Positions 1 to 64,000 of a stretch of DNA of 64,000 nt are shown in pieces. This stretch comes from Streptomyces sp. NBC_00490. Lineage in GTDB: Bacteria; Actinomycetota; Actinomycetes; Streptomycetales; Streptomycetaceae. The DNA lies in NCBI RefSeq assembly GCF_036013645.1, contig NZ_CP107869.1:372001-436000 (forward strand), in the 5' to 3' direction. The stretch's first letter is position 1, and every line of letters begins with the position of its first letter. A program made the position numbers and the translations under genes. The notes beneath the pieces were generated by a model. It had not been told where the DNA came from. It worked only from the letters and a program-made list of their open reading frames with translations, and made no database searches.

Positions 1-3000
1 TACTCCTGGAACATCGCCCCGAAGAACACACCGGTCTGGCTCCCTCGCAGCGACAGCGGGTCGAGTCCGGCCCGCTCGACCGCCTCCCACGAGGTCTCCA
101 GCAGCAACCGCTGCTGCGGGTCCATGGCCAGGGCCTCGCGCGGCGAGATCCCGAAGAACGCCGGGTCGAAGTCGGGCGCCTCCCGCAGGAAGCCGCCGCT
201 GCGCACGTAACTCGTGCCCGGCCGCTCCAGGGTGGGGTCGTAGAGGTTCTCCAGGTTCCAGCCCCGGTTGTCCGGGAACTCGCCGATCACGTCCCGGCGG
301 CCCGCCACCACCTCCCACAACTCGTCGGGAGAGCTGACACCGCCAGGGAAGCGGCAGGCCATACCGACGATGGCGATGGGCTCGTCGTCCTCGGCACGCC
401 CGGCGACGGCCTCCTCGACAGCCGGCGTGGCAGCGCCGAACAGGGTGGTCCGCAGGTGGCGCGCGAGGGCGTCCGGGGTCGGATGCTCGAAGAGCACGGT
501 CGTGGGCAGCGGCAGCTCGGTCTCGGCGCTCAGTGTGTTCCGCAGTTGCACGGACAGGTGCGAGTCGAAGCCCTGCTCCTTGAACGACACACCGGTGTCC
601 ACCGCGTCCATCGAGGAGTGTCCGAGCGTGGCGGCGGCGTGGGTCCGCACCAGCCGTGACAGCGCTGCCTCCTGCTCGGCCTCGCTCAGGGGAGCGAGCT
701 CGCGGCGCAACGCGTGGGCGTCCGCGTCGGCTGTCTCGTCGACCTCCGGCACGGCGGCCGGTCGCACCCTGGGCGCGGCCAGGGCGTCCACGGAGACGAC
801 GGTGTCGAGCCAGTACCGCTGCCGCTGAAAGGCGTAGGTGGGCAACTCCACGCGCTGGGCGCCGGTGCCGGCGAAGAGGGCGTTCCAGTCGACGGTGAGA
901 CCACGGACGTAGCCCTCGGCAAGGGAGGTCAGGAACCGCTCGGGTCCGCCTTCGTCACGGCGCAGGGTGCCCAGCGCAACCGCGGTCAGGGTGGTGTCGG
1001 CGTGGTCCTCGAACGTCTCCTGCATCCCCACCGTCAGGACGGGGTGAGGGCTGCACTCCACGAAGTAGCCGAAACCGTCGGTGAGCAGTTCACGGACGGT
1101 GGCGTCGAACCGCACCTCCTGCCGGAGGTTGGTCACCCAGTACCCGGCGTCCAGACCGCTGGTGTCGATCACCGCACCGGTCACCGTCGAGTAGAACGGC
1201 ACCTGCGCGGGGCGAGGCTCGATGCCCTGGAGAGCCTCGACGACCTGCTCCCGGATCGACTCCACCTGCGGGGAGTGCGAGGCGTAGTCCACCGCGATAC
1301 GACGCGCCCGAACCCCCTCGCTCTCGCACACACCCATCAGCTCGTCCAGAGCATCGGGCCCACCCGAAACCACTGTCGAAGACGGACCGTTGACAGAGGC
1401 GATCGAGATCCGCTCACCCCACCGGGCAATCAACTCCCGCACCCGGTCCGCACCCACGGCGACGGAAACCATGCCGCCGTTACCGGACAGGCTCTCCGCG
1501 ATGGCCTGCGCCCGCAGGACCACGACCCGGGCGCCGTCCTGCACCGACAACCCGCCCGCCACCACAGCAGCGGCGATCTCACCTTGCGAGTGACCGATCA
1601 CCGCACCCGGCTGCACACCGACCGAACGCCACACCGCCGCGAGCGACACCATCACCGCCCACAACGACGCCTGCACCACCACCACATCGTCCAACGACGC
1701 AGCTGACGGCAGACCCCGCACGACATCGGTCACCGACCAGTCCACCAACGACGACAGCGCAGCATCACACTCCGCAAGCCGCTCCCGGAAGACCGGCGAG
1801 GACTCCCACAACCCCGCCCCCATACCGAGCCACTGCGACCCCTGACCCGGGAACACGAACACCACCCGACCCGACTCCCCGGGCACCACCCCCGACACCA
1901 CACCAGCCGACGGCACACCCTCCGCCACCGACCGCAACGCCTCCACAGCAGCATCCCGGTCACCCGCCAAGACCACCGCACGGTGATCGAGCGCGGCCCG
2001 ACCCGTTCCGAGCGACCAGCCCACGTCCGGCAGCGACACTTCCGTCCGCTCGCCCGCGAACGCCGCCAGCCGTGCCGCCTGCCCCCGCAGGCCCGCGCGG
2101 TTCCGGCCGGACACAGGCCAGCACGTCACGGGAGCGTGGGTGAACGGCGCCGTGTCACTTCCCCGGGCGGCGGTCTCCTGAGCGCCGGTCCATTCCGCGG
2201 CCACGACGTGGCAGTTGGTGCCGCCCATGCCGAACGAGGAGACGCCGGCGAGCAGCGGTCGGTCGGCGGCGGGCCACGGGCCGGTGGCCCGCTGGACGCT
2301 CAGGTTGAGCCGGTCGAGAGGGATCTCGGGGTTGGGCGTCTCGTAGTTGAGGCTGGCGGGGAGCACTCGGTGCCGGAGGCTGAGCACGACCTTGAGGAGG
2401 CCGGTGATGCCGGCGGCGCCCTCCAGGTGGCCCACGTTGGTCTTGACGGAGCCGACCATCACCGGGTCGCCGGGCTCGCGGGCCGTGCCGACGGCCGCGC
2501 CGAGGGCGGCGGCCTCAACGGGGTCGCCGACCTTGGTGCCGGTGCCGTGGAGTTCGACGTACTGGACGTCCGCGGGATCGGTGCCGGCCCTCTGGTGGGC
2601 CAGGCGCAGGACTTCCTCCTGGGCGGCGCGGAGGGGGGCGGTCAGGGACGCGCCGCCGCCGTCGTTGTTGACGGCACTGCCGAGCAGCAGGCAGTGGATG
2701 GTGTCGCCTTCGGCGACGGCCCTCGAGAGCCGTTTGAGGACGACGACGACGCCGCCCTCGCCGCGCACATAGCCGTTGGCGCGGGCGTCGAAGGTGTGGC
2801 AGCGGCCGTCCGGGGAGAGGGCGCCGAAGCGCGCGACACGGTCGGTGGTCTCGGGGAGGAGGTTGAGGTTGATGCCGCCGGCGAGGGCGACAGTGCTCTC
2901 GCCGGTGCGCAGGCTCTCGCAGGCGAGGTGGACCGAGACAAGGGAGGACGACTGGCCGGTGTCCACGGTCATGCTGGGGCCGCGCAGCCCCAAGACGTAC

Positions 3001-3509
3001 GAGACACGGTTGGCGATCATGCTGCGGTGCAGCCCGGTCATGGAGTGGGGGCCGAGGGCGTCAGCGCCGAGGCGGGCGGACAGCGCGGCGTAGTCGTCGG
3101 CGATGACGCCGACGAACACACCGGAGCGCTGGCCGGCGAGCCCCGTCGGGGGCAGTCCGGCGTCCTCGAGCGCCTCCCAGCCGAGTTCGAGTGCCAGGCG
3201 CTGCTGGGGGTCCATCAGCGCGGCCTCGCGCGGCGAGATGCCGAAGAACGCTGCGTCGAAGCCCTCGATCTGCTCCTGGTCGAGGAAGGCGCCGAAGCGC
3301 GGGGTGCGGGCGTCCTGCTCGGCGTCGGTTCCGTCGTCGGTGGCCGCGGCGCCGAGGCGTTCCGGCGGGAGCTCGCGGACGGCGTGGCCGCCCGCGCGCA
3401 GCAACTCCCAGAAGGCGGCGGGGGTGGGGGCTCCGGGCAGGCGGCAGGCGAGCCCCACGACGGCGATCGCCTCGTCACCGTCGGCCGGCCCGTCGCCGGA
3501 CGGGGTCAT
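1..3509 (-). CDS. Modular type I polyketide synthase, loading module plus start of first extension module (partial)
   Basis: Starts at ATG 3509 and runs leftward off the window. Domains in order: a ketosynthase (about residues 14-440) with VDTGQSSS, where Gln186 replaces the active-site Cys (KSQ type); an acyltransferase (about 545-860) with GHSQGE (Ser641) and YASH (from Tyr742), both signatures of methylmalonyl-CoA choice; an ACP with GFDSH (Ser983 for phosphopantetheine); then a second KS beginning EPIAIVGMACRFPGG near residue 1043, cut by the window edge before its active site. In known systems a KSQ decarboxylates the loaded extender, so the predicted starter is propionyl. The domain order is seen directly; the starter is inferred. 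No ketoreductase or other reductive domain lies between ACP and the next KS, as expected for a loading module. Confidence 0.95.
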   Translation of the reverse strand, partial: MTPSGDGPADGDEAIAVVGLACRLPGAPTPAAFWELLRAGGHAVRELPPERLGAAATDDGTDAEQDARTPRFGAFLDQEQIEGFDAAFFGISPREAALMDPQQRLALELGWEALEDAGLPPTGLAGQRSGVFVGVIADDYAALSARLGADALGPHSMTGLHRSMIANRVSYVLGLRGPSMTVDTGQSSSLVSVHLACESLRTGESTVALAGGINLNLLPETTDRVARFGALSPDGRCHTFDARANGYVRGEGGVVVVLKRLSRAVAEGDTIHCLLLGSAVNNDGGGASLTAPLRAAQEEVLRLAHQRAGTDPADVQYVELHGTGTKVGDPVEAAALGAAVGTAREPGDPVMVGSVKTNVGHLEGAAGITGLLKVVLSLRHRVLPASLNYETPNPEIPLDRLNLSVQRATGPWPAADRPLLAGVSSFGMGGTNCHVVAAEWTGAQETAARGSDTAPFTHAPVTCWPVSGRNRAGLRGQAARLAAFAGERTEVSLPDVGWSLGTGRAALDHRAVVLAGDRDAAVEALRSVAEGVPSAGVVSGVVPGESGRVVFVFPGQGSQWLGMGAGLWESSPVFRERLAECDAALSSLVDWSVTDVVRGLPSAASLDDVVVVQASLWAVMVSLAAVWRSVGVQPGAVIGHSQGEIAAAVVAGGLSVQDGARVVVLRAQAIAESLSGNGGMVSVAVGADRVRELIARWGERISIASVNGPSSTVVSGGPDALDELMGVCESEGVRARRIAVDYASHSPQVESIREQVVEALQGIEPRPAQVPFYSTVTGAVIDTSGLDAGYWVTNLRQEVRFDATVRELLTDGFGYFVECSPHPVLTVGMQETFEDHADTTLTAVALGTLRRDEGGPERFLTSLAEGYVRGLTVDWNALFAGTGAQRVELPTYAFQRQRYWLDTVVSVDALAAPRVRPAAVPEVDETADADAHALRRELAPLSEAEQEAALSRLVRTHAAATLGHSSMDAVDTGVSFKEQGFDSHLSVQLRNTLSAETELPLPTTVLFEHPTPDALARHLRTTLFGAATPAVEEAVAGRAEDDEPIAIVGMACRFPGGVSSPDELWEVVAGRRDVIGEFPDNRGWNLENLYDPTLERPGTSYVRSGGFLREAPDFDPAFFGISPREALAMDPQQRLLLETSWEAVERAGLDPLSLRGSQTGVFFGAMFQE

Positions 3510-3992
3510 GGAATTCTCGCGCGCCTTGTTGTCCGCCAACACTGTCTCCAGAGCTCCCCGGGAATTGCGTCGAGACCGCGATCGGGCCGAATGGAAGTGG
3601 GAATCCGAATGGGTGGGTGTCGAGGTGATGCGTTGGTTTCCCCGAATCCCAGCAGGACGACGGTGCGTGTGTCGACCGGTGCTTGGTGCTCACGGGCCCC
3701 TAGCTTGGTGCCCCCCACCCCTATGTCGCCCGGGAGTCCCCCTACGGGCAATCTGGGGATGCCAGACGCGCGTACGCTCGGATACGGTTCGTGCGTTCCG
3801 GTACCGGGATACGTCCGGTATGTGCGCAGGAACTCGCCCTTCATTTCCGGGCGAAGAGTAGTACTGGGAAACAGCACCGGGGAATGGTCAACTTCCCCTT
3901 CCCTGCCCCCTTTTTCTTACTTCTTCTTCCCTCTTTCTTCTTCCGTCGCCGGCCCTTTCCTGCCTTTCCGTCCGGACGCAAGGAGTCCTCAC
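3510..3992. promoter_or_regulatory. Divergent PKS/P450 promoter region with three CCCCTA repeats at 21-bp spacing
   Basis: This 483-bp gap separates the leftward PKS from the rightward P450 operon and holds no gene. Three direct CCCCTA hexamers start at 3697, 3718 and 3739, exactly 21 bp (two helical turns) apart. The same hexamer occurs upstream of the LAL regulator and the KAS III gene, which suggests binding sites for the cluster activator. That link is inference. A pyrimidine-rich stretch lies just upstream of the P450 ribosome binding site (AAGGAG at 3980-3985). Confidence 0.5.
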
Positions 3993-5183
3993 ATGTCCGA
4001 ACAGGCTCTTCCTCTCACTCCCCCTTCGGCTGCCGACGGTGGAGCGGCCTTGTTCGACTGGCTGCGCGTGATGCGCGACGAGGCGCCCGTCGTCCGGGGG
4101 AGCAACGGCAGTTGGTATGTGTTCCGTTACGCCGACGTGCAGCACGTGTTGTCCGAATACGCCGACTTCTCCTCCGACCCGACGCCGGTCTCGCCGAAGG
4201 CGGCCGAGGTGGCCAAGGGCGACCTGGCCCAGATCGACCCGCCCGTCCACCACCACCTGCGGCGGCAGATCAGCCGGGTGTTCACGCCGAGGATGGTGGC
4301 GGGCCTGGAGCCGCGCATCCGTGAGATAGGCACCGGGCTGCTGGATGCCGCCGGGGACGCCGGGGAACTTGACCTGGTGCGGCAGTTGACGCATCCGCTG
4401 CCGGTCATCGTGATCGCCGAGCTGCTGGGCGTGCCGGCGGAGGACCGTCCCGTGTTCCGGCACTGGGCGGACCGCATCATCGCGGCGAAGATCGCCGGTG
4501 TGGACGACCCGGAGACGTACGAGAGGCTCAGATCCGCGATCGAGGAGATGGACTACTACCTCGAGGGGCAGCTGGAGGAACGGCGGGCCCGGCCCGGGGA
4601 CGACCTGCTGAGCCGGATGGTGACGAGCGAGCTCGACGGGGAGCCGATCACGGGCGCCGAGGCGGTCAACTTCGCGCGGCTGCTGCTGATCGCGGGGCAC
4701 ATCACCACCACGATGATGCTGAGCAGTTCCATCCTCTCCTTCGACGAGTTCCCGGGAGCCGCGGCGCAACTGCGCGCGGACCGCTCGCTGATACCGGGCG
4801 CGCTGGAGGAAGTGATGCGCTACCGGCCGCCGTTCACCATCACCGGCCGGTACACGACCCGGGACGTGGAACTGGCCGGGGTGACCATCCCGGAGCGCTC
4901 GATCGTCATTCCGTGGCTGGTGTCGGCGAACCGCGACGAGCGGCAGTTCGCCGATCCGGACGTGTTCGACATCCACCGCTCGCCCAACGCGCACGTGGCG
5001 TTCGGCAAGGGCATCCACTTCTGCATCGGCGCCCCCTTGGCCCGCCTGGAGGGCCGGGTCGCCCTGGAGCTGCTGTTCGACCGGTTCTCCGACATCCGGC
5101 TCGACCGCGAGGTGCCGCTGCGTTTCCACGAGCAGAACTTCTTCGGCGTCAAGTCGCTGCCGGTGTCCGTGAAGCACGCCTAG
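3993..5183 (+). CDS. Cytochrome P450, probable polyketide tailoring hydroxylase
   Basis: 396-aa soluble bacterial P450. The ATG is preceded by AAGGAG at 8-nt spacing. The I-helix oxygen-binding motif is AGHITT at residues 234-239, the ExxR region is EEVMRYRPP, and the heme-binding loop is FGKGIHFCIGAP with Cys344 as thiolate ligand. Length and motifs fit the CYP107-like group common in macrolide clusters. It opens a rightward operon with the KSI-like and dehydrogenase genes (gaps of 72 and 113 bp) and faces the PKS, so oxidation of the polyketide product is the likely role; the site of oxidation cannot be read from sequence. Electron partners (ferredoxin and reductase) are not in the window. 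Confidence 0.93.
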   Translation: MSEQALPLTPPSAADGGAALFDWLRVMRDEAPVVRGSNGSWYVFRYADVQHVLSEYADFSSDPTPVSPKAAEVAKGDLAQIDPPVHHHLRRQISRVFTPRMVAGLEPRIREIGTGLLDAAGDAGELDLVRQLTHPLPVIVIAELLGVPAEDRPVFRHWADRIIAAKIAGVDDPETYERLRSAIEEMDYYLEGQLEERRARPGDDLLSRMVTSELDGEPITGAEAVNFARLLLIAGHITTTMMLSSSILSFDEFPGAAAQLRADRSLIPGALEEVMRYRPPFTITGRYTTRDVELAGVTIPERSIVIPWLVSANRDERQFADPDVFDIHRSPNAHVAFGKGIHFCIGAPLARLEGRVALELLFDRFSDIRLDREVPLRFHEQNFFGVKSLPVSVKHA

Positions 5184-5255
5184 GACACGCACCCCACCGG
5201 AGAAGCACCGAACCGTTAAGCCCCGAGGCTCACTGCGAGAGGCACCGGAGACCCC

Positions 5256-5708
5256 ATGCCTGACGAGGCGACAGCCAAGCAACTCATCCTGGACCACTGC
5301 CGGAAGATCAACGAGGGGGACGTGGAGGGCCTGCTCAAGCTGTACGCGGAGGACTGCAGCTTCGAGGACCCGGTCGGCAACGGCAAGCAGTACGGGCTCA
5401 GGGCGCTGAGCCAGCGCGCCGCGGCCGCGATCTTCTCCGGCGCGTACGAGGACGCCGCGTCGCCCGTGACCGCCGAGGGCGGCCGCTGGGCCGCCGTCCC
5501 CATGGTGTCGACGTTCAACTACCTGCCGCTCGCCGGTCCCGCGATGGCGCAGAGCGGCCTGCTGCCGCCGGAACCGCCGCCGGACCCGGAGAACAAGATG
5601 ATCCGGGTCAACATCGTGATGGTGATCCGGGTCAACGACGACGGCCTGGTCGACCAGATGCAGGCCTTCTACGGCCGCGGTGACGCCACCGTCATCGACA
5701 AGGGCTGA
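5256..5708 (+). CDS. SnoaL/ketosteroid-isomerase-like (NTF2 fold) protein
   Basis: 150-aa protein with the N-terminal pattern of the NTF2-like/KSI fold (ILDHCRKINEGDVEGLLKLY, then the acidic stretch AEDCSFEDPVG). This fold includes isomerases, polyketide cyclases such as SnoaL, and the epoxide hydrolase/cyclases of polyether pathways. Placed 72 bp after the P450 and read in the same direction, it is likely a tailoring or isomerisation enzyme acting on the polyketide or a precursor. The substrate is not predictable. A GAGAGG-like ribosome binding site lies in the spacer. Confidence 0.75.
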   Translation: MPDEATAKQLILDHCRKINEGDVEGLLKLYAEDCSFEDPVGNGKQYGLRALSQRAAAAIFSGAYEDAASPVTAEGGRWAAVPMVSTFNYLPLAGPAMAQSGLLPPEPPPDPENKMIRVNIVMVIRVNDDGLVDQMQAFYGRGDATVIDKG

Positions 5709-5821
5709 CCCACTCGGGCGCAGGGGATCCCCGCCGCCTTCGCCGCCCGGTCGGAGAGCCGAGCCGCGGTCCCACTGTCTGCGCACCGACCGGACGACCG
5801 AACCGAAGGGACCCAACCACC

Positions 5822-7561
5822 ATGGCTCAGACGTTCACGCGGACAGCGGTGATAGGGGTGGGCGCGGTCGGCGCCACGCTCGTGGACCTGCTGGCCCGGG
5901 CGGGGCTGCCGGTCACCGCCGTGGAGGCGGACGAACGGGCGCTCGCGGACGGGAGGCGGCGGGTGACGGGTCGTACCGCCGACGGAACCGAGCCCGCGGG
6001 CGTGCGCTGGACCACCCGGGTGGCGGACGCCGCCGGGGCGGACCTGGTGATCGAGGCGGTGCCGGAACGGCTGGACGTCAAGACCGCCGTGCTCGCGGAG
6101 GCGGTCGGGGTGTGCGGGCCGGACACCGTGTTCGCCACCACCACGAGCGGCCACTCGGTCACCGAGATCGCGTCGCTGTGCGGCACGATGACCCGCACGG
6201 TCGGCCTGCCCCTGTTTCCCGCGGTGCCCACCACGGCGGTGGAGGTGGTGAGCACTCCGCTGACCGAACGGGCCGTCCGGGAGGCGATGGTGGAGCTGGC
6301 GCGGCGCCTGGGCCACACCCCCGTCCAGGTCGCGGACCGCCCGGGCTTCATCGGCGGCGCGCTGGCGATGACGTACCTGAACAGCGCGGTCACGATGTAC
6401 GAGCAGCGCTACGCCTCCCGGGAGGACATCGACACGGCGATGACGCTGGGCTGCGGGCTGCCGCTCGGACCGCTGGCACAGCTCGACGTGATGGGCCTCG
6501 ACGTGGCCCGGGACACCCTGGAGCTGCTGTACGAGCGGACCGGCGACCGGGCCTACGCGCCGGCCCCGCTGCTGTCGCACTACGTCGCGGCCGGGCTGCT
6601 CGGACGGAAGGCGGGGCGCGGCTTCTACGACTACGGGCCCGGCGGCGTGTCCCCCGCGTCCGCGGTCGGCGGCCCCCTCTCCGGCCGCAGCGGCCTGCCC
6701 GCGCGCCCGGTGCGCACGGTGGGTGTGGTGGGGTCCGGGACGATGGGCGCGGGCATCGCCGAGGTGTCCGCCAGGGCCGGCCACCCCACGGTGCTCGTCG
6801 CACGCAGCGACGCCAAGGCCAAGGGGGCGGTACTGACGGTCGAGCGGTCCCTGGAACGGGCGGTGGGCCGGGGGAAGGTGACCCGGCAGGAGGCGGACGC
6901 CACCCTGGGCAGGCTGGTGGCCGTCTCCCAGCTGGAGGCGCTGGACGAGTGCGACCTGGTGGTCGAGGCGGTGGTGGAGGACCTGGCGGTCAAGCGGGAG
7001 CTGTTCGCGGAGCTGGGCCGGGCCTGCCGGCCGGACGCGGTGCTGGCCTCGTCGACGTCCGGGCTGCCGATCATCGAGTGCGCCACGGCCACCGGCCGCC
7101 CGGAGAACGTGGTCGGCATGCACTTCTTCAACCCGGCCCCGGTGATGCGGCTGGTGGAGGTGGTGCGCACGGCGCTCACCTCCGACGAGACGGCCGGCAC
7201 CGCGCACGCCGCGGCCGCGGCGATGGGCAAGCGGCCCGTGGGCTGCGCGGACCGGGCCGGGTTCATCGTCAACGCCCTGCTGTTCCCCTACCTGAACCGG
7301 GCCATCGGGCTCGTGGAGGAGCAGGCCATCACCCCGGACGACGTGGACGACGTGATGACGGGCGGCCACGGCTATCCGATGGGCCCGCTGAAACTGCTGG
7401 ACGTGGTCGGACTGGACGTGTCGCTGCAGATCCAGCGGACGCTGCACGACACGTTCCTCGATCCGTCGCTCGCGCCCGCCCGCTACCTGGAGCACCTGGT
7501 GCGGGCGGGCCACCTGGGGAGCAAGTCAGGGCAGGGGTTCCGGGTCCACGCGAGCCGCTGA
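5822..7561 (+). CDS. Fused two-domain 3-hydroxyacyl-CoA dehydrogenase, first domain apparently inactive
   Basis: 579 aa, two tandem 3-hydroxyacyl-CoA dehydrogenase units. The C-terminal unit (about residue 299 onward) has an NAD-binding GSGTMGAG, the acidic VVEAVVED loop and the catalytic GMHFFNPAP (His434), so it should interconvert 3-hydroxyacyl- and 3-ketoacyl-CoA with NAD. The N-terminal unit keeps a Rossmann GVGAVG and VIEAVPE but reads GLPLFPAVP where the catalytic His belongs (Pro130), so it is probably structural. In this cluster, together with the KAS III gene, a role in making an unusual starter or extender acyl-CoA is plausible but unproven. It is the last gene of the P450 operon. 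Confidence 0.88.
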   Translation: MAQTFTRTAVIGVGAVGATLVDLLARAGLPVTAVEADERALADGRRRVTGRTADGTEPAGVRWTTRVADAAGADLVIEAVPERLDVKTAVLAEAVGVCGPDTVFATTTSGHSVTEIASLCGTMTRTVGLPLFPAVPTTAVEVVSTPLTERAVREAMVELARRLGHTPVQVADRPGFIGGALAMTYLNSAVTMYEQRYASREDIDTAMTLGCGLPLGPLAQLDVMGLDVARDTLELLYERTGDRAYAPAPLLSHYVAAGLLGRKAGRGFYDYGPGGVSPASAVGGPLSGRSGLPARPVRTVGVVGSGTMGAGIAEVSARAGHPTVLVARSDAKAKGAVLTVERSLERAVGRGKVTRQEADATLGRLVAVSQLEALDECDLVVEAVVEDLAVKRELFAELGRACRPDAVLASSTSGLPIIECATATGRPENVVGMHFFNPAPVMRLVEVVRTALTSDETAGTAHAAAAAMGKRPVGCADRAGFIVNALLFPYLNRAIGLVEEQAITPDDVDDVMTGGHGYPMGPLKLLDVVGLDVSLQIQRTLHDTFLDPSLAPARYLEHLVRAGHLGSKSGQGFRVHASR

Positions 7562-7595
7562 GCGACCACCGCGCCGGATCGGCGCGGGCCGCCGG

Positions 7596-7624
7596 GACGG
7601 TGCCCCCGCCATGGGGGAACCGTC
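7596..7624. terminator. Hairpin between convergent genes
   Basis: GACGGT-g-CCCCC pairs with GGGGG-a-ACCGTC around a 5-nt loop (one mismatch). It lies in the 92-bp gap between the convergent dehydrogenase and LAL genes and would serve both directions. There is no clear T-tract, which is common in Streptomyces. Confidence 0.6.
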
Positions 7625-7653
7625 ACCGCGGCCTCACGCCACGCGGTCACACG

Positions 7654-10527
7654 TCACGCGGTCTCCGACAGGTCGAACTGCAGGTCGATCGGCAGCTGTT
7701 GGCGGCCACCTATCTTCAACTTGCGGTAGACCCGGGTCAAGTGCTGCTCGACGGTGCTGACGGTGATGTACAGCTGCGAGGAGATGTCGCGGTTGGTGTA
7801 GCCACAGGCGGCCAGGGCCGCCACTCGCTTCTCCGAGTCGCTCAGCTTGGCCTCGCGGGTGTCCACCAGGGTCTTCTCCGGGCCGGTGCCCCAGCCGGCC
7901 TCTCCGTGTTCGAGGCGGATCCGCGCGCACAAGGGCTCGGCACCGCACTCCCTGGCCAGCTCCCAGGCCCGCCGGGACGCCATCGCGGCCTGCCCCAGGT
8001 CCCCGAGCCGCTTGTGGGTCTCCCCCAGGTCGCACAGGGCCCGCGCCAGCTCCAGGCGGTCCCCGGACTGCCGCAGCTGGGCCACGGCCCGGGTGAGCAG
8101 ACCCAGCCGCTCCCCCGGCGCGGACGCCTCGGCGAGCAGCCGCAGGGAGATGCCGTGGATCCGGGGGTTGGCGTCGTCGAGGCGGGAGATCTGTTCCAGG
8201 AGCAGCCGCTCGGCCTCCTTGCACTCGCCGGTCCCGAGCAGCGCCTCAGCCAGGTCGCTGCGCCACGGCACCCACACCGGCTGGTCGAGGCCCCAGCGCT
8301 GGGTCGTGCGGCCCACGGCCGTGAAGTCGTCCAGCGCCGCGTCGAGGCGGTTCGTGGCCAGGTGGTAGTGGCCCCGGGCCCGCAGGTACGTCAGTCCGTA
8401 GGCGCTCGCGTACAGCGCCTGCGAGACGGGCTCGTTGAGCTTGCGGGCGCCGGCCTCGTACTTGCCCATGGCGGTCTGGGCCATCACCTGGACGGCGATC
8501 AGGCCGCAGGCCAGGACGCTGCGTTTGCGTTCGGCGAGGCGGTCCAGCCCCGCGTCGATGCAGCGCTCGGCCTCCTCGGGGTTCCCCTGCGCGAGGGCGA
8601 CCTCGGCGCGCAACCCGGCGATCATGGCGTACCAGCCGCCCGCGCCGCGGCGGGCGGTGTGCTTGAGGAGCACGTCGCACCAGTGGCGGGCCTGTTCCGT
8701 CCTCCCGGAGAACAGCAGGCACTTGATGGCGCTGGTGATGGGCTCCATCGTGGCGTCAGTGAGCGCGGAGCGCTGCAGCATCTCCTCGGCCGCGGTGGCG
8801 AAGTCGCCGCGCCGGGGGCCGAGGAGCAGCCTCCACGGCTGGCCGGCCCGGGAGAGCAGCGACTCGCTCCCCGGCCGGGCCGGGAGGACCCGCACCTCGC
8901 CGCCCTGGTGCGGGATGCCGCCCAGCCGGCCGTCCGTCCACGGATAGCGGCGTTCCACGATGGAGGTCATCAGGGCACCTCCCGTGCCCCGGTCCTGCCC
9001 GGCGGCGGCCTGCCCGGCGGCGGCGTGGTCGACGGGCGCGGCGCCGCCGGCGGCACGGGCGAGCCCGACGGCCGCGGACGCCACGCCGGCGCCCTGGGGC
9101 CCGCGGACGAGCACCTCGTACGCCTCCTCGAGCCGCCGGTGCGCCAGGAACAGGTCCGCGATCGCCGTCGTGTACCGCGGCGGTGCCTGGCCCGCCCGTA
9201 CGGCCCCGAGCAGTTCCTCGGCGGCCGTCTCCGCGGCGGAGGGGTGGTTGCGCCGCAGGATGACCGAGGTACGCACCTTGATCTCGATGCGCCGGCCGGG
9301 CTCGTCGCAGACGCGGTGGGCCAGGTCCAGGCAGGCCACGGCCACGCCGTCCTCGTCGTCGGCGAGCGCCTCCTCCGCGGCGTCGCACAGGACCGCGGCC
9401 GCCCACGACTCGCTGACCCGCTCCAGCGCCAGCAGGTGGGGAGCGACGGCCGAGGCCCGGGCGCCGTCGGCGTACAGCAGGGTGGCCGCCCTGCGGTGGA
9501 GCTGCTGACGGTGCTCGGGGTCCATGCCGTCCAGGACCTGGCTGCTGACCGCCGGGTGCTGGAAGTCGCAGTCGTCGACCACACCGGCGGCGTGCAGGGC
9601 GCGCAGGCCCTGGGCGGCCAAGGTGCGGGGCAGCCGGCACAAGCGGCTGAGCAGATCGAGGGTGCTGGCCGCGCCGAGGACGGCCAGTCCGTCGGCGACC
9701 TTGGCGGCCGTGGGCCCGCTGCGGTCCAGGCAGGTGAGGACGGCGTGGGCAAACGTTTCCCCGGGCGCGGGGTCCAGACAGCCGGACGCACCCGCCGCCG
9801 TTCCGCGCTCCTCCTGCAGGGCGCGCAGCAGCAGCGGATTGCCCCGGGTCACGGCGTAGAACTCCTCCGCCGTTTCCTCCCGCACCGGCAGCCGGGACTG
9901 GTGGTGGGCGAGGAATCGGGCCACCGCGTCGGGACCGAGGCATCCCAGGCGGATCCTGCGGAAGTTCGGCTGGCGCAGGAATTCGGTGCGGTACGCGGTG
10001 TCCTGCTGCCGGTAGTAAAGGGCTTCCGTGAACACCATCAGCAGCCGGCTGGTACGCGAGCGGCCCGCTATGTGGAGCAGGTATTGCAGGGAGGCGCTGT
10101 CGGCGTGCTGGAGGTCGTCGATTCCGATGACGACGAGCCGGTCGCGCGCGACGGTGCGCAGCGTGGCCCAGAACCTCTGCATCCCCGCGCCCCTGCCCTG
10201 AGCCGTCCCGTCGGGCAGCCCGGGGCCGGTTGTTCCCTCTTCCTCGTCCAGCACGCGCTCGAGCCGGGTCTTGGTCTCGGGTGGCAGTGCTTCGCTGTGG
10301 ACGAGTTGCCTCACCAATCCCAGCGGAACGCTCTCCTCCGACGGCATTCCGGTGGCCCGGAGAACAATCGCCCCCGCGTCACTCGACAATTCCGCCAGGG
10401 CTTCCAGAAGCTCGGTTTTGCCACATCCCACAGGTCCTTCGACGAAAATAGTTCTCGCCCGTCCCGCCGCACTGTCCCGCACAGCTATTTTCAGTGCGAC
10501 GAGTTCTAATTCCCTGGCTATCAGCAT
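7654..10527 (-). CDS. LAL-family LuxR transcriptional activator (pathway-specific), TTA-containing
   Basis: 957 aa, the usual size of large ATP-binding LuxR (LAL) regulators such as PikD. ATG 10527 was chosen because a purine-rich GAAGGGGGA lies upstream and the Walker A motif then falls at residues 31-38 (GPVGCGKT). The Walker B-like segment is LVVIGIDDLQHAD, and the C-terminus holds a LuxR HTH (YTNRDISSQLYITVSTVEQHLTRVY region). Codon 7 is TTA (10509-10507, in MLIAREL), the rare leucine codon read only by the bldA tRNA, so expression is likely tied to development. It probably activates the flanking PKS, P450 and KAS III units. Confidence 0.93.
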   Translation of the reverse strand: MLIARELELVALKIAVRDSAAGRARTIFVEGPVGCGKTELLEALAELSSDAGAIVLRATGMPSEESVPLGLVRQLVHSEALPPETKTRLERVLDEEEGTTGPGLPDGTAQGRGAGMQRFWATLRTVARDRLVVIGIDDLQHADSASLQYLLHIAGRSRTSRLLMVFTEALYYRQQDTAYRTEFLRQPNFRRIRLGCLGPDAVARFLAHHQSRLPVREETAEEFYAVTRGNPLLLRALQEERGTAAGASGCLDPAPGETFAHAVLTCLDRSGPTAAKVADGLAVLGAASTLDLLSRLCRLPRTLAAQGLRALHAAGVVDDCDFQHPAVSSQVLDGMDPEHRQQLHRRAATLLYADGARASAVAPHLLALERVSESWAAAVLCDAAEEALADDEDGVAVACLDLAHRVCDEPGRRIEIKVRTSVILRRNHPSAAETAAEELLGAVRAGQAPPRYTTAIADLFLAHRRLEEAYEVLVRGPQGAGVASAAVGLARAAGGAAPVDHAAAGQAAAGQDRGTGGALMTSIVERRYPWTDGRLGGIPHQGGEVRVLPARPGSESLLSRAGQPWRLLLGPRRGDFATAAEEMLQRSALTDATMEPITSAIKCLLFSGRTEQARHWCDVLLKHTARRGAGGWYAMIAGLRAEVALAQGNPEEAERCIDAGLDRLAERKRSVLACGLIAVQVMAQTAMGKYEAGARKLNEPVSQALYASAYGLTYLRARGHYHLATNRLDAALDDFTAVGRTTQRWGLDQPVWVPWRSDLAEALLGTGECKEAERLLLEQISRLDDANPRIHGISLRLLAEASAPGERLGLLTRAVAQLRQSGDRLELARALCDLGETHKRLGDLGQAAMASRRAWELARECGAEPLCARIRLEHGEAGWGTGPEKTLVDTREAKLSDSEKRVAALAACGYTNRDISSQLYITVSTVEQHLTRVYRKLKIGGRQQLPIDLQFDLSETA

Positions 10528-11117
10528 ACGAAATCCGGATCCCCCTTCACCGATGGACCGGCGGTACTGACAGACCGTCAATACCTTCTGCTCCGGCGGC
10601 GGTTCGGCCGCTCCGCCTCCACGAGACCGAGGTCCGCACGGCAGATTCCCCCGCCCGTGTCCATAGATCGATGAAACCCTCGGGCTCGTCAGACTGTCAA
10701 CCATCCCCGGACCAAGCCCCTCCGCCTGGTCACCGACGGAAACGCGTATACCGCGACCTGATTCTGCCAATTCATACCGTAGTGAACGATCCCGTTTCCA
10801 TGGGAACCACTCATTCCGCTGTAAAGCCGCGGAGGTTGAACAGATCTGAACTCTCGCCAAATGCCTGCTGACGAAGCAGTGGTCGGCCGCCTCTCACATG
10901 CGACAGGATGATTGCCCGATGACCGGACGAGCGCGCGCCGGAAGATAGGGGTATCCCCCTACCGAAGTGCGGCGGACGCGATCGGTGCGGACCCGGATCC
11001 GCACACGGGGCGCACTACGGCACACCCGTGGACCACGATTTTTAACCATCTTTTTACACGGGGCGTAATTCAGTGGCACCGACGCGCCCAGTAGGGAAAC
11101 ATGCCTCAGCGGGCGCC
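10528..11117. promoter_or_regulatory. Upstream region of the LAL regulator with TAGGGG-N4-CCCCTA inverted repeat
   Basis: This 590-bp gap between the LAL start and the end of the KAS III gene holds no credible gene. At 10946-10961 it has an inverted repeat TAGGGG-TATC-CCCCTA, built from the hexamer found in the PKS/P450 promoter region, so autoregulation by the LAL protein is possible. An unusually AT-rich patch (about 11036-11070) sits just past the KAS III stop codon. Confidence 0.45.
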
Positions 11118-12140
11118 CTACTCGATCCCCTGCCACCTGACCAGTGCCGTGCCCAGCGACATCCCGCCACCGAACCCGGCCAGCAGCAACAGGTCCCCGT
11201 CGGCGAACGCCCCCTGCCTGCGCGCCGAGTCCAGCGCCAGCGGTATGGACGCGGCACTGGTGTTGCCGTGCTCGGCGACCGTGAGGTGCACGCGCGCCCG
11301 CGGCAGCCCGAGGCCGGGCAGGACCCTGTCCAGCATCACGCCGTTGGCCTGGTGCGGCACGAAGTGGTCCACGCTCGCGCCGTCCACGCCGTTCTCGGCG
11401 AGCGTGGCCCGGACGGCCGCGGGAAGCTCGGCCATCACGTACTCCGTGACCGACCGGCCGCTCATGCGGAAGGAGTGCCTGCCCTCGGCCACCGTCTGCT
11501 GCGACGCGGGCTCCCGGCTGCCGCCGGCCGGCACCTTGATGAGGTCGTGCAACGCGCCGTGGCTGGCCGCGTGCGCGCCCACCAGGCCGCGGTCCGGACC
11601 CACCGGGCCCAGCACGACCGCGCCCGCGCCGTCGCCGAACAGCACAGCGGTACGCCGGTCCGAGCGGTCGATGATGCGCGAGTAGAGGTCCGCGCCGATC
11701 ACCAGGGCGTGGCTCCCGGACGCGGCCCCCGGCGACTGCAGCAGCCGCGCGGCCACCACGAGGGCGAACACGAAGCCGCTGCACACGGCGTTGACGTCGA
11801 AGGCCGCCGCGTTCACCGCGCCGATGCGCTCCTGCACCAGGCAGGCCGTGGCAGGCTGTGGATGGTCGGGGGTGGACGTCGCCACCACGATCCAGCCGAG
11901 TCGGCCGGGGGCGACGCCCGCGGCGTCGAGCGCCTCGAGCGCCGCCTCGGCGGCGAGGTCGGAGGTGGCCTCGTCCTCGGCGGCGTAACGGCGGCTGCGG
12001 ATGCCGGTCTTGGCCTCGATCCAGTCGGCGGTGACGCCGGCCCGCTCGGCCACGAGGTGGTTCGGGACGGCCTCGGCGGGCAGGTACGACCCGGTGCCCA
12101 GGATGCCGACGGCCCGGTGCTCGGTCGGGGCTCCCATCAT
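11118..12140 (-). CDS. 3-oxoacyl-ACP synthase III (KAS III/FabH-like)
   Basis: 340 aa. The Cys-His-Asn triad is intact: Cys120 in DVNAVCSGF, His263 in PHQANG and Asn293 in EHGNTSAAS, numbered from the first of two adjacent ATGs (12140 and 12137). KAS III enzymes condense an acyl-CoA with malonyl-ACP; cluster-encoded members make starter units or feed unusual extender units. Position at the edge of the PKS locus and the accompanying 3-hydroxyacyl-CoA dehydrogenase suggest the latter, but no crotonyl-CoA reductase/carboxylase is visible here. No strong ribosome binding site precedes either ATG. Confidence 0.88.
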   Translation of the reverse strand: MMGAPTEHRAVGILGTGSYLPAEAVPNHLVAERAGVTADWIEAKTGIRSRRYAAEDEATSDLAAEAALEALDAAGVAPGRLGWIVVATSTPDHPQPATACLVQERIGAVNAAAFDVNAVCSGFVFALVVAARLLQSPGAASGSHALVIGADLYSRIIDRSDRRTAVLFGDGAGAVVLGPVGPDRGLVGAHAASHGALHDLIKVPAGGSREPASQQTVAEGRHSFRMSGRSVTEYVMAELPAAVRATLAENGVDGASVDHFVPHQANGVMLDRVLPGLGLPRARVHLTVAEHGNTSAASIPLALDSARRQGAFADGDLLLLAGFGGGMSLGTALVRWQGIE

Positions 12141-12252
12141 GCCGCCACCGTCGGCGTACTCGGTGCGGGGCTCCAGGAACGGCAGATCAAGACGGCCACC
12201 TCCGGCAGGGTGCGGGAGCTTCGACGTTACGGACACGGGCAGTCCCCGATAA

Positions 12253-12281
12253 CCCCTAACCGGGGCTCCCGGGCCCCCCTA
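12253..12281. promoter_or_regulatory. Two CCCCTA hexamers upstream of the KAS III gene
   Basis: Direct CCCCTA copies start at 12253 and 12276 (23-bp spacing), 113-141 bp upstream of the KAS III start and about 100 bp before the small rightward gene. Same hexamer as upstream of PKS/P450 and LAL. Functional assignment is inference. Confidence 0.4.
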
Positions 12282-12380
12282 GACACTCTGCGCGCGTCGT
12301 TCACGCCGGGCACGGGTGTGCTCGTGTCCGTGGCCGGGAGATCCAGTGCGCGGGACGGCAGCCTGGTCAGGGAGGAACAC

Positions 12381-12596
12381 TTGACCGACACCAGTAACAC
12401 CGGGCAGGCCCAGGACGAGGCTCAGGCGCCACGCCGGAGCGCCCTGCACCGCCTGATCCGCCACCCGCACCTCGGCATCGCGCTCACCGAGGCGATCACG
12501 CGCGTCGTCGGCGACGACCTCCGCACTGGCACCATGGTCGAACTCGTGGCGTCACCGCCAGAACGAACCTTCGTCGGCGGCGTCCTCACTATGTGA
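12381..12596 (+). CDS. Small hypothetical protein (71 aa)
   Basis: A TTG start at 12381 follows a strong GGAGGA at 5-nt spacing. The 71-aa product begins MTDTSNTGQAQDEAQ, has a basic middle (RRSALHRLIRHPH) and a conserved-looking segment ending in SPPERTFVGGVL. I do not recognise the family. It lies divergent from the KAS III gene at the cluster edge; an ATG-less reading and the lack of known relatives keep confidence low. Confidence 0.35.
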   Translation: MTDTSNTGQAQDEAQAPRRSALHRLIRHPHLGIALTEAITRVVGDDLRTGTMVELVASPPERTFVGGVLTM

Positions 12597-12985
12597 CCCC
12601 ATCCCGGCCCACCTCACGACCTAATCTTTTCGAAAAGAGGCCGTCAGACGACTGCCGGCTGTTCGGCTCGGGCGCACGGCAGGCTGCAACGAGCCGCCAA
12701 TTACCTTGTGGTTCATGCCGGAACGTTGGCGCCGAGAGTGGCAGCAGCCCAACCGGGCCGCAGCTCGACTATCACAATTACCTTCGTTGTAGAGCCCGGT
12801 TCGGGCTCGTGGCCCTCGGGGCCGGTATGACTCGTTGCCCCTGTCCTTGATGATCCGGGGGGTGCTGTCGCCGGTCCTGGCGGCACCGGATGGTCGCTGA
12901 TGGAAGCGTGTCCGCCGACAGGCAGGGCTGCGTAATGTGGCTGCCGATCTCCGGTGCCGGGCAGGCCACCGGTGGTGACTCCGGG
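12597..12985. other. Gene-free gap with an AT-rich palindrome
   Basis: No supported gene. At 12625-12638 there is a perfect palindrome TCTTTTCGAAAAGA, striking in this GC-rich context, 29 bp past the stop of the small upstream gene. It could be a terminator stem or a protein site; nothing decides between them. The rest leads into the transposase fragment. Confidence 0.5.
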
Positions 12986-13234
12986 GAGGGAAGGCTCAAG
13001 ACCTGGCTCGGCAAGCACCCCCGCTTCCATGTCCACTTCACTCCGACCGGCTCCTCCTGGATCAACCAGGTCGAGCGATGGTTCGGCCTGCTGACCGACA
13101 AGCTCATCCGCCGCGGCGTCCACACCTCGGTGAAGGCGCTGGAGGATGACATCAGGGCCCGGATCGACGCGTGGAACGAGAACCCCAGGCCCTTCACCTG
13201 GACCAAGACCGCCGACGAGATCCTCAACTCTCAA
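12986..13234 (+). pseudogene. IS630-family transposase C-terminal fragment
   Basis: About 83 codons match the end of IS630-type DDE transposases: WLGKHPRFHVHFTPTGSSW, then NQVERWF (the last acidic catalytic residue), and a DDIRARIDAWNENPRPFTW-type tail ending TADEIL. The N-terminal half, including the first two catalytic Asp residues, is missing and the reading frame has no start of its own. It abuts the NACHT pseudogene, so the insertion probably removed that gene's 5' end. Confidence 0.85.
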
Positions 13235-13235
13235 C

Positions 13236-14632
13236 CGGGTACTACCGGCCGGGCAACCTCTGGTGCTCTCCAGCCGCACCGCCGAGTACCGCCACGCGCT
13301 GACCCCACCAGCGGGTACGAGCATCCTCCTGAACGGAGCTGCAGGCATCCGCCTTCTTCCGCTGGACCCCGCGAAGGCGGCTGCCTACCTGGAGCGCGAC
13401 ACCGGTGGCTCCGGTACTGCAGCCGCGGCCCGCTGGAGCCGGGTCACTGCTTCGCTGGGCACTGGTACCCCCGCAGCTCAAGCGCTCAGCACCCCGCTCG
13501 GGCTGTTCCTGGCCCGTACCATTTGCAACCCCCGCCCCGACGAGGACCTGGCCGGCCTCGGCCATCCCGACGAACTCCTCGACGAAGCCTGCTTCCCCAC
13601 CCGTGAGGACATCGACACCCACCTGTTCGCCGCCTTCAGCGCCTCTGCCTACCGTCCCCCATCGCTGCCCCCCGTCCCCGCCCTTTAGCGCCCAGCAGGC
13701 CGAGCCACCCTCACCTTTCTCGCCGGCCACCTGCAGCACGGCCTCAGCGGCACGCCCAACCTCGCCTGGTGGCACCTCCGTAAAGCTCTCCCCAGACGCC
13801 GGTCCGCGTTCGCGGTGGGACTCGCAGCCTGGCGCGTGTTCGAGTTCTCGTTCGGCTTCGGGTTCGGGATCGCAAACGTGCTCGACTTCGGGCCGATCTA
13901 CACGGCAGGCGGCGGAGACAGGGTCGGGCTCAAGATCGGTTTCACACGTCCCGGGTTCTGGTTCGGTCTCCTCTTCGAGCTCCCGTGCGCACTAGTGGCA
14001 GCATGTATGACCTCTTTCGGAAGAGATAGAAGCCCCAGTGCAGGGCTCCGCTGGAGCTGGAGAGGGACATCCTGGCTTGTGACCGGGCTGACTGCCGGGC
14101 TTACTTTCGGGCTACTGTTCGGGCTCACCGCCGGGCTCACCGCCGGGCTCGCGAATGGGCTCCCCGTCGGGCTTGCGGCGGGGCTCGCGGGTGGTCTGAT
14201 GGGCGGGCTCAGGTCGGTACCCCCGACCTGGACAAGGCGGTGGCACCCTATGCGGTCCTGGCTCGGGACCGGCGCACGTTCTTGACCACGACGCTCGCGG
14301 GCGGCCTCGCTGGCGCACTTGCGCTCGGACTTGTGCTTGATCTCGGGAACGGAGGGAACAAGATGGGGCTCGCGGTTGCGGTCACGTTCGGACTTCCGTT
14401 CGGTCTCGCGTCGGGGCTCGTGGTCGGGCTCATCCTCGGACTCATACGGTCTGTGTGGCTGGAGTTCCTGGTAGCTCGGATCGCCTTGGCGCTACTGGGG
14501 CGTGTGCCCTGGCGTCTCATGCGTTTCCTGGCCGATGCCCACGAGTAGCGAGGCGTGCTACGACAGGTGGGAGCGGTGTATCAGTTCCGCCATCTCGAAC
14601 TGCAACGCCACCTCGCAGGGCGCCAGCATTGA
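13236..14632 (+). pseudogene. NACHT-type NTPase with Gly-Leu membrane repeats, 5'-truncated and decayed
   Basis: The remnant reads PAGQPLVLSSRTAEYRHAL onward, a sequence I recognise from Streptomyces NACHT NTPases, followed by LGLFLARTICNPRP and PTREDIDTHLFAAF, then a long run of GLxxGL repeats (13815-14215 and 14290-14460) typical of their membrane-embedded C-terminus. The 5' half with the P-loop is gone where the IS630 fragment begins. Three further lesions are visible: an in-frame TAG at 13686, a one-base loss in a C-run near 14219-14223 that shifts the frame, and a TAG at 14546 before the terminal VLRQVGAVYQFRHLELQRHL. It cannot make a full protein. Confidence 0.85.
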
Positions 14633-14848
14633 TCGCCTGGTGCCGAAGCAATACCGCAGTGGGACTTTGCTGCTCCAGACCTGGTTGGACCAGCCCATGG
14701 ACTACGTCGTACGAAACGGATCCGGACCCGGCGTTGCGCCCGTGCCTACGCCTTGGGATAGCTCTCCGGTCTGCCGCAGTCGACCGCGTTCGTCCCAACC
14801 ACGTGACTACCGATGATCTTGATTGATCAGCCCCGGAGCCGCGAGACC

Positions 14849-16669
14849 TCACCGAACGTCGTGCCGGTCTTCGTACGGGCCCGGGACGGGGAAGTACGCC
14901 TCAAGGAACGACGTCAGCTCAGCCTGCTGAGCGGGCAGGTCATGTTCACCGGAGACCGTGTCGTTCAGACAGAAGACGAGGCGGTCCCGCCGGGCGAGCA
15001 GGGTACCCAGACGGGCTGCAAGAGCGGGGTGGGTGAGGTCGAGGTAGGTGTAGCGCAGGCGGCCCGGCACCGCGCGGGCGGTGTGGAAGGCGTAGTAGTG
15101 GTGCAGGGACGAAACGATCGACAGGTCGTCGGGGCTGCGCAACCGGTGACTCGCGGTGGCGTGGTGCTGCATGGGGAATCTTTCCTCGATCTCGTACAGG
15201 ACGCTGCGCCGCAGTGCGTGCGGGGTGTGCTTCATCTTCTGGTTGATCACTGTGCCGAAGGTCGCCTCGATCAGAGCGCGGTTGTTCTTGCCCGCTGCCG
15301 CAACGGGCACGTCGTCCGCACAGGGCGGACCCGACGGGATGAGGACCGTCGAGGGAAAGAACTTGGTCAGGCCGTTGGCGAGAAAGAAGTCCTGCGGGGT
15401 CGTCGGCCTGCCGAGGAACACGTCGTCGTTGAAGTACAGGAAGTGCTCGGACAGACCGTCGATGTGGTGCAACTGGCTCTCAATGGCATGGGAGTTGAAG
15501 GTGGGCAGCAGGCGGGGGTCACTGAAGATCTCCTTGTGGCTGACGACGCGGAGACCAGGCACGCCCGCCTCCAGCCATGACGGTGTTTGCTCGTCCGTGA
15601 CCAGGTAGACGGTGCGTACCCAGGGCGCGTACAGATGGAGGGAACGCAGGGAGTAGCGCAGTTCGTCACGGTTGAGGTAGCGGGCCGCGTTCGCGGCTTC
15701 GTCGTGGTAACCCGGCCCGGTACACGCCGATCGGCGGCTCAGCCACTGCGGGTCACAGCCGTCGACCCATGTGTATACGACGTCCACGGGGAAGCGGATG
15801 TCGTCGGGTGCCGGGCGGGCGAACTCCCGACGGGTGCGCACTCTCGGCGGTACGGTTCCGGCGGGTGTGAGCCACGTGAACAGCGAGTCGGAGGCGTACA
15901 CCGCCAAGTCGTTGCGCCGCACCTGGTCGGCCTTGCGGTTGGGCCGCGGGGCGCGGAGCAGGTCCCCTTCCCCGGTCCAGAACTCCACGTCGCAGCCGTA
16001 TTTGGGGCCCAGCGTCAGCTGCCCTCGCGGGTCACTGTGGTACCACGTCACGCGGATGGTGTCGGCGAAGGAGAGCCATCGCCAGGAACCGTGTGTGAAC
16101 CCCGGCCTGGTGGAACGCCGTTCCTGCCATCGCGTGTCCAGCGAGCAGACGTAACCGGGCCGCTCCCGGCAGGCCCGCTGCAAGGCGCGCACCACGGCCC
16201 TGCGGTCGTCGGCACAGACCGCGACGGCCGCCGCAGTGTTGCTGCGGCCGCGGACCCGGAAATAGTCGATGCCCGCCTGCTCGAACGCCTGGCATACCGA
16301 TGCCGCGTTGGCGTTGCGGGCGGCGAGGGGTGACACGTCGCTCTGCACGATGACCACCTTGGGGACGTCCCGCACCAGTCGCACCTCCCGGTCAGCGCCC
16401 TCGCTCAGCCTGGGCCGTGCGCGTCGCAGCCAGGTCGCCCGCACCGTGCCCAGCAGGTGCCGTGCAAGCGGTACCACTGCCACCTGCCGCTTCATCCGGG
16501 CGCGGGCCGCGACGGACGTCCGGGCCACGACGGCCCGCCTGATGCGACCGGGCACGGCGCGCCGGTACAGGCGCAGCAGCGCGGAATCCTCAAAGCCGCG
16601 GCGGACCGCGAGCCCTGATACAGCCACGGCCGAAGACGACCTACGCCCCTGGGGCGTGGCAGCAGCCAT
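14849..16669 (-). CDS. Stealth family sugar-phosphate transferase
   Basis: 606 aa. GGAGGGGGG precedes ATG 16669. It shows the Stealth conserved regions: CR1 VDVVYTWVDGCDPQW, CR2 RDELRYSLRSLHLYAPWVR with VYLVTDEQTP and the FNDDVFLG acidic motif, CR3 around the NNRALIEATFG region, and a C-terminal AYFPVPGPYEDR (CR4-like). Stealth proteins transfer hexose-1-phosphates to glycans (capsule or wall polymers, as in bacterial capsule phosphotransferases and eukaryotic GNPTAB). The basic N-terminus (about 80 residues rich in Arg) has no clear signal peptide. It stands alone between pseudogenes, so acceptor and pathway are unknown. Confidence 0.9.
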   Translation of the reverse strand: MAAATPQGRRSSSAVAVSGLAVRRGFEDSALLRLYRRAVPGRIRRAVVARTSVAARARMKRQVAVVPLARHLLGTVRATWLRRARPRLSEGADREVRLVRDVPKVVIVQSDVSPLAARNANAASVCQAFEQAGIDYFRVRGRSNTAAAVAVCADDRRAVVRALQRACRERPGYVCSLDTRWQERRSTRPGFTHGSWRWLSFADTIRVTWYHSDPRGQLTLGPKYGCDVEFWTGEGDLLRAPRPNRKADQVRRNDLAVYASDSLFTWLTPAGTVPPRVRTRREFARPAPDDIRFPVDVVYTWVDGCDPQWLSRRSACTGPGYHDEAANAARYLNRDELRYSLRSLHLYAPWVRTVYLVTDEQTPSWLEAGVPGLRVVSHKEIFSDPRLLPTFNSHAIESQLHHIDGLSEHFLYFNDDVFLGRPTTPQDFFLANGLTKFFPSTVLIPSGPPCADDVPVAAAGKNNRALIEATFGTVINQKMKHTPHALRRSVLYEIEERFPMQHHATASHRLRSPDDLSIVSSLHHYYAFHTARAVPGRLRYTYLDLTHPALAARLGTLLARRDRLVFCLNDTVSGEHDLPAQQAELTSFLEAYFPVPGPYEDRHDVR

Positions 16670-18048
16670 GGGTTCTGCCCCCCTCCGTCACATGGGTTCC
16701 TGACCAATGTCCCGCCTGCGCGTGCACTCACACAGGGGCCTGGGGGTCCTCGATCCGAGGCCGAACGGGGCATGTCACAGGGGCCCTTCGGATCGTCGGC
16801 GTCCAGATCTGGGACGAGCCCGTTCTTCGCGCGATGCCTGCGGCGTCTGCGCCGTCAGCTGGCACATCGTGGTGGACGTGCTGTGTGTTGTGCGAGCAAT
16901 GGTCATAGCGCGAGGACGCTCCGGGCATCAGCCGCTCGGAAACTACGACGTCGCCGACCCGCAGGCTTCGCTCAGCTCGCTGACGGCCAGCCCGCTGGCC
17001 AGAAACGGGCGCGCAATGGCTCCAGCCGGCCCCTGCTTCCGCATCACGCCATGCAGTAGCAGTCGATCGCCTCTTGCCACTCACGTCCCGACCCGCACCG
17101 CTGATGGGGTTGCCCCGTCTACCAGGTCGATAGTTCCTTCCCTCGTGAGTGCGCGTGCCGCACGAAACGCGGTCCCGCTCTGGCACAGGAACGTGTCGTC
17201 GGGCCGGGCATGGACTGCTGTTGGCCGATGTCTCCTGCGACTGCCCGCCCGGTTTGAGGGCCCGCCCACCAGCACCCGCGTCTTCCGCGCGTACCCCGTA
17301 GCCGAGATCGGTCGCCTGAGCACGCCGCCGCACCACGGGGCGCCTTCGCGCCGTCATGGTGCAGATGAAGTCCATGCACGTCGTCGGCATCCGGGCCATG
17401 GACCGCGTGTCATGGAAACTCTCGACGCCTCCCGTGACGATCGGGCGTCTCGGCCGAGGGCCCCTGTGGGCGTAAACGGGCTCGGCCGGAGCGGTGGGGC
17501 CGGGGAGCGTGCCGCGGCCGCCCGATGTGCGCGGCGCGTGGCGCGTGGCCGACGACCCACTCGCGGCCACGTCCTCTCCTCAAGGCCGCTCCCCTGGGCG
17601 TGGGCGCCGATCCCACAGGGCGGGGGAACCCCGGTGGTGACGTGCTCGACGCCCACGCCTACTTCAATGATCGGACGAGGGAGAAGTACGCGAGAGGCCC
17701 GGCCGGGGCCATCCTGAAGCCGACAGGGGCCTTGTGTCGTGTCTCATCGCGTGATCCGCGTTACCGCCTCCCCGTCCCCGTCCCTCCGAAGAGTCCCGGC
17801 CGGGTAGCGGATTGCGTTACATCGGCCACCACCGGACGGCTGCGGTCAAGCAGCAGAAAGCACTGTCATCAGGGCCGCACGGCCCTCGTGGAACTGGGCA
17901 CGGGAGTGGTGCAGTGAAGGCGACGGGGAGGGCCCCGTACAGAGACGCGGAGGAGCAGCTGGGGGGGTGCGCACCGCGTAATCAGGAACCGCGAGAAGCG
18001 GTTGGAGGCCCTTCCCGTCAGACGCGCTGCCGTTCGTACACGCGCGGG
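16670..18048. other. Long stretch without a recognisable gene
   Basis: About 1.4 kb. Open frames exist on both strands, but none shows a family motif, a convincing start signal or consistent third-position GC. The flanking pseudogenes suggest decayed sequence. I see no RNA gene or intact insertion sequence. Confidence 0.5.
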
Positions 18049-18750
18049 TCACGTCGTCAGGCGGGCGGCCAGCGAGGCCACGTCGTCGTGGAAGGCATCC
18101 TCACAACCGGCGAGGGGGTGTCGCACAGTTGCGGCAGTGCCGCCGTATCGCGGAAGGCGGCGGTGTGGTGGGGATCGCCGAGGTGGGTGAGGGTTTCGGC
18201 ATAGCCGAAGCGTTCACCGAGGTCCCGGTAGAGCTCCAGGATCCTGGCGGTAGCAGTCGGCAGCTTGGTGGTGCTGCTGAGTTGATGGTGTGCGTGGCCG
18301 TTGGTGTCCCAGGTGCTGTCTTGCCTTCGCGGCCGGTGGTGCACTTGAGCAGGTCCAGGGCCTGCCGGCAGTGGGTGAGGGCTGTACGGTCGCCGCGTAT
18401 GGCGTGGTACCAGCCGAGGTTGTTCAAGATCTTCGCCTGTCCGGCCCGGTGGTCGGCGGCCCGGAAATCCTCAAGTGCGTGTATGAGGTGGTCTTCGGAT
18501 CCGGGTCCGTAACGGTACTCCCGGCGCTACGCCATGGCGATCGTGGTGCGGTGTGGCCCTGGCCGACCCAGTCGTCGATGCGGCCGTAGAGATCGGGGTC
18601 CTGGCCGAGGTGGCGGTGGGCGTCGTCGAGTTCGAGCAGCCGGATGTGCGCGGGGGCGAGACCGAAGTGGGCGTGGGCCTGCCCTCTCTCGTCGGGCAAC
18701 CGTCGCAGGGCAAGCAGGGCGGGATGCTGGCGCAGCTCGTTGCTGTAGTG
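18049..18750 (-). pseudogene. TPR-repeat C-terminus of an AfsR/SARP-like regulator, frameshifted
   Basis: Read across frames, the minus strand gives typical TPR text of AfsR-type regulators: AHIRLLELDDAHRHLGQ, DLYGRIDDWVGQGH, EDFRAADHRAGQAKILNNLG, WYHAIRGDRTALTHCRQALD, RILELYRDLGERFGYAETLT, then DVASLAARLTT at the stop. The pieces sit in at least three frames and a TAG replaces a codon near 18535, so the gene is dead. The DNA-binding and NTPase parts are absent. Confidence 0.7.
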
Positions 18751-18824
18751 ACGTGGCTTGGGGTCTCTCTGCTTCTGTGGCGCTCTCCTGGGGGCAAATA
18801 TCCGGAGGGTGCAGCGGCTTTCCG

Positions 18825-20309
18825 TCATTCTTCCCCGGTGGGGAGCCGGACGGTGAACGTGGTCGATCCGGGGTCGCTTTCGAGTACGACGCTTCCGCCG
18901 TGGGCCTCCGCCACCGCCGCCACGATGGACAGGCCGAGACCGGTTCCGGTGCCCGCGCCCTCGGTGCGGCGCCGGTCCCCGTGGGTGAAGCGTTCGAAGA
19001 CCTTGGGCCGAATGTCCTCGGCAACGCCCGGTCCGTCGTCGTGGACCTTCAGTGCCGCCACATCGGCATCGGTCCGCAGGGAGATGGTCACCGTGCTCCC
19101 GACGGGCGTGTGCAGACGGGCGTTGGCGAGGAGGTTGGCCAGTACCTGGTGCAGCCGGTGGGCGTCGCCCGGCACCGTCACGGGCTCCTCGGGCAGTTCC
19201 AGCGTCCAGCGGTGTCCGGGGCCCGCGGCCTGCACGTCCGTCACGGCGTCCAAGACGAGACGGGTGAGGTCGACGGGGCGGCGTTCCAGCGGGCGGCCGG
19301 CGTCGAGGCGGGCGAGGAGCAGCAGGTCGTCGACCACCTCACCCATCCGGTCGGCCTCGGCCTCGATGCGCTCCAGGGCCCGTACGACCTTCTGCGGCAC
19401 CGGGTCCGGGTGCAGCAGGGCCAGTTCCGCGTGACCGCGGATCGACGCCACGGGTGTGCGCAGTTCGTGGCTGGCGTCGGCGGCGAAACTGCGCAGCCGT
19501 TCCTCGCTCGCGTGCCGTTTGGTCAGCGCGTCCTCGACGTGGCCGAGCATCGTGTTGAAGGCGCTGGCGACGCGTCCCACCTCGCTGCGCGGGTCGCTCT
19601 CGGGCGCGCGCGGCGGAAGGGCCACCTCGCCACTGGAGAGCGGTAGTTCACTGACCCGGGTGGCGGTCGCGGCCACGCTGCTGAGCGGGCGCAGCGACCA
19701 CCGCACCCACAGCGCTCCCGCGACGCCGGTGACGGCAAGCGCCGCGCCGAAGACGATGGCGGCGACCAGTTCCAGCCGGTGGACGGTGGCCTCCACGGAC
19801 TCCATGGGCAGCCCGGTGATCAGGACGTCGCCGTCCCTGCCGCGGGTCGCCATCATGCGGTAGTCGCCCAGCGAGGAGAGGTCCGTTGTGTGTCCCTTGC
19901 CGTCGGCCGGTACTTGTGCGAGCTGCCATCTGTCCCGGGCGCCGAGCGATACGGTCACCGTGCCCGTACGGCTGCCGGACGGCACCACCGCGGCGTTGGT
20001 GACCGTGTCGCCGACCAGCCGGGCGCCGAAGGTTCCGACGGCCTGGCGGCGGGTGTCACCGTCGGGGCCCTCGTCTCCGTCGTGGTCGGACGGCAGCGTC
20101 CCGCCGTGCTCCAGGCTCGCCGGGAAGCGCACCCCCGCCTCCCGCAGCTGCTGGTCGAGACGGCCGGTGAGAAAGCCGTTCAGCTCCACCACCGCCGCCA
20201 CCCCGACGGCCGCGCAGCTGACCGCGAGCAGCACGACCAGGCCGGCGGTGAGCCGCGCCCGCAGCGTGTGCAGGTGCGGCAGAGGGGGCAGCCGGCGACG
20301 TGGCCTCAC
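18825..20309 (-). CDS. Two-component sensor histidine kinase (EnvZ/BaeS type)
   Basis: 494 aa. The GTG start (20309) overlaps the response-regulator stop as GTGA, indicating translational coupling. Architecture: N-terminal membrane helix (LTAGLVVLLAVSCAAVGVAAVV), an extracellular sensor of about 120 residues, a second helix (LELVAAIVFGAALAVTGVAG), HAMP linker, H-box FAADASHELRTPVASIRGH with the phospho-accepting His, then an HATPase with N-box LLANARLHT and glycine boxes (DDGPGV, GTGLGL). It should phosphorylate the adjacent OmpR-type regulator; the stimulus is unknown, and the divergent redox genes are candidate targets. Confidence 0.94.
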   Translation of the reverse strand: MRPRRRLPPLPHLHTLRARLTAGLVVLLAVSCAAVGVAAVVELNGFLTGRLDQQLREAGVRFPASLEHGGTLPSDHDGDEGPDGDTRRQAVGTFGARLVGDTVTNAAVVPSGSRTGTVTVSLGARDRWQLAQVPADGKGHTTDLSSLGDYRMMATRGRDGDVLITGLPMESVEATVHRLELVAAIVFGAALAVTGVAGALWVRWSLRPLSSVAATATRVSELPLSSGEVALPPRAPESDPRSEVGRVASAFNTMLGHVEDALTKRHASEERLRSFAADASHELRTPVASIRGHAELALLHPDPVPQKVVRALERIEAEADRMGEVVDDLLLLARLDAGRPLERRPVDLTRLVLDAVTDVQAAGPGHRWTLELPEEPVTVPGDAHRLHQVLANLLANARLHTPVGSTVTISLRTDADVAALKVHDDGPGVAEDIRPKVFERFTHGDRRRTEGAGTGTGLGLSIVAAVAEAHGGSVVLESDPGSTTFTVRLPTGEE

Positions 20310-21055
20310 CGGGTCACCGGCTTGAGCACATATCCGACGCCCCGCACCGTGTGGATCATGGGTGGGCGGCCGGCATCCACCTTCTTGCGCAGGTAGGAGA
20401 TGTACAGCTCGACGACATGGGCCTGCCCGCCGAAGTCGTAGGACCACACGCGGTCGAGGATCTGCGCCTTGCTCAGGACGCGTCGCGGATTGCGCATCAG
20501 CAGGTGCAGGAGCTCGAACTCCGTCGGGGACAGCTCGATCAGTTCGCCGCCGCGGGTGACCTCGCGAGCCTCCTCGTCCATGACGAGATCGCCGACGGTC
20601 AGCCGCGGACCGTCCTCCGTCTGGCGGGCCATGCCTGCGCGGCGCAGCAGACCGCGCAGGCGGGCGACGACCTCCTCCAGGCTGAACGGCTTCGTCACGT
20701 AGTCGTCGCCGCCCGCGGTGATGCCCGCGATGCGGTCCTCGACGGCGTCCCGTGCGGTCAGGAACAGCACACACACATCGGGCCGCACGGCGTGCAGCGA
20801 GCGCAGCACGGCGAAGCCGTCGGTGTCCGGGAGCATCACGTCGAGGACGACGGCGTCGGGCAGCAGTTCGCGTGCCGCGGCGACGGCCGAGACACCGTCG
20901 CCCGCCGAGCGGACCTCCCAGCCCTCGTACCGCAGGGCGCCGGAGAGGACCTCCGCGAGGTCGGGGTCGTCGTCGACGACGAGGACCCGGAGCGGGGCGC
21001 CGTCGGTCCGGGTCAGAGCGGGGCGGGTGGAGCCACGGGGGCGGTGGGTGTTCAT
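20306..21055 (-). CDS. OmpR-family response regulator
   Basis: 249 aa. The receiver domain begins LRVLVVDDDPDLAEVL, has the phospho-acceptor Asp in VVLDVMLPDTDGF and the switch Lys in YVTKPF. The winged-helix domain carries LSPTEFELLHLLMRNPRRVLSKAQILDRVW and ends with HTVRGVGYVLKP. ATG 21055 is chosen because upstream codons read as non-coding. Transcribed with the kinase gene and divergent from the ferric-reductase-like gene across a 218-bp promoter region. Confidence 0.95.
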   Translation of the reverse strand: MNTHRPRGSTRPALTRTDGAPLRVLVVDDDPDLAEVLSGALRYEGWEVRSAGDGVSAVAAARELLPDAVVLDVMLPDTDGFAVLRSLHAVRPDVCVLFLTARDAVEDRIAGITAGGDDYVTKPFSLEEVVARLRGLLRRAGMARQTEDGPRLTVGDLVMDEEAREVTRGGELIELSPTEFELLHLLMRNPRRVLSKAQILDRVWSYDFGGQAHVVELYISYLRKKVDAGRPPMIHTVRGVGYVLKPVTR

Positions 21056-21273
21056 CTCACGTACCAGAATGCCGCTTCGCCGCGCTGGGGGCCGCTCCCC
21101 GGACCTCTGAGTTCGCTCTGAGTCCGCCGTGCGGCCGGACCACCGGGTCACCCTGTCCACCTGCTGCGGGGCCGCGCCGCAGGCCACGCGCTGAGAGCGG
21201 GCTCAGAGGTTGCGTCGGCACAGTGGCGTCCCGCACGGCCGACGGTCGTACGGACAGCCGAAGGGACCCACGG

Positions 21274-22635
21274 ATGACGACGGCATACGCACAACGAAGG
21301 GCCGCCCCCGCGCCTGCCGCGCCACGGCGCTCCGCCGCGGGCCCCGTGCTCGCCGTCCTGTGGGGAGGGGCCGCCGCCGTGATCGCCCTGTGGTGGCACG
21401 ACACGGGGTCGGTCGTGGGCGCCGCCGGCTGGCTGACCGGGGCCGGACGGATCGCGGGACTGCTGAGCGGGTACGCCTGCGCCATCCTCGTCGCTCTGAT
21501 GGCCCGTGTCCCGCTCCTGGAGCGGCGGATCGGGTCGGACCGGGTGGCGCGCTGGCACGCGATGGCGGGCCGCTACACGATCTGTCTGTTGGTCGCCCAC
21601 GTCGTGCTGATACTTCTCGGGTACGCCGTCCAGGACGGCTCCTCGGTCCTGGACGAGACGCTCACCGTGGTCCTGGACTACCCCGAGATGCTCAAGGCCA
21701 CCGCCGGTACGGTCATCCTGCTCGCGGTCGGGCTCGTCTCCGCCCGCGCGGTGCGCCGTCGGGTCAGCCATGAGTTCTGGTACTACGTGCACCTGCTCAC
21801 CTACGCCGCGGTCTTCCTCTCCTTCGGCCACCAGCTCGCCCTGGGATCCGACTTCACCGCCAACGGGCCGGCGCGGGCCGCCTGGTATGCGCTGTATCTG
21901 GGCGCCGCTGCCCTGGTGGCGTGGTTCCGGATCCTCGCTCCGGTACGGCTCAACGTGCGTCACCGGCTGCGGGTCGACTCCGTGCGCCAGGAGGCGCCAG
22001 GTGTGTACTCCGTCGTCATCCGTGGCCGGCGGCTGCACGAGATGGGCGCGCGGCCGGGGCAGTACCTGCGCTGGCGGTTCCTCACCGAGGGCATGCGCTG
22101 GACCTCCACGCCGTATTCCCTGTCGGCGCCGCCGCGTCCGGACCTGCTGCGCATCACCGTCAAGGCGCTCGGTGACCACAGTTCGGCCGTCGCCCTGCTG
22201 CGGCCAGGCACCCGCGCGTGGGCGGAAGGCCCCTACGGAGCACTGACCGCCGAGCGGCAGACCTCGCACAAGTCACTGCTGATCGCGGGCGGTGTCGGCA
22301 TCACACCGCTGCGGGCCCTGTTCGAGACGCTGCCCGGTGCGCCCGGCGACGTCACCCTCCTCTACCGCGCCCACGCGGCCGAGGACCTCGCCCTGGGCGG
22401 CGAGCTGGAGGCCGTCGCACGGTGGCGTGGGGCGAAGGTGCTGTACGCGCTCAACGGGCCGTACGGCCAGCGCCCCGACCTCACGGGACCCTCCCTGCGC
22501 GCGGCGGTACCCGACCTGGATGCCCACGACGTGTACCTGTGCGGCCCGCACGGGTTCGCACGGGACCTGTACGAGGCGCTGCGCACCGCCGGGGTTCCGG
22601 ACCGCCGTATCCACCACGAGTCCTTCGAGCTGTGA
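21274..22635 (+). CDS. Ferric-reductase-like membrane flavocytochrome
   Basis: 453 aa. The ATG follows GAAGGGA. The N-terminal half has about six membrane helices with paired His residues for heme b (HAMAGRY, LLVAHVVL, YYVHLL, FGHQL). The C-terminal half is a ferredoxin-NADP reductase-like module with the FAD motif STPYSLSAPP, the NAD(P) motif GGVGITPL and the end CGPHGF...HHESFEL. It should move electrons from cytosolic NAD(P)H across the membrane. The FMN-binding protein immediately downstream is the likely outward electron acceptor, a common pairing in actinobacteria. Confidence 0.9.
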   Translation: MTTAYAQRRAAPAPAAPRRSAAGPVLAVLWGGAAAVIALWWHDTGSVVGAAGWLTGAGRIAGLLSGYACAILVALMARVPLLERRIGSDRVARWHAMAGRYTICLLVAHVVLILLGYAVQDGSSVLDETLTVVLDYPEMLKATAGTVILLAVGLVSARAVRRRVSHEFWYYVHLLTYAAVFLSFGHQLALGSDFTANGPARAAWYALYLGAAALVAWFRILAPVRLNVRHRLRVDSVRQEAPGVYSVVIRGRRLHEMGARPGQYLRWRFLTEGMRWTSTPYSLSAPPRPDLLRITVKALGDHSSAVALLRPGTRAWAEGPYGALTAERQTSHKSLLIAGGVGITPLRALFETLPGAPGDVTLLYRAHAAEDLALGGELEAVARWRGAKVLYALNGPYGQRPDLTGPSLRAAVPDLDAHDVYLCGPHGFARDLYEALRTAGVPDRRIHHESFEL

Positions 22636-22642
22636 GGCCGTC

Positions 22643-23107
22643 TTGCACACGTTGAGGAAGAACCGTCCGCTGCGCCGCATCGTGCTGGCGGGTGCCGCGA
22701 CCGTCTCCGGGATGGTTCTGCTGCTCTCGCTGAAGCCGCACACCACGCCGGCTGTCGCCGGGGTGGCCACCGTTCCCGCGCCGTCCAGCAGTTCGAGCGG
22801 AACAAGCGGCTCGAGCGGCTCGGCCACGGGCACCGGGACCCGCACAGGAGCCTCGGTCCAGACCCGCTACGGCCCCGTCCAGGTCCGCGTCACCCTGAAG
22901 AACGGGAGAGTCACCGACGTCACCGCGCTCACCTACCCTCAGGAGAACCCGCGGGACCAGCAGATCAACGCCTACGCCATCCCGCAGCTGACCAGAGAGG
23001 CACTCAGCGCCCAGAGCGCCGACATCGACACCGTCTCCGGCGCCACGTACACCAGCGAGGGCTACCGCCAGTCGCTCCAGTCGGCGCTCGACTCCGCGAG
23101 CCGCTGA
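22643..23107 (+). CDS. Membrane-anchored FMN-binding domain protein
   Basis: 154 aa from a TTG start (GAGG just upstream). N-terminal anchor IVLAGAATVSGMVLLLSL, a Ser/Gly/Thr linker (about residues 45-75), then an RnfG/NqrC-type FMN-binding domain ending VSGATYTSEGYRQSLQSAL; the Thr of SGAT is where such proteins carry covalently attached FMN. It begins 8 bp after the flavocytochrome gene and likely receives its electrons outside the membrane. An ApbE flavin transferase would be needed and is not in the window. Confidence 0.88.
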   Translation: MHTLRKNRPLRRIVLAGAATVSGMVLLLSLKPHTTPAVAGVATVPAPSSSSSGTSGSSGSATGTGTRTGASVQTRYGPVQVRVTLKNGRVTDVTALTYPQENPRDQQINAYAIPQLTREALSAQSADIDTVSGATYTSEGYRQSLQSALDSASR

Positions 23108-23662
23108 CGCCTGCCTCCGCCGTCGACCGGGACCGCGCTTCGCGGCATCTCGGTCTGCAGCGGAGCCTTCATGGCGACTGGCATACCGAGCCGGGTGACA
23201 GAGGGCCGCATGCCGAGCCGCCAGTCGAGCTCACGCTCCGAGACATAGACCAATGCCGACGCTCCCTCGCACGCTGGATCTTCCCAGTCCACGCAGGCAA
23301 TCTCCCTCACCTGCAGGCCTTCACTCCAGGCCCGCAGCGAGACCTCATCGCCCCGCGGCGTTCAGCCGGTCCGTCACCTGCTGCGACGCTCCAGCCCGGG
23401 ACGGCTGCACCGGCCCGGTGGGCGGCGAGCAGCGCGGCGCCGGTGGCCTGCCGGAGAACCCGTCCGTCCCCACGCTCATAACCGTCCGCGACCGGACGTC
23501 CTGTACTCACAGCCGGGCGCGCTGCCAGCCGCAGGAGGATCTCACAGGCACATTCCGGGCCCTAGACATGGAGGACGTACGCCGGCAGCCCGCGGGCTCG
23601 GCGGGAACGAACTGACGCCAAGTCACCCGCGGAGTCTCCGCTGGAGGCTCGGACCGCGCCAC
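23108..23662. other. Gene-free gap
   Basis: About 550 bp between the convergent FMN-binding and rhodanese genes. No frame shows a known motif or start signal; I see nothing functional beyond possible terminators. Confidence 0.5.
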
Positions 23663-24250
23663 TCAGCGGTTGCGCAGAGCGGCGAGCGTGGTGTCCAGGT
23701 CGGCCGCGCGCGGGCGGTTGTGGGGCAGCGTGCCGAGCACAACCGCCATGCCACACGTGTTCGTGAGGGCGGAGAACACCAGGCCACCCGCGACGCCCAC
23801 AGCAAGGAGCTGGAAGGCCGGGTGCACGAGCAGGCCCAAAAGGAGACCGAGCAGGACCAGACTTCCGGCGGTGCAACGGACCTGGCGTTCCATACTCCAG
23901 CCCGCCCGCGTGTCGCAGGCGGCCGGCGTCTGCAGGTCATGCCCCTCGGCGGCCCAGGCGCCGGTGCCGCCAACGAGCGTGGCGGTGATGACACCCTGCT
24001 CCGCCAGCAGCTTGCAGGCACTCTCGGAGCGCGCGCCGGAGGCGCACACCACGAGGACGTCACCGCGCTCGGCGGCGTGCCGAATCTCCGGCAGCGCCCG
24101 CCGGATGCGGCCGAGCGGGATGTTCAGGGCACCGGGCAGATGGCCGGAGGCGTACTCGGCGGGGCTGCGCACGTCGATGACGGTCAGTTCATGGAGCCGG
24201 GTGAGGGCCTGATCGGTGGCGAGGGCGACGGGGGTGGGTGAGCTGGGCAT
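23663..24250 (-). CDS. Rhodanese-DUF2892 fusion (YgaP-like membrane sulfurtransferase)
   Basis: 195 aa. Residues about 12-110 are a rhodanese domain with IDVRSPAEYASGH and the active-site loop VVCASGARSE (catalytic Cys). The rest is a DUF2892 two-helix membrane segment (SMERQVRCTAGSLVLLGLLL, then FQLLAVGVAGGLVFSAL). Such proteins carry or move persulfide sulfur at the membrane. Divergent from the CstR-like regulator; the 24318-24331 operator lies between them, so it is probably repressed by that regulator. Confidence 0.92.
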   Translation of the reverse strand: MPSSPTPVALATDQALTRLHELTVIDVRSPAEYASGHLPGALNIPLGRIRRALPEIRHAAERGDVLVVCASGARSESACKLLAEQGVITATLVGGTGAWAAEGHDLQTPAACDTRAGWSMERQVRCTAGSLVLLGLLLGLLVHPAFQLLAVGVAGGLVFSALTNTCGMAVVLGTLPHNRPRAADLDTTLAALRNR

Positions 24251-24268
24251 GGCAGGTGTGATCCTTAA

Positions 24269-24770
<502 letters not shown>

Positions 24771-24798
24771 CCGCTGAGAGTTCGCGTCGCGGCGGCCG

Positions 24799-25545
24799 TC
24801 ACAGGGCGGCATCGATCAGCATGAAGGCCGCCACGGCCACCAGCGACAGGGCGAAGATCCGCTGCAGTGCGTGCGCGGAGAGCTTCGTGGCCAGCCGTTT
24901 CCCGTCCCAGGCACCGAGGACCGCGGCTCCGACGAACGGGCCGACAACCGCCCAGTCCAGCTCCTCGACCGTACCGGCGCGCGTCATCAGCGCAGCCATC
25001 GAGTTGACGGTGATGACCAGCAGGCTGGTGCCCACCGCGTTCCGCATCCGCATGCCGAGCACGCTCACCAGAGCCGGTACGGCGAGGAAACCACCACCGA
25101 CGCCAAGGACGCCGGTGACCGCGCCCAGCCCGGCACCCGCGGCCGCGGCCCGGCCCGGCCGTACCGGCACGACGGTGTCCGCGTGCGGGCGGGTCCGTAG
25201 CATGCGGAGCGCGGCCGCACCGGCCACCACCGCGAAGGCCGCTGTCAGCGCGGCCGCCGGAATGCGTCCGGCGAGCGCGCTACCGAGCATCGCCGGGCCT
25301 GTCCCGGCCGCCGCGAACAGCAGCCCCGTGCGCCAGCGGACGTGCCCGTCGCGGGCGTGCGCCGACATCGCGGTGGCCGAGGTGACGGCGACGATGACCA
25401 GGCTCGCCGTGGTGGCCGCGACCGGGGTGAAGTCGAGCAGGTAGATGAGGGCGGGGACGGCCAGCACACTGCCCCCGCCCCCGAGCGCGCCGAGCGCCAG
25501 GCCGATGACGGCCCCGGCAATCAGGGCGAGAAGGAGAGCACTCAC
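24799..25545 (-). CDS. TauE/SafE family sulfite/sulfur-oxyanion exporter
   Basis: 248 aa, about eight membrane helices. It shows the two internal repeats of the TauE/SafE family: GALGGGGSVLAVPALIYLL near the N-terminus and GVLGVGGGFLAVPALVSVL in the second half. Known members export sulfite or related anions, and tauE is part of the staphylococcal cst operon. The ATG overlaps the preceding rhodanese stop (ATGA), so the two are co-translated. Likely removes sulfite or thiosulfate formed by the CstB-like enzyme. Confidence 0.92.
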   Translation of the reverse strand: MSALLLALIAGAVIGLALGALGGGGSVLAVPALIYLLDFTPVAATTASLVIVAVTSATAMSAHARDGHVRWRTGLLFAAAGTGPAMLGSALAGRIPAAALTAAFAVVAGAAALRMLRTRPHADTVVPVRPGRAAAAGAGLGAVTGVLGVGGGFLAVPALVSVLGMRMRNAVGTSLLVITVNSMAALMTRAGTVEELDWAVVGPFVGAAVLGAWDGKRLATKLSAHALQRIFALSLVAVAAFMLIDAAL

Positions 25546-25928
25546 GCGACGACGCCGCTGCGGCCGTGAGCATCCACCACCGGCAGCCCCGCACCCGCCC
25601 AGTCCTTCATGCCGCCGATCACGTCCACGGCCTCCGCGCCGCGGGCGACGAGTATCTCAGCGGCCTGCTGGGAGCGATTGCCCGAGCGGCAGATCACGAT
25701 CAGGGACCGTGCCTGCGCGTTCGCGGGCAGCCCGGCTCCCGCGACCAGCGCGGACAGGGGCAGGTGCACGGCTCGGGGGGCATGTCCCGCCTGCCATTCG
25801 TGTGGTTCGCGGACATCGAGCAGCACGGCGTCGCCGTCGGCTGCGGTGCTGCCGTGGCCGGTGCGTGCGGCCGCTTCCTGGGTGGTCACGCGGCCCGCGC
25901 CGCCCCGGCTTCGTCGGATGATGCTCAT
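25542..25928 (-). CDS. Single-domain rhodanese sulfurtransferase
   Basis: 128 aa, with a short Arg-rich N-terminus and no signal peptide. Rhodanese signatures LLDVREPHEWQAGHAPRAVH and the active-site loop VICRSGNRSQQA with catalytic Cys, ending in IGGMKDWAGAGLPV. ATG 25928 is the best start; longer frames upstream lack coding character. Lies 79 bp after the CstB-like gene and overlaps tauE, so it belongs to the CstR-controlled operon and likely passes sulfane sulfur between persulfides and sulfite or thiols. Confidence 0.92.
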   Translation of the reverse strand: MSIIRRSRGGAGRVTTQEAAARTGHGSTAADGDAVLLDVREPHEWQAGHAPRAVHLPLSALVAGAGLPANAQARSLIVICRSGNRSQQAAEILVARGAEAVDVIGGMKDWAGAGLPVVDAHGRSGVVA

Positions 25929-26007
25929 CCTGGTTTCTCGCTCCTGTTTCCCGTGTTTCCCGTGTCGGTTGGCCAGATCGGCCGGGCCTTTGCGGCGTCC
26001 GGCACCG

Positions 26008-27375
26008 TCAGGGGTTGCGCACGGTGAGTCCTGCCTTCTCAGCCGCGTCGAAGGAGTCGTCCACGGCGACGACGGCACGGCCGGCGGCGTCGAGCAAGGA
26101 GGCGGCGATGGCGGCGCGCATGCCGCCCGCGCAGTGCACCCACACCTCACCGGCGGGGACCTCTTCGATGCGGCGGTGCAGGGCGTGAAGCGGGATGTGG
26201 ACCGAGCCCTCGACATGCCCGCCGGCCCGCTCAGAATCCCGCCGGACGTCCAGGACGACGACGCCCTCTGCCGGGAGCCGACCGGCGAGGTCGGCAAAGG
26301 TCGCGCGGCGGAAGGCGGCCGGTACGGCGCCCTCGGGCACCCAGTCCTTCGGCCCGCCGGTCACCGCGGCGGCCGGACGGTCGATGCCCACCCGGACCAG
26401 CTCGCGCTGAGCGGCGGCCAGTTGGCCGGGCGACTCGGCGAGCAGCGTGAGCGGCTTACCCCACGGAATCAGCCAGGCCAGATAGGTGGCGAGCTGGCCT
26501 TCGGCCTCGAAGTTGAAGGAGCCGGAGACGTGCCCGGCGGCGAAGGCGACACGGTTGCGCAGGTCGACCACCCACTCCCCCGCGGCCAGCCGGGCGGCGA
26601 TCTCCTCGGCGTCCGCGAGGACGGGCGGGGTCAGATCGACGGGCTTCGGGCCGGCGGCGTTGGCAGGGCCCATGTGCGTGTAGTAGGCGGGGATGTCGTC
26701 CAGGCCGGCCAGGAGGTCGGCGACGAAGTCGTCCACGTCCCGGGTGAGGGCCTCATTGGAGGCTTTCTCCTTGCCGATGGTCGTGTCGCTGCCCTCTGTC
26801 TGAGCGGAGGAGCAGAAGCTGCCGAAGCCGTGTGTGGGCAACACCGCCGTCTCCTGGGGCAGTTCGGCGGCCAGCCGGTGCGCGGAGGCGTGCTGGGCCC
26901 GTGCGAGGTGCTCGGTCAGCCGCGGTTCGACGAGGTCGGGGCGGCCGACGGTGCCGATGAGCAGCGAACCGCCGGTGAACACTGCGACCGCCGTGCCGTT
27001 CTCCTCCAGTGCGTAAGAGGTGTGGTGCGGGGTGTGACCGGGTGTGGCCAGGGCACGCAAGGTCAGCCCGGCGTCGGCGTCGACCTCCGCGCGGTCGCCG
27101 TCGTGCACCGGTACGCGCTCGAATGAGACTCGCGCGCCGGCGGGGACGAGATACGCGGCGCCGACGACCCGCGCAAGCTCCAGCCCGCCGGTGACGTAGT
27201 CGTTGTGGATGTGCGTCTCGACGACATGGGATATCCGCACCCCGCGCCGGGCGGCCGCCGCGATCACCTGGTCGACGTCGCGGGGCGGGTCGACCGCCAC
27301 TGCCGTTTGCCCGCCGCCCGCGAGATAGCTCCGGTTTCCGAGACCCGGCACCTCGATCGTGTCGACGAAGAACAC
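26008..27375 (-). CDS. cstB: CstB-like persulfide dioxygenase-rhodanese fusion
   Basis: 455 aa; GTG start with GGGAG at 6-nt spacing. Domain 1 (about 1-235) is a metallo-beta-lactamase fold with ETHIHNDYVTGG, ATPGHTPHH and FTGGSLLIGTVGRPDL, the iron-binding set of persulfide dioxygenases. Domain 2 is a rhodanese-like domain with no catalytic Cys (LTLLAESPGQ). Domain 3 is an active rhodanese with VHCAGGMRAA. This active-inactive-active order is that of CstB, which oxidises low-molecular-weight persulfides and yields thiosulfate. Two CstR-type operators lie directly upstream. Confidence 0.92.
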   Translation of the reverse strand: MFFVDTIEVPGLGNRSYLAGGGQTAVAVDPPRDVDQVIAAAARRGVRISHVVETHIHNDYVTGGLELARVVGAAYLVPAGARVSFERVPVHDGDRAEVDADAGLTLRALATPGHTPHHTSYALEENGTAVAVFTGGSLLIGTVGRPDLVEPRLTEHLARAQHASAHRLAAELPQETAVLPTHGFGSFCSSAQTEGSDTTIGKEKASNEALTRDVDDFVADLLAGLDDIPAYYTHMGPANAAGPKPVDLTPPVLADAEEIAARLAAGEWVVDLRNRVAFAAGHVSGSFNFEAEGQLATYLAWLIPWGKPLTLLAESPGQLAAAQRELVRVGIDRPAAAVTGGPKDWVPEGAVPAAFRRATFADLAGRLPAEGVVVLDVRRDSERAGGHVEGSVHIPLHALHRRIEEVPAGEVWVHCAGGMRAAIAASLLDAAGRAVVAVDDSFDAAEKAGLTVRNP

Positions 27376-27400
27376 GAGGTACTCCCTTCCAGTGAAGAAT

Positions 27401-27414
27401 TACCCCTGGGGGTA
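27401..27414. promoter_or_regulatory. CstR-type operator, CstB-proximal copy
   Basis: TACCCCTGGGGGTA, 26 bp upstream of the CstB-like start codon. It is the first of two copies in this divergent region (centre spacing 35 bp). Its closeness to the start suggests it overlaps the leftward promoter. Confidence 0.75.
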
Positions 27415-27435
27415 TGCGTTCGACGGTAACATGAG

Positions 27436-27449
27436 TACCCCCGGGGGTA
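27436..27449. promoter_or_regulatory. CstR-type operator, DUF302-proximal copy
   Basis: TACCCCCGGGGGTA, a perfect palindrome 46 bp upstream of the DUF302 gene. Same family as 24318 and 27401. Confidence 0.75.
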
Positions 27450-27494
27450 TTTTCAAGGACGAGGAAAGCCCGCAGGAACGAGAAAGGCCACACC

Positions 27495-27899
27495 ATGCGC
27501 TACGACCGCACCGTGCACCTCGACACCGACTTCGCCATCACCGTGGACCGGGTCCGCGAAGCCCTCGTCGAGCAGGGCTTCGGCATCCTCACCGAGATCG
27601 ACGTCACCGCCACGCTCAAGGCGAAGCTCGATCACGACATGGAGGACTACGTGATCCTGGGCGCCTGCAACCCGACCCTGGCCCACCGCGCCCTGGAAGT
27701 GGACCGCTCCATCGGCCTGCTGCTGCCGTGCAACGTGGTCGTCCGCTCCGACGGCGCCGGCACCGTCGTACAGGCCCTGGCACCGAACACGATGGTCGCC
27801 CTCACCGAACTCGACGCCCTCCGTCCGGTCGCCGAAGAGGCCACCCAGCGCCTCGACGCCGCCCTGACCTCCCTCACCACGACGGACGTGACCACCTGA
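27495..27899 (+). CDS. DUF302 protein
   Basis: 134 aa, soluble. Matches the DUF302 layout: an N-terminal strand-helix (FAITVDRVREALVEQGFGIL), TEIDVTATLKAKL, the conserved ILGACNPTLAHRAL (with the family Cys), then LLLPCNVVVR and a helical end. Its function is not established; members often accompany sulfur or persulfide stress genes. Divergent from the CstB-like gene, sharing the two operators, so it is probably induced with the rest of the module. Confidence 0.88.
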   Translation: MRYDRTVHLDTDFAITVDRVREALVEQGFGILTEIDVTATLKAKLDHDMEDYVILGACNPTLAHRALEVDRSIGLLLPCNVVVRSDGAGTVVQALAPNTMVALTELDALRPVAEEATQRLDAALTSLTTTDVTT

Positions 27900-28149
27900 C
27901 CTCAGAGCCCGTGCCTGCCGCCGGATGCGGGCAGCCGGCCCGACGCCCACGAACCCCATGGACACGAGCTCCCGCTGGACTGACCCGCGTGCGACGCGTC
28001 AGTGCACAGCCGCACGACGCGCTCGGCGACCGGCTGTGCGGTCCCAGCCGGAGCGGCAGCAGAGCAGTCCCCGGCGTCCACGGCCCTCACGTTCCGCGCA
28101 CCGAACGGCGCTGACTCCATCCACACCAGCCGAGCCCATCACAAGGCTG

Positions 28150-28290
28150 GGGCCGGTCACGGCACCCGCGAGGTAGTTGCGGCCACGGAGAACGCCTGGC
28201 CGCCCGCGATGACCGCCAAAGGGCCTGGAAGTCCGGATACACGAGCATGCCGAGGACTGCCCCGACGAGAGAAGACGACCGACGCACCGT
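28150..28290 (-). pseudogene. DUF2892 membrane-segment remnant
   Basis: The minus strand gives SSLVGAVLGMLVYPDFQAL in one frame and then LAVIAGGQAFSVAATTS in another. Together they mirror the intact DUF2892 end at 23663 (LLGLLVHPAFQLLAVGVAGG and onward). One frameshift and the loss of both ends mark it as a dead copy. The surrounding 27900-28353 holds no other gene. Confidence 0.6.
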
Positions 28291-28295
28291 GGGTG

Positions 28296-28332
28296 CGAAG
28301 GGGCCGTGGCGCGTAACCGAGCGGCCCCTTCG
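28296..28332. terminator. Hairpin downstream of the SPFH gene
   Basis: CGAAGGGGCCG and CGGCCCCTTCG form an 11-bp perfect stem with a 15-nt loop, 22 bp past the SPFH stop. Likely transcription terminator. Confidence 0.65.
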
Positions 28333-28353
28333 AACAGGTCCGGTGTACGACGC

Positions 28354-29205
28354 TCACGCGGACCCGGGCACGCCGTTCGGCACAGGGCTGGGGATCGTCG
28401 TGGCGAGATCGGCGGGCAGCGCCGGTGCGGCGGCCGCCGCCGTCTCCCGGGCCAGGAAGGTGCCGAGTTCGCCGATCGTACTCATCAGCGGTGCGGGGAA
28501 GACCACCGTGCTGTTCTTGTCGACAGCGATCTCCACCAGGCTCTGCAGATTACGCAGTTGCAGGGCCAGCGGGTGGGCCATCATCGTGTCCGAGGCGTCC
28601 CCGAGCGCGGCGGCGGCCAGCGACTCGCCCTCCGCGTTGATGATCTTCGCTCGCTTCTCCCGCTCGGCCTCGGCCTGGCGGGCCATGGCGCGCTTCATGC
28701 TGTCGGGCAACTGGATGTCCTTGAGCTCGACCAGCGTGACCTCCACGCCCCATTCGACGGTGCTGACGTCTAGGGTCTCGCGGATGCCCAGGTTGATGCG
28801 GTCGGTCTCGGAGAGCGTCTCGTCAAGGGTGTGCTGGCCGACGACCTTGCGCAGTGTGGTCTGGGCGATCTGGTTGATCGCCGCATGGACGTTCTCGATG
28901 GCGATGACCGACTTCACCGCGTCGGTCACCCGGAAATAGGCGACCGCGGACACGTCCACGCTCACGTTGTCCCGGGTGATGATGCCCTGGGACTGGATGG
29001 GCATGGTGACGATCCGCAGTGACACCCGGTGCAGGACGTCGACGAACGGGATGATGAAGCGCAGCCCTGGATCCCGGGTTCCCTTCAGCCGTCCGAAGCG
29101 GAACAGCACTCCTCGCTCGTACTGCTTGACGATTTTCACGGCCATCGCAAGTGTCACGACGGCAAGAACACCGACGATGACCAGAAGGAAGATCAGTGCT
29201 TCCAT
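28354..29205 (-). CDS. SPFH/stomatin-like membrane protein
   Basis: 283 aa. ATG 29205 has GAGGAG at 6-nt spacing. One N-terminal helix (FLLVIVGVLAVVTLAMAVKI) is followed by the SPFH domain: YERGVLFRFGRLKGTRDPGL, the central DNVSVDVSAVAYFRVTDAV and IAQTTLRKVVGQHTLDETL, then a coiled coil (MARQAEAEREKRAKIINAEG) and an Ala/Pro-rich tail. Stomatin-like proteins form ring oligomers that organise membranes and regulate proteases. No NfeD partner is adjacent. A DosR-like box lies about 220 bp upstream. Confidence 0.93.
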   Translation of the reverse strand: MEALIFLLVIVGVLAVVTLAMAVKIVKQYERGVLFRFGRLKGTRDPGLRFIIPFVDVLHRVSLRIVTMPIQSQGIITRDNVSVDVSAVAYFRVTDAVKSVIAIENVHAAINQIAQTTLRKVVGQHTLDETLSETDRINLGIRETLDVSTVEWGVEVTLVELKDIQLPDSMKRAMARQAEAEREKRAKIINAEGESLAAAALGDASDTMMAHPLALQLRNLQSLVEIAVDKNSTVVFPAPLMSTIGELGTFLARETAAAAAPALPADLATTIPSPVPNGVPGSA

Positions 29206-29422
29206 GTGCTGCTCCTCAGGATGAGAACCACGCCGGTCTCGCGCGAGGTCCCGGGGCGGGGGATGAACACGGCGGCGCGCGATCCACCGGGCACCGGCAC
29301 GCTCTCCATGTGCTCGGACCGTCGTAAGAGCCGCGCCGCCGCATGAGCGGGGCACGGAAACGCGATGCGGACCGTGGGCCCGCCGTGTCTCCAGCATCGC
29401 TTGCCGCGCACGTCCGCCGCTT

Positions 29423-29437
29423 GGGCCGAACGGTCCC
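29423..29437. promoter_or_regulatory. DosR/OsdR-like box (15-bp form)
   Basis: GGGCCGAACGGTCCC fits GGGNC-N5-GNCCC. It lies 218 bp upstream of the SPFH gene and overlaps no intact gene. It is the leftmost member of the box series seen across 41-61 kb. Confidence 0.45.
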
Positions 29438-29466
29438 CTACGTGCCGGGATATACCCGCGGACGGC

Positions 29467-29703
29467 TCAGCCGTTGTCGGCGAGAAGAGGGACGGTCCAC
29501 TCCAGAGTGGTACCGGTGGGACGGTGTGGAACGAGGGTGAGGGTGCCGCCGAGGTCCGCCAGGGCGAGCCCGGCGGCCAGCAGGTAGCGGATGTTGCGGA
29601 CCCGCACCAGGGCCCGCTCGTCATAGACGCGGTAGCCGTTCACAGCACGCTCCGAGGAGATCAGCCCGGCCTGCTCATAGCGCTGCAGCGCACGAGCGGT
29701 CGC
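29467..29703 (-). pseudogene. Chimeric remnant: MerR DNA-binding fragment joined to a histidine-kinase tail
   Basis: One open minus-strand frame reads ARALQRYEQAGLISSERAVN, then GYRVYDERALVRVRNIRYLL, typical MerR winged-helix text. It continues without a stop into ADLGGTLTLVPHRPTGTTLE then WTVPL, typical of the C-terminal end of an HATPase kinase. There is no start codon or first MerR helix. It looks like a deletion joining two genes. Confidence 0.6.
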
Positions 29704-29708
29704 CCTAT

Positions 29709-29728
29709 AATTGAAGAGTTCTTCAATT
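29709..29728. promoter_or_regulatory. ArsR-type operator palindrome
   Basis: AATTGAAGAGTTCTTCAATT, a perfect 9-bp inverted repeat with a 2-bp centre. AT-rich palindromes of this kind are typical operators of ArsR/SmtB repressors. It is 47 bp upstream of the small gene that opens the ArsR operon, so autorepression is likely. Confidence 0.7.
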
Positions 29729-29774
29729 CGTAAGTTGCGGTGGTCAACAGGTGATCCACGGTACGGAGGCTGGG

Positions 29775-29957
29775 GTGGGCGCAGCTATCGAGGCATTGCT
29801 GGAGCGGGTCCAGGCGGCCCGAGCCGGGCTCGCGGCCGCGGTGGCAGCCCAGGACCCGTATGAGGTTGCGGCGGCGCAGGACGAGCTGGACGACGCGGTG
29901 CGGTTCGCCCGCCGGCATGGGCTCGACGTCGACGTGGACCAGTCGGACAAGGGGTGA
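29775..29957 (+). CDS. Small helical protein preceding ArsR
   Basis: 60 aa from GTG 29775, chosen because GGAGG ends 5 nt upstream; a GTG at 29751 is the alternative. Sequence is Ala/Glu-rich and probably two helices (AAIEALLERVQAARAGLAAA, QDPYEVAAAQDELDDAVRFA). No known family. Its stop overlaps the ArsR start (GTGA), so it is co-translated and part of the autoregulated operon. Confidence 0.6.
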   Translation: MGAAIEALLERVQAARAGLAAAVAAQDPYEVAAAQDELDDAVRFARRHGLDVDVDQSDKG

Positions 29958-30301
29958 ACGGCATGCCGGTTCCGCTGTACCAGGCGAAGGCGGACTTCTT
30001 CCGTATGCTCGGCCATCCGGTGCGGATAAGGGTGCTGGAGCTGCTGCAGGATGGGCCGAAGCCGGTGCGTGACCTTCTGGCCGCCATCGAGGTCGAGGCA
30101 TCGAACCTGTCGCAGCAGCTGGCGGTATTGCGCCGCTCCGGCATCGTGACCGCCACCCGCAGCGGCTCGACCGTGGTGTACGAACTGGCGGGCGGGGATG
30201 TGGCTGAGCTGCTGGCAGCGGCGCGCCGGATCCTGTCCGTACTGCTGACGGGCCGCCAGGAACTGCTGGACGAGCTGCGGGCAGCGCAGCCGGTGCGGTG
30301 A
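29954..30301 (+). CDS. ArsR-family HTH repressor (copy 1)
   Basis: 115 aa (GTG 29954; an ATG at 29963 is possible). Winged HTH: LYQAKADFFRMLGHPVRIRV, LLQDGPKPVRDLLAAIEVEA, NLSQQLAVLRRSGIVTATRS, then a dimerisation helix. No Cys cluster typical of metal sensors is present. Two closely similar paralogues lie at 31379 and 35330, each with its own AT-rich palindrome. Downstream HATPase start overlaps this stop, so the regulator and an anti-sigma-like kinase are coupled. Confidence 0.9.
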   Translation: MNGMPVPLYQAKADFFRMLGHPVRIRVLELLQDGPKPVRDLLAAIEVEASNLSQQLAVLRRSGIVTATRSGSTVVYELAGGDVAELLAAARRILSVLLTGRQELLDELRAAQPVR

Positions 30302-30780
30302 TGGGCGGGCGTTCCTTCCGGCCGCCGTGGCGCCGGGGTCGGCCCGCTGCGGACATGGGGAATGTGCCGTCGCCGGTTCAGGGCCACGTCGTCTCGGTAG
30401 CGGTGGGGCGGGACGCGGTGCGGCAAGCCCGGGAGGCGGTGGCCGCACGCTTCGGTGAGGTCGGCGTCGCGCCTGGCTCCGCGTTCGCCGACGCGGTGCA
30501 GCTGGTGGTCAGCGAACTGGTCGTGAACGTGCTCCGGCACGCGCCGCGGTCCCCGGTCGACGTCGTGGGCATGACCGTCGGGGCGGGCCAAGTGGTCGTC
30601 AGTGTCGCCGACGCCGAGCCACGCCTGCCCAACCTGGCGCCGGATGCCATGAGGGCGGGACTGCAGCTGGTGGCCGAGCCGGCTGCGCAGTACGACGGTG
30701 ACATCGACGCGGAACCGGCTCGCGACCATGACAGCAAGGTGGTCCTCGTCCGGTTCCGCATGCCGTCGCAGGCCACGTGA
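30298..30780 (+). CDS. HATPase of the RsbW/SpoIIAB-like serine-kinase family
   Basis: 160 aa (GTG 30298 or ATG 30301, overlapping the ArsR stop). The N-box VQLVVSELVVNVLRHAPRSP and SVADAEPRLP fit the HATPase_c_2 group of Streptomyces regulatory kinases that bind sigma factors or antagonists; the C-terminal strand is KVVLVRFRMP. Probably acts with STAS and SpoIIE-type proteins in this block, though the target is unknown. Confidence 0.85.
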   Translation: MMGGRSFRPPWRRGRPAADMGNVPSPVQGHVVSVAVGRDAVRQAREAVAARFGEVGVAPGSAFADAVQLVVSELVVNVLRHAPRSPVDVVGMTVGAGQVVVSVADAEPRLPNLAPDAMRAGLQLVAEPAAQYDGDIDAEPARDHDSKVVLVRFRMPSQAT

Positions 30781-30811
30781 ACGCGGAGACACAGGACAAG
30801 GAGTCGGCATC

Positions 30812-30997
30812 GTGAGTGATGAAGCAGGTACGGCCGAACAGCCGGAGAACACAGGACACAAGGACAAACGCAAGGACCGCGAGTGGCAGATCGAGCGTGG
30901 TGTCGCGATCCGGGCCGGCTTCTACATCTTCGGCACCCATCTGTTCGCCGGGTTCGTATGGCTGCTCTTCTACCTGGGCGAGCACGCGCAGAAGTAG
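30812..30997 (+). CDS. DUF6126 small membrane protein
   Basis: 61 aa. GTG 30812 with AAGGAG upstream. Charged N-terminus (KDKRKDREWQIERGVAIRAG) then one membrane helix FYIFGTHLFAGFVWLLFYLG. I recognise the DUF6126 pattern widespread in Streptomyces; function unknown. Last gene of the small-protein/ArsR/HATPase operon. Confidence 0.85.
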   Translation: MSDEAGTAEQPENTGHKDKRKDREWQIERGVAIRAGFYIFGTHLFAGFVWLLFYLGEHAQK

Positions 30998-31378
30998 TTG
31001 GGCACAGAGGTTCCATGCTCCCCTGCCCCTGGCCCCAGCGGCCTCCTCGTCGGTCGGCTCGAAGCCACATTGCGCGATCTCGCTCTCGCAGCCGGTGCAG
31101 GGTGTGCACGTGGCGACTTGTACCGAGTCGCCGAACCGCTGGGCCGCCTGCGGCTGCTCGCCCTCCGGTTTGGCCGGGGCAGGTTCGGTCATCGGCACGG
31201 TGTCGCAGGCCCCGCGCAGTCGGCCCATGCCCCTTCCGTGGCGTGACACCTCGTCCGCAGGCGTCCAGCACGCCATCGAGCGACCGGAGTTGCGGTACTC
31301 GGGGCGGAGGCGGCCGCCCGGCACCGGGAGCTCTGTCAACCGCCGGGCCACGAATCGGCCGTTGATCGTGGGCCGTCG
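30998..31378. other. Gene-free gap
   Basis: About 380 bp between the convergent DUF6126 and ArsR genes. The minus strand has a Cys-containing frame (TCTPCTGCESEIAQCGFEP) but no start signal or family match, so no gene is called. Confidence 0.45.
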
Positions 31379-31729
31379 TTACGACGACGGCCTTCCCTGC
31401 GGCTGGGCGGCCTGCAGATCGGCGAGCAGTTCGGCCTGGCCGGCGAGTACGCCAGAGAGGATGGTGCGGGCGACGCGGAGCAGTTCGGCGATGTGTGGGC
31501 TGGTTAGTGAGTAGTACACGGCCGAGCCCTCCTTACGGGTCACCACCAGGTTCGCCCGTCGCAACACCGCGAGCTGCTGGGACAGATGGGCCGCCTCGAT
31601 CCCGACCTCTGGCAGCATCTCCGCGACCGCATGCTCGCGCTCGCTCAGCAATTCCAGGACCCGGATGCGCGCGGGGTGGCCGAGGGTTTTGAAAAACTCA
31701 GCCTTCAGTTGGTACAGCGGCGTACTCAC
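31379..31729 (-). CDS. ArsR-family HTH repressor (copy 2)
   Basis: 116 aa from GTG 31729, which puts the conserved TPLYQLKAEFFKTLGHPARI at the N-terminus as in its paralogues; GGGGAC serves as ribosome binding site. HTH: LLSEREHAVAEMLPEVGIEA and HLSQQLAVLRRANLVVTRKE. No obvious metal-binding Cys. The palindrome at 31901-31916 lies 172 bp upstream, which leaves a long leader. It stands alone, converging on the DUF6126 operon. Confidence 0.9.
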   Translation of the reverse strand: MSTPLYQLKAEFFKTLGHPARIRVLELLSEREHAVAEMLPEVGIEAAHLSQQLAVLRRANLVVTRKEGSAVYYSLTSPHIAELLRVARTILSGVLAGQAELLADLQAAQPQGRPSS

Positions 31730-31900
31730 CGTGCCGTCCCCTCTCCGGCTGATCCATAGGGCCCTGCCGGCCCGTGCTCGGCACATCGCGTCCACCCACT
31801 CGTCAAACCCATGCGGACCATCCTCGCCTGCGGCGGCGGCCACGCCGAATTTGCGCGGGAGAACCGATCCGCCTGAAACCAGCGGTACCGATCTCAACAA

Positions 31901-31916
31901 TTGCTAATATTAGCAA
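31901..31916. promoter_or_regulatory. ArsR-type operator palindrome
   Basis: TTGCTAATATTAGCAA, a perfect 8+8 palindrome in GC-rich DNA, between the leftward ArsR copy 2 and a possible rightward zinc-ribbon gene starting 28 bp away. Similar in composition to the copies at 29709 and 35761. Confidence 0.7.
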
Positions 31917-31943
31917 CTCCATACGTGCGGTGAGCAGACTTGC

Positions 31944-32159
31944 ATGAGAGCCGTTCCACTGCGTGGCGGGTCCGTTGCCTGGTTGAAGTGCCCGGCCTGC
32001 CGCCTCAAATGCCGCCCCAGGGCCGTCGGCCCGGACGGACAGTGCCCGCAGTGCGGCGAGGCCCGGATGCTGAAGCTGTCTTTCGGTAGCCAGACGGTCA
32101 GGTCCGCGTCGGACAAGCGACCGGCATTGACCTCGACGCACAATTCCATGAAGGCGTAA
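31944..32159 (+). CDS. Possible small zinc-ribbon protein
   Basis: 71 aa with two paired Cys motifs (LKCPACRLKC and QCPQCGEA) spaced like a zinc ribbon, followed by a basic tail. Third-position GC is good after the first codons. There is no clear ribosome binding site, and the opposite strand also has an open frame (31910-32356), so the call is tentative. If real, it would be controlled by the adjacent ArsR-type palindrome. Confidence 0.35.
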   Translation: MRAVPLRGGSVAWLKCPACRLKCRPRAVGPDGQCPQCGEARMLKLSFGSQTVRSASDKRPALTSTHNSMKA

Positions 32160-32310
32160 GGCACCCACTGCCGGTCCGTCCGATCCGGCAGCGGGATGCG
32201 CTTCCAGTGGGGGCCTGCCGGAGCGAACCGCCTTGCCTCGGAGGCCGCCTGTCCAATCGACCCGGTGCGGGACAGCGACGGCGCCTTCGCCCCGGCTGGA
32301 CCCAGCGGAC

Positions 32311-32724
32311 TCACTCGCCGGCGTCGACCACGGATGGCCATCCAGGCGTGCGCCACTCGTTGCGGTCATCCGGTCGCTCGCCGTGGCGTGTGCTGTGGGC
32401 TGCGAGTGCGTGCGGCAGGTCGGCGTGGACGGGAATGGGCGGACTGCCCCGGTCGGAGACGGCGGTGCCGTCCGCGGGGATCGCGGCCAGTTCCAGGCTC
32501 CGTCCCGCTGCGGCGAGGTGTTGGGCAGCCTCGGTGATCGCCAGCCGCCCCTCGGTCGACCAGCCGCGCAGTCCGGTTAGATCGACGATGACCGGACCGC
32601 TCCCGCGTCCCACCACCCAGCCGACGGCACCACTGAAGCGGCGTACGGCATCCGGGCCCAGGAATCCGGCGACGGACAGGATGCCGAGGTCCTGCTCGAC
32701 GGTGTAGCGCCACTCGATGGTCAT
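32311..32724 (-). CDS. STAS-domain anti-sigma factor antagonist-like protein
   Basis: 137 aa. STAS fold: WRYTVEQDLGILSVAGFLGP, then GPVIVDLTGLRGWSTEGRLA, where the usual phosphorylatable Ser region is represented by GWSTEG, and AAAGRSLELAAIP. The C-terminal 30 residues are charged and probably disordered. Likely partner of an RsbW-like HATPase such as the gene 46 bp upstream in the same direction. Confidence 0.82.
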   Translation of the reverse strand: MTIEWRYTVEQDLGILSVAGFLGPDAVRRFSGAVGWVVGRGSGPVIVDLTGLRGWSTEGRLAITEAAQHLAAAGRSLELAAIPADGTAVSDRGSPPIPVHADLPHALAAHSTRHGERPDDRNEWRTPGWPSVVDAGE

Positions 32725-32770
32725 GGTCGTCAATGTCCTTCCACATGGGCCTGTCGGTTGGAGGGAGGGG

Positions 32771-33196
32771 TCACAGGGGGAGGGTGATCCAGATGCTCTT
32801 GCCCTTGCCGTCGGCATCACCCCTGACGACCGCGGTGCCGCCCAGGCCAAGGGTGAGTTCCATGACGGTGGCCAGACCGCCCCTTCCGGTGCCGGTGGCC
32901 GCGCCGTACAGCGGCGGCTGGTAGGGGTGGCGGTCATGCACGGCGAATGCGAGGCAGTCCTCGCTCGCCGCGAAGATGACCGTCATCTGCGGGGAGAGCG
33001 CCACAGCGTGCCGGATGCTGTTGGTGACCAACTCGCTCAGGATCAGCAGGGCCGGGCCGATGGCGGGATGGCGGGGGCTGATACCCCATTCCTTCAGGGC
33101 CAGCTCGGCGGTCTCCCGGGCGGTCCGGACCGCGGACGGCATCGCGGGCAGCGTCAGCACATGCCGGTAGGGCAGGGCCGCGAGGTGGGCGCTCAT
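32771..33196 (-). CDS. HATPase of the RsbW-like family (second copy)
   Basis: 141 aa. N-box PALLILSELVTNSIRHAVAL, glycine box TGTGRGGLATVMEL, final strand KGKSIWITLPL. The ATG shares one base with the stop of the PNPOx-like gene (TGATG), so it is translated with the ArsR-SulP-PNPOx operon. The usual D-x-G-x-G segment reads VHDRHPYQPP, as in many Streptomyces regulatory kinases. It should bind or phosphorylate a STAS protein or bind a sigma factor. Confidence 0.88.
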   Translation of the reverse strand: MSAHLAALPYRHVLTLPAMPSAVRTARETAELALKEWGISPRHPAIGPALLILSELVTNSIRHAVALSPQMTVIFAASEDCLAFAVHDRHPYQPPLYGAATGTGRGGLATVMELTLGLGGTAVVRGDADGKGKSIWITLPL

Positions 33197-33603
33197 CAGG
33201 CCTCCACGCGAACGAGACGAAATCCGCTCATCGTCGTGGGGTGCAGCCGCAGCAAGGTGTCGTGCGGGCCGTGACTCCAGCCGGCGAGCGTGCGCCGGTA
33301 GTATGCCGCCTCCTCCGGGTCGGTGATCACATCGACCGGCCCGGTGACGGTGACGCTCCAGCCGGTGCCGGCCACCGCGCGGATCTCGTCCACGTGGTAG
33401 GTCGCCGCAAGGGGGACCGCGGCTGCCGGGGCGGGCGTGCGCACGACCAGGCGGCCGTACTCCCATGTGTGCCGGCCGGGCCGGATGGTGGTCAGGTCCC
33501 GCCGGGCGTACACCAGACGTCCCAACGAGCTGCCCTCCAGCAACCAGAGGGCCTCGGCCCCGGAGACGTCGGCCATGCGCAGCGATGCAGGCGGGATACT
33601 CAT
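33196..33603 (-). CDS. PNPOx-like split-barrel flavin-binding protein (copy 1)
   Basis: 135 aa. Pyridoxamine-oxidase-like fold: ALWLLEGSSLGRLVYARRDL, then TYHVDEIRAVAGTGWSVTVTG and TMSGFRLVRVEA. Related to the protein at 48223 (same LGRLVYxR and WSVxVTG patterns). Such small proteins bind F420 or flavin, or sense; the cofactor is not predictable. ATG overlaps the SulP stop (ATGA). Confidence 0.85.
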   Translation of the reverse strand: MSIPPASLRMADVSGAEALWLLEGSSLGRLVYARRDLTTIRPGRHTWEYGRLVVRTPAPAAAVPLAATYHVDEIRAVAGTGWSVTVTGPVDVITDPEEAAYYRRTLAGWSHGPHDTLLRLHPTTMSGFRLVRVEA

Positions 33604-35333
33604 CCGACGGTTTCCTCTGTCTCCGCGCTGACGGGCCGGGATGTTTGGGCAGGCACGGGCCGCATCACACCGGCGCTCTCCAGGTGGGCGCGGGCGCCCT
33701 GGATGGCTTCGGGCGTGGTGGCGAACTCGCGTCCCTGCAGGCGCAACAGCTCCAGCGCGCCGACCGACTCCAGAACCTGGCGCTGGCCGGGTCGTATGCC
33801 GGAGGTCATGACCACGATGCCGCGCCGGGCCAGTTTCTCCACCGCGTCTTTGAGGACCAGGGCACCGGTGGCGTCGATGGTGGTGACCCGGGACATGCGC
33901 AGAATGACGACGCGGACGTCGGCGACCTCGGCCAGTTCGAGCAGGAAGCGGTGGGCGGCGGCGAAGAACAGCGGGCCGTCGATGCGATAGGCGACGATGT
34001 GCTCGGCGAGCAGGGCATGCTCCTCAACGCTGTGGTCGCCGCGGTCAAGGGGGATCTCCTCGAGGCGTGCCTCCTTGGCCACGGCGCGCAGGGCGAGCGC
34101 GCCCGCCACTATCAGGCCGATGATCACCGCGTAGACGAGATCGAGCGCGAGGGTTGCGACGGCGGTCAGCACAAGGATCAGGGCGTCCGAGCGGGTGGCC
34201 TTCACCATCGCCCGCAGCGAGCCGACCTCGACCATGCGGATCGCCGTGGCCAGCAGCACGCCAGCGAGTGCCGCAAGCGGGATCTTGGAAACGAGGGGCG
34301 CAGCGGCGAAGACGATCACGGCGAGGATCGCGGCGTGGGTGAGCGCGGCAAGCCGGGAGCCCGCGCCGGTGCGGACGTTGACCGCGGTACGGGCGATCGC
34401 GCCGGTCGCCGGGACCCCGCCGAACAGTGGGGCCGCGATGTTGGCCAGGCCCTGGCCGAACAGCTCCCGGTCTGGATCGTGCTGTTGGCCGACCGTCATC
34501 CCGTCGGCGACCGCGGCCGACAGCAGGGATTCCAGCGCGGCCAGGGCGGCGACCGCCACGGCCGGGGCGATCAAGGTGCCGAGTGAGCCGAGGTCGAGGA
34601 AGGCGAGCGAGGGTGCAGGCAGCCCGGAGGGCAGGTCGCCGATCGGTTTCGCTGAGGTCAGGCCAGCGACCTGCGTCACAACGGTGGCCGCGATCACCGC
34701 GAGGATGGAGAACGGGATGGTGGGCCGCCAGCGGGCGCCGATGAGCATGACGGCGGCCACGGCCACGGCCAGGGCAAGGGCGGTCCAGTTCGGGCGGTGG
34801 GCGAATTCGTCCAGGGCACGCCAGGTCACCACGAGGACGCGGTCGCCCTCCGGTCTGGACACCCCCAGGGCGTTCGGGATCTGCTGCAGGCCGATCACGC
34901 AGGCGATGCCGAGGGTGAAGCCCTCGACGACCGGCGCGGGCACGTACTGCATGTACTTCCCGGCCTTCAGGACGGCGAGCGCGACGAGGATCCCGCCCGC
35001 CATCAGCCCGACCGTGAGAACACCGGACGGGCCGTGCTGGGCGACGATCGGCACCAGTACCACCGTCATCGCACCGGTCGGTCCGGACACCTGCAGATTC
35101 GACCCGCCAAAGATCGCGGCCAGCGCGCCCGCGACTACGGCGGTCGCCAGCCCCGCCTGCGCGCCGAGCCCGGAGGAGACCCCGAAGCCGAGTGCGAGCG
35201 GCAGCGCGACGATGGCCACCGTAAGGCCGGCCAGCAGGTCACGGCGCGGGCCACGGCGCATGTCCACCACGTCCCTACGGCCGGGCAGCAGCGCGGTGAG
35301 CCGGGCCCTGGCCCGGCCGAACAAGATCCTCAT
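33600..35333 (-). CDS. SulP-family anion transporter
   Basis: 577 aa. Sulfate permease signature near the N-terminus (RRDLLAGLTVAIVALPLALG), about ten or more membrane helices including GPTGAMTVVLVPIV, LFGQGLANIAAPLFGGVPAT and the conserved GAIARTAVNVRTGA, then a cytosolic STAS domain (DGPLFFAAAHRFL, TTIDATGALVLKDAV). The family moves sulfate, bicarbonate or other anions; the ion cannot be assigned. Its start overlaps the ArsR stop (ATGA), and four genes (ArsR, SulP, PNPOx, HATPase) overlap in series. Confidence 0.94.
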   Translation of the reverse strand: MRILFGRARARLTALLPGRRDVVDMRRGPRRDLLAGLTVAIVALPLALGFGVSSGLGAQAGLATAVVAGALAAIFGGSNLQVSGPTGAMTVVLVPIVAQHGPSGVLTVGLMAGGILVALAVLKAGKYMQYVPAPVVEGFTLGIACVIGLQQIPNALGVSRPEGDRVLVVTWRALDEFAHRPNWTALALAVAVAAVMLIGARWRPTIPFSILAVIAATVVTQVAGLTSAKPIGDLPSGLPAPSLAFLDLGSLGTLIAPAVAVAALAALESLLSAAVADGMTVGQQHDPDRELFGQGLANIAAPLFGGVPATGAIARTAVNVRTGAGSRLAALTHAAILAVIVFAAAPLVSKIPLAALAGVLLATAIRMVEVGSLRAMVKATRSDALILVLTAVATLALDLVYAVIIGLIVAGALALRAVAKEARLEEIPLDRGDHSVEEHALLAEHIVAYRIDGPLFFAAAHRFLLELAEVADVRVVILRMSRVTTIDATGALVLKDAVEKLARRGIVVMTSGIRPGQRQVLESVGALELLRLQGREFATTPEAIQGARAHLESAGVMRPVPAQTSRPVSAETEETVG

Positions 35334-35671
35334 GGCGCTGCCACCTCGCCATCTCGCAGCTCGGCCAGCAGATCGTTCCGCCCGGCCAGCATCTCGGTCA
35401 GGATCCGGCGCGCGGCCTGCATCAGGTCGGCAACATCCCCGCCGGCAAGCGCGTACACCACCGTCGCCCCGTCGCGGCGGGAGGTGACGATGCCCGAGCG
35501 ACGCAACACCGCCAGCTGCTGCGACAGCCCGGAGGGCTCCACCTCGATCTCGGTCAGCAGGGCCCGCACCGGCATAGGCCCGTCCTGCAGCAGCTCCAGC
35601 ACCCGTATCCGCACGGGATGCCCCAGCATCCGGAAGAACTCGGCCTTGGCCTGGTACAGCGGAACGGACAC
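35330..35671 (-). CDS. ArsR-family HTH repressor (copy 3)
   Basis: 113 aa from GTG 35671, matching the N-terminus of its paralogues (SVPLYQAKAEFFRMLGHPVR); GAGGAG lies unusually close, 2 nt away, so an upstream start at 35749 is possible. HTH: GPMPVRALLTEIEVEPSGLS and QQLAVLRRSGIVTSRRDGAT. No metal-site Cys in the shorter form. First gene of the ArsR-SulP operon, with the palindrome 35761-35780 upstream. Confidence 0.88.
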   Translation of the reverse strand: MSVPLYQAKAEFFRMLGHPVRIRVLELLQDGPMPVRALLTEIEVEPSGLSQQLAVLRRSGIVTSRRDGATVVYALAGGDVADLMQAARRILTEMLAGRNDLLAELRDGEVAAP

Positions 35672-35760
35672 GACTCCTCGATTCCCCGGCAGCGCCCCAC
35701 CCGGGGCGCAAAGGCTGCGCCCGCGACTACCTGCACACACAGCAAACACAGCATCTAACC

Positions 35761-35780
35761 AATTGCGAAATTTAGCAATT
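35761..35780. promoter_or_regulatory. ArsR-type operator palindrome
   Basis: AATTGCGAAATTTAGCAATT, palindromic with a single mismatched pair, 90 bp upstream of the ArsR-SulP operon. Third AT-rich palindrome of the set. Confidence 0.7.
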
Positions 35781-35970
35781 CAGCATCCGATCGCTGCCAG
35801 TTTGCTCAGCGAACGGGGCCAGCGGGTCAGCTCTCCTTGACCACGCTCGACTTCAACTGCCTCGCACCGCAGCCGACGATCTTGCAGTCGCCGGGACATG
35901 CAGAGGGAAACCGTCTTCGCCCGGCTGACCTGCTACAACACACGCCGAGACCAAGACCCAACCTCGCTCC

Positions 35971-36822
35971 TCAACAGGGCGCCCGAGCCGCGCAGAAAGA
36001 ACTCACTGCCGTCACAAGAGGCTCACGGAGGAGGGCGAGAGGCCGCGTCTCGGGGCCACTGGCCCGCATCGCGTACAGCTCGCCATCGTCTGCTTGAAAA
36101 CGGTGGTCGATCACCGTGCGACGACCCTTGTCCTCGTCGTCGTAACGGTAGGCAACTTCGGCCCAGGTGGTTCCGGCATCACGCTCGAGGGACATGTATC
36201 CCGGCTGTCGTGCGAACCCAAAGCCAGGGTCGTTCTCGGCCGCATCAAGGGAGTCGGCCGGGGTCTCCTCCTCAAGTCGGAAGATCTGGAGCTCGCGGCC
36301 GTCGGCGGGATCGTTGTAGAAGACCACGGGGGCCGCTTGGCCCTGCTTCTGGGTACGAGTCCAGCTCTCGGAGACGAGGAACGTGTAGCCGACGGGGTCA
36401 TACACCCTGTGATAGGCGTCCTGGGCGGGTGCAGCCGTGGGAGGTGCGGCCGGAGGCATCGGGGTGACCGACGTCGGGCCGGGGGACAGCAGGCGTGAGG
36501 CGGCGAATGCCGCGACGATGACGAGCAGGACAGCCAGCGCGAAGCCCGTGGCGCGCCACCAATGCCGGGGGGTGGGTGGAGCCGTTCCGACATCGACTGT
36601 CCCCTCGAGGGTGTAGAAGATCGTCGAGGTGGGCGGATCCCTCTCCACCTGTTCCTCCGCCCTCACGACTCCACCCAACACCACCGGCGCATCGAGCAGT
36701 GACACCAGATACCTGCGCCACAAGGGCCCGTCCCGGCGCCGGCCTTGCTCCACCAGTTGATTCAGAGAATCGACATCCGTATCCGTCAGGGACGCCCAGA
36801 ATCGCTGCGCAAGGCCCCTCAC
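35971..36822 (-). CDS. Membrane-anchored protein of unknown function
   Basis: 283 aa from GTG 36822, which overlaps the stop of the preceding gene (GTGA). About 100 cytosolic residues (FWASLTDTDVDSLNQLVEQG, LWRRYLVSLLDAPVVLGGVV), one membrane helix (GFALAVLLVIVAAFAASRLL), a Pro/Ala linker, then an exported domain of about 150 residues (YDPVGYTFLVSESWTRTQKQ, TTWAEVAYRYDDEDKGRRTV) that looks like a beta-rich lipoprotein-type domain. I do not recognise the family. Co-transcribed with the 139-aa membrane protein. Confidence 0.75.
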   Translation of the reverse strand: MRGLAQRFWASLTDTDVDSLNQLVEQGRRRDGPLWRRYLVSLLDAPVVLGGVVRAEEQVERDPPTSTIFYTLEGTVDVGTAPPTPRHWWRATGFALAVLLVIVAAFAASRLLSPGPTSVTPMPPAAPPTAAPAQDAYHRVYDPVGYTFLVSESWTRTQKQGQAAPVVFYNDPADGRELQIFRLEEETPADSLDAAENDPGFGFARQPGYMSLERDAGTTWAEVAYRYDDEDKGRRTVIDHRFQADDGELYAMRASGPETRPLALLREPLVTAVSSFCAARAPC

Positions 36823-37238
36823 GACTCGATCACCTCGGCTTCGCCCGGCAGTACGCCGGGGTTCTCGGCCTTGGCCTCTGCCAACCCTGCACCGGACAAT
36901 GTGCCACCGGCAAGCGCCTGCAAGGTGCGCGCGCTGCCCAGTTGGCGCAGTAGCGCCGGTGCGGACGCGCCCACGGCGACCGCGGCCAGCGCTCCCGTGA
37001 GTTGCGGGGCGAAGATCCATCCAGCCCCGGCACCGAGCGAAAGACGGGTGAGTGCGGCGAGCACATCGGACGGGGGATCTACATACTTGTCGAACCGCGG
37101 CAGCTGCTCGCCCCGCTTGCCCTTCGCCAAGGCGCGATGCCGGGCCGTCTGCCACGCCGCAATCCGCCCGTAGAAGACCACAATCTCCACCACGAGGCCA
37201 CCCGTCGCACCGTATGCGATGGACATCGTCCACTCCAT
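36819..37238 (-). CDS. Small membrane-associated protein of unknown function
   Basis: 139 aa. One or two N-terminal hydrophobic stretches (IAYGATGGLVVEIVVFYGRI), a basic loop, then an Ala/Gly-rich hydrophobic region (GAGAGWIFAPQLTGALAAVA). ATG 37238 or 37226 (second Met). Partner of the downstream membrane protein by overlapping stop and start. Function unknown. Confidence 0.7.
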   Translation of the reverse strand: MEWTMSIAYGATGGLVVEIVVFYGRIAAWQTARHRALAKGKRGEQLPRFDKYVDPPSDVLAALTRLSLGAGAGWIFAPQLTGALAAVAVGASAPALLRQLGSARTLQALAGGTLSGAGLAEAKAENPGVLPGEAEVIES

Positions 37239-37663
37239 GGCCGTCCCCCTCGGCGATGGCGCCCTTCATCGCTCAACTCAGCATCGCAGACGGGTGATTG
37301 ATCCGGGAGGAAGTTAGCGTATAACCCGTTGGCCCATATTTCGGCCTTCGTTGCCGACAGGAAACCATGCAATCGCGCCCACATCAGCCCTGTTCAGGCG
37401 GCAATTGACTCTTATGAAACCGCGCAAGAACCGATGCCAATGGTTCGCCCGACGAGACGTGCGGACACTCCTTGCTGGTACGCGCGTTTCTGGCAGCGTT
37501 GCCAGAACGCTTTCTCCTCTTTCGTCAGACAGAGGGGGCACGTGATCGCAAGAGGTCAAGTACGGCCGATGCTGCGCCAGTACGCGGCAGACGGCAGTGA
37601 ATGCGATCAGGATGCGCTGAGATGGATCGATTCGCCGCACACCACCAGCCAGTTGGGGCCCAC
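37239..37663. other. Divergent promoter region
   Basis: 425 bp between the leftward membrane-protein pair and the rightward SpoIIE gene. It is less GC-rich than its surroundings. No gene or clear palindrome is seen. Confidence 0.5.
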
Positions 37664-39982
37664 ATGAGCGAAACGATTGCGTCAGCGGTAACTGGCAGCG
37701 CCGCCAACACCCGGGGCCAAGACCCGCGACGCAGCGCCGTGGGCCGCACGAAGCGGTCCGGGACGGCCGAAGACCGGTTCCGGAGCCTGCTGGAAGCGGC
37801 TCCCGACGCGATGGTGATCGTCGACGACACCGGGACCATCAAACTCGTCAACGCCCAGACCGAGGCACTCTTCGGCTACCAACGTGACGAACTCCTCGGC
37901 CGCCCGGTGGAGATGCTGATTCCCGGAAGGTTCCGCGCGCAGCACGCCGGCCACCGCGACGGATACACCGCTACTCGCCAGGTACGCCCCATGGGAGCCG
38001 GACTCGAACTGCACGGACTCCGCAAAGACGGCAGCGAGTTCCCCGTCGAGATCAGCCTCAGCCCCCTGGAAACCGACGACGGACTCCTCGTCTCCGCCGC
38101 CGTCCGCGACGTCAGCGACCGCAAAGCAGCCGAGGCACGATTCCGCGGCCTCCTGGAATCGGCCCCCGACGCGATGGTGATCGTCGACGACACCGGGACC
38201 ATCAAACTCGTCAACGCCCAGACCGAGGCACTCTTCGGCTACCGCCGCGACGAACTCCTCGGCCACCCAGTCGAGTTGCTCATCCCCCACCGCTTCCACG
38301 CTCCCCACGCAAAGCACCGCCAAGGCTATGGCAGCGCTCACCAGGTACGCCCCATGGGAGCCGGACTCGAACTGCACGGACTCCGCAAGGACGGCAGCGA
38401 GTTCCCCGTCGAGATCAGCCTCAGCCCCCTGGAAACCGCCGACGGACTCCTCGTCTCCGCCGCCGTCCGCGACGTCAGCGACCGCAAAGCAGCCGAGGCG
38501 CGCATCAACGAGCTGGCTGCGCTGGTCGAGTCTTCCCAGGACGCCATCCTCGCCAAGACGCTCGACGGCCGCATCACCTACTGGAACGCCGCCGCTCAGC
38601 GCCTGTACGGCTACACGGCCGAGGAAGCCATCGGCCGGCACGTGTCCATGCTCGCGCCGCCGGAGCGCAAGGACGAGATCAGCCTGCTGCTGGACCGCCT
38701 GAGGAAGGGCGAGAAGATCGAGCACTTCGAAACGCTGCGCCTCACCAGCACCGGCGCCATGCTCGACGTCGACGTCACTCTGTGGCCCACACGCAGCCCG
38801 GACCACACCGTCATCGGCGCCTGCGCCATCATCCGTGACATCAGCGACCGCAAACGCGCCGAGGCCGAACTCACCGCACTGTACAAGCAGCAAAAACACA
38901 TCGCCCTCACCCTGCAGCGCAGCCTCATGGGCACCCCGCCCGCGATCCCCGGCCTGGAGGCAGCCAGCCGCTACCGGCCGGCCACCCAGGGAGCCGGCGT
39001 GGGCGGCGACTGGTTCGACCTGATCCCACTCGGCGCCGGCCGAGTCGGCGTCCTCATCGGCGACGTCATGGGCCGCGGTCTGGAAGCGGCCTCCGTAATG
39101 GGCCAACTGCGCTCCGCCGCCCACGCACTGGCCAAGACCGGCATGCAACCCCGCCAGCTCATGCAAGCCCTGGACGCGGTCGTCGCCGACCTCGACGTAC
39201 CCGACCAACTGGTCACCTGCTGCTATCTGGTCATCGCACCGGACTCCGGATCCGTGACCATCTGCTCAGCCGGCCACCTGCCCACCCTCATCTCCGCACC
39301 CGGCGAAGGCGTCCGCCGCCTCACCTCCCCCGTGAACACCCCACTTGGCGTCGGCGACACGCTCTACCAGCAGTCCAGCCCGGCCATCTCACCCGGAGCC
39401 ACCCTCGTGCTGTACACCGACGGCCTTGTGGAGACGCCGTGCGGCGACATCGAGGACGAGATCGACAAGCTCGCCATGGCCCTCGACGACGCCTTCGCTC
39501 GCACGAGCCGCCTCGATGACGCAGCCGACCACGTCCTCGCATCCCTACTGCCGGACGCCGAGGGCCACGACGACGACGTCACCCTGCTCCTGGCCCAACT
39601 CCCCGCAGCGCCGCTGGCCATCGCCACCCAGGAACTGCCGGCCACGGCCTCCGCGGTGTCCATCGGCCGCTCGTTCGTGGTCAAAACCCTTTCCGACTGG
39701 GGCTGTGTCCCCGCGGCCGACGACGCAAGGCTCCTGGTCTCCGAGATCCTCACCAACGCCGTCCAGCACGCGGAAGGCCCGCTCGTCCTCCACCTGCGCC
39801 GGACCGAAACCGACCTCGCCGTCGAAATCAGCGACCTCAGTCCCCACCTGCCCCAGCCTCGACTGGCCGCCGAGGACGAGGAGTCCGGACGCGGCCTCAT
39901 CCTCGTCGACGCCATCGCCGACACCTGGGGAGTCCGCCCGGACGAGCGGGGAAAGACCACCTGGTTCACCCTCCGGCTGTGA
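37664..39982 (+). CDS. PAS-PAS-PAS-SpoIIE phosphatase-HATPase signalling protein
   Basis: 772 aa from ATG 37664 (an in-frame ATG at 37622 is the alternative; neither has a strong ribosome binding site). Two nearly identical PAS domains (each with EAAPDAMVIVDDTGTIKLVN or a close variant, and GLRKDGSEFPVEISLSPLET) are followed by a third, divergent PAS (SSQDAILAKTLDGRITYWNA). Then comes a PP2C-type SpoIIE phosphatase (GVGGDWFDLIPLGAGRVGVL, IGDVMGRG, LYTDGLVE, HDDDVTLL) and a C-terminal HATPase (LVSEILTNAVQHAEGP, ESGRGL). It likely dephosphorylates STAS antagonists after PAS sensing and also binds sigma regulators. No membrane segment. Confidence 0.93.
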   Translation: MSETIASAVTGSAANTRGQDPRRSAVGRTKRSGTAEDRFRSLLEAAPDAMVIVDDTGTIKLVNAQTEALFGYQRDELLGRPVEMLIPGRFRAQHAGHRDGYTATRQVRPMGAGLELHGLRKDGSEFPVEISLSPLETDDGLLVSAAVRDVSDRKAAEARFRGLLESAPDAMVIVDDTGTIKLVNAQTEALFGYRRDELLGHPVELLIPHRFHAPHAKHRQGYGSAHQVRPMGAGLELHGLRKDGSEFPVEISLSPLETADGLLVSAAVRDVSDRKAAEARINELAALVESSQDAILAKTLDGRITYWNAAAQRLYGYTAEEAIGRHVSMLAPPERKDEISLLLDRLRKGEKIEHFETLRLTSTGAMLDVDVTLWPTRSPDHTVIGACAIIRDISDRKRAEAELTALYKQQKHIALTLQRSLMGTPPAIPGLEAASRYRPATQGAGVGGDWFDLIPLGAGRVGVLIGDVMGRGLEAASVMGQLRSAAHALAKTGMQPRQLMQALDAVVADLDVPDQLVTCCYLVIAPDSGSVTICSAGHLPTLISAPGEGVRRLTSPVNTPLGVGDTLYQQSSPAISPGATLVLYTDGLVETPCGDIEDEIDKLAMALDDAFARTSRLDDAADHVLASLLPDAEGHDDDVTLLLAQLPAAPLAIATQELPATASAVSIGRSFVVKTLSDWGCVPAADDARLLVSEILTNAVQHAEGPLVLHLRRTETDLAVEISDLSPHLPQPRLAAEDEESGRGLILVDAIADTWGVRPDERGKTTWFTLRL
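37776..38501 (+). repeat. Tandem 363-bp duplication encoding two PAS domains
   Basis: Units 37776-38138 and 38139-38501 are in frame (121 codons each) and nearly identical in DNA, including long exact runs. Divergence is concentrated at the end of each unit's helical part. The third PAS downstream is not part of the repeat. This points to a recent duplication or ongoing gene conversion. Confidence 0.9.
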
Positions 39983-40053
39983 CCTGCACACGACTCCCGG
40001 CCAAACATCACCGACCGGCGCCGGCCTCGTGACCCGTTCACGCTCGGTCAGCT

Positions 40054-41265
<1,212 letters not shown>

Positions 41266-41268
41266 TCA

Positions 41269-41304
41269 GGACTCCCAGGACTCCCAGGACTCCCAGGACT
41301 CCCA
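41269..41304 (+). repeat. 9-bp tandem repeat
   Basis: Four exact GGACTCCCA units in a row (41269-41304), then a degenerate fifth (GGACTCTCG). It lies in the leader of the USP gene, about 125 bp before the start, and is not part of a coding sequence. Copy number may vary between strains. Confidence 0.85.
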
Positions 41305-41428
41305 GGACTCTCGGGACCGAACCAAGGACCACTGGCCCCTGGGCCCGGCCGCACTCCCCCACCACGCTCGAGGCAAGGGCCGCCCGGAACGTCCGCGGCC
41401 CACCGCATCGGACATGGAGGTGCTCCCC

Positions 41429-42325
41429 ATGCTTCGCCCCATCGTCGTCGGTCTGGACGGTTCCCCCGAAAGCCTGGCGGCAGCGGACTGGGCCGCCCGC
41501 GAAGCACAGCGCCGGGCGGTGTCCCTGCGTTTGGTGACTGCCTGGATCCGGCGGCCGGTCGACGTGCCCGCGGCCCAGGAGTCGCAAGCCCAGAAGCGTT
41601 GGGCGCAGCAGACGTTGGACGAGGCCCAGGACGATCTGACGGCGCGGTATCCGGAGCTGCCGATCGATGTCGAGCAGGCGTCCGATCTGGCCCCCCGCGT
41701 GCTTCTGGGGCAGGCGGAGAACGCCGAGATGCTGGTGCTGGGCTCACGTGGGCACGGCGTCATCGCGGGCTTCCTTCTCGGATCCGTGGGTCAGCGTGTG
41801 CTCGCCCGGGCGAAACGCCCCGTGGTGCTCGTGCGCGCGATCAAGCACGGCATGGTCGAGGGCGCCGAGACCGTCGATGTGGATCAGGACGGCGGCGCAG
41901 TGGTCGTGGGCATCCAGGACCGGGACGAACCGGCTGAAGAACTGCTGGAGTTCGCCTTCGCCACGGCGGCGGCCCGAGGTGTCACCCTGCGTGCGGTGCA
42001 CGCGTGGAGCCGTCCACCGGTGTTCGCGTACAACCCAGGGGCCGTGCCCACGGGTGATGAGGACACCGGTGATGAAGCCCGCGTCGAGGAGGAGCTCCTG
42101 GATGCCCTGACTCCGTGGCGACAGCGATATCCACAGGTCAAGGTGGTCCGCAGCATCGGTCTCGCATCCGCCGCGGAGGTCATCCTCCAGGCCTCTCGGG
42201 ACGCCGGTCTGGTGGTCGTCGGCCGCAGAACGGGCCGTCCGACCCTCGGCATGCGCATCGGCCCCGTCACCCACGGGGTGATCCACCACGCCATCGCGCC
42301 CGTCGCCGTTGTACCCCACGGCTGA
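41429..42325 (+). CDS. Universal stress protein, two tandem USP domains
   Basis: 298 aa. ATG 41429 is preferred over 41414 because GGAGGTG ends 5-6 nt upstream. Domain 1 opens PIVVGLDGSPESLAAADWAA and ends with the ATP-binding loop GSRGHGVIAGFLLGSVGQRV. Domain 2 opens GAVVVGIQDRDEPAEELLEF and ends GRRTGRPTLGMRIGPVTHGV then IHHAIAPVAVVPHG. Tandem ATP-binding USPs of this size are hallmark members of the mycobacterial DosR regulon. Divergent from gap, with a DosR-like box between. Confidence 0.93.
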   Translation: MLRPIVVGLDGSPESLAAADWAAREAQRRAVSLRLVTAWIRRPVDVPAAQESQAQKRWAQQTLDEAQDDLTARYPELPIDVEQASDLAPRVLLGQAENAEMLVLGSRGHGVIAGFLLGSVGQRVLARAKRPVVLVRAIKHGMVEGAETVDVDQDGGAVVVGIQDRDEPAEELLEFAFATAAARGVTLRAVHAWSRPPVFAYNPGAVPTGDEDTGDEARVEEELLDALTPWRQRYPQVKVVRSIGLASAAEVILQASRDAGLVVVGRRTGRPTLGMRIGPVTHGVIHHAIAPVAVVPHG

Positions 42326-42340
42326 GGGCCGACCGGACCC
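42326..42340. promoter_or_regulatory. DosR/OsdR-like box (15-bp form)
   Basis: GGGCCGACCGGACCC, directly after the USP stop and 137 bp before the alcohol dehydrogenase start. Fits GGGNC-N5-GNCCC. Confidence 0.5.
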
Positions 42341-42476
42341 CGGGCCGGGGGCATTCGGACCTGCCGCCGACGGCTTCACCCGGACGAGTCTGTTATCGGC
42401 AGACCGGGTCACCAGGCTTTGAAACACCAAGACGTGCGCCCGGCAACGCGTACACCCCGCAGAGGAGATGCCCGTC

Positions 42477-43487
42477 GTGAGAGCAGCAGTCGTCCAGGCC
42501 TTCGGCCGGCCCCTGGTCATCGAGGAGCGCCCCGATCCCGAGCCGGGCCCCGGCCAGGTCCGTATCCGGGTAGAGGCCTCTGGTCTGTGCCATACCGACA
42601 TCCACGCCGCGCACGGCGACTGGCCGATCAAGCCGACCCCGCCGTTCGTCCCAGGTCATGAGGGCGTCGGCATCGTCGAGGAACTCGGCGCGGGCGTCAC
42701 CCACCTGGCGATCGGGCAGCGGGTGGCCGTGCCCTGGCTCGGCTGGGCCTGCGGGCGGTGTGAGCACTGTCTGTCCGGTTGGGAGACGCTGTGCGAGCAG
42801 CAGCGCAACACCGGCTACGGCGTGGACGGTGGCTACGCCGAGAAGATGCTGGCCTCGGCCGACTTCGCCACCCCGGTGCCCGACGGCATCGACCCGCGCG
42901 ACGCCGCCCCGCTGACCTGCGCCGGCGTCACGACGTACAAGGCGCTCAAGGTCGCGGGCGTGGCTCCGGCCCAGCTGGTGGCGATCTCCGGCGTCGGCGG
43001 CCTCGGTCACCTCGCCGTTCAGTACGCGAAGATCGCCGGTGCCACCGTCGCCGCCATCGACGTCACCGACGAGAAGCTGGAGCTTGCCCGGAAGCTGGGC
43101 GCGGACATCCTCATCGACGCCCGCAAGGAGGACCCGGCCGAGGTGCTCAAGCGGCACGGCGGCGCGCACTCCGCCATCGCGCTCGCGGTCAACGAGCAAG
43201 CCTTCACCGCCGTCTACGGCGGTCTGCGGCGCGGCGGCAAGCTGATCATGGTGGCGCTGCCGGCCGGTGGCACCATCCAGGTCCCGATCTTCGACACCGT
43301 CCTGAACGGCACCTCCGTCATCGGCTCCATCGTCGGCACCCGCCAGGACCTCGACGAGGTGTTCCGGCTGCACGCGGCGGGCCGCACGAAGGTCATCTAC
43401 CGGACCCGCTCCCTGGACACCGTCAACGAGTCCATCGCGGATGTGCTGCGCGGGGAGGTCGAGGCGCGCATCGTCTTCGAGATGTGA
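42477..43487 (+). CDS. Zinc-dependent alcohol dehydrogenase (AdhP-type)
   Basis: 336 aa from GTG 42477; the in-frame ATG 42468 directly abuts the AGAGGAG ribosome binding site, so the GTG is better spaced. Catalytic zinc region SGLCHTDIHAAHGDW and GHEGVG; structural zinc Cys in CGRCEHCLSGWETLC; Rossmann GVGGLGHLAVQYAKI. Length and motifs fit the AdhP/ADH1 group that reduces acetaldehyde to ethanol or oxidises ethanol. With AdhE nearby it could complete an ethanol branch. Confidence 0.94.
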   Translation: MRAAVVQAFGRPLVIEERPDPEPGPGQVRIRVEASGLCHTDIHAAHGDWPIKPTPPFVPGHEGVGIVEELGAGVTHLAIGQRVAVPWLGWACGRCEHCLSGWETLCEQQRNTGYGVDGGYAEKMLASADFATPVPDGIDPRDAAPLTCAGVTTYKALKVAGVAPAQLVAISGVGGLGHLAVQYAKIAGATVAAIDVTDEKLELARKLGADILIDARKEDPAEVLKRHGGAHSAIALAVNEQAFTAVYGGLRRGGKLIMVALPAGGTIQVPIFDTVLNGTSVIGSIVGTRQDLDEVFRLHAAGRTKVIYRTRSLDTVNESIADVLRGEVEARIVFEM

Positions 43488-43514
43488 GACGACACCGCGT
43501 CACCACCGGCTTGG

Positions 43515-43554
43515 AGCCGCCCTCCGGACACGACGGCGTGTGCGGAGGGCGGCT
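43515..43554. terminator. Hairpin after the alcohol dehydrogenase gene
   Basis: 17-bp arms with one mismatch around GACGGC, 27 bp past the stop. The core is GCCGCCCTCCG paired with CGGAGGGCGGC. Likely terminator between convergent adh and USP genes. Confidence 0.75.
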
Positions 43555-43689
43555 GGCTTTCGTGGCCGACCGTCTCGTCGTCCTGCGATGGGGGAACCTC
43601 CGGTCGGAGCGGCAGGGGCGGGTCTGTGGAGCCCGCCCAGGGCGCAGCTGTCCTCTACGTGGCCTCGGAGTTCCGTTTCGGGCGGTGGT

Positions 43690-44598
43690 TCAGGCGTGCG
43701 GGACGACGGCCACGGGGCAGCCTGCGTGATGCAGGACCGCGTGGGTGACCGGACCGGTGTGGAAACCGAGGCGGCTGTCCCGGATCCGGCGTCCCACGAC
43801 GACGAGCGCCGCGCCGGAAGCGGCGCGGGGCAGTTCGGCGGCCGCCCTGCCTTCGATGACGGTCTGGGTGACGGCGACCTCGGGGAACTTCTCACACCAT
43901 GGGCGCAGCGTCGCGAGCACGGCGTGTTCGCGCTCCGCGAGCAGCTCCGGGCCGGGCGGCGGGGCGACCCGGTCGGCGACGGCGTATCCCGGCGGGACGG
44001 TGAAGGTGTGGATCACGCGCAGGGCGGCACCGCAGCGCCGGGCGGTCTCGAAGGCGAACTCGATCAGCTCGTCGCAGGGGTGGCCGGTGTCGAGGCCGAG
44101 GACGACATCGCGGTAGGGGGTCTCGGGAATCTCGTCGGGTGAAACGCCGGCGAGGGGCGAGAAGTGCTCGCCGGCGGCGCTCTCGCCCTCGCGGACCAGC
44201 ACCACAGGGCGCGGCGACCTGGCGACGACCTTCGCGGACACCGAGCCGAGCAGGAACCCCGTGGCACCGCTGAGCCCGCGGGAGCCGAGTACCACCAGCT
44301 CGGCGTCCTCAGCCGCTGCCAGCAGGGCAGCGGCTGGCGAGTCCTTCACCTGTTGGTCCACGATCTGCAGCCCGGGGTGGGCGGCGCGGACGCTGTCCGA
44401 CGCCTCCGACAGGATCTGCCGAGCCCAGCTTCGCTCGGTCATGTCCATGGGTACGTTGGCGGCGGGACGCGGGTGCAGCTGCCAGGCGTGCACGAGCCGC
44501 AGCGCGGCGCCACGGCGCAGGGCTTCCCGGGACGCCCAGTGCGCGGCGGCGCGGCTCTCGGGAGAAGGGTCGATTCCCGCGACTACGTGTCGGTCCAT
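43690..44598 (-). CDS. Universal stress protein, two tandem USP domains
   Basis: 302 aa; AGGAGG 8 nt before ATG 44598. Domain 1: HVVAGIDPSPESRAAAHWAS, ending GSRGLSGATGFLLGSVSAKV. Domain 2: DVVLGLDTGHPCDELIEFAF, ending GRRIRDSRLGFHTGPVTHAV and HHAGCPVAVVPHA. Both ATP-binding glycine loops are present. Divergent from adhE; a DosR-like box lies 70 bp upstream. Confidence 0.93.
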   Translation of the reverse strand: MDRHVVAGIDPSPESRAAAHWASREALRRGAALRLVHAWQLHPRPAANVPMDMTERSWARQILSEASDSVRAAHPGLQIVDQQVKDSPAAALLAAAEDAELVVLGSRGLSGATGFLLGSVSAKVVARSPRPVVLVREGESAAGEHFSPLAGVSPDEIPETPYRDVVLGLDTGHPCDELIEFAFETARRCGAALRVIHTFTVPPGYAVADRVAPPPGPELLAEREHAVLATLRPWCEKFPEVAVTQTVIEGRAAAELPRAASGAALVVVGRRIRDSRLGFHTGPVTHAVLHHAGCPVAVVPHA

Positions 44599-44667
44599 GG
44601 TCTGTGCCTCCTAGGTGTATGCGCTGTCCTCCGGCCCAGCCTGGTACGAACTCCAGACGGTGCACAC

Positions 44668-44682
44668 GGGCCGGATGGGCCC
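44668..44682. promoter_or_regulatory. DosR/OsdR-like box (15-bp form)
   Basis: GGGCCGGATGGGCCC, 70 bp upstream of the leftward USP gene and 277 bp from adhE. Fits GGGNC-N5-GNCCC. Confidence 0.55.
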
Positions 44683-44872
44683 TCTTCTTGGGCTCCACGG
44701 CCCCCCTTCCGACCTTGCGTCGTCGGAGTGCCGGGGGTGGCCGTCTCCTCCCTGCCTCCAAAGCTCACGGAAGCCTCACCGGTTCGCCGGATTGGGGCCG
44801 GTAGGGACACCGTCGGGGACCTTCGGCGCCTGAGCGCGGGGCTGGTCAAGAGCGAGAGTGGAGAGGGAAGCG

Positions 44873-44914
44873 GTACTGATCCCCCACGATGCCGTACTGA
44901 TCCCCCACGATGCC
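44873..44914 (+). repeat. Exact 21-bp tandem duplication upstream of adhE
   Basis: Two exact copies of a 21-bp unit starting GTACTGATCCCCCACGATGC, ending 45 bp before the adhE start. The spacing equals two helical turns, so it could be a duplicated protein site or a leader duplication. It lies outside coding sequence. Confidence 0.85.
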
Positions 44915-44958
44915 GTTCCTCACCCACGCTGCGAACTCGACGACGGAGGCGTATCTCC

Positions 44959-47616
44959 ATGGCCGGTAAGAACGACGGCAAGCCCACCACTCCCGACAGC
45001 GGGCCCTCCGAAACAGCGATCGCGGTGGACCGGCTGGTCACGAACGGGCTGAAGGCGCTCGCCGACTACGAGTCGCTGACTCAGGAGCAGGTCGACCACA
45101 TCGTCAAGAAGGCGTCGGTCGCCGCGCTGGACCAGCACACCGGGCTGGCGGCGCTCGCCGTCGAGGAGACCGGCCGCGGTGTCTTCGAGGACAAGGCCGC
45201 GAAGAACATGTTCGCCTGCGAGCACGTCACCCACAGCATGGGCAGGATGAAGACCGTCGGAGTCATAGCCCGCGACGACATCGAGGACATCGTCGAGATC
45301 GCGGAGCCGGTCGGCGTGGTCTGCGCGATCACGCCCGTCACCAACCCCACCTCCACCACGATCTTCAAGGCGCTGATGGCACTGAAGACCCGCAACCCGG
45401 TCGTCTTCGCCTTCCACCCCTCCGCCCAGCGCTGCAGCGCGGAGGCGGCTCGCGTCGTCCGCGACGCGGCCATCGCCGCAGGGGCACCGGAGCACTGCGT
45501 GCAGTGGATCGAGACCCCCTCCCTCGAGGCGACCGACACTCTGATGCACCACCCGGGCGTCGCGCTCATCCTCGCCACCGGTGGCAACGCCATGGTCAAG
45601 GCCGCCTACTCCGCGGGAAAGCCCGCCCTCGGCGTCGGCGCCGGCAACGTGCCCGCCTACGTCCACAAGAGCGCCAAGCTGCGCCGGGCCGTCAACGATC
45701 TGGTGCTGTCCAAGTCCTTCGACAACGGCATGATCTGCGCCTCCGAGCAGGCGGTCATCCTCGACTCCGAGATCTACGACGCGGCGCTCGCCGAGTTCCG
45801 CACCCTGCACGCTCATCTGGCGACCGCCGAGGAGAAGGCGAAGCTGGAGGCGTTCCTGTTTCCCGTCGGCCCGGCGGGCGGCGGCTGCGAGCCCAAGGTC
45901 AACGCCGCGGCCGTCGGGCAGAGCCCGGCGTGGATCGCCGAGCAGGCCGGGTTCACCGTGCCTGCCGACACGTCCGTCATTCTGGTGGAGGCCGAACGGG
46001 TCGGCCCGGACGAGCCGTTGACCCGGGAGAAGCTGTGCCCGGTGCTCACCGTGCTCCGCGCGGATTCCGAGGCCCAGGGCTTCGATCTGGCCGCCGACAT
46101 GGTCGCCTTCCACGGTCAGGGCCACAGCTCGGTCATCCACACCGAGGACCGCGAGCTCGCGGAAGCGTACGGCCGTCGCATGAAGACCGTACGGATCATC
46201 GTCAACTCGCCTTCCTCGCAGGGCGCGATCGGCGGTGTCTACAACAGCCTGTTGCCTTCGCTGACGCTGGGCTGTGGATCCTGGGGTAGCACGTCGGTGT
46301 CCAACAACGTCACCGCCGCCCAGTTGCTGAACGTCAAGCGGGTCGGCACCCGCCACAACAACCTCCAGTGGTTCAAGGTGCCGCCGAAGATCTACTTCGA
46401 GCCGCAGGCCATCCGCTACCTGACCTCCATGCCGGACATCCACCGCGTCACGATCGTCACCGACGCGACGATGACCCGCCTCGGCTTCGTCGACCGGGTG
46501 AGCCGCGTCCTGCAATGCCGGCCCGAGCCGGTGACTCTGCAGATCATCGACAACGTCGAACCCGAGCCCAGCATCTCTTCCGTCCAGCGCGGCGCCCGCC
46601 TCATGCGGGACTTCCGCCCGGACACGATCATCGCGCTCGGCGGTGGCTCCCCGATGGACGCCGCGAAGGTGATGTGGCTGCTGTACGAGCACCCGGACGT
46701 CGACTTCGCCGACATGCGGCAGAAGTTCTCCGACATCCGCAAGCGCGCCTTCCGCTTCCCTGTCCTGGGCGAGCGCGCCCGTCTGGTGTGCATTCCCACG
46801 ACATCGGGAACCGGCGCAGAGGTCACCCCGTTCGCCGTCATCTCCGACCCCGCCACCGGTAAGAAGTACCCCCTGGCCGACTACGCCCTCACCCCCAGCG
46901 TGGCCATCGTCGATCCCCTGCTCACCGCCCAACTGCCCCCGGCCCTGGCTGCCGACAGCGGCTTCGACGCCCTCACCCACGCCATCGAGGCATACGTCTC
47001 CGTCTACGCCAACGACTTCACCGACGGCCCCGCCCTGCACGCCGTCCGCCTCATCTTCGACAACCTCGACGCAGCCGTGAACAACCGTGCGGGCAGCCCC
47101 GAGTCCCGGGAGAAGATGCACAACGCCGGCACCATCGCGGGCATGGCCTTCGGCAACGCCTTCCTCGGCATCGTCCATGCCATGTCGCACACCCTTGGTG
47201 CCACCTTCCACATCGCCCACGGCCGCACCAACGCGGTCCTGCTCCCGCACGTCATCCGCTACAACGGCACCGTGCCCACCAAGCTGACCGGCTGGCCCAA
47301 GTACGAGAGCTACCGCGCCCCGGAACGCTTCCAGGACATCGCCCGCACACTCGGCCTGCCCGCCGCCACCCCGGCACAGGGCGTGGAGTCCCTGGCCTGC
47401 GCTGTGGAACGGCTCCGTGACGCCGTGGGCATCGAGCCCTCGTTCCAGGCCCTGGGCGTGGACGAGCAGCACTACCTCACAGCCCTGCCCCAACAGGCCC
47501 TCAACGCCTACGAGGATCAGTGCGCGCCCGCCAACCCGCGCATGCCGATGCTCGACGACATGCAGGAACTGATGCGCACCGCCTACTACGGTCAGGCAGC
47601 GACACCGGCCCGGTAG
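44959..47616 (+). CDS. adhE: Bifunctional acetaldehyde-CoA/alcohol dehydrogenase
   Basis: 885 aa, standard AdhE length; GGAGG upstream. The N-terminal half is a CoA-acylating aldehyde dehydrogenase with PVTNPTSTTIFKALMALKTR, the glycine-rich GVGAGNVPAYV and catalytic Cys260 in NGMICASEQ. The C-terminal half is an iron-dependent alcohol dehydrogenase with ALGGGSPMDAAKVMWLLYEH, PTTSGTGAEVTPFAVI, and metal-binding DALTHAIEAY, HAMSHTLGATFHIAHG. It reduces acetyl-CoA to ethanol with two NADH and so regenerates NAD without oxygen. With the PFL genes this gives a fermentative route, unexpected in a mostly aerobic genus. Confidence 0.96.
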   Translation: MAGKNDGKPTTPDSGPSETAIAVDRLVTNGLKALADYESLTQEQVDHIVKKASVAALDQHTGLAALAVEETGRGVFEDKAAKNMFACEHVTHSMGRMKTVGVIARDDIEDIVEIAEPVGVVCAITPVTNPTSTTIFKALMALKTRNPVVFAFHPSAQRCSAEAARVVRDAAIAAGAPEHCVQWIETPSLEATDTLMHHPGVALILATGGNAMVKAAYSAGKPALGVGAGNVPAYVHKSAKLRRAVNDLVLSKSFDNGMICASEQAVILDSEIYDAALAEFRTLHAHLATAEEKAKLEAFLFPVGPAGGGCEPKVNAAAVGQSPAWIAEQAGFTVPADTSVILVEAERVGPDEPLTREKLCPVLTVLRADSEAQGFDLAADMVAFHGQGHSSVIHTEDRELAEAYGRRMKTVRIIVNSPSSQGAIGGVYNSLLPSLTLGCGSWGSTSVSNNVTAAQLLNVKRVGTRHNNLQWFKVPPKIYFEPQAIRYLTSMPDIHRVTIVTDATMTRLGFVDRVSRVLQCRPEPVTLQIIDNVEPEPSISSVQRGARLMRDFRPDTIIALGGGSPMDAAKVMWLLYEHPDVDFADMRQKFSDIRKRAFRFPVLGERARLVCIPTTSGTGAEVTPFAVISDPATGKKYPLADYALTPSVAIVDPLLTAQLPPALAADSGFDALTHAIEAYVSVYANDFTDGPALHAVRLIFDNLDAAVNNRAGSPESREKMHNAGTIAGMAFGNAFLGIVHAMSHTLGATFHIAHGRTNAVLLPHVIRYNGTVPTKLTGWPKYESYRAPERFQDIARTLGLPAATPAQGVESLACAVERLRDAVGIEPSFQALGVDEQHYLTALPQQALNAYEDQCAPANPRMPMLDDMQELMRTAYYGQAATPAR

Positions 47617-47631
47617 ACCGCTGCTCCGCGA

Positions 47632-47676
47632 ATGCGGCACCGGGTCGCCTCATGAGGAGGCGACCCGGTGCCGCAT
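47632..47676. terminator. Strong terminator hairpin after adhE
   Basis: Perfect 20-bp inverted repeat (47632-47651 with 47657-47676) around the loop ATGAG, 15 bp past the adhE stop. Confidence 0.9.
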
Positions 47677-48163
47677 GTCGTGACGCGCTCAGAAGGCCGG
47701 AAGCGGTGCAGAGAAGTCCAGGGCAGTGCTCTGGGACCGTTCCGGGCGAGGGTGACCGTGCTGCCGAGTTCCTGAGGCCGGGAGTGAAGGTTGACCGGGC
47801 TGCTGCAACGGCTGGTGGCCGGGCGATGCCACATCCGTTGTCGCTCCTGTGGAGACGCCCGTCGTGCCGGTGGCTTCGGCGCTGATGCCGACCGCCGTGG
47901 CGCGGGCGTGCCTGGCGGTGTCGGAAAGAGCCTCGCGACCAGGTGCTCGGCGTACTCATGCGGAACCGCGGTGTCGAGCAGGCCGGTCATGCCCGTCCGC
48001 GTCTGTTCCCGGCTGCTCTCCGCGCTCCGAGGCATGGGGCCATGAGTCCCTACCGACAGACGGACGGTCCCTGGGGTTGGACCCGGCGGTCCGTCCCTCC
48101 GCGCGGCCCCGTGTACCGCGTTGCCCGCGCGGCTCCCGCGCGACGAGGGCCGCTTTCGCATGG
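47677..48163. other. Gene-free gap
   Basis: About 490 bp. Minus-strand fragments such as VPHEYAEHLVARLF followed by DTARHARATAVGIS in a shifted frame hint at a decayed gene, but I cannot name a family. Confidence 0.4.
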
Positions 48164-48197
48164 TGCGGGGGTAGGGCCACTCGGCCCTACCCCCGCA
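48164..48197. promoter_or_regulatory. Extended palindrome with a DosR-like core
   Basis: 15-bp perfect arms with a 4-bp centre; the core is GGGCCACTCGGCCC (GGGNC-N4-GNCCC). It ends 25 bp before the PNPOx-like start codon, so it probably overlaps the promoter or leader. A terminator function is the alternative. Confidence 0.65.
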
Positions 48198-48222
48198 CGA
48201 CGACCGCGGGGACGATGGACCG

Positions 48223-48645
48223 ATGTTCCAGAACGACGCCGTTCGCGGACTCGACCGACAGGAGTGCCTGCGCCTGCTCGCCAAGGTGCCGGTCGGCCGC
48301 GTGGTCTACACCCGGCAGGCCCTGCCCGCGGTCCTCCCCATCAACTTCTCCCTGGACACGGACTCCTCCGTCCTGCTGTCGACCTCGCAGGACTCGGACC
48401 TCGTACGCGCCGTCGACGGCGTCGTGGTCGCCTTCGAGGCGGATGAGTTCGACGCGGCGTCCCGGTCCGGCTGGAGTGTGGTCGTCACCGGCCGGGCCAC
48501 CGTGGTGACCGATCCCGCCGAGCACGAGCGGCTGTCGCAATCCGACCCCACGTCCTGGATGCCTGTGCAGGACGCGGTGTTCGTACGGATCGAGTCGGAG
48601 ATGGTCACCGGACGCGCCCTGAAGGGCACGTCCGGTATGGAGTGA
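48223..48645 (+). CDS. PNPOx-like split-barrel protein (copy 2)
   Basis: 140 aa. LDRQECLRLLAKVPVGRVVY and AVLPINFSLDTDSSVLLSTS start the barrel; WSVVVTGRATVVTDPAEHER and VFVRIESEMVTGRAL finish it. Family members bind flavin or F420 and several belong to the mycobacterial DosR regulon. The DosR-like palindrome directly upstream supports hypoxic control here. Related to the protein at 33196. Confidence 0.9.
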   Translation: MFQNDAVRGLDRQECLRLLAKVPVGRVVYTRQALPAVLPINFSLDTDSSVLLSTSQDSDLVRAVDGVVVAFEADEFDAASRSGWSVVVTGRATVVTDPAEHERLSQSDPTSWMPVQDAVFVRIESEMVTGRALKGTSGME

Positions 48646-48666
48646 GGCACGCCGGCCGGGCTCCGG

Positions 48667-49065
48667 ATGGGTCTGTGCCACGTGGCCCGCGTCGTGATCG
48701 CCTGCTGCGTGTGCATGTGGGCGGAGGCCGTGATCAGACAGACCGAGCCCACGCGAGCCATCCGCGCGAAGGTCGAGATCGATTCCCGCAACGAGGACAG
48801 GAGTCCCGACGAAGGGGAGATGGCGGCCACCTTGCGTGCCCGATGGGCCGAGGAACACACCCGGGTGGCGGAGGAGCGGGGAGAGCCAACGCCGCCGCAG
48901 AACCAGATGCTCAAGCTCGCGCGCGATGCCTTGGAGCATCCCGATAAGGCCCGCCTGGAAGAGGGCGGGGCCTTCTCTGCGTCTGCCCCGGGGTTCAAGG
49001 GCAAGGCACTGTGCGCTCCCAGGTGTTGTCCTTCGACCGCGTACAAGGAGCTGCTGAGGGAATGA
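48667..49065 (+). CDS. Hypothetical protein
   Basis: 132 aa if started at ATG 48667; the N-terminal 35 residues look poorly conserved, and a GTG near 48730 is another candidate. The core is charged and helical (MAATLRARWAEEHTRVAEER, MLKLARDALEHPDKARLEEG) with good third-position GC. No family recognised. It follows the PNPOx-like gene by 21 bp and may be co-transcribed. Confidence 0.45.
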   Translation: MGLCHVARVVIACCVCMWAEAVIRQTEPTRAIRAKVEIDSRNEDRSPDEGEMAATLRARWAEEHTRVAEERGEPTPPQNQMLKLARDALEHPDKARLEEGGAFSASAPGFKGKALCAPRCCPSTAYKELLRE

Positions 49066-49838
49066 CATCTGTCCGGTGACGGTCCCAGAAGGGTGTGACC
49101 GCCTGCCCGTCGCGGCGGCGTGGGTCCGCGCGGAGCGCTCCTGAACCTGCGCAAGGAGGCCCCGCTACACCTCTGCGTGCTGGCCGTTTGGCTGTGTCAG
49201 GTTCTGCGGAGTCGTTTCACGATGACTTTGCGAGTTGTTGTGGCGAGGTCGCTGTGCTCAATGTCTGCGAGTTCTGATGTCACTCGCGGGAGCGGGACTG
49301 TGGGGCAGAGATGGCGGTCCGGGCCTCTGCCGGCCCCGGGGGCGGTATCCAAAGACCGTGCTGCTCTTCTCCACTGCGCTTCCTGCCGAGTTGCCAGTGC
49401 TGGGAGAGGGGCGGCGCAACAGGCCGGTCAGGGCCAGGGTGTGCCCTGTCGGCCCTCACGATGAGAGGGCGGAAGACGTATCCATGAAGAGAACCCCAGC
49501 GGTGCTCCGCGGGAGCCCGGGACGCGCTCTGAAGCACCCGACCCGTTGGACGCCCTGGACACGGCCCAGGGCGGCAGAGCCTGCTTTGGGGAGGCAGGTA
49601 TCTGCGTGTCCCTGGTCTGGTGCTCGCAGCCCCTGACCAGGGACATTCCGGCGCCCGACATCCCCCGACCGATGCAGGGTGCACGCGGGTGTTCGTGGCG
49701 TGCGGGCCAGACCGGGGCGGAGCCTGTGGGGAGTAGGCTGAAATCGTCGAGAGTATTGCGCCGGTGCCGTGCCGGTGTTGTTCTCGGTGAACATCGATGC
49801 CGGGCCGGTCAGACCGCGCCCGGAGGCGGGTTCACGTC
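49066..49838. other. Gene-free gap
   Basis: About 770 bp with short open frames on both strands and no recognisable motif or start signal. Probably degraded accessory DNA next to the pseudogene cluster that follows. Confidence 0.45.
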
Positions 49839-50343
49839 ATGGAACCGACTGCCGATCATGTTGCACTCACCGCGGTAGGCCCCTCTCCACCGCTGCCGGC
49901 CCGGCTTTCGCTGGCGCCGTACGCAGCCGTCCCGGACGGATTCGACGGAGCCTGGTGGCCGTACTCCCGCAATCTCGCCGCCGAACTTCCCGCCCTGGTG
50001 GAAATCGATGGACGGCGTGGGCATCATCACGAGAGTCATTCTGGGGATCGGGCTGTGGCCCGACATCCCGCACCGGATCCCCGTAGGCGGGCACTTGGTG
50101 ACCGCTGGCTGGTTCGTGTCCGGTCACGAACAGCACGAGATCACGCTCTGTTCCTATCGTGACGGGTCTCGCACGCTGCTCATTATTCCTCCCACGACGG
50201 AGCCCGACACCGCGGCCTGGCTGATGAACACGCCCCTACCGGTCGACGGCAGCAGCACCGCCACCGAACTCCTGGCCATGGCAACGGCCCGCTTCGACGC
50301 ACCCCCCGTTGACGTTCCGCAGTGGATCGGACGGCCGATGTGA
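49839..50343 (+). pseudogene. DUF5994 family protein, frameshifted
   Basis: The first frame reads MEPTADHVALTAVGPSPPLP, ARLSLAPYAAVPDGFDGAWW and SRNLAAELPALVE, and the second MDGVGIITRVILGIGLWPDI, then CSYRDGSRTLLIIPPTT and a helical end. Together they make one DUF5994 protein, broken by a one-base change near 50005. Function unknown. Confidence 0.75.
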
Positions 50344-50387
50344 GGCGTCCTGTCTGAGCACGACCTGGACGTGCCAATCCGCCTTGT

Positions 50388-50525
50388 TCAGCCTGCTTCG
50401 GCCCGTTCGGCCTGGGCCTTGGTGTGGGCGGGGCGGCAGGACTCGGTGCCGGACTGGATGGTGGCGCCATTGAAGGTGAGCCGGTCGACGATGCCGCGCA
50501 GAGCCTGGGGCCGGTGAACGTCTTT
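50388..50525 (-). pseudogene. IstB-like (IS21) ATP-binding protein C-terminal fragment
   Basis: The minus strand ends ALRGIVDRLTFNGATIQSGT, ESCRPAHTKAQAERAEAG, resembling the C-terminal segment of IstB-type helper proteins. Nothing of the P-loop region remains. It abuts an IS5 fragment. Confidence 0.55.
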
Positions 50526-50592
50526 GCACTCCTGACGAAATGATCTTCGGGGTGGTTGGATCACTCCGGGACCGTTGATCCGGGGTCGCGGG

Positions 50593-50712
50593 GTGGCTCG
50601 GCCGAAGCCGTGGAAAGTCGACGACGAGTTATGGGCGGTGGTCGAGCCACTGCTGCCGAAGGCGGAGCGGCGAGCTCGCCAACCCGGGCGGAACTGGAGC
50701 AGCCTGCTGTGA
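50593..50712 (+). pseudogene. IS5-family transposase N-terminal fragment
   Basis: Reads VARPKPWKVDDELWAVVEPL then LPKAERRARQPGRN and stops after 39 residues. This is the typical start of IS5-group transposases; the catalytic part is absent. Confidence 0.75.
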
Positions 50713-50879
50713 CCGGCCGGCACGCGGCACAGGAATGACGCATGGCGCTCCTCGCATGTGGGTGCTGAGCCTCTGCTCCTCCTCGACGGTCCCGGCGAGA
50801 GCGGACAGGCTTCGCCCGGGGCAGGGCGTGCCCGCCTGCCGCACGGGCCAACGAGCCGGGGCTTCGGTCCCCCGCCTTC

Positions 50880-50893
50880 GGGACGGTCGGCCC
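50880..50893. promoter_or_regulatory. DosR/OsdR-like box
   Basis: GGGACGGTCGGCCC fits GGGNC-N4-GNCCC, 206 bp upstream of the CBS-BON gene. The rest of 50713-51098 holds no gene. Confidence 0.55.
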
Positions 50894-51098
50894 ATGTGTG
50901 GCGACTCGCCGTACGGGACGCTGGAGAAGCATGACGGCCTGGTTCCCCGAGCGGCCGGAAGGGACGGCAGAGCGCGTGTGCTCCGGCCCGATGGCATCAC
51001 AGACGCCTCGTCCCACAGGACTCACGCAGGAGGGCGTCCCGGCACAGCATCCGTCGCGCACCTCTGGCGGACGGTGGAGGCGGAAGGGAGTTGGCGTG

Positions 51099-51821
51099 AT
51101 GACCCGCACAGTCGGCGAGGTGATGACCAGCGAGGTCGTCGAAGCGCACCGGGACACGTCGTTCAAGGACGTGGCACGGCTACTGGACCAACACCGCATC
51201 AGCGGTCTGCCCGTGGTGGACCACGACGACAAGGTCCTGGGAGTGATCTCCGAGACCGACCTGATGCGCCGGCACGCGGCCCGGTCCTCCCGTGGCCGCG
51301 TGCGGTGGTTCCGGAAGTCCGCGCTGCGCCGCTCCGCCCCTCACCTGACCACGATGGCCCCGGCCACGACCGCCGGAGAGCTGATGTCGACGCCCGCCGT
51401 CACCGTGCACCCCGAACAGGGCGTCGCGGACGCCGCGCGTGTCATGGAACGCCACCATGTCGACCGGCTCCCTGTCGTGGACGAGGAGGACCGCCTGATC
51501 GGCATCGCCACCCGACGGGACCTGCTGCGGATCTTCCTGCGGACGGACGAGGAGATCCGCCGGGACGTGACCGACGACGTCCTGACGCGCGCCATGTCTC
51601 TGCCACCTCACGCCGTGACGGTCTCGGTTCGGGACGGCATGGTCACGCTGGAGGGGCAACTGGAACGGCAGAGCGACATCTTCCTCACCACCCAGCTGAC
51701 GTGGCGGGTGGACGGGGTGGTCGGGGTCGTGAACAGCCTGACGTTCCACGTCGACGAGACTCCTCCGCCCGAGCCGCACCCCTCGGGCGGAATCGCGCGC
51801 CCCTGGCTGCTCAACGACTGA
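51099..51821 (+). CDS. CBS-CBS-BON domain protein
   Basis: 240 aa from ATG 51099 (GTG 51096 is adjacent; GGGAG upstream). CBS 1: VGEVMTSEVVEAHRDTSFKD to LGVISETDLM. CBS 2: AGELMSTPAVTVHPEQGVAD to IGIATRRDLLRIFLR. Then a BON domain with VTVSVRDGMVTLEGQLERQS. CBS pairs bind adenine nucleotides and BON domains contact membranes or phospholipid. A close relative lies at 61353. Such proteins are common in actinobacterial dormancy islands. Confidence 0.92.
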   Translation: MTRTVGEVMTSEVVEAHRDTSFKDVARLLDQHRISGLPVVDHDDKVLGVISETDLMRRHAARSSRGRVRWFRKSALRRSAPHLTTMAPATTAGELMSTPAVTVHPEQGVADAARVMERHHVDRLPVVDEEDRLIGIATRRDLLRIFLRTDEEIRRDVTDDVLTRAMSLPPHAVTVSVRDGMVTLEGQLERQSDIFLTTQLTWRVDGVVGVVNSLTFHVDETPPPEPHPSGGIARPWLLND

Positions 51822-51849
51822 CCGCAGAGCGAAGCCAGTCGTTCCGCCC

Positions 51850-51863
51850 GGGACCGATGGCCC
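51850..51863. promoter_or_regulatory. DosR/OsdR-like box
   Basis: GGGACCGATGGCCC, 107 bp upstream of the DUF4389 gene. Fits GGGNC-N4-GNCCC. Confidence 0.55.
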
Positions 51864-51969
51864 TCCCCTCGACCCCGGGCGGCCCTCCTCACTCCTCCCG
51901 TCGCAGGCCACGCTTGTCATGGGCCCAGGCTCCGCGACTGTCGCTCTGGACCCGGAGGAGTTGATCGCC

Positions 51970-52635
51970 ATGACAACCCTTGCCGGACTACCGGACCGCC
52001 CGGTCCGCGTCAACGCGGTCCTCGACGCACCGCTGTCCCGCTGGCTCTGGCTGGTGAAATGGATCCTCGTCATCCCCCACTACGTCGTGCTGTTCTTCCT
52101 CTGGATCGCCTTCACGGTCGTGAGCATGATCGCGTTCTTCGCCATCCTGTTCACCGAGCACTACCCACGCCCCCTGTTCGACTTCAACCTCGGAGTACTG
52201 CGCTGGAGCTGGCGGGTCGCCTACTACTCCTACGGCGCCCTGGGCACCGACCGCTACCCGCCCTTCAGCCTCGGCGAAGAACCCCACTACCCGGCCCGGC
52301 TGGACATCGCCTACCCCGAGCATCTCTCCCGCGGCCTGGTCCTGGTGAAATGGTGGCTGCTGGCCATACCCCACTACGTCATCGTCGCCTTCTTCCTCGG
52401 CGGCTGGCACCTCGGATGGTGGGACGGCGGACTCGTCGCCGTACTCGCCCTGATCGCCGCCATCACCCTGGCCTTCACCGAGAAATACCCCAAGGGCCTG
52501 TTCGACCTGATCCTCGGCCTCAACCGCTGGGTACTGCGGGTCGCCACCTACGCCGCCCTCATGACGGACACCTATCCCCCCTTCCGCCTCGACATGGGCG
52601 GCACCGAACCGAGCGAACCGGAGGTGCTGCCGTGA
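51970..52635 (+). CDS. DUF4389 membrane protein
   Basis: 221 aa; GGAGGAG 9 nt before the ATG. Two internal repeats, each with a paired hydrophobic segment: WLWLVKWILVIPHYVVLFFL and LVLVKWWLLAIPHYVIVAFF, each followed by FTE(H/K)YPxxLFDxxLGxxRW and YPPF. About four membrane helices. Function unknown. Coupled to the next gene by GTGA overlap. Confidence 0.88.
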   Translation: MTTLAGLPDRPVRVNAVLDAPLSRWLWLVKWILVIPHYVVLFFLWIAFTVVSMIAFFAILFTEHYPRPLFDFNLGVLRWSWRVAYYSYGALGTDRYPPFSLGEEPHYPARLDIAYPEHLSRGLVLVKWWLLAIPHYVIVAFFLGGWHLGWWDGGLVAVLALIAAITLAFTEKYPKGLFDLILGLNRWVLRVATYAALMTDTYPPFRLDMGGTEPSEPEVLP

Positions 52636-53012
52636 TCGCCTTTCTGGTGGCGGCGTTCCTGATCGTGCACGGGCTACTGCACCTGGGTGTCTGGACAGCG
52701 CCACAGCCGCCGGACAAGCCGTCCCCGTTCGACCCCGGACACTCGTGGGCTCTGGCAGCCGCTCATGTCTCCCCCGCGCCGGCCAGGGCCACGGCCCTGG
52801 CGCTTGCCTGGTACACGGCCGTCGTCTACACCGTCGCCGGTGCGGGGACGCTGGCGGGCAGCGTGTGGTGGCCTACGGCAGCCGTTGTCGGGGCAGCGAC
52901 GGGTCTCGTCCTCAAGGCGATCTGGTTCGATCCGTGGCTCAGTGTCGGCGCGCTGCTGGACGTGGGCGTCATCGTGGCGGTGGCCTCCACCTGGCCCGCC
53001 TCCGCCTACTGA
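52632..53012 (+). CDS. Small membrane protein of unknown function
   Basis: 126 aa from GTG 52632 overlapping the DUF4389 stop. About four hydrophobic segments (AFLVAAFLIVHGLLHLGVWT, ALAWYTAVVYTVAGAGTLAG, PTAAVVGAATGLVLKAIWFD, LLDVGVIVAVASTW). No family recognised; probably works with the DUF4389 protein. Confidence 0.8.
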   Translation: MIAFLVAAFLIVHGLLHLGVWTAPQPPDKPSPFDPGHSWALAAAHVSPAPARATALALAWYTAVVYTVAGAGTLAGSVWWPTAAVVGAATGLVLKAIWFDPWLSVGALLDVGVIVAVASTWPASAY

Positions 53013-53041
53013 GCGCGAGCGCCCGACCCGGAAATCCCAAG

Positions 53042-53068
53042 CCCCGACCGGATCACCGCCGGTCGGGG
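53042..53068. terminator. Hairpin between convergent genes
   Basis: CCCCGACCGG and CCGGTCGGGG form a perfect 10-bp stem with a 7-nt loop, between the small membrane protein gene and the convergent pflA. Confidence 0.8.
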
Positions 53069-53113
53069 TCTCTGGTTCGCTGTGCCCTGATCACGTTGCG
53101 CCGGGCCGCCTTG

Positions 53114-53860
53114 TCACAGGGCCCGCAGCCCGTGTTCCCGGAACTGCTCGCGTACCCGCTCCGTCAGGTGCGGGTCCGGCGTGGGAGTGTCACGCAGGGG
53201 GAAGGTGATCCCCAGGGCGTCGTACTTGGGGGCGCCGAGTTTGTGGAACGGCAGGACGTCCACCCGGTCGACGTTGCCCAGCCCGGCGAGGAACGCGCCG
53301 AGGCCGTCGACCGCTGCCATATCGTCGGTCCAGCCGGGCACGAGGACGTAGCGGATCCACACCGGGACGCCGAGCCGGTCCAGGCGGGTAGCGAAGTTGA
53401 GGGTCGGGGAGAGGTCCCCTCCGGTCAGCCTGCGGTAGGTCCGGACGTCGAACGACTTGATGTCGAGCAGGACCAGGTCGGTGTCGGCGAGCAGTTCGTC
53501 GCCGGCGCGGGCGCCGAGGAAACCGGACGTGTCGAGGGCCGTGTGCAGGCCGAGCTCCTTGCAGCGGCGGAAGATCCCCGCCGTGAACGCGGGCTGCAGC
53601 AGGGCCTCCCCGCCGGTGAGCGTCACTCCCCCGCCGGCGGTCGTGATGAAGGGCCGGTACTTCTCGATCTCGGCCATCACTTCGTCGACGGTGGTCCGCT
53701 TGCCGTCGCGCATGTGCCAGGTGTCAGGGTTGGCGCAGTACAGGCACCGCAGCGGACAGCCGCTGAGGAACAGCACGAACCGGGTCCCGGGACCGTCCAC
53801 CCCCGTGGACAGGTCCCAGGAGTGGATCCGGCCCGTCACCGGTTCGACCGTGGTCTTCAT
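53114..53860 (-). CDS. pflA: Pyruvate formate-lyase activating enzyme
   Basis: 248-aa radical SAM enzyme. The [4Fe-4S] motif is C35-PLR-C39-LY-C42, followed by the SAM-binding [14 protein letters not shown] and the conserved LDTSGFLG and LLDIKSFD. It makes the glycyl radical on PflB. Its ATG overlaps the pflB stop (ATGA), so enzyme and activator are made together. Confidence 0.96.
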
Positions 53861-56118
53861 AGCGATCCGTGGAAGGTACGGCTGATCACGTCGAGCTGCT
53901 GCTCGCGGGTCAGGCGGACAAAGTTGACGGCGTATCCGGAGACCCGGATCGTCAGCTCCGGGTACTTCTGGGGGTGTTGCATGGCGTCCTCGAGCGTCGC
54001 CCGGTCCAGGACGTTGACGTTCATGTGGAAGCCGCCGGAGGCCGTGTACGCGTCCAGGATGCCGACCAGGTGGCCCGCTCGCTCGGCCGGATCGTGTCCC
54101 AGTCCCTCGGGCGTGATGGTCGTGGTGAGCGAGATGCCGTCCCGGGCCTGCTCGTAGGGGAGCTTGGCCACCGAGAGGGCCGAGGCGGCTACGCCGTGCA
54201 GGTCGCGGCCGTTCATCGGGTTGGCCCCGGGGGCGAAAGGCTGACCGGCACGGCGTCCGTCGGGGGTGTTGCCGGTGTGCTTGCCGTAGACCACATTGGA
54301 GGTGATGGTCAGCACCGACTGCGTGTGCTCGGCGTCGCGGTACGTGGGGTGCTTGCGCACCTTGGCCATGAACGACCGGACCAGGTCGGCGGCGATCGAG
54401 TCCGCGCGGTCGTCGTTGTTCCCGTACGCCGGGTAGTCGCCCTCGATCTCGTAGTCGACGGCCAGGCCGGTCGCGTCGCGGATCACCTTCACCCGCGCAT
54501 ACTTGACCGCGGACAGGCTGTCGGCGGCGACCGACAGACCCGCGATGCCGCAGGCCATGAAGCGGTGCACGGGGTGGTCGTGCAGCGCCATCTCGATGCG
54601 CTCGTAGGCGTACTTGTCGTGCATGTAGTGGATGACGTTGAGCGTGTTGACGTACGTGGCCGCTAGCCAGTCGAGCATGTGGTCGTACGCCTTCGACAGC
54701 TGCTCGTAGTCCAGGTGGTCGCGGGTCAGCGCGGGGGCCTCGGGTGCGATCTGCTCGCCGGTCATCTCGTCCCGGCCGCCGTTGATCGCGTACAGCAGAG
54801 CCTTGGCAAGGTTCACGCGTGCGCCGAAGAACTGCATCTGCCGGCCCACCGCCATCGCCGAGACACAGCAGGCGATCGCCGTGTCGTCACCGGTGCGCGG
54901 GCGCATCAGGTCGTCGGACTCGTACTGGATCGCGCTCGTGTCGATCGAGACCTGCGCGCAGAACTCCTTGAATCCGGACGGCAGGCGGGACGACCACAGG
55001 ACCGTCAGGTTGGGCTCGGGCGCCGGGCCGAGGTTGTACAGGGTCTGCAGGAAGCGGAAGGAGGTGCGGGTGACCAGTGTGCGGCCGTCCGCGCCCATAC
55101 CGCCGATGGACTCCGTCACCCAGGTCGGGTCGCCGGAGAACAGTGCGTCGTACTCGGGTGTGCGCAGGAAACGGACGATCCGCAGCTTGATCACGAAGTC
55201 GTCGATCAGCTCCTGGGCACGTGTCTCGTCGAGGATCCCCTCGTCCAGGTCGCGCTGGAGATAGACGTCCAGGAAGGTGGAGGTACGGCCGAGCGACATC
55301 GCGGCGCCGTTTTGCTCCTTCACCGCCGCCAGGAAGCCCAGATAGAGCCACTGCACGGCTTCGTGCGCGGTGACGGCGGGGCGGGTGACGTCGCAGCCGT
55401 AGGAGGCCGCCATCTGGGCCAGCTCGCCCAACGCCCTTTCCTGCTCGGCCAGTTCCTCGCGGTCCCGGATGACGTCCGGGCTGGAGGGCCGCGCGTCCAG
55501 CAGAGCGCGTTCGGCACGCTTGGCCTCGATGAGCCGGTCCGTGCCGTACAGCGCGACGCGCCGGTAGTCGCCGATGATCCGGCCACGGCCGTACGCGTCC
55601 GGCAGTCCGGTGATGATGCCGGCCTTGCGGGCGGCGCGCATCTCGGGGGTGTAGGCGTCGAATACGCCGTCGTTGTGGGTCTTGCGGTATGTGCTGAAGA
55701 CGCGCGTGACGAAGGGGTCGGCCTCGTAGCCGTAGGCCTTCAGTCCGTTCTCGACCATCCGCAGTCCGCCGTTGGGCATGATCGCCCGCCTCAGCGGGGC
55801 GTCGGTCTGCAGGCCGACGATCAGTTCGCGGTCACGGTCGATGAAGCCCGGCCGGTGCGAGGTGATGGTGGACGGGTTGCCCGGGTCGACGTCGAGGATG
55901 CCCAGGCGCCGTTCCTCGGGGAACAGCCGCGCGATCTTGTCCCAGACGGTGAGCGTGCGCTCGGTCGGCCCGGACAGGAAAGCGGAATCGCCTTCGTAGG
56001 GCGTGTAGTTGGACTGGATGAAGTCGCGTACGTCGATGTGGCCCCGCCAACGCGTGCCGGCGAAGCCTCGCCACGCCTCGGTCGTCGGCTGGGGTCCAGC
56101 TGTCACCGTTGCCGTCAT
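53857..56118 (-). CDS. pflB: Pyruvate formate-lyase
   Basis: 753 aa, close to the E. coli length. ATG 56118 follows GGGAGAGAG. The catalytic pair Cys417-Cys418 lies in [12 protein letters not shown] and the radical Gly728 in RVSGYAVNF; the activator-recognised C-terminal region is complete. The substrate-binding segments (RRIAGIP-like region, [37 protein letters not shown]) identify a true PFL rather than a diol dehydratase. It cleaves pyruvate with CoA to acetyl-CoA and formate. The radical form is destroyed by oxygen, so the enzyme implies function under oxygen limitation. Confidence 0.96.
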
Positions 56119-56239
56119 CGCCGCTCTCTCCCTCGTTGCGCACGTTAACTGTCTGCACTGTCGATACTCGTGGCTCGCGCCGCCTGCGGGCAGGGCCTGT
56201 CGGCGCACCCCGGGCGCGCCAACGGTCCCTTCCTCGGAG

Positions 56240-56253
56240 GGGCCGTTGGGCCT
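56240..56253. promoter_or_regulatory. DosR/OsdR-like box, one mismatch
   Basis: GGGCCGTTGGGCCT, 122 bp upstream of pflB; the last base departs from GGGNC-N4-GNCCC. Confidence 0.4.
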
Positions 56254-56282
56254 GGTCAGGCCGGGTCTCGCCGGGGAACACA

Positions 56283-56322
56283 GACCGGGGCGCCCCCGCA
56301 GGCAAGCGGGGACGCCCCGGTC
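56283..56322. terminator. Hairpin downstream of doxX
   Basis: GACCGGGGCG-c-CCCCGC pairs with GCGGGG-a-CGCCCCGGTC (one mismatch, 6-nt loop), 18 bp past the DoxX-like stop and upstream of pflB. Confidence 0.8.
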
Positions 56323-56339
56323 CGACGGGCATACAGCCC

Positions 56340-56963
56340 TCAGAGCAGCCAGCGGTTGCGGCTCACGAAGGGCAGCCGTGCCCAGGCCTTGCCCAGGCCC
56401 CAGGCGGCGCCGGCGCCCGCTGCCGCGAGGGCGATCAGGACGACGGCGTAGACGAGGTGGTAGTCGGCGAAGGGGTTGGTCGACATGCTCGCCGACCCGT
56501 CGGACAGGTGCTTGGCCGGCGGCCACTCGGCGATCCACATCAGCGCCATCATGAGCGTGCCCGCGACCGCGGCGAGCCGCAGGCCGATGCCGGCGATCAG
56601 GGCGAGGCCGATGGCGAGCAGACCGAGCATGAACAGCCAGTTGGCCCAGGTGGCGCCGGCCCAGTCATGGAAGGTGGACTCCATCGGTCCGGCGGACACG
56701 CCGCTGAGGAAGCCCATGGTGGGCGAGCCGCCGTCGATCCAGCCCTTGCCGGAAGGGGTCGCGTAGCCGAAGCCGAATGTCTTGTCCAGGAAGGCCCACA
56801 GGAAGACGAACCCCGTCAGGACCCGCAGTCCGGCGAACGCGTACGCACGGGTCGCCGTCGCGGCGGCGGTCGTCTCGGCGTCGGAGGCGGGAGCCGTCCC
56901 GGTCCTGCGCAGGGACGGGAAACGGAATCCCAGGTGCCGGGTGGGGTGGTCGTGCACTGCCAT
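56340..56963 (-). CDS. DoxX family membrane protein
   Basis: 207 aa from ATG 56963, spaced 8-9 nt after AAGGGA; ATG 56972 abuts that site. Four membrane helices: [60 protein letters not shown] and [20 protein letters not shown]. DoxX proteins are linked to thiol/oxidative stress and quinone-type redox in actinobacteria. Two DosR-like boxes lie upstream, the nearer (57081) 118 bp away. Confidence 0.9.
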
Positions 56964-57080
56964 GATGCTCATCCCTTTCGAGGGGGTGCGACGCGCAGAA
57001 TGCGATGGACGACTCTTGTTGCACCTTCAATGTCCCGTCCCGGCGACGCCCTTCGGAGGGGCTGCATGGCCCGGGACTGC

Positions 57081-57094
57081 GGGCCGAACGGCCC
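57081..57094. promoter_or_regulatory. DosR/OsdR-like box, perfect palindrome
   Basis: GGGCCGAACGGCCC, 118 bp upstream of the DoxX gene. Confidence 0.7.
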
Positions 57095-57119
57095 TCCGTC
57101 CCGGGCCCGTTGGCTTCCG

Positions 57120-57368
57120 TCATCCGTCCCAGGCCCAGTCGGCGACCTCGGGCAGGTCGGTACGATGACGGGGGTGGCCATGGCACGCGGAGCACCGGTT
57201 TGTCGGGGTGAGCAGACCGTCGTACCCAAAGTCGCTCATGCCGTGCAACAACGCTGCGGCCGGCAACTCCAGCGTGGGCACATCACCGGTGGCCGCGAGC
57301 ACCACGTCCGGCTCCCTCTCACCGCTCTCGGTCCCGACCCACTCCCAGATCAGGGCCGACCGGCCCAT
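57120..57368 (-). pseudogene. Phosphoketolase C-terminal remnant
   Basis: The 82-residue frame reads IWEWVGTESGEREPDVVLAA, TGDVPTLELPAAALLHGMSD, FGYDGLLTPTNR and ACHGHP, with further changed residues at the end. These match the end of xylulose-5-phosphate/fructose-6-phosphate phosphoketolase (DVVLAxxGDVPTLE, HGMSDxxFDxLFT, YHGYP), but the stretch between PTLE and HGMSD is deleted and the first 650 or so residues are missing. Not functional as a phosphoketolase. Confidence 0.75.
57353..57366. promoter_or_regulatory. DosR/OsdR-like box
   Basis: GGGCCGACCGGCCC fits GGGNC-N4-GNCCC. It overlaps the 5' end of the phosphoketolase remnant and may once have stood upstream of another gene, or may now serve the DoxX unit. 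Confidence 0.5.
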
Positions 57369-57400
57369 CCGCCTCGCCCCCGACGCTCGTCTTGAGGACT

Positions 57401-58231
57401 TCAGGCCTTCGGCACCAGCACCACTGGGCAGTGGGAGTGGTGCAACAGGACGTGCGCGACCGGGCCGAGCTGAGGACCGAGCCGGCCTGCTCGCCGACGC
57501 GCGCCGATGACAACGACGCCGGCCTGGCGCGTACGCGTCAGCAGGGCGTGGGACGGGCTGGCGCTTACCGTCCGGCTGTCGACGCCGACCTCGGGATACT
57601 CTTCGCGCAGGCGGGCGATGCCGAACCGCGGAACGGCTTCTTCCGCCAGGTCGTCCCGGGCCTGGCGCTCCTGGCCCGAACTCGTCGCGCTCACCGGTGA
57701 AGGCAGTTCGGGCGTGGTGCGCCGGTGCGTCGGGGAATGCAGGACGTGCAGCTGGACCCCGCGCCGTGCCGCCTCCTGGAAGGCATAGACGGCTGCGGCC
57801 TCGTCGGCGTCGCTCTCCAGACCGAGCAGCACCTCGCGCCCGTCGTCGCAGGGGTGATCCCCGCGGACGACCAGCAGTGGCCCGTGCGCCTCCGCGGCCA
57901 GGCGCCAGCTCACCGAACCGGCCAGCAGGCCGCTCACCCCGCCGAACCCCCGGGTGCCCACGACCGTGAGGACCGCGTGCCCGCTCTCTCCCGACAGCGC
58001 CCGCACGGCCCCGCCCTCCACTGCCCTCGTCTCCACCGGCAGACCGGGGTGGCGCTCGTGGACCCGCGAGGCGGCCGACGCCAGAACGGGCCCCGCCTCG
58101 TCGCGGTCGGCCACGGCGTACACGATGCGCAACGCGGCGCCGCGACGCACCGCTTCCTCCACGGCCCAGTCCAGCGCCCGTACGGCGATCAGTGAACCGT
58201 CCACTCCAACGACCACATGACGGTCAGGCAT
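57401..58231 (-). CDS. Universal stress protein, two tandem USP domains
   Basis: 276 aa. Domain 1: HVVVGVDGSLIAVRALDWAV to GTRGFGGVSGLLAGSVSWRL. Domain 2: EVLLGLESDADEAAAVYAFQ to GARRRAGRLGPQLGPVAHVL and HHSHCPVVLVPKA. Slightly shorter than the other USPs here. Start ATG 58231; a perfect DosR-like box is 180 bp upstream. Confidence 0.93.
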   Translation of the reverse strand: MPDRHVVVGVDGSLIAVRALDWAVEEAVRRGAALRIVYAVADRDEAGPVLASAASRVHERHPGLPVETRAVEGGAVRALSGESGHAVLTVVGTRGFGGVSGLLAGSVSWRLAAEAHGPLLVVRGDHPCDDGREVLLGLESDADEAAAVYAFQEAARRGVQLHVLHSPTHRRTTPELPSPVSATSSGQERQARDDLAEEAVPRFGIARLREEYPEVGVDSRTVSASPSHALLTRTRQAGVVVIGARRRAGRLGPQLGPVAHVLLHHSHCPVVLVPKA

Positions 58232-58410
58232 GGCTCTGACTCCCTACTGTTCCGTGCGCCGGTCACTCCCGTGAAGTGCCGTCGGCAGCGAATGCGCAGC
58301 TGACGGCACGTGGGTACCAGGGGCGCCTCCACAAGCGATGCTCACCGCCCGCGGACGCCGCAAGGAGAGGCCGACAGAACCTGCCGACACGCCGTACGTC
58401 CCGAACCAGC

Positions 58411-58424
58411 GGGCCGTACGGCCC
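58411..58424. promoter_or_regulatory. DosR/OsdR-like box, perfect palindrome
   Basis: GGGCCGTACGGCCC, 180 bp upstream of the leftward USP gene. Confidence 0.7.
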
Positions 58425-58499
58425 TGGGCCCGGCCAAGAAGCCGGGCGGCCACTCATCCGGTGAGATCCACCCGGTCCAACAGAACGCGCCCGGTCTGC

Positions 58500-59501
58500 T
58501 CAGCGCTCAGCCGGCACGCCATCGAGCACCATGCTCGGGACGCGTCGCGGACTCTCGACGCCTTCGGGCCCGTATCCGAGACGGATGAGCATCTGAACAT
58601 GTCCGGTCCGACCGGGCGTCGGGCTCAGTGAACTCCGCAGGTCCGGCCACTCCAGCCCCTGGTGCAGCAGCGAGGCGCACACACAATGCGCTGTGGCGAG
58701 GAGCCACACGTGCTGGAGAGCCTGCCCAGCCCGCAGCCAGTCGGCGCGGCGGTCGTGCTCGGTGATGAGCACAGCGATGACGGGTGCCGCCTCAAACGGT
58801 CGGGCGAGCAGCCGCTCGGAGTGCCGTTGCGCGGTGAAGTCCCGCAAGGGAAGGTGTTCGCGAGCGTCCTGGAGGCCGAGTACCGCCCGCGGCAGGCCCA
58901 CGTCGGGCCTTGGTTGCAGGTCTTGGTGCACCCAGCGGTTGCTCTCGTCGGCGCGGTCGGCATCGACGCGGTTGCGGCGCTCGGCCTCAGCGGTCAGGCG
59001 GAGCAGCCGCCCCGTCTCGACGGGGCCGGGGAACCAGAGCCGAGCGCCCTCCGCGCGGGCCGCTTCACCGAGTTCGTTCCGTAGACACGGTGACAACGGC
59101 CGCCCTGAGAACGGGAGGCGGCTGCTGCGCCTGCGCCAGATCGCTTCATACAGATCGGCCCGGTGCTCCGTGGGGCGCCGGGCAACGGCCCCTGCCAAGC
59201 GGACGATTGCGAGCAGACCTGGATCCTCCGGGGAGGGCAACAGACGCCTCACCGGCGACCATCCGGCGTGCGCGATCGCGACCCGGAGATTCAGGAGGGC
59301 CGCTCCCACCGAGAGGTGCAGAGCGCGACCTGCCGGGTCCGCGTGGCGCAGGCCGCGTTCCGGGGCGGCGCGCACCTGGAACGTGGCCGACAGGGGATCC
59401 AGGCGGAAGGACCATGGCTGGGTGTTGTGGATCGAGGGCGCGGCGACAGCGGCCCACACGCAGGTCTCCGGATTCACGGCATCCAGGGTTGTGTTGTGCA
59501 C
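58500..59501 (-). CDS. Acg-like nitroreductase-family protein
   Basis: 333 aa from GTG 59501, with GAGGAGG 5 nt upstream. Family features: AAVAAPSIHNTQPWSFRLDP near the N-terminus, LHLSVGAALLNLRVAIAHAG, RRRSSRLPFSGRPLSP, and HVQMLIRLGYGP near the end. This is the two-repeat, lidless nitroreductase group of M. tuberculosis Acg (Rv2032), itself a DosR regulon gene; such proteins may store FMN rather than catalyse. A near-match DosR-like box lies 84 bp upstream. Confidence 0.88.
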   Translation of the reverse strand: MHNTTLDAVNPETCVWAAVAAPSIHNTQPWSFRLDPLSATFQVRAAPERGLRHADPAGRALHLSVGAALLNLRVAIAHAGWSPVRRLLPSPEDPGLLAIVRLAGAVARRPTEHRADLYEAIWRRRSSRLPFSGRPLSPCLRNELGEAARAEGARLWFPGPVETGRLLRLTAEAERRNRVDADRADESNRWVHQDLQPRPDVGLPRAVLGLQDAREHLPLRDFTAQRHSERLLARPFEAAPVIAVLITEHDRRADWLRAGQALQHVWLLATAHCVCASLLHQGLEWPDLRSSLSPTPGRTGHVQMLIRLGYGPEGVESPRRVPSMVLDGVPAER

Positions 59502-59584
59502 GATGCCCTCCTCACACGTCGGCGTGGGACAGGTAGTGCAGTGCATTCCTACGAGCGTGGGTGCTTGGCCTTCACCCCGGTGAG

Positions 59585-59598
59585 AGGCCGATGGTCCC
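59585..59598. promoter_or_regulatory. DosR/OsdR-like box, one mismatch
   Basis: AGGCCGATGGTCCC differs from GGGNC-N4-GNCCC only at the first base; 84 bp upstream of the Acg-like gene. Confidence 0.4.
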
Positions 59599-59664
59599 GT
59601 CGGCGGGCCGGACGGGCACACCTCACGGGTGTGAGCGGCTCCCGCGGCGGTGCGCCGGCATCGC

Positions 59665-60588
59665 TCAGCCGACGGCCAGGTCAGGGCGTACAAGAGTGCC
59701 CGATCTCCCGTGAACGATCTCGTACGCCGCGTCCAGGGCGCCGATGGCCGCGAGCGCTCCGGTGCGCTCGACGAACCTGGCGGCTGCCTCCGCCTTGGGA
59801 CCCATGGACCCGACTGCGTAGTCTCCGCGGCGCAGCTCGTCGGGGGTCGCGTCGAGGACGGGCTGCGGGTCGTGGGTGCCGTAGCCGGCGTAGACGCACG
59901 GGACATCGGTGAGGATGAGCAGAAAGTCGGCCTTGAGGTCCTCGGCGAGCAGAGCCGCCGTGAGGTCCTTGTCGACGACCGCCTCGACGCCGGTCAGTGC
60001 ACCGGTGTCCTGGTCGGCGGTGACCGGTACACCTCCACCGCCGGCGCAGATGACCAGGACACCGCTGCCCAGTAGTCCGTGGATGGTCTCGGTCTCCAGG
60101 ATCCGTTCGGGCGATGGTGAGGGGACCACGCGGCGCCATCCCGTGCCGTCCTCGGCGATGTGCCAACCATGTGTGCGAGCGAGGGACTCGGCGATCTTGC
60201 GGGGGTACACCTGGCCGACGAACTTCGTGGGTGTGCCGAAGGCCGGATCGTCGGCCCGTACACGAGTGTGCGTGACCAGCGCGGCGATCGGACGCCCCGG
60301 CAAGGCGTCGTATATCGCGCGGACCAGCAGCGAGCCGATCATCCCCTGTGTCTGGGCGCCGAGAAGGTCCAGCGGGTACGGAGCACTGAGCGCCGGATCT
60401 GCGGCACTCTCCATAGCGAGCAGGCCGATCTGGGGTCCGTTGCCGTGGGTGATGACAATCTCGTGTTCGAGGGCGAGACCGGCGATCGCGGTGGTCACCC
60501 TGTCGATGTTCGTCTCCTGCACGTCCGCGTCAGGGCGTTCGCCCCGGTGCAGCAGGGCATTGCCCCCGAGGGCGATGACGATACGCAT
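59665..60588 (-). CDS. arcC: Carbamate kinase
   Basis: 307 aa; GGAGG upstream of ATG 60588. Starts MRIVIALGGNALL, with HGNGPQIGLLAMESAADP, YPLDLLGAQTQGMIG, ICAGGGGVPV, EAVVDKDLTAALLAEDLKAD and GSMGPKAEAAARFVE, the full amino-acid-kinase set of ArcC. It makes ATP from carbamoyl phosphate and ADP, the last step of anaerobic arginine breakdown. No arginine deiminase or ornithine transcarbamylase lies in the window, so the substrate source is unknown. Confidence 0.95.
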   Translation of the reverse strand: MRIVIALGGNALLHRGERPDADVQETNIDRVTTAIAGLALEHEIVITHGNGPQIGLLAMESAADPALSAPYPLDLLGAQTQGMIGSLLVRAIYDALPGRPIAALVTHTRVRADDPAFGTPTKFVGQVYPRKIAESLARTHGWHIAEDGTGWRRVVPSPSPERILETETIHGLLGSGVLVICAGGGGVPVTADQDTGALTGVEAVVDKDLTAALLAEDLKADFLLILTDVPCVYAGYGTHDPQPVLDATPDELRRGDYAVGSMGPKAEAAARFVERTGALAAIGALDAAYEIVHGRSGTLVRPDLAVG

Positions 60589-60762
60589 GGCTTTGGTCCT
60601 CCAGGATCCTCGGACGTCGAGAGATCCGCACTCCGAGGGTGAGTGACGCGGCCACGGTGCGCCCCGCCCACGGAGGAGTCTCCCGACGTCATCGAACATC
60701 GAGGATCGCTCCGGCACAGGGTGCCGAAGGCCCCCGGACGCGCTGCCGGCCGGCCCGGACAT

Positions 60763-60777
60763 GGGACCGGGTGGCCC
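60763..60777. promoter_or_regulatory. DosR/OsdR-like box (15-bp form)
   Basis: GGGACCGGGTGGCCC, between the divergent arcC (175 bp away) and cNMP-binding protein (70 bp away) genes. Fits GGGNC-N5-GNCCC. Confidence 0.5.
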
Positions 60778-60846
60778 ATCGCCCGGCGCGGGTCACGCCA
60801 GCACGCTGGACGTAGCAGGTTCGTACGCCCTGACTGGAGGCACGCC

Positions 60847-61311
60847 GTGAACGCTCCCGCCGCGGCCGACATGCTGCAGCCGCTGCCGGCCGAGCACCGC
60901 CGACGTCTGATGCGCTTCGCCCGTGAGGTGTCGTTCCCGCAGGGCACCCGCCTCTTCGAGGAGGGAGGCCCCGCCGACCGGTTCTGGGTCATCCGTACCG
61001 GCAGCGTCGACCTCGACTTGCGCGTCCCCGGCCGCCCTGCGGCCGTCATCGAGACGCTCGGGCACGACGAACTCATCGGCTGGTCCTGGCTGTTCGCCCC
61101 GCACGCCTGGCACCTGGGTACCGCGGCCACGATCCCGGTCCGCGCCTACGAATTCGACGCCGCCACGATCCGCTCGATATGCCGGGACGACCCCGCACTC
61201 GGCGCGAGCGTCACGCATTGGGTGGGCGGCGTCCTCGCCCACCGCTTGCAGACGACCCGCACTCGACTGCTGGACCTGTACGCCCCGTACGGCAGCGGCA
61301 GCCTCCTGTGA
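60847..61311 (+). CDS. Cyclic-nucleotide-binding domain protein without HTH
   Basis: 154 aa from GTG 60847 (GGAGG upstream). Crp-like beta-roll: MLQPLPAEHRRRLMRFAREV, FPQGTRLFEEGGPADRFWVI, TLGHDELIGWSWLFAPHAWH. It ends in one long helix (VGGVLAHRLQTTRTRLLDLY) with no DNA-binding domain, so it probably senses a ligand and acts through a partner. Followed 41 bp later by the CBS-BON gene in the same direction. Confidence 0.9.
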   Translation: MNAPAAADMLQPLPAEHRRRLMRFAREVSFPQGTRLFEEGGPADRFWVIRTGSVDLDLRVPGRPAAVIETLGHDELIGWSWLFAPHAWHLGTAATIPVRAYEFDAATIRSICRDDPALGASVTHWVGGVLAHRLQTTRTRLLDLYAPYGSGSLL

Positions 61312-61352
61312 CCACGCCGACGAGTCGAAGTGACAGCGCCGAAGGAGACACC

Positions 61353-62057
61353 ATGCACGCCACCCCGCACATCGTCAGCGACGTGATGACCCACACCGTC
61401 GCCGCCATCGGACCCGACGCCTCCTTCAAGGAGATCGTGCGCGTAATGCAGGACTGGAAGGTCAGCGCTCTTCCCGTCCTGGCGGGCGAGGGCCGGGTCG
61501 TCGGGATCGTGTCCGAAGCCGACTTGCTGCCCAAGGAGGAGCTCCGCGACAGCGATTCCGACCGGTACACACAACTGCGGCGCCTGCCCGACCTGGCGAA
61601 GGCCGGCGCGATGACCGCCGGTGAGCTCATGACCTCCCCCGCCCTCACCGCCCGCGCGAACGCGACGCTCGCCCAGGCTGCTCGGACCATGGCCCAGGCG
61701 AAAGTCAAGCGGCTGCCCGTCGTCGACGACGTGGGCATCCTGCAGGGCATCGTCAGCCGCGCCGATCTGCTGAAGGTGTTCCTCCGCGAGGACGAGGACA
61801 TCGAGGAGGAAGTCCGCCGGGAGGTGGTGTCGTACCTGCTCCCCACGCCGACGTCATCCGCACGTGTGGCGGTGCGGGACGGGGTGGTGACACTCAGCGG
61901 CCGTGTCCGGGACACGTCCCTGATCCCCGTGGCCGCGCGTCTGATCCGCGCCGTGGAGGGGGTCGTTGACGTGCAGTTCGACGTCCCTGGGCCCAGCCGG
62001 CCCCCGGAGCCGCCCCCTGTCCCGGCGAGTCACAGCGAGGATGCCTCGTCGTCGTGA
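61353..62057 (+). CDS. CBS-CBS-BON domain protein (second copy)
   Basis: 234 aa; GAAGGAG upstream. CBS 1: VSDVMTHTVAAIGPDASFKE to VGIVSEADLL. CBS 2: AGELMTSPALTARANATLAQ to LQGIVSRADLLKVFLR. BON: ARVAVRDGVVTLSGRVRDTS. Paralogue of the 51099 protein; likely an adenine-nucleotide sensor. Probably co-transcribed with the cNMP-binding gene. Confidence 0.92.
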   Translation: MHATPHIVSDVMTHTVAAIGPDASFKEIVRVMQDWKVSALPVLAGEGRVVGIVSEADLLPKEELRDSDSDRYTQLRRLPDLAKAGAMTAGELMTSPALTARANATLAQAARTMAQAKVKRLPVVDDVGILQGIVSRADLLKVFLREDEDIEEEVRREVVSYLLPTPTSSARVAVRDGVVTLSGRVRDTSLIPVAARLIRAVEGVVDVQFDVPGPSRPPEPPPVPASHSEDASSS

Positions 62058-62603
62058 CCCTCCCGAGTGGCGCCCGAAGACGCGCGTCGGGCTGATGGTG
62101 TCCCGCCACAGGGAAAAGGTGAGCTGCCGGGGAAACCAGCAGACCCTCGGCGCCGCGACCCAGGGCCTGTTCACAACCGGCCCGTCCGCCACACCCCCCA
62201 ACACCCTTCGCGAGGCCGCCGTTCGATACTTCACCACGGCGTCCCACCACACCAACGACTCCGAAGCCGCTGGCGAACGCGCCGACATGCTGGCCCCTCG
62301 GAGCGCCGCCGCCCCCGCCGAGCTACCGCTGTGCACTACCACATCAGTGACGACGGGCCGCGCCTCTCCGTCTGCAGCGCACCCGAGGCCGAACCCCCCG
62401 AAACGACGGTGCACTTGCGTCTGCCGATCGCCACGGACATTGTGCCGTTCGACCAGTCCTGGGCCGCACCCCGACAGCCGCTTGCGAGGTTCCTCCGACG
62501 GTGCTCAATCTGGCACCCAGCCGTCATCGCCCGGCTACAAGCGCCCGCCGCGCGATCTCCAGGCCTACGTCCCCGACCACACGGCGAGCCACGGAACCTC
62601 CGG
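62058..62603. other. Gap without a supported gene
   Basis: About 545 bp. Short open pieces on the plus strand (HYHISDDGPRLSVCSAPEAE, EAAVRYFTTASHH) have coding-like composition but no start signal or family match. Possibly the decayed remainder of a gene. Confidence 0.4.
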
Positions 62604-63110
62604 TCAGGCCTCGTGCTCCCGGTGCGGTACGACGGCGACCGCACAGGCGGAGTGGTGCAGTGCCGCGTGGGCAACCCTCCCGAGCTGGAGCCCGAAGTGC
62701 CCCTCCCGACGCCGGGCACCGACGATCAGCAGGTCGGCCTCGTGCGAGGCGTCGACCGGCAGCCGGCGGGCGTGGCCCTCGACGGTGCGCCGGTGGACAT
62801 CGAGGTCCGCCGGAACATCCTGCAATGCAGCCTCCAACTCCTCAACCGCCTTCTCCTCGTGCAGGCGAGCGGGCTCTCCGGCCAGCAGTAGGTGGTCGGT
62901 GGTCTCGTGCGCGGGGCACCTCCAGGCCCGTACGGCCTCCTGCGGCACACCGCGGCGCCGCGCCTCCTCGGCGGCGAACCGCACGACCGCCGACTCCTTC
63001 GTCTCCTCACCGACACCCACGACAACACGACCGTGGACCGGACGCGTCGCTCGCCGCGACCGCAAAGCTGACGGAGCCGAGCAGCATCTCTGCGATGCCG
63101 CCGCGACCAC
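62604..63110 (-). pseudogene. Universal stress protein, truncated by a TnpB fragment
   Basis: The minus strand retains the end of USP domain 1 (GGIAEMLLGSVSFAVAA), then after a frame change near 63040 the whole of domain 2 (HGRVVVGVGEETKESAVVRF to GARRREGHFGLQLGRVAHAA and HHSACAVAVVPHREHEA). Most of domain 1 and the start codon are missing, replaced at about 63110 by the TnpB fragment. Confidence 0.8.
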
Positions 63111-63764
63111 CTCCCTGGTGACCCTGTCCACCGGCGAGAAGATCGCCAACCCCCGACACGTGCGCCGTGACCGCGCCCATCTCGCCAAGGCGCAGCGTGA
63201 GCTGTCGCGGAAGACGAGGGGCTCGGCGAACCGGGAGAAGGCCCGCCGTAACGTCGCCCGCGTGCATGCCCGGGTCGCCGACCGGCGCCGCGACGTGCTG
63301 CACAAGCTGTCGACTCGACTCGTCCGCGAGATCCAAACGGTCGTGATCGAGGACCTGAGCGTCCGCAACCTGCTGAAGAACGGCACGCTCGCACGCGCCA
63401 TCAGCGATGCGTCGTGGACACAACTGCGCTCCATGCTGGAGTACAAGTGCGCCTGATACGGGCGTGAACTCGTCGTGATCGACCGATGGTTCCCCAGCAG
63501 CAAGCTGTGCGGGAACTGCGGGACGCTCCGCGGGAAACTGCCGCTGAACGTCCGCGAATGGACGTGCACTTGCGGTGCGGTGCATGACCGCGATGTGAAC
63601 GCGGCCCGCAACATCCTGGCCGCCGGGCTGGTGGCATCTGCCTGTGGAGACGGTGTAGGACCTCAACGGGAGTCCTCCCGGACGGGGCAGTCGTCGCTGA
63701 AGCAGGAACCCCAGCGGGCGACCACTGGGATCCCCCGCCTTCAGGCGGGAGAGGAAGTCAAGAT
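63111..63764 (+). mobile_element. IS605/IS1341-type TnpB remnant with right end
   Basis: Reads TSLVTLSTGEKIANPRHVRR onward, VVIEDLSVRNLL (RuvC Glu), then after an in-frame TGA at 63454 (a Trp codon in relatives) [20 protein letters not shown], the zinc-finger Cys pairs, and [16 protein letters not shown] (last RuvC Asp). The N-terminal half, with the first catalytic Asp, is gone. The end carries the CCCCGCCTTCAGGCGGG-type hairpin and GGAAGTCAAG terminus. No tnpA is visible. Confidence 0.85.
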
Positions 63765-63794
63765 CTCCACTCCTTCAGCAGGCAGCAGGTGCCT

Positions 63795-64000
63795 TCAGCC
63801 GTGCGCGACGACGGCGACAGGAGCGGTGGCGTGGTGCAGCACCGCGTGTGTGACGGAACCGATATGGGCCCCGAGGGGGCTGCGACGGATACGGCGACCG
63901 ACGACGACCAGCGATGCCTCGCGGGAGGCGTCGATGACCTGGTTGGCGGGACTGCCGGAGTGCGACGCCTCGACGACCTCGACGTCCGGGTACTTCTGCC
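63795..64000 (-). CDS. Universal stress protein, C-terminal part (runs off the window)
   Basis: 68 codons of the second USP domain: [20 protein letters not shown], then the ATP loop [20 protein letters not shown] and [13 protein letters not shown] at the stop. The 5' part lies beyond the right edge. Probably a further two-domain USP of the island. Confidence 0.85.

Follow-up and report, generated by a model that had tools for sequence, protein, structure and literature searches.

Pyruvate formate-lyase and AdhE in a probable OsdKR-type hypoxia island of Streptomyces sp. NBC_00490

A stretch of 64,000 nucleotides from Streptomyces sp. NBC_00490 (the window) encodes an intact pyruvate formate-lyase (PFL) with its activase PflA and the bifunctional enzyme AdhE, and the best reading of its genes is that they belong to an OsdKR (DosR-type) hypoxia island of about 130 kb. 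Streptomyces are regarded as obligate aerobes. We propose, as the probable explanation, that the island encodes an OsdKR-controlled fermentative survival programme, which would resemble the mycobacterial Dos/Hyh theme with a PFL-AdhE branch added. A drop in oxygen would lead the heme-GAF kinase OsdK to phosphorylate OsdR, and OsdR~P on palindromic boxes would turn on pflB-pflA, adhE and the genes for GAPDH, ADH, the universal stress proteins (USPs) and Acg, as well as PPDK and a group-3b-type [NiFe] hydrogenase right of the window. PflA would put the glycyl radical on PFL, which would cleave pyruvate to acetyl-CoA and formate with no NADH made. AdhE would then turn part of the acetyl-CoA into ethanol, re-oxidising the NADH from GAPDH, while the remaining acetyl-CoA could yield acetate and ATP (AckA is encoded in the genome) and the hydrogenase could release further reductant as H2. 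Such a programme would serve survival metabolism, not growth. What we infer here is that the regulator of this strain is OsdR and binds the boxes, that heme is sensed, and that induction, fluxes and products are as described.

The proposal starts from what was observed directly: intact genes, catalytic residues in place, conserved operators and neighbourhoods, and genes that occur together. The features of the window are the following:

40054..41076, reverse strand: type I GAPDH (TIGR01534 417 bits, cut-off 367; Cys158 in SNASCTTNC)
41166..41181: OsdR/DosR box AGGGCCGTTCGGCCCT between GAPDH and USP, exact core, score 21-21.3, at -105 of GAPDH
41252..42325, forward strand: USP with two Usp domains (PF00582)
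42325..42340: OsdR-like box at -143 of ADH, score 14.4-14.5
42468..43487, forward strand: zinc alcohol dehydrogenase (ADH), AdhP-like (PF08240 and PF00107; NF006940 338 bits, just under the cut-off of 344)
44668..44683: OsdR-like site at -291 of adhE, weak (score 8.6-8.7) and maybe due to chance
44959..47616, forward strand: AdhE, bifunctional acetaldehyde-CoA/alcohol dehydrogenase (NF010378 1339 bits, cut-off 951)
48173..48188: OsdR-like box upstream of the PNPOx-like gene, score 13.9
48223..48645, forward strand: pyridoxamine 5'-phosphate oxidase-like (PNPOx-like) protein (PF12900)
50898..51821, forward strand: CBS-CBS-BON protein (PF00571, PF04972), true start probably more internal
51919..52635, forward strand: DUF4389 protein (PF14333)
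53114..53860, reverse strand: PflA, PFL-activating radical SAM enzyme (TIGR02493 303 bits, cut-off 231.75)
53857..56118, reverse strand: PFL (formate C-acetyltransferase), type A (TIGR01255 1148 bits, cut-off 994)
56239..56254: OsdR box, degenerate (score 10.6), at -136 of pfl, where type A relatives usually have theirs
56340..56972, reverse strand: DoxX-like protein (PF07681 E 9e-4, under its cut-off)
57080..57095: OsdR box upstream of the DoxX-like gene, exact core, score 18.2
57352..57367: OsdR box, exact core, score 16.3
57401..58231, reverse strand: USP (PF00582)
58410..58425: OsdR box upstream of USP, exact core, score 16.7
58500..59546, reverse strand: Acg/Rv3131-type FMN oxidoreductase (NF047509 291 bits, cut-off 199), start set at ORF Met121
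59665..60588, reverse strand: carbamate kinase ArcC (NF009008 400 bits, cut-off 361), start Met 60588
60643..61311, forward strand: cyclic-nucleotide-binding-domain protein (PF00027 only, no HTH domain reported)
61179..62057, forward strand: CBS-CBS-BON protein (PF00571, PF04972)

The original prediction of an intact fermentative set, made from the letters of the window, was borne out for PFL, PflA, AdhE and ArcC. Cys417-Cys418, Trp333 and Gly728 (in RVSGYA) are kept in the PFL, and the protein aligns with the E. coli PflB structure 1h16 over residues 12-751. Judged by the equivalog model, the adjacent Cys pair and the C-terminal glycyl-radical motif, it is formate C-acetyltransferase 1; another glycyl radical enzyme was rejected because the remaining models fell far under their cut-offs. 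PflA keeps CX3CX2C as CPLRCLYC at residue 35, and its gene overlaps the pfl stop by 4 bases. The two halves of AdhE (acylating ALDH and Fe-ADH) both align with the AdhE structure 6tqh and are predicted to be active. ArcC is complete; four carbamate kinase models match it, and it clears the cut-off of one while staying under those of the other three, including TIGR00746 (323 versus 358 bits). Extra ATP through ArcC would require carbamoyl phosphate. An arginine deiminase (ADI) pathway cluster with arcA and arcC together was not found, and two arginine deiminase relatives lie far from the window in the genome, at 480 and 473 bits, just under the cut-off of 489. GAPDH and the zinc ADH, which the same prediction had counted within 44959-60588, are real but fall outside, just to its left.

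The claim of DosR-like boxes also stands. The exact OsdR core GGGCCGNNCGGCCC has 29 genome sites, of which 19 fall in C1:389872-521965 and five in the window (binomial p about 1e-29, for a region drawn after the sites were seen). With one mismatch allowed there are 704 genome sites per strand, no more than in the control (746), so only strong sites are meaningful. A low-threshold scan of the window was likewise uninformative in this GC-rich DNA, where 26 matches scored above 8 and 20 Markov shuffles averaged 21.4. Counting against the programme, the OsdR box of the window's own adhE is poor (8.7 at -291) and that of its pfl degenerate (10.6). Among adhE promoters of relatives with at least 80% identity, the window included, 12 of 18 carry a box of at least 11; 8 of the 13 ADH promoters compared score below 11.

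The earlier reader saw only part of the island, and more of it lies right of the window: an OsdKR-like pair, PPDK, phosphoketolase and the [NiFe] hydrogenase. The pair, at C1:438917-441648, consists of a heme-GAF-type kinase and a LuxR-type regulator, recognized by domains and GAF homology, with heme binding predicted. The first GAF of the kinase matches DevS GAF structures (2y8h, E 2e-45) and the DosT structure 2vzw (E 1e-50). The hydrogenase has four subunits with the Ni-binding RxCGIC and DPCxxC motifs; they match the sulfhydrogenase B, G, D and A models, all under the equivalog cut-offs, and the enzyme is a putative group 3b member. An OsdR box lies at -80 to -102 of hydB, with a score of 12.7-18.9, in all eight loci compared, namely our own and seven relatives hand-picked among the closest of 58 other genomes. 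HypF, HypC and HypE are present. The halves of hypD lie in two frames here, and in a single frame in all seven relatives; the hydrogenase may therefore not mature, although the frame break may be a sequencing error.

The intact fermentative set, the oxygen-stress island and the DosR-type boxes thus remain of the earlier reading; the rarity of PFL in Streptomyces does not. Of the 295 Streptomyces genomes surveyed, 113 gave a PFL match, near full length in 102. The 102 include G224 (PFL split over two frames) and G248 (one internal stop), neither with AdhE over the cut-off, and their exclusion leaves 100; the truncated PFLs of G013 and G264 exceed the cut-off and were left out of the full count. 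Partial copies alone are present in 11 of the 113, some maybe at contig ends. Few candidates were scored per genome (three in the main PFL and AdhE searches). The PFLs form two lineages, split by identity to the window PFL: type A, that of the window (83-100%), in 61 genomes, about a fifth of those surveyed, and type B (71-75%) in 44, with both types in three. AdhE over the cut-off occurs in 71 of the 102 PFL genomes versus 2 of the 193 others (raw counts, uncorrected for species relatedness), and in both of these two the PFL matches are partial or split only. The association of PFL with the hydrogenase is likewise uncorrected for relatedness. In-frame stops had been flagged in some AdhE matches; this was discounted, since none of the five loci checked, three of them previously flagged (L235, L236 and L237), has a stop inside the aligned protein, the codon in question probably being the natural end.

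The two lineages differ in their promoters. The counts, raw and uncorrected for species relatedness, come from a subset of all PFL loci, used for promoters and neighbourhoods alike. Among 53 distinct type A pfl promoters of Streptomyces, 45 have an OsdR box of at least 9 (shuffles 5.7%), placed between -121 and -140 in 29 cases, and 33 have one of at least 11 (shuffles 2.0%). The corresponding type B counts were 8 and 6 of 41, and the latter six also weigh against the programme. The Rex operator TTGTGAANNNNTTCACAA, the Rex consensus tested in S. avermitilis, was present in 21 of 41 type B pfl promoters and in both type B adhE promoters examined, so that type B PFL of Streptomyces does look Rex-controlled, to judge from its promoters. 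At up to two mismatches, none of the 53 type A pfl promoters, the window included, has a Rex-like site and none has an FNR-like site, and both kinds of control were rejected for type A pfl. The neighbourhoods differ as well: the neighbours of type A pfl are genes for universal stress, CBS-BON and OsdR-like proteins, and 30 of 32 type A loci have at least three island partners, versus 1 of 18 for type B pfl, which is usually alone. The DoxX-like gene is a recurrent type A neighbour (12 of 32 loci).

In S. coelicolor and S. lividans, the OsdKR regulon (about SCO0198-SCO0219) likewise has osdRK by genes for PPDK, USPs, ADH, nitroreductase and PNPOx, with the same operator (PMC5069765, PMC6302529); here, both PFL and its activase are intact, AdhE and ArcC occur as well, and a [NiFe] hydrogenase lies within the island. 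Table 2 of PMC6302529 lists for S. lividans a putative PFL beside osdR, whose level climbs from 0 to 74 TPM together with that of the OsdR-correlated group, and gives the adjacent activase as an N-terminal fragment. The original prediction had held that a common and constitutive set would refute it: PFL is indeed common (102 of 295), whereas nothing points to constitutive expression, given the conserved OsdR boxes at type A pfl and this S. lividans rise. The OsdR paper (PMC5069765) does not use the words "pyruvate formate" and "hydrogenase" in its main text, nor does the S. avermitilis Rex paper use "pyruvate formate" and "alcohol dehydrogenase" in its own. Our literature search for PFL in a Streptomyces OsdR setting, in which subscription titles were little covered, found only the S. 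lividans table (PMC6302529). M. smegmatis, also an obligate aerobe, has a hypoxia-induced alpha/beta/gamma/delta [NiFe] hydrogenase by a DosR-type cluster (Hyd3, MSMEG_3927-3931), and Hyh is included in its dos regulon (PMC2799521, PMC8125079); to the system as described there, the Streptomyces island adds PFL-PflA and AdhE, a formate/ethanol branch. Hyh and Hyd3 are two names of one hydrogenase. The enzymes are alike at family level to those of PFL-AdhE fermentation in E. coli and Staphylococcus aureus, where pflBA and adhE of S. aureus are Rex targets (PMC5355995); type A promoters differ by their OsdR-like sites. It is type B, with its TTGTGAANNNNTTCACAA sites, that resembles the Streptomyces Rex regulon.

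These comparisons lead us to a more tentative suggestion, which we hold to be possible rather than probable: Streptomyces would have two separately wired fermentation systems, a Rex-type PFL/AdhE alone on the chromosome and an OsdR-type in a dormancy island, sometimes with an H2-evolving hydrogenase, and many species would be conditional mixed-acid/hydrogen fermenters in anoxic survival, which work in S. lividans may have missed, its activase being a fragment. If so, the cue would be NADH for the Rex type and oxygen/heme for the OsdR type, and the paired promoters allow one to ask which of the two gates fermentation. In the OsdR paper, the inability of streptomycetes to grow anaerobically, for all their arsenal of anaerobic-metabolism genes, is called an "anaerobic paradox". 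The intact, probably oxygen-regulated PFL-AdhE-hydrogenase module is a testable path by which anoxic mycelium could balance energy and redox, and S. lividans would be a poor model of the intact system.

Alternatively, PFL and AdhE might be a decaying relic that rides in the OsdR island, transcribed under stress without useful fermentation and lost species by species. Such decay would fit the patchy occurrence (102 of 295 genomes), the break in our own hypD and the lack of reported anaerobic growth for S. coelicolor in the OsdR paper (PMC5069765). The 11 genomes with partial PFL only and the S. lividans activase fragment also imply that the module is dispensable. However, the catalytic residues of the window PFL are intact, a second pfl-pflA-adhE-arcC copy lies elsewhere in the same genome with a PFL 91% identical, the operator position is conserved across species and AdhE over the cut-off is nearly confined to PFL-bearing genomes; we therefore consider a relic unlikely.

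Still less likely, in our view, PFL would mainly supply formate as one-carbon units for purines and initiator Met-tRNA in hypoxia, while AdhE and ADH would deal with aldehydes or alcohols and close no fermentation. No FocA family formate channel or exporter was found in the genome, and adhE lies within 15 kb of pfl in only 28 of 64 type A loci (short contigs included), observations that count against the fermentative programme too; 36 of the 64 thus lack it, as 31 of the 102 PFL genomes lack AdhE over the cut-off. Yet the other 71 have it, a formate dehydrogenase alpha subunit over the cut-off in this genome could use formate instead, and the presence of PPDK, phosphoketolase and hydrogenase in the island suggests a role in balancing energy and redox.

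As for origin, the original prediction had proposed a phylogeny of PflB against actinobacteria and Firmicutes, and our tree of 76 sequences, enterobacteria not among them, places type A among the actinobacteria. That the genes were recently acquired from Firmicutes or enterobacteria is accordingly highly improbable, and nothing beyond the patchy distribution favours it: type A forms a 100%-supported clade adjoining Actinomadura, Acrocarpospora and Sphaerisporangium within an actinobacterial group, the Bacillota PFLs are placed elsewhere, contradicting a Firmicutes source, and the GC of 0.68-0.72 at 44001-62000 matches the flanking DNA. OsdR relatives adjoin pfl outside the genus too, in Sphaerisporangium (L149) and in a Frankiaceae MAG (L168).

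The six enzymes of the proposed anaerobic set (PFL, PflA, AdhE, GAPDH, ADH and carbamate kinase) were all found and are apparently intact, judging from profile matches and from the PFL and PflA motifs. The original prediction had placed the whole set between 44959 and 60588; this holds for the four enzymes below, while GAPDH and ADH lie to the left of that interval.

44959-47616, plus strand: AdhE (1339 bits on the bifunctional model)
53114-53860, minus strand: PflA (over the TIGR02493 cut-off; CX3CX2C present)
53857-56118, minus strand: PFL (1148 bits, over the equivalog cut-off)
59665-60588, minus strand: carbamate kinase ArcC (matches four carbamate kinase models, one of them over its cut-off)

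The window PFL keeps the Cys417-Cys418 pair, Trp333 and Gly728, its alignment with E. coli PflB spans residues 12-751, and pflA and pfl overlap by four bases. Both halves of AdhE can be aligned with the AdhE structure 6tqh. Neighbouring genes encode three USPs, two CBS-BON proteins, an Acg/Rv3131 oxidoreductase, a PNPOx-like protein, a DoxX-like protein, a DUF4389 protein and a cNMP-domain protein. At 37601-39982, a SpoIIE phosphatase and a HATPase domain are fused with three PAS domains, whose FixL- and DosP-like matches are far under the cut-off.

The window (C1:372001-436000 of a 10.57-Mb contig) covers one share of a bigger island. The exact core of the OsdR operator (published consensus AGGGCCGATCGGCCCT, PMC5069765) occurs at 29 places in the genome, 19 of them inside C1:389872-521965, a clustering with a binomial p of about 1e-29 for a region drawn after the sites were seen. 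To the right of the window we took five stretches (C1:436001-536000); of the proteins called there, a selection of 30 was scanned, plus two sets of 10 pieces. A regulatory pair was among them:

C1:438917-441648: GAF-GAF-HisKA_3 kinase and LuxR-type regulator (domain scan)

The first GAF domain of this kinase is closest to 2vzw (E 1e-50), which we take to be DosT, and to DevS GAF structures. The same side includes PPDK, a phosphoketolase and a flavodoxin-domain protein (domain scans), a second GAPDH (91%) and DoxX (86%), HypF, HypC, HypD and HypE, and four hydrogenase subunits in the order B, G, D, A. Two GNAT/acyl-CoA-synthetase fusions were also among the scanned proteins; both (L074:7615-10554 and L076:1679-4408, in stretches right of the window) join a GNAT domain to an ADP-forming acyl-CoA synthetase body, and could be protein acetyltransferases or serve an ATP-yielding acetate step. 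The hydrogenase large subunit has the motifs RVCGIC and DPCISC, and the genome search gave no other PF00374 locus. An OsdR box scoring 12.7-18.9 lies upstream of hydB, at -80 to -102, in 8/8 loci compared (our own and seven picked relatives). The local hypD has its halves in two different frames (L074:1977-3084, that is C1:457977-459084), whereas 7/7 relatives have a single frame; either a sequencing error or a recent loss may be responsible.

PFL had been thought rare in Streptomyces, a view that our genus survey corrects. TIGR01255 matches 113 of 295 Streptomyces genomes (104 over cut-off); 102 have at least one near-full-length copy, two of these (G224 and G248) with a frame break or inside stop, and 11 have partial copies only. 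Among 396 genomes drawn from the phylum, some Streptomyces included, 69 gave a match and 30 exceeded the cut-off. By identity to the window PFL, near-full-length copies form two bands: type A, in 61 genomes, at 83-100%, and type B, in 44 genomes, at 71-75%; three genomes have both types. One genome (G254) has two equal-score copies, at C1:202644 and 11335933; each is some 0.2 Mb from its end of the chromosome, and the two may belong to terminal inverted repeats. AdhE exceeds its cut-off in 73/295 genomes, namely 71 of the 102 PFL genomes vs 2 of the 193 others (Fisher p 1e-40, relatedness uncorrected), and both of the latter have partial or split PFL matches. It lies within 15 kb of pfl at 28/64 type A and 6/45 type B loci. 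For the hydrogenase large subunit, 59/295 genomes have a relative (one a short hit): 27/61 with type A, 5/41 with type B only and 27/193 with neither. The patchiness of the module is compatible with an optional role in survival, and also with decay.

The two lineages differ in their predicted operators within 350 bp upstream of pfl (53 type A and 41 type B promoters). An OsdR box scoring at least 9 was found in 45/53 type A promoters (shuffles 5.7%) vs 8/41 type B (4.2%), and one of at least 11 in 33/53 (2.0%) vs 6/41 (0.7%; Fisher p 3e-6); of the 45 type A boxes of at least 9, 29 are at positions -121 to -140. A few type B promoters thus carry a predicted OsdR box too. The Rex operator, searched as TTGTGAANNNNTTCACAA with at most two mismatches, was found in 21/41 type B vs 0/53 type A promoters, in 0/820 shuffled type B promoters and in 11/88 promoters outside both sets. 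The site is perfect in 19 of the 21, and in 2/2 type B adhE promoters examined; EMSA and footprinting have been used to test the Rex consensus in S. avermitilis (PMC5355995). Neighbourhoods were compared at 50 Streptomyces loci with full PFL and flanks of 6 kb or more on both sides, kept from 75 after dropping non-Streptomyces, short and PFL-incomplete ones. At least three island-type partners lie within 9.5 kb at 30/32 type A vs 1/18 type B loci, and 17/18 type B loci have none. By hand count, 18 type A loci include an OsdR relative (at least 70% identity). Judged by these putative sites, the same genus holds a second, Rex-type PFL lineage beside the OsdR-type one. The sole type B locus with an OsdR-type neighbourhood (L062, G036) carries an OsdR box at -93, scoring 16.1. 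L058 (G019) has an OsdR box (14.5) together with a perfect Rex site; at both loci the operator may have changed naturally.

Type A forms a clade with 100% support in a tree of 76 PFLs chosen by hand from 159 (quick method, SH-aLRT only, midpoint root); the clade adjoins Actinomadura, Acrocarpospora and Sphaerisporangium and is separate from type B and from Bacillota. A same-genus sequence first labelled 'other' (L117) falls inside it. Outside the genus, the pfl loci of Sphaerisporangium (L149) and of a Frankiaceae MAG (L168) include OsdR relatives, while those of Actinomadura (L146) and Virgisporangium (L153) include HydA relatives; neither partner was found at the other actinobacterial pfl loci compared, e.g. 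Kineosporia L169, Actinoplanes L161 and Cellulomonas L155.

As regards regulation and extent, these results strengthen the idea of a set of genes for anaerobic survival. The window's set resembles a Dos/Osd hypoxia regulon, to which a PFL-AdhE branch is added. By homology, OsdK would sense oxygen through its GAF heme and phosphorylated OsdR would activate the island. PFL would then split pyruvate without NADH, and AdhE would remove NADH as ethanol. AckA, present in the genome, could provide acetate and ATP, and H2 may be a further reductant outlet. ArcC would yield extra ATP only with a supply of carbamoyl phosphate; ADI relatives are located elsewhere in the genome, away from the window. A search of the genome for a FocA-family formate exit found none; an FDH alpha subunit, over cut-off, is a possible intracellular formate sink. 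Against this mechanism speak the weak OsdR box of the window's adhE, the degenerate box of its pfl, the broken hypD and the case of S. lividans, for which PMC6302529 lists a putative PFL with an activase fragment only, although both rise with OsdR.

Much of the module occurs a second time, far away on the same chromosome (L078, C1:7989001-8009000), with a cNMP protein, ArcC, Acg, PNPOx, USP, phosphoketolase, DoxX, PFL, PflA, AdhE and CBS-BON. The PFL there is 91% identical to that of the window; since this divergence is as between species, the second copy was perhaps gained separately.
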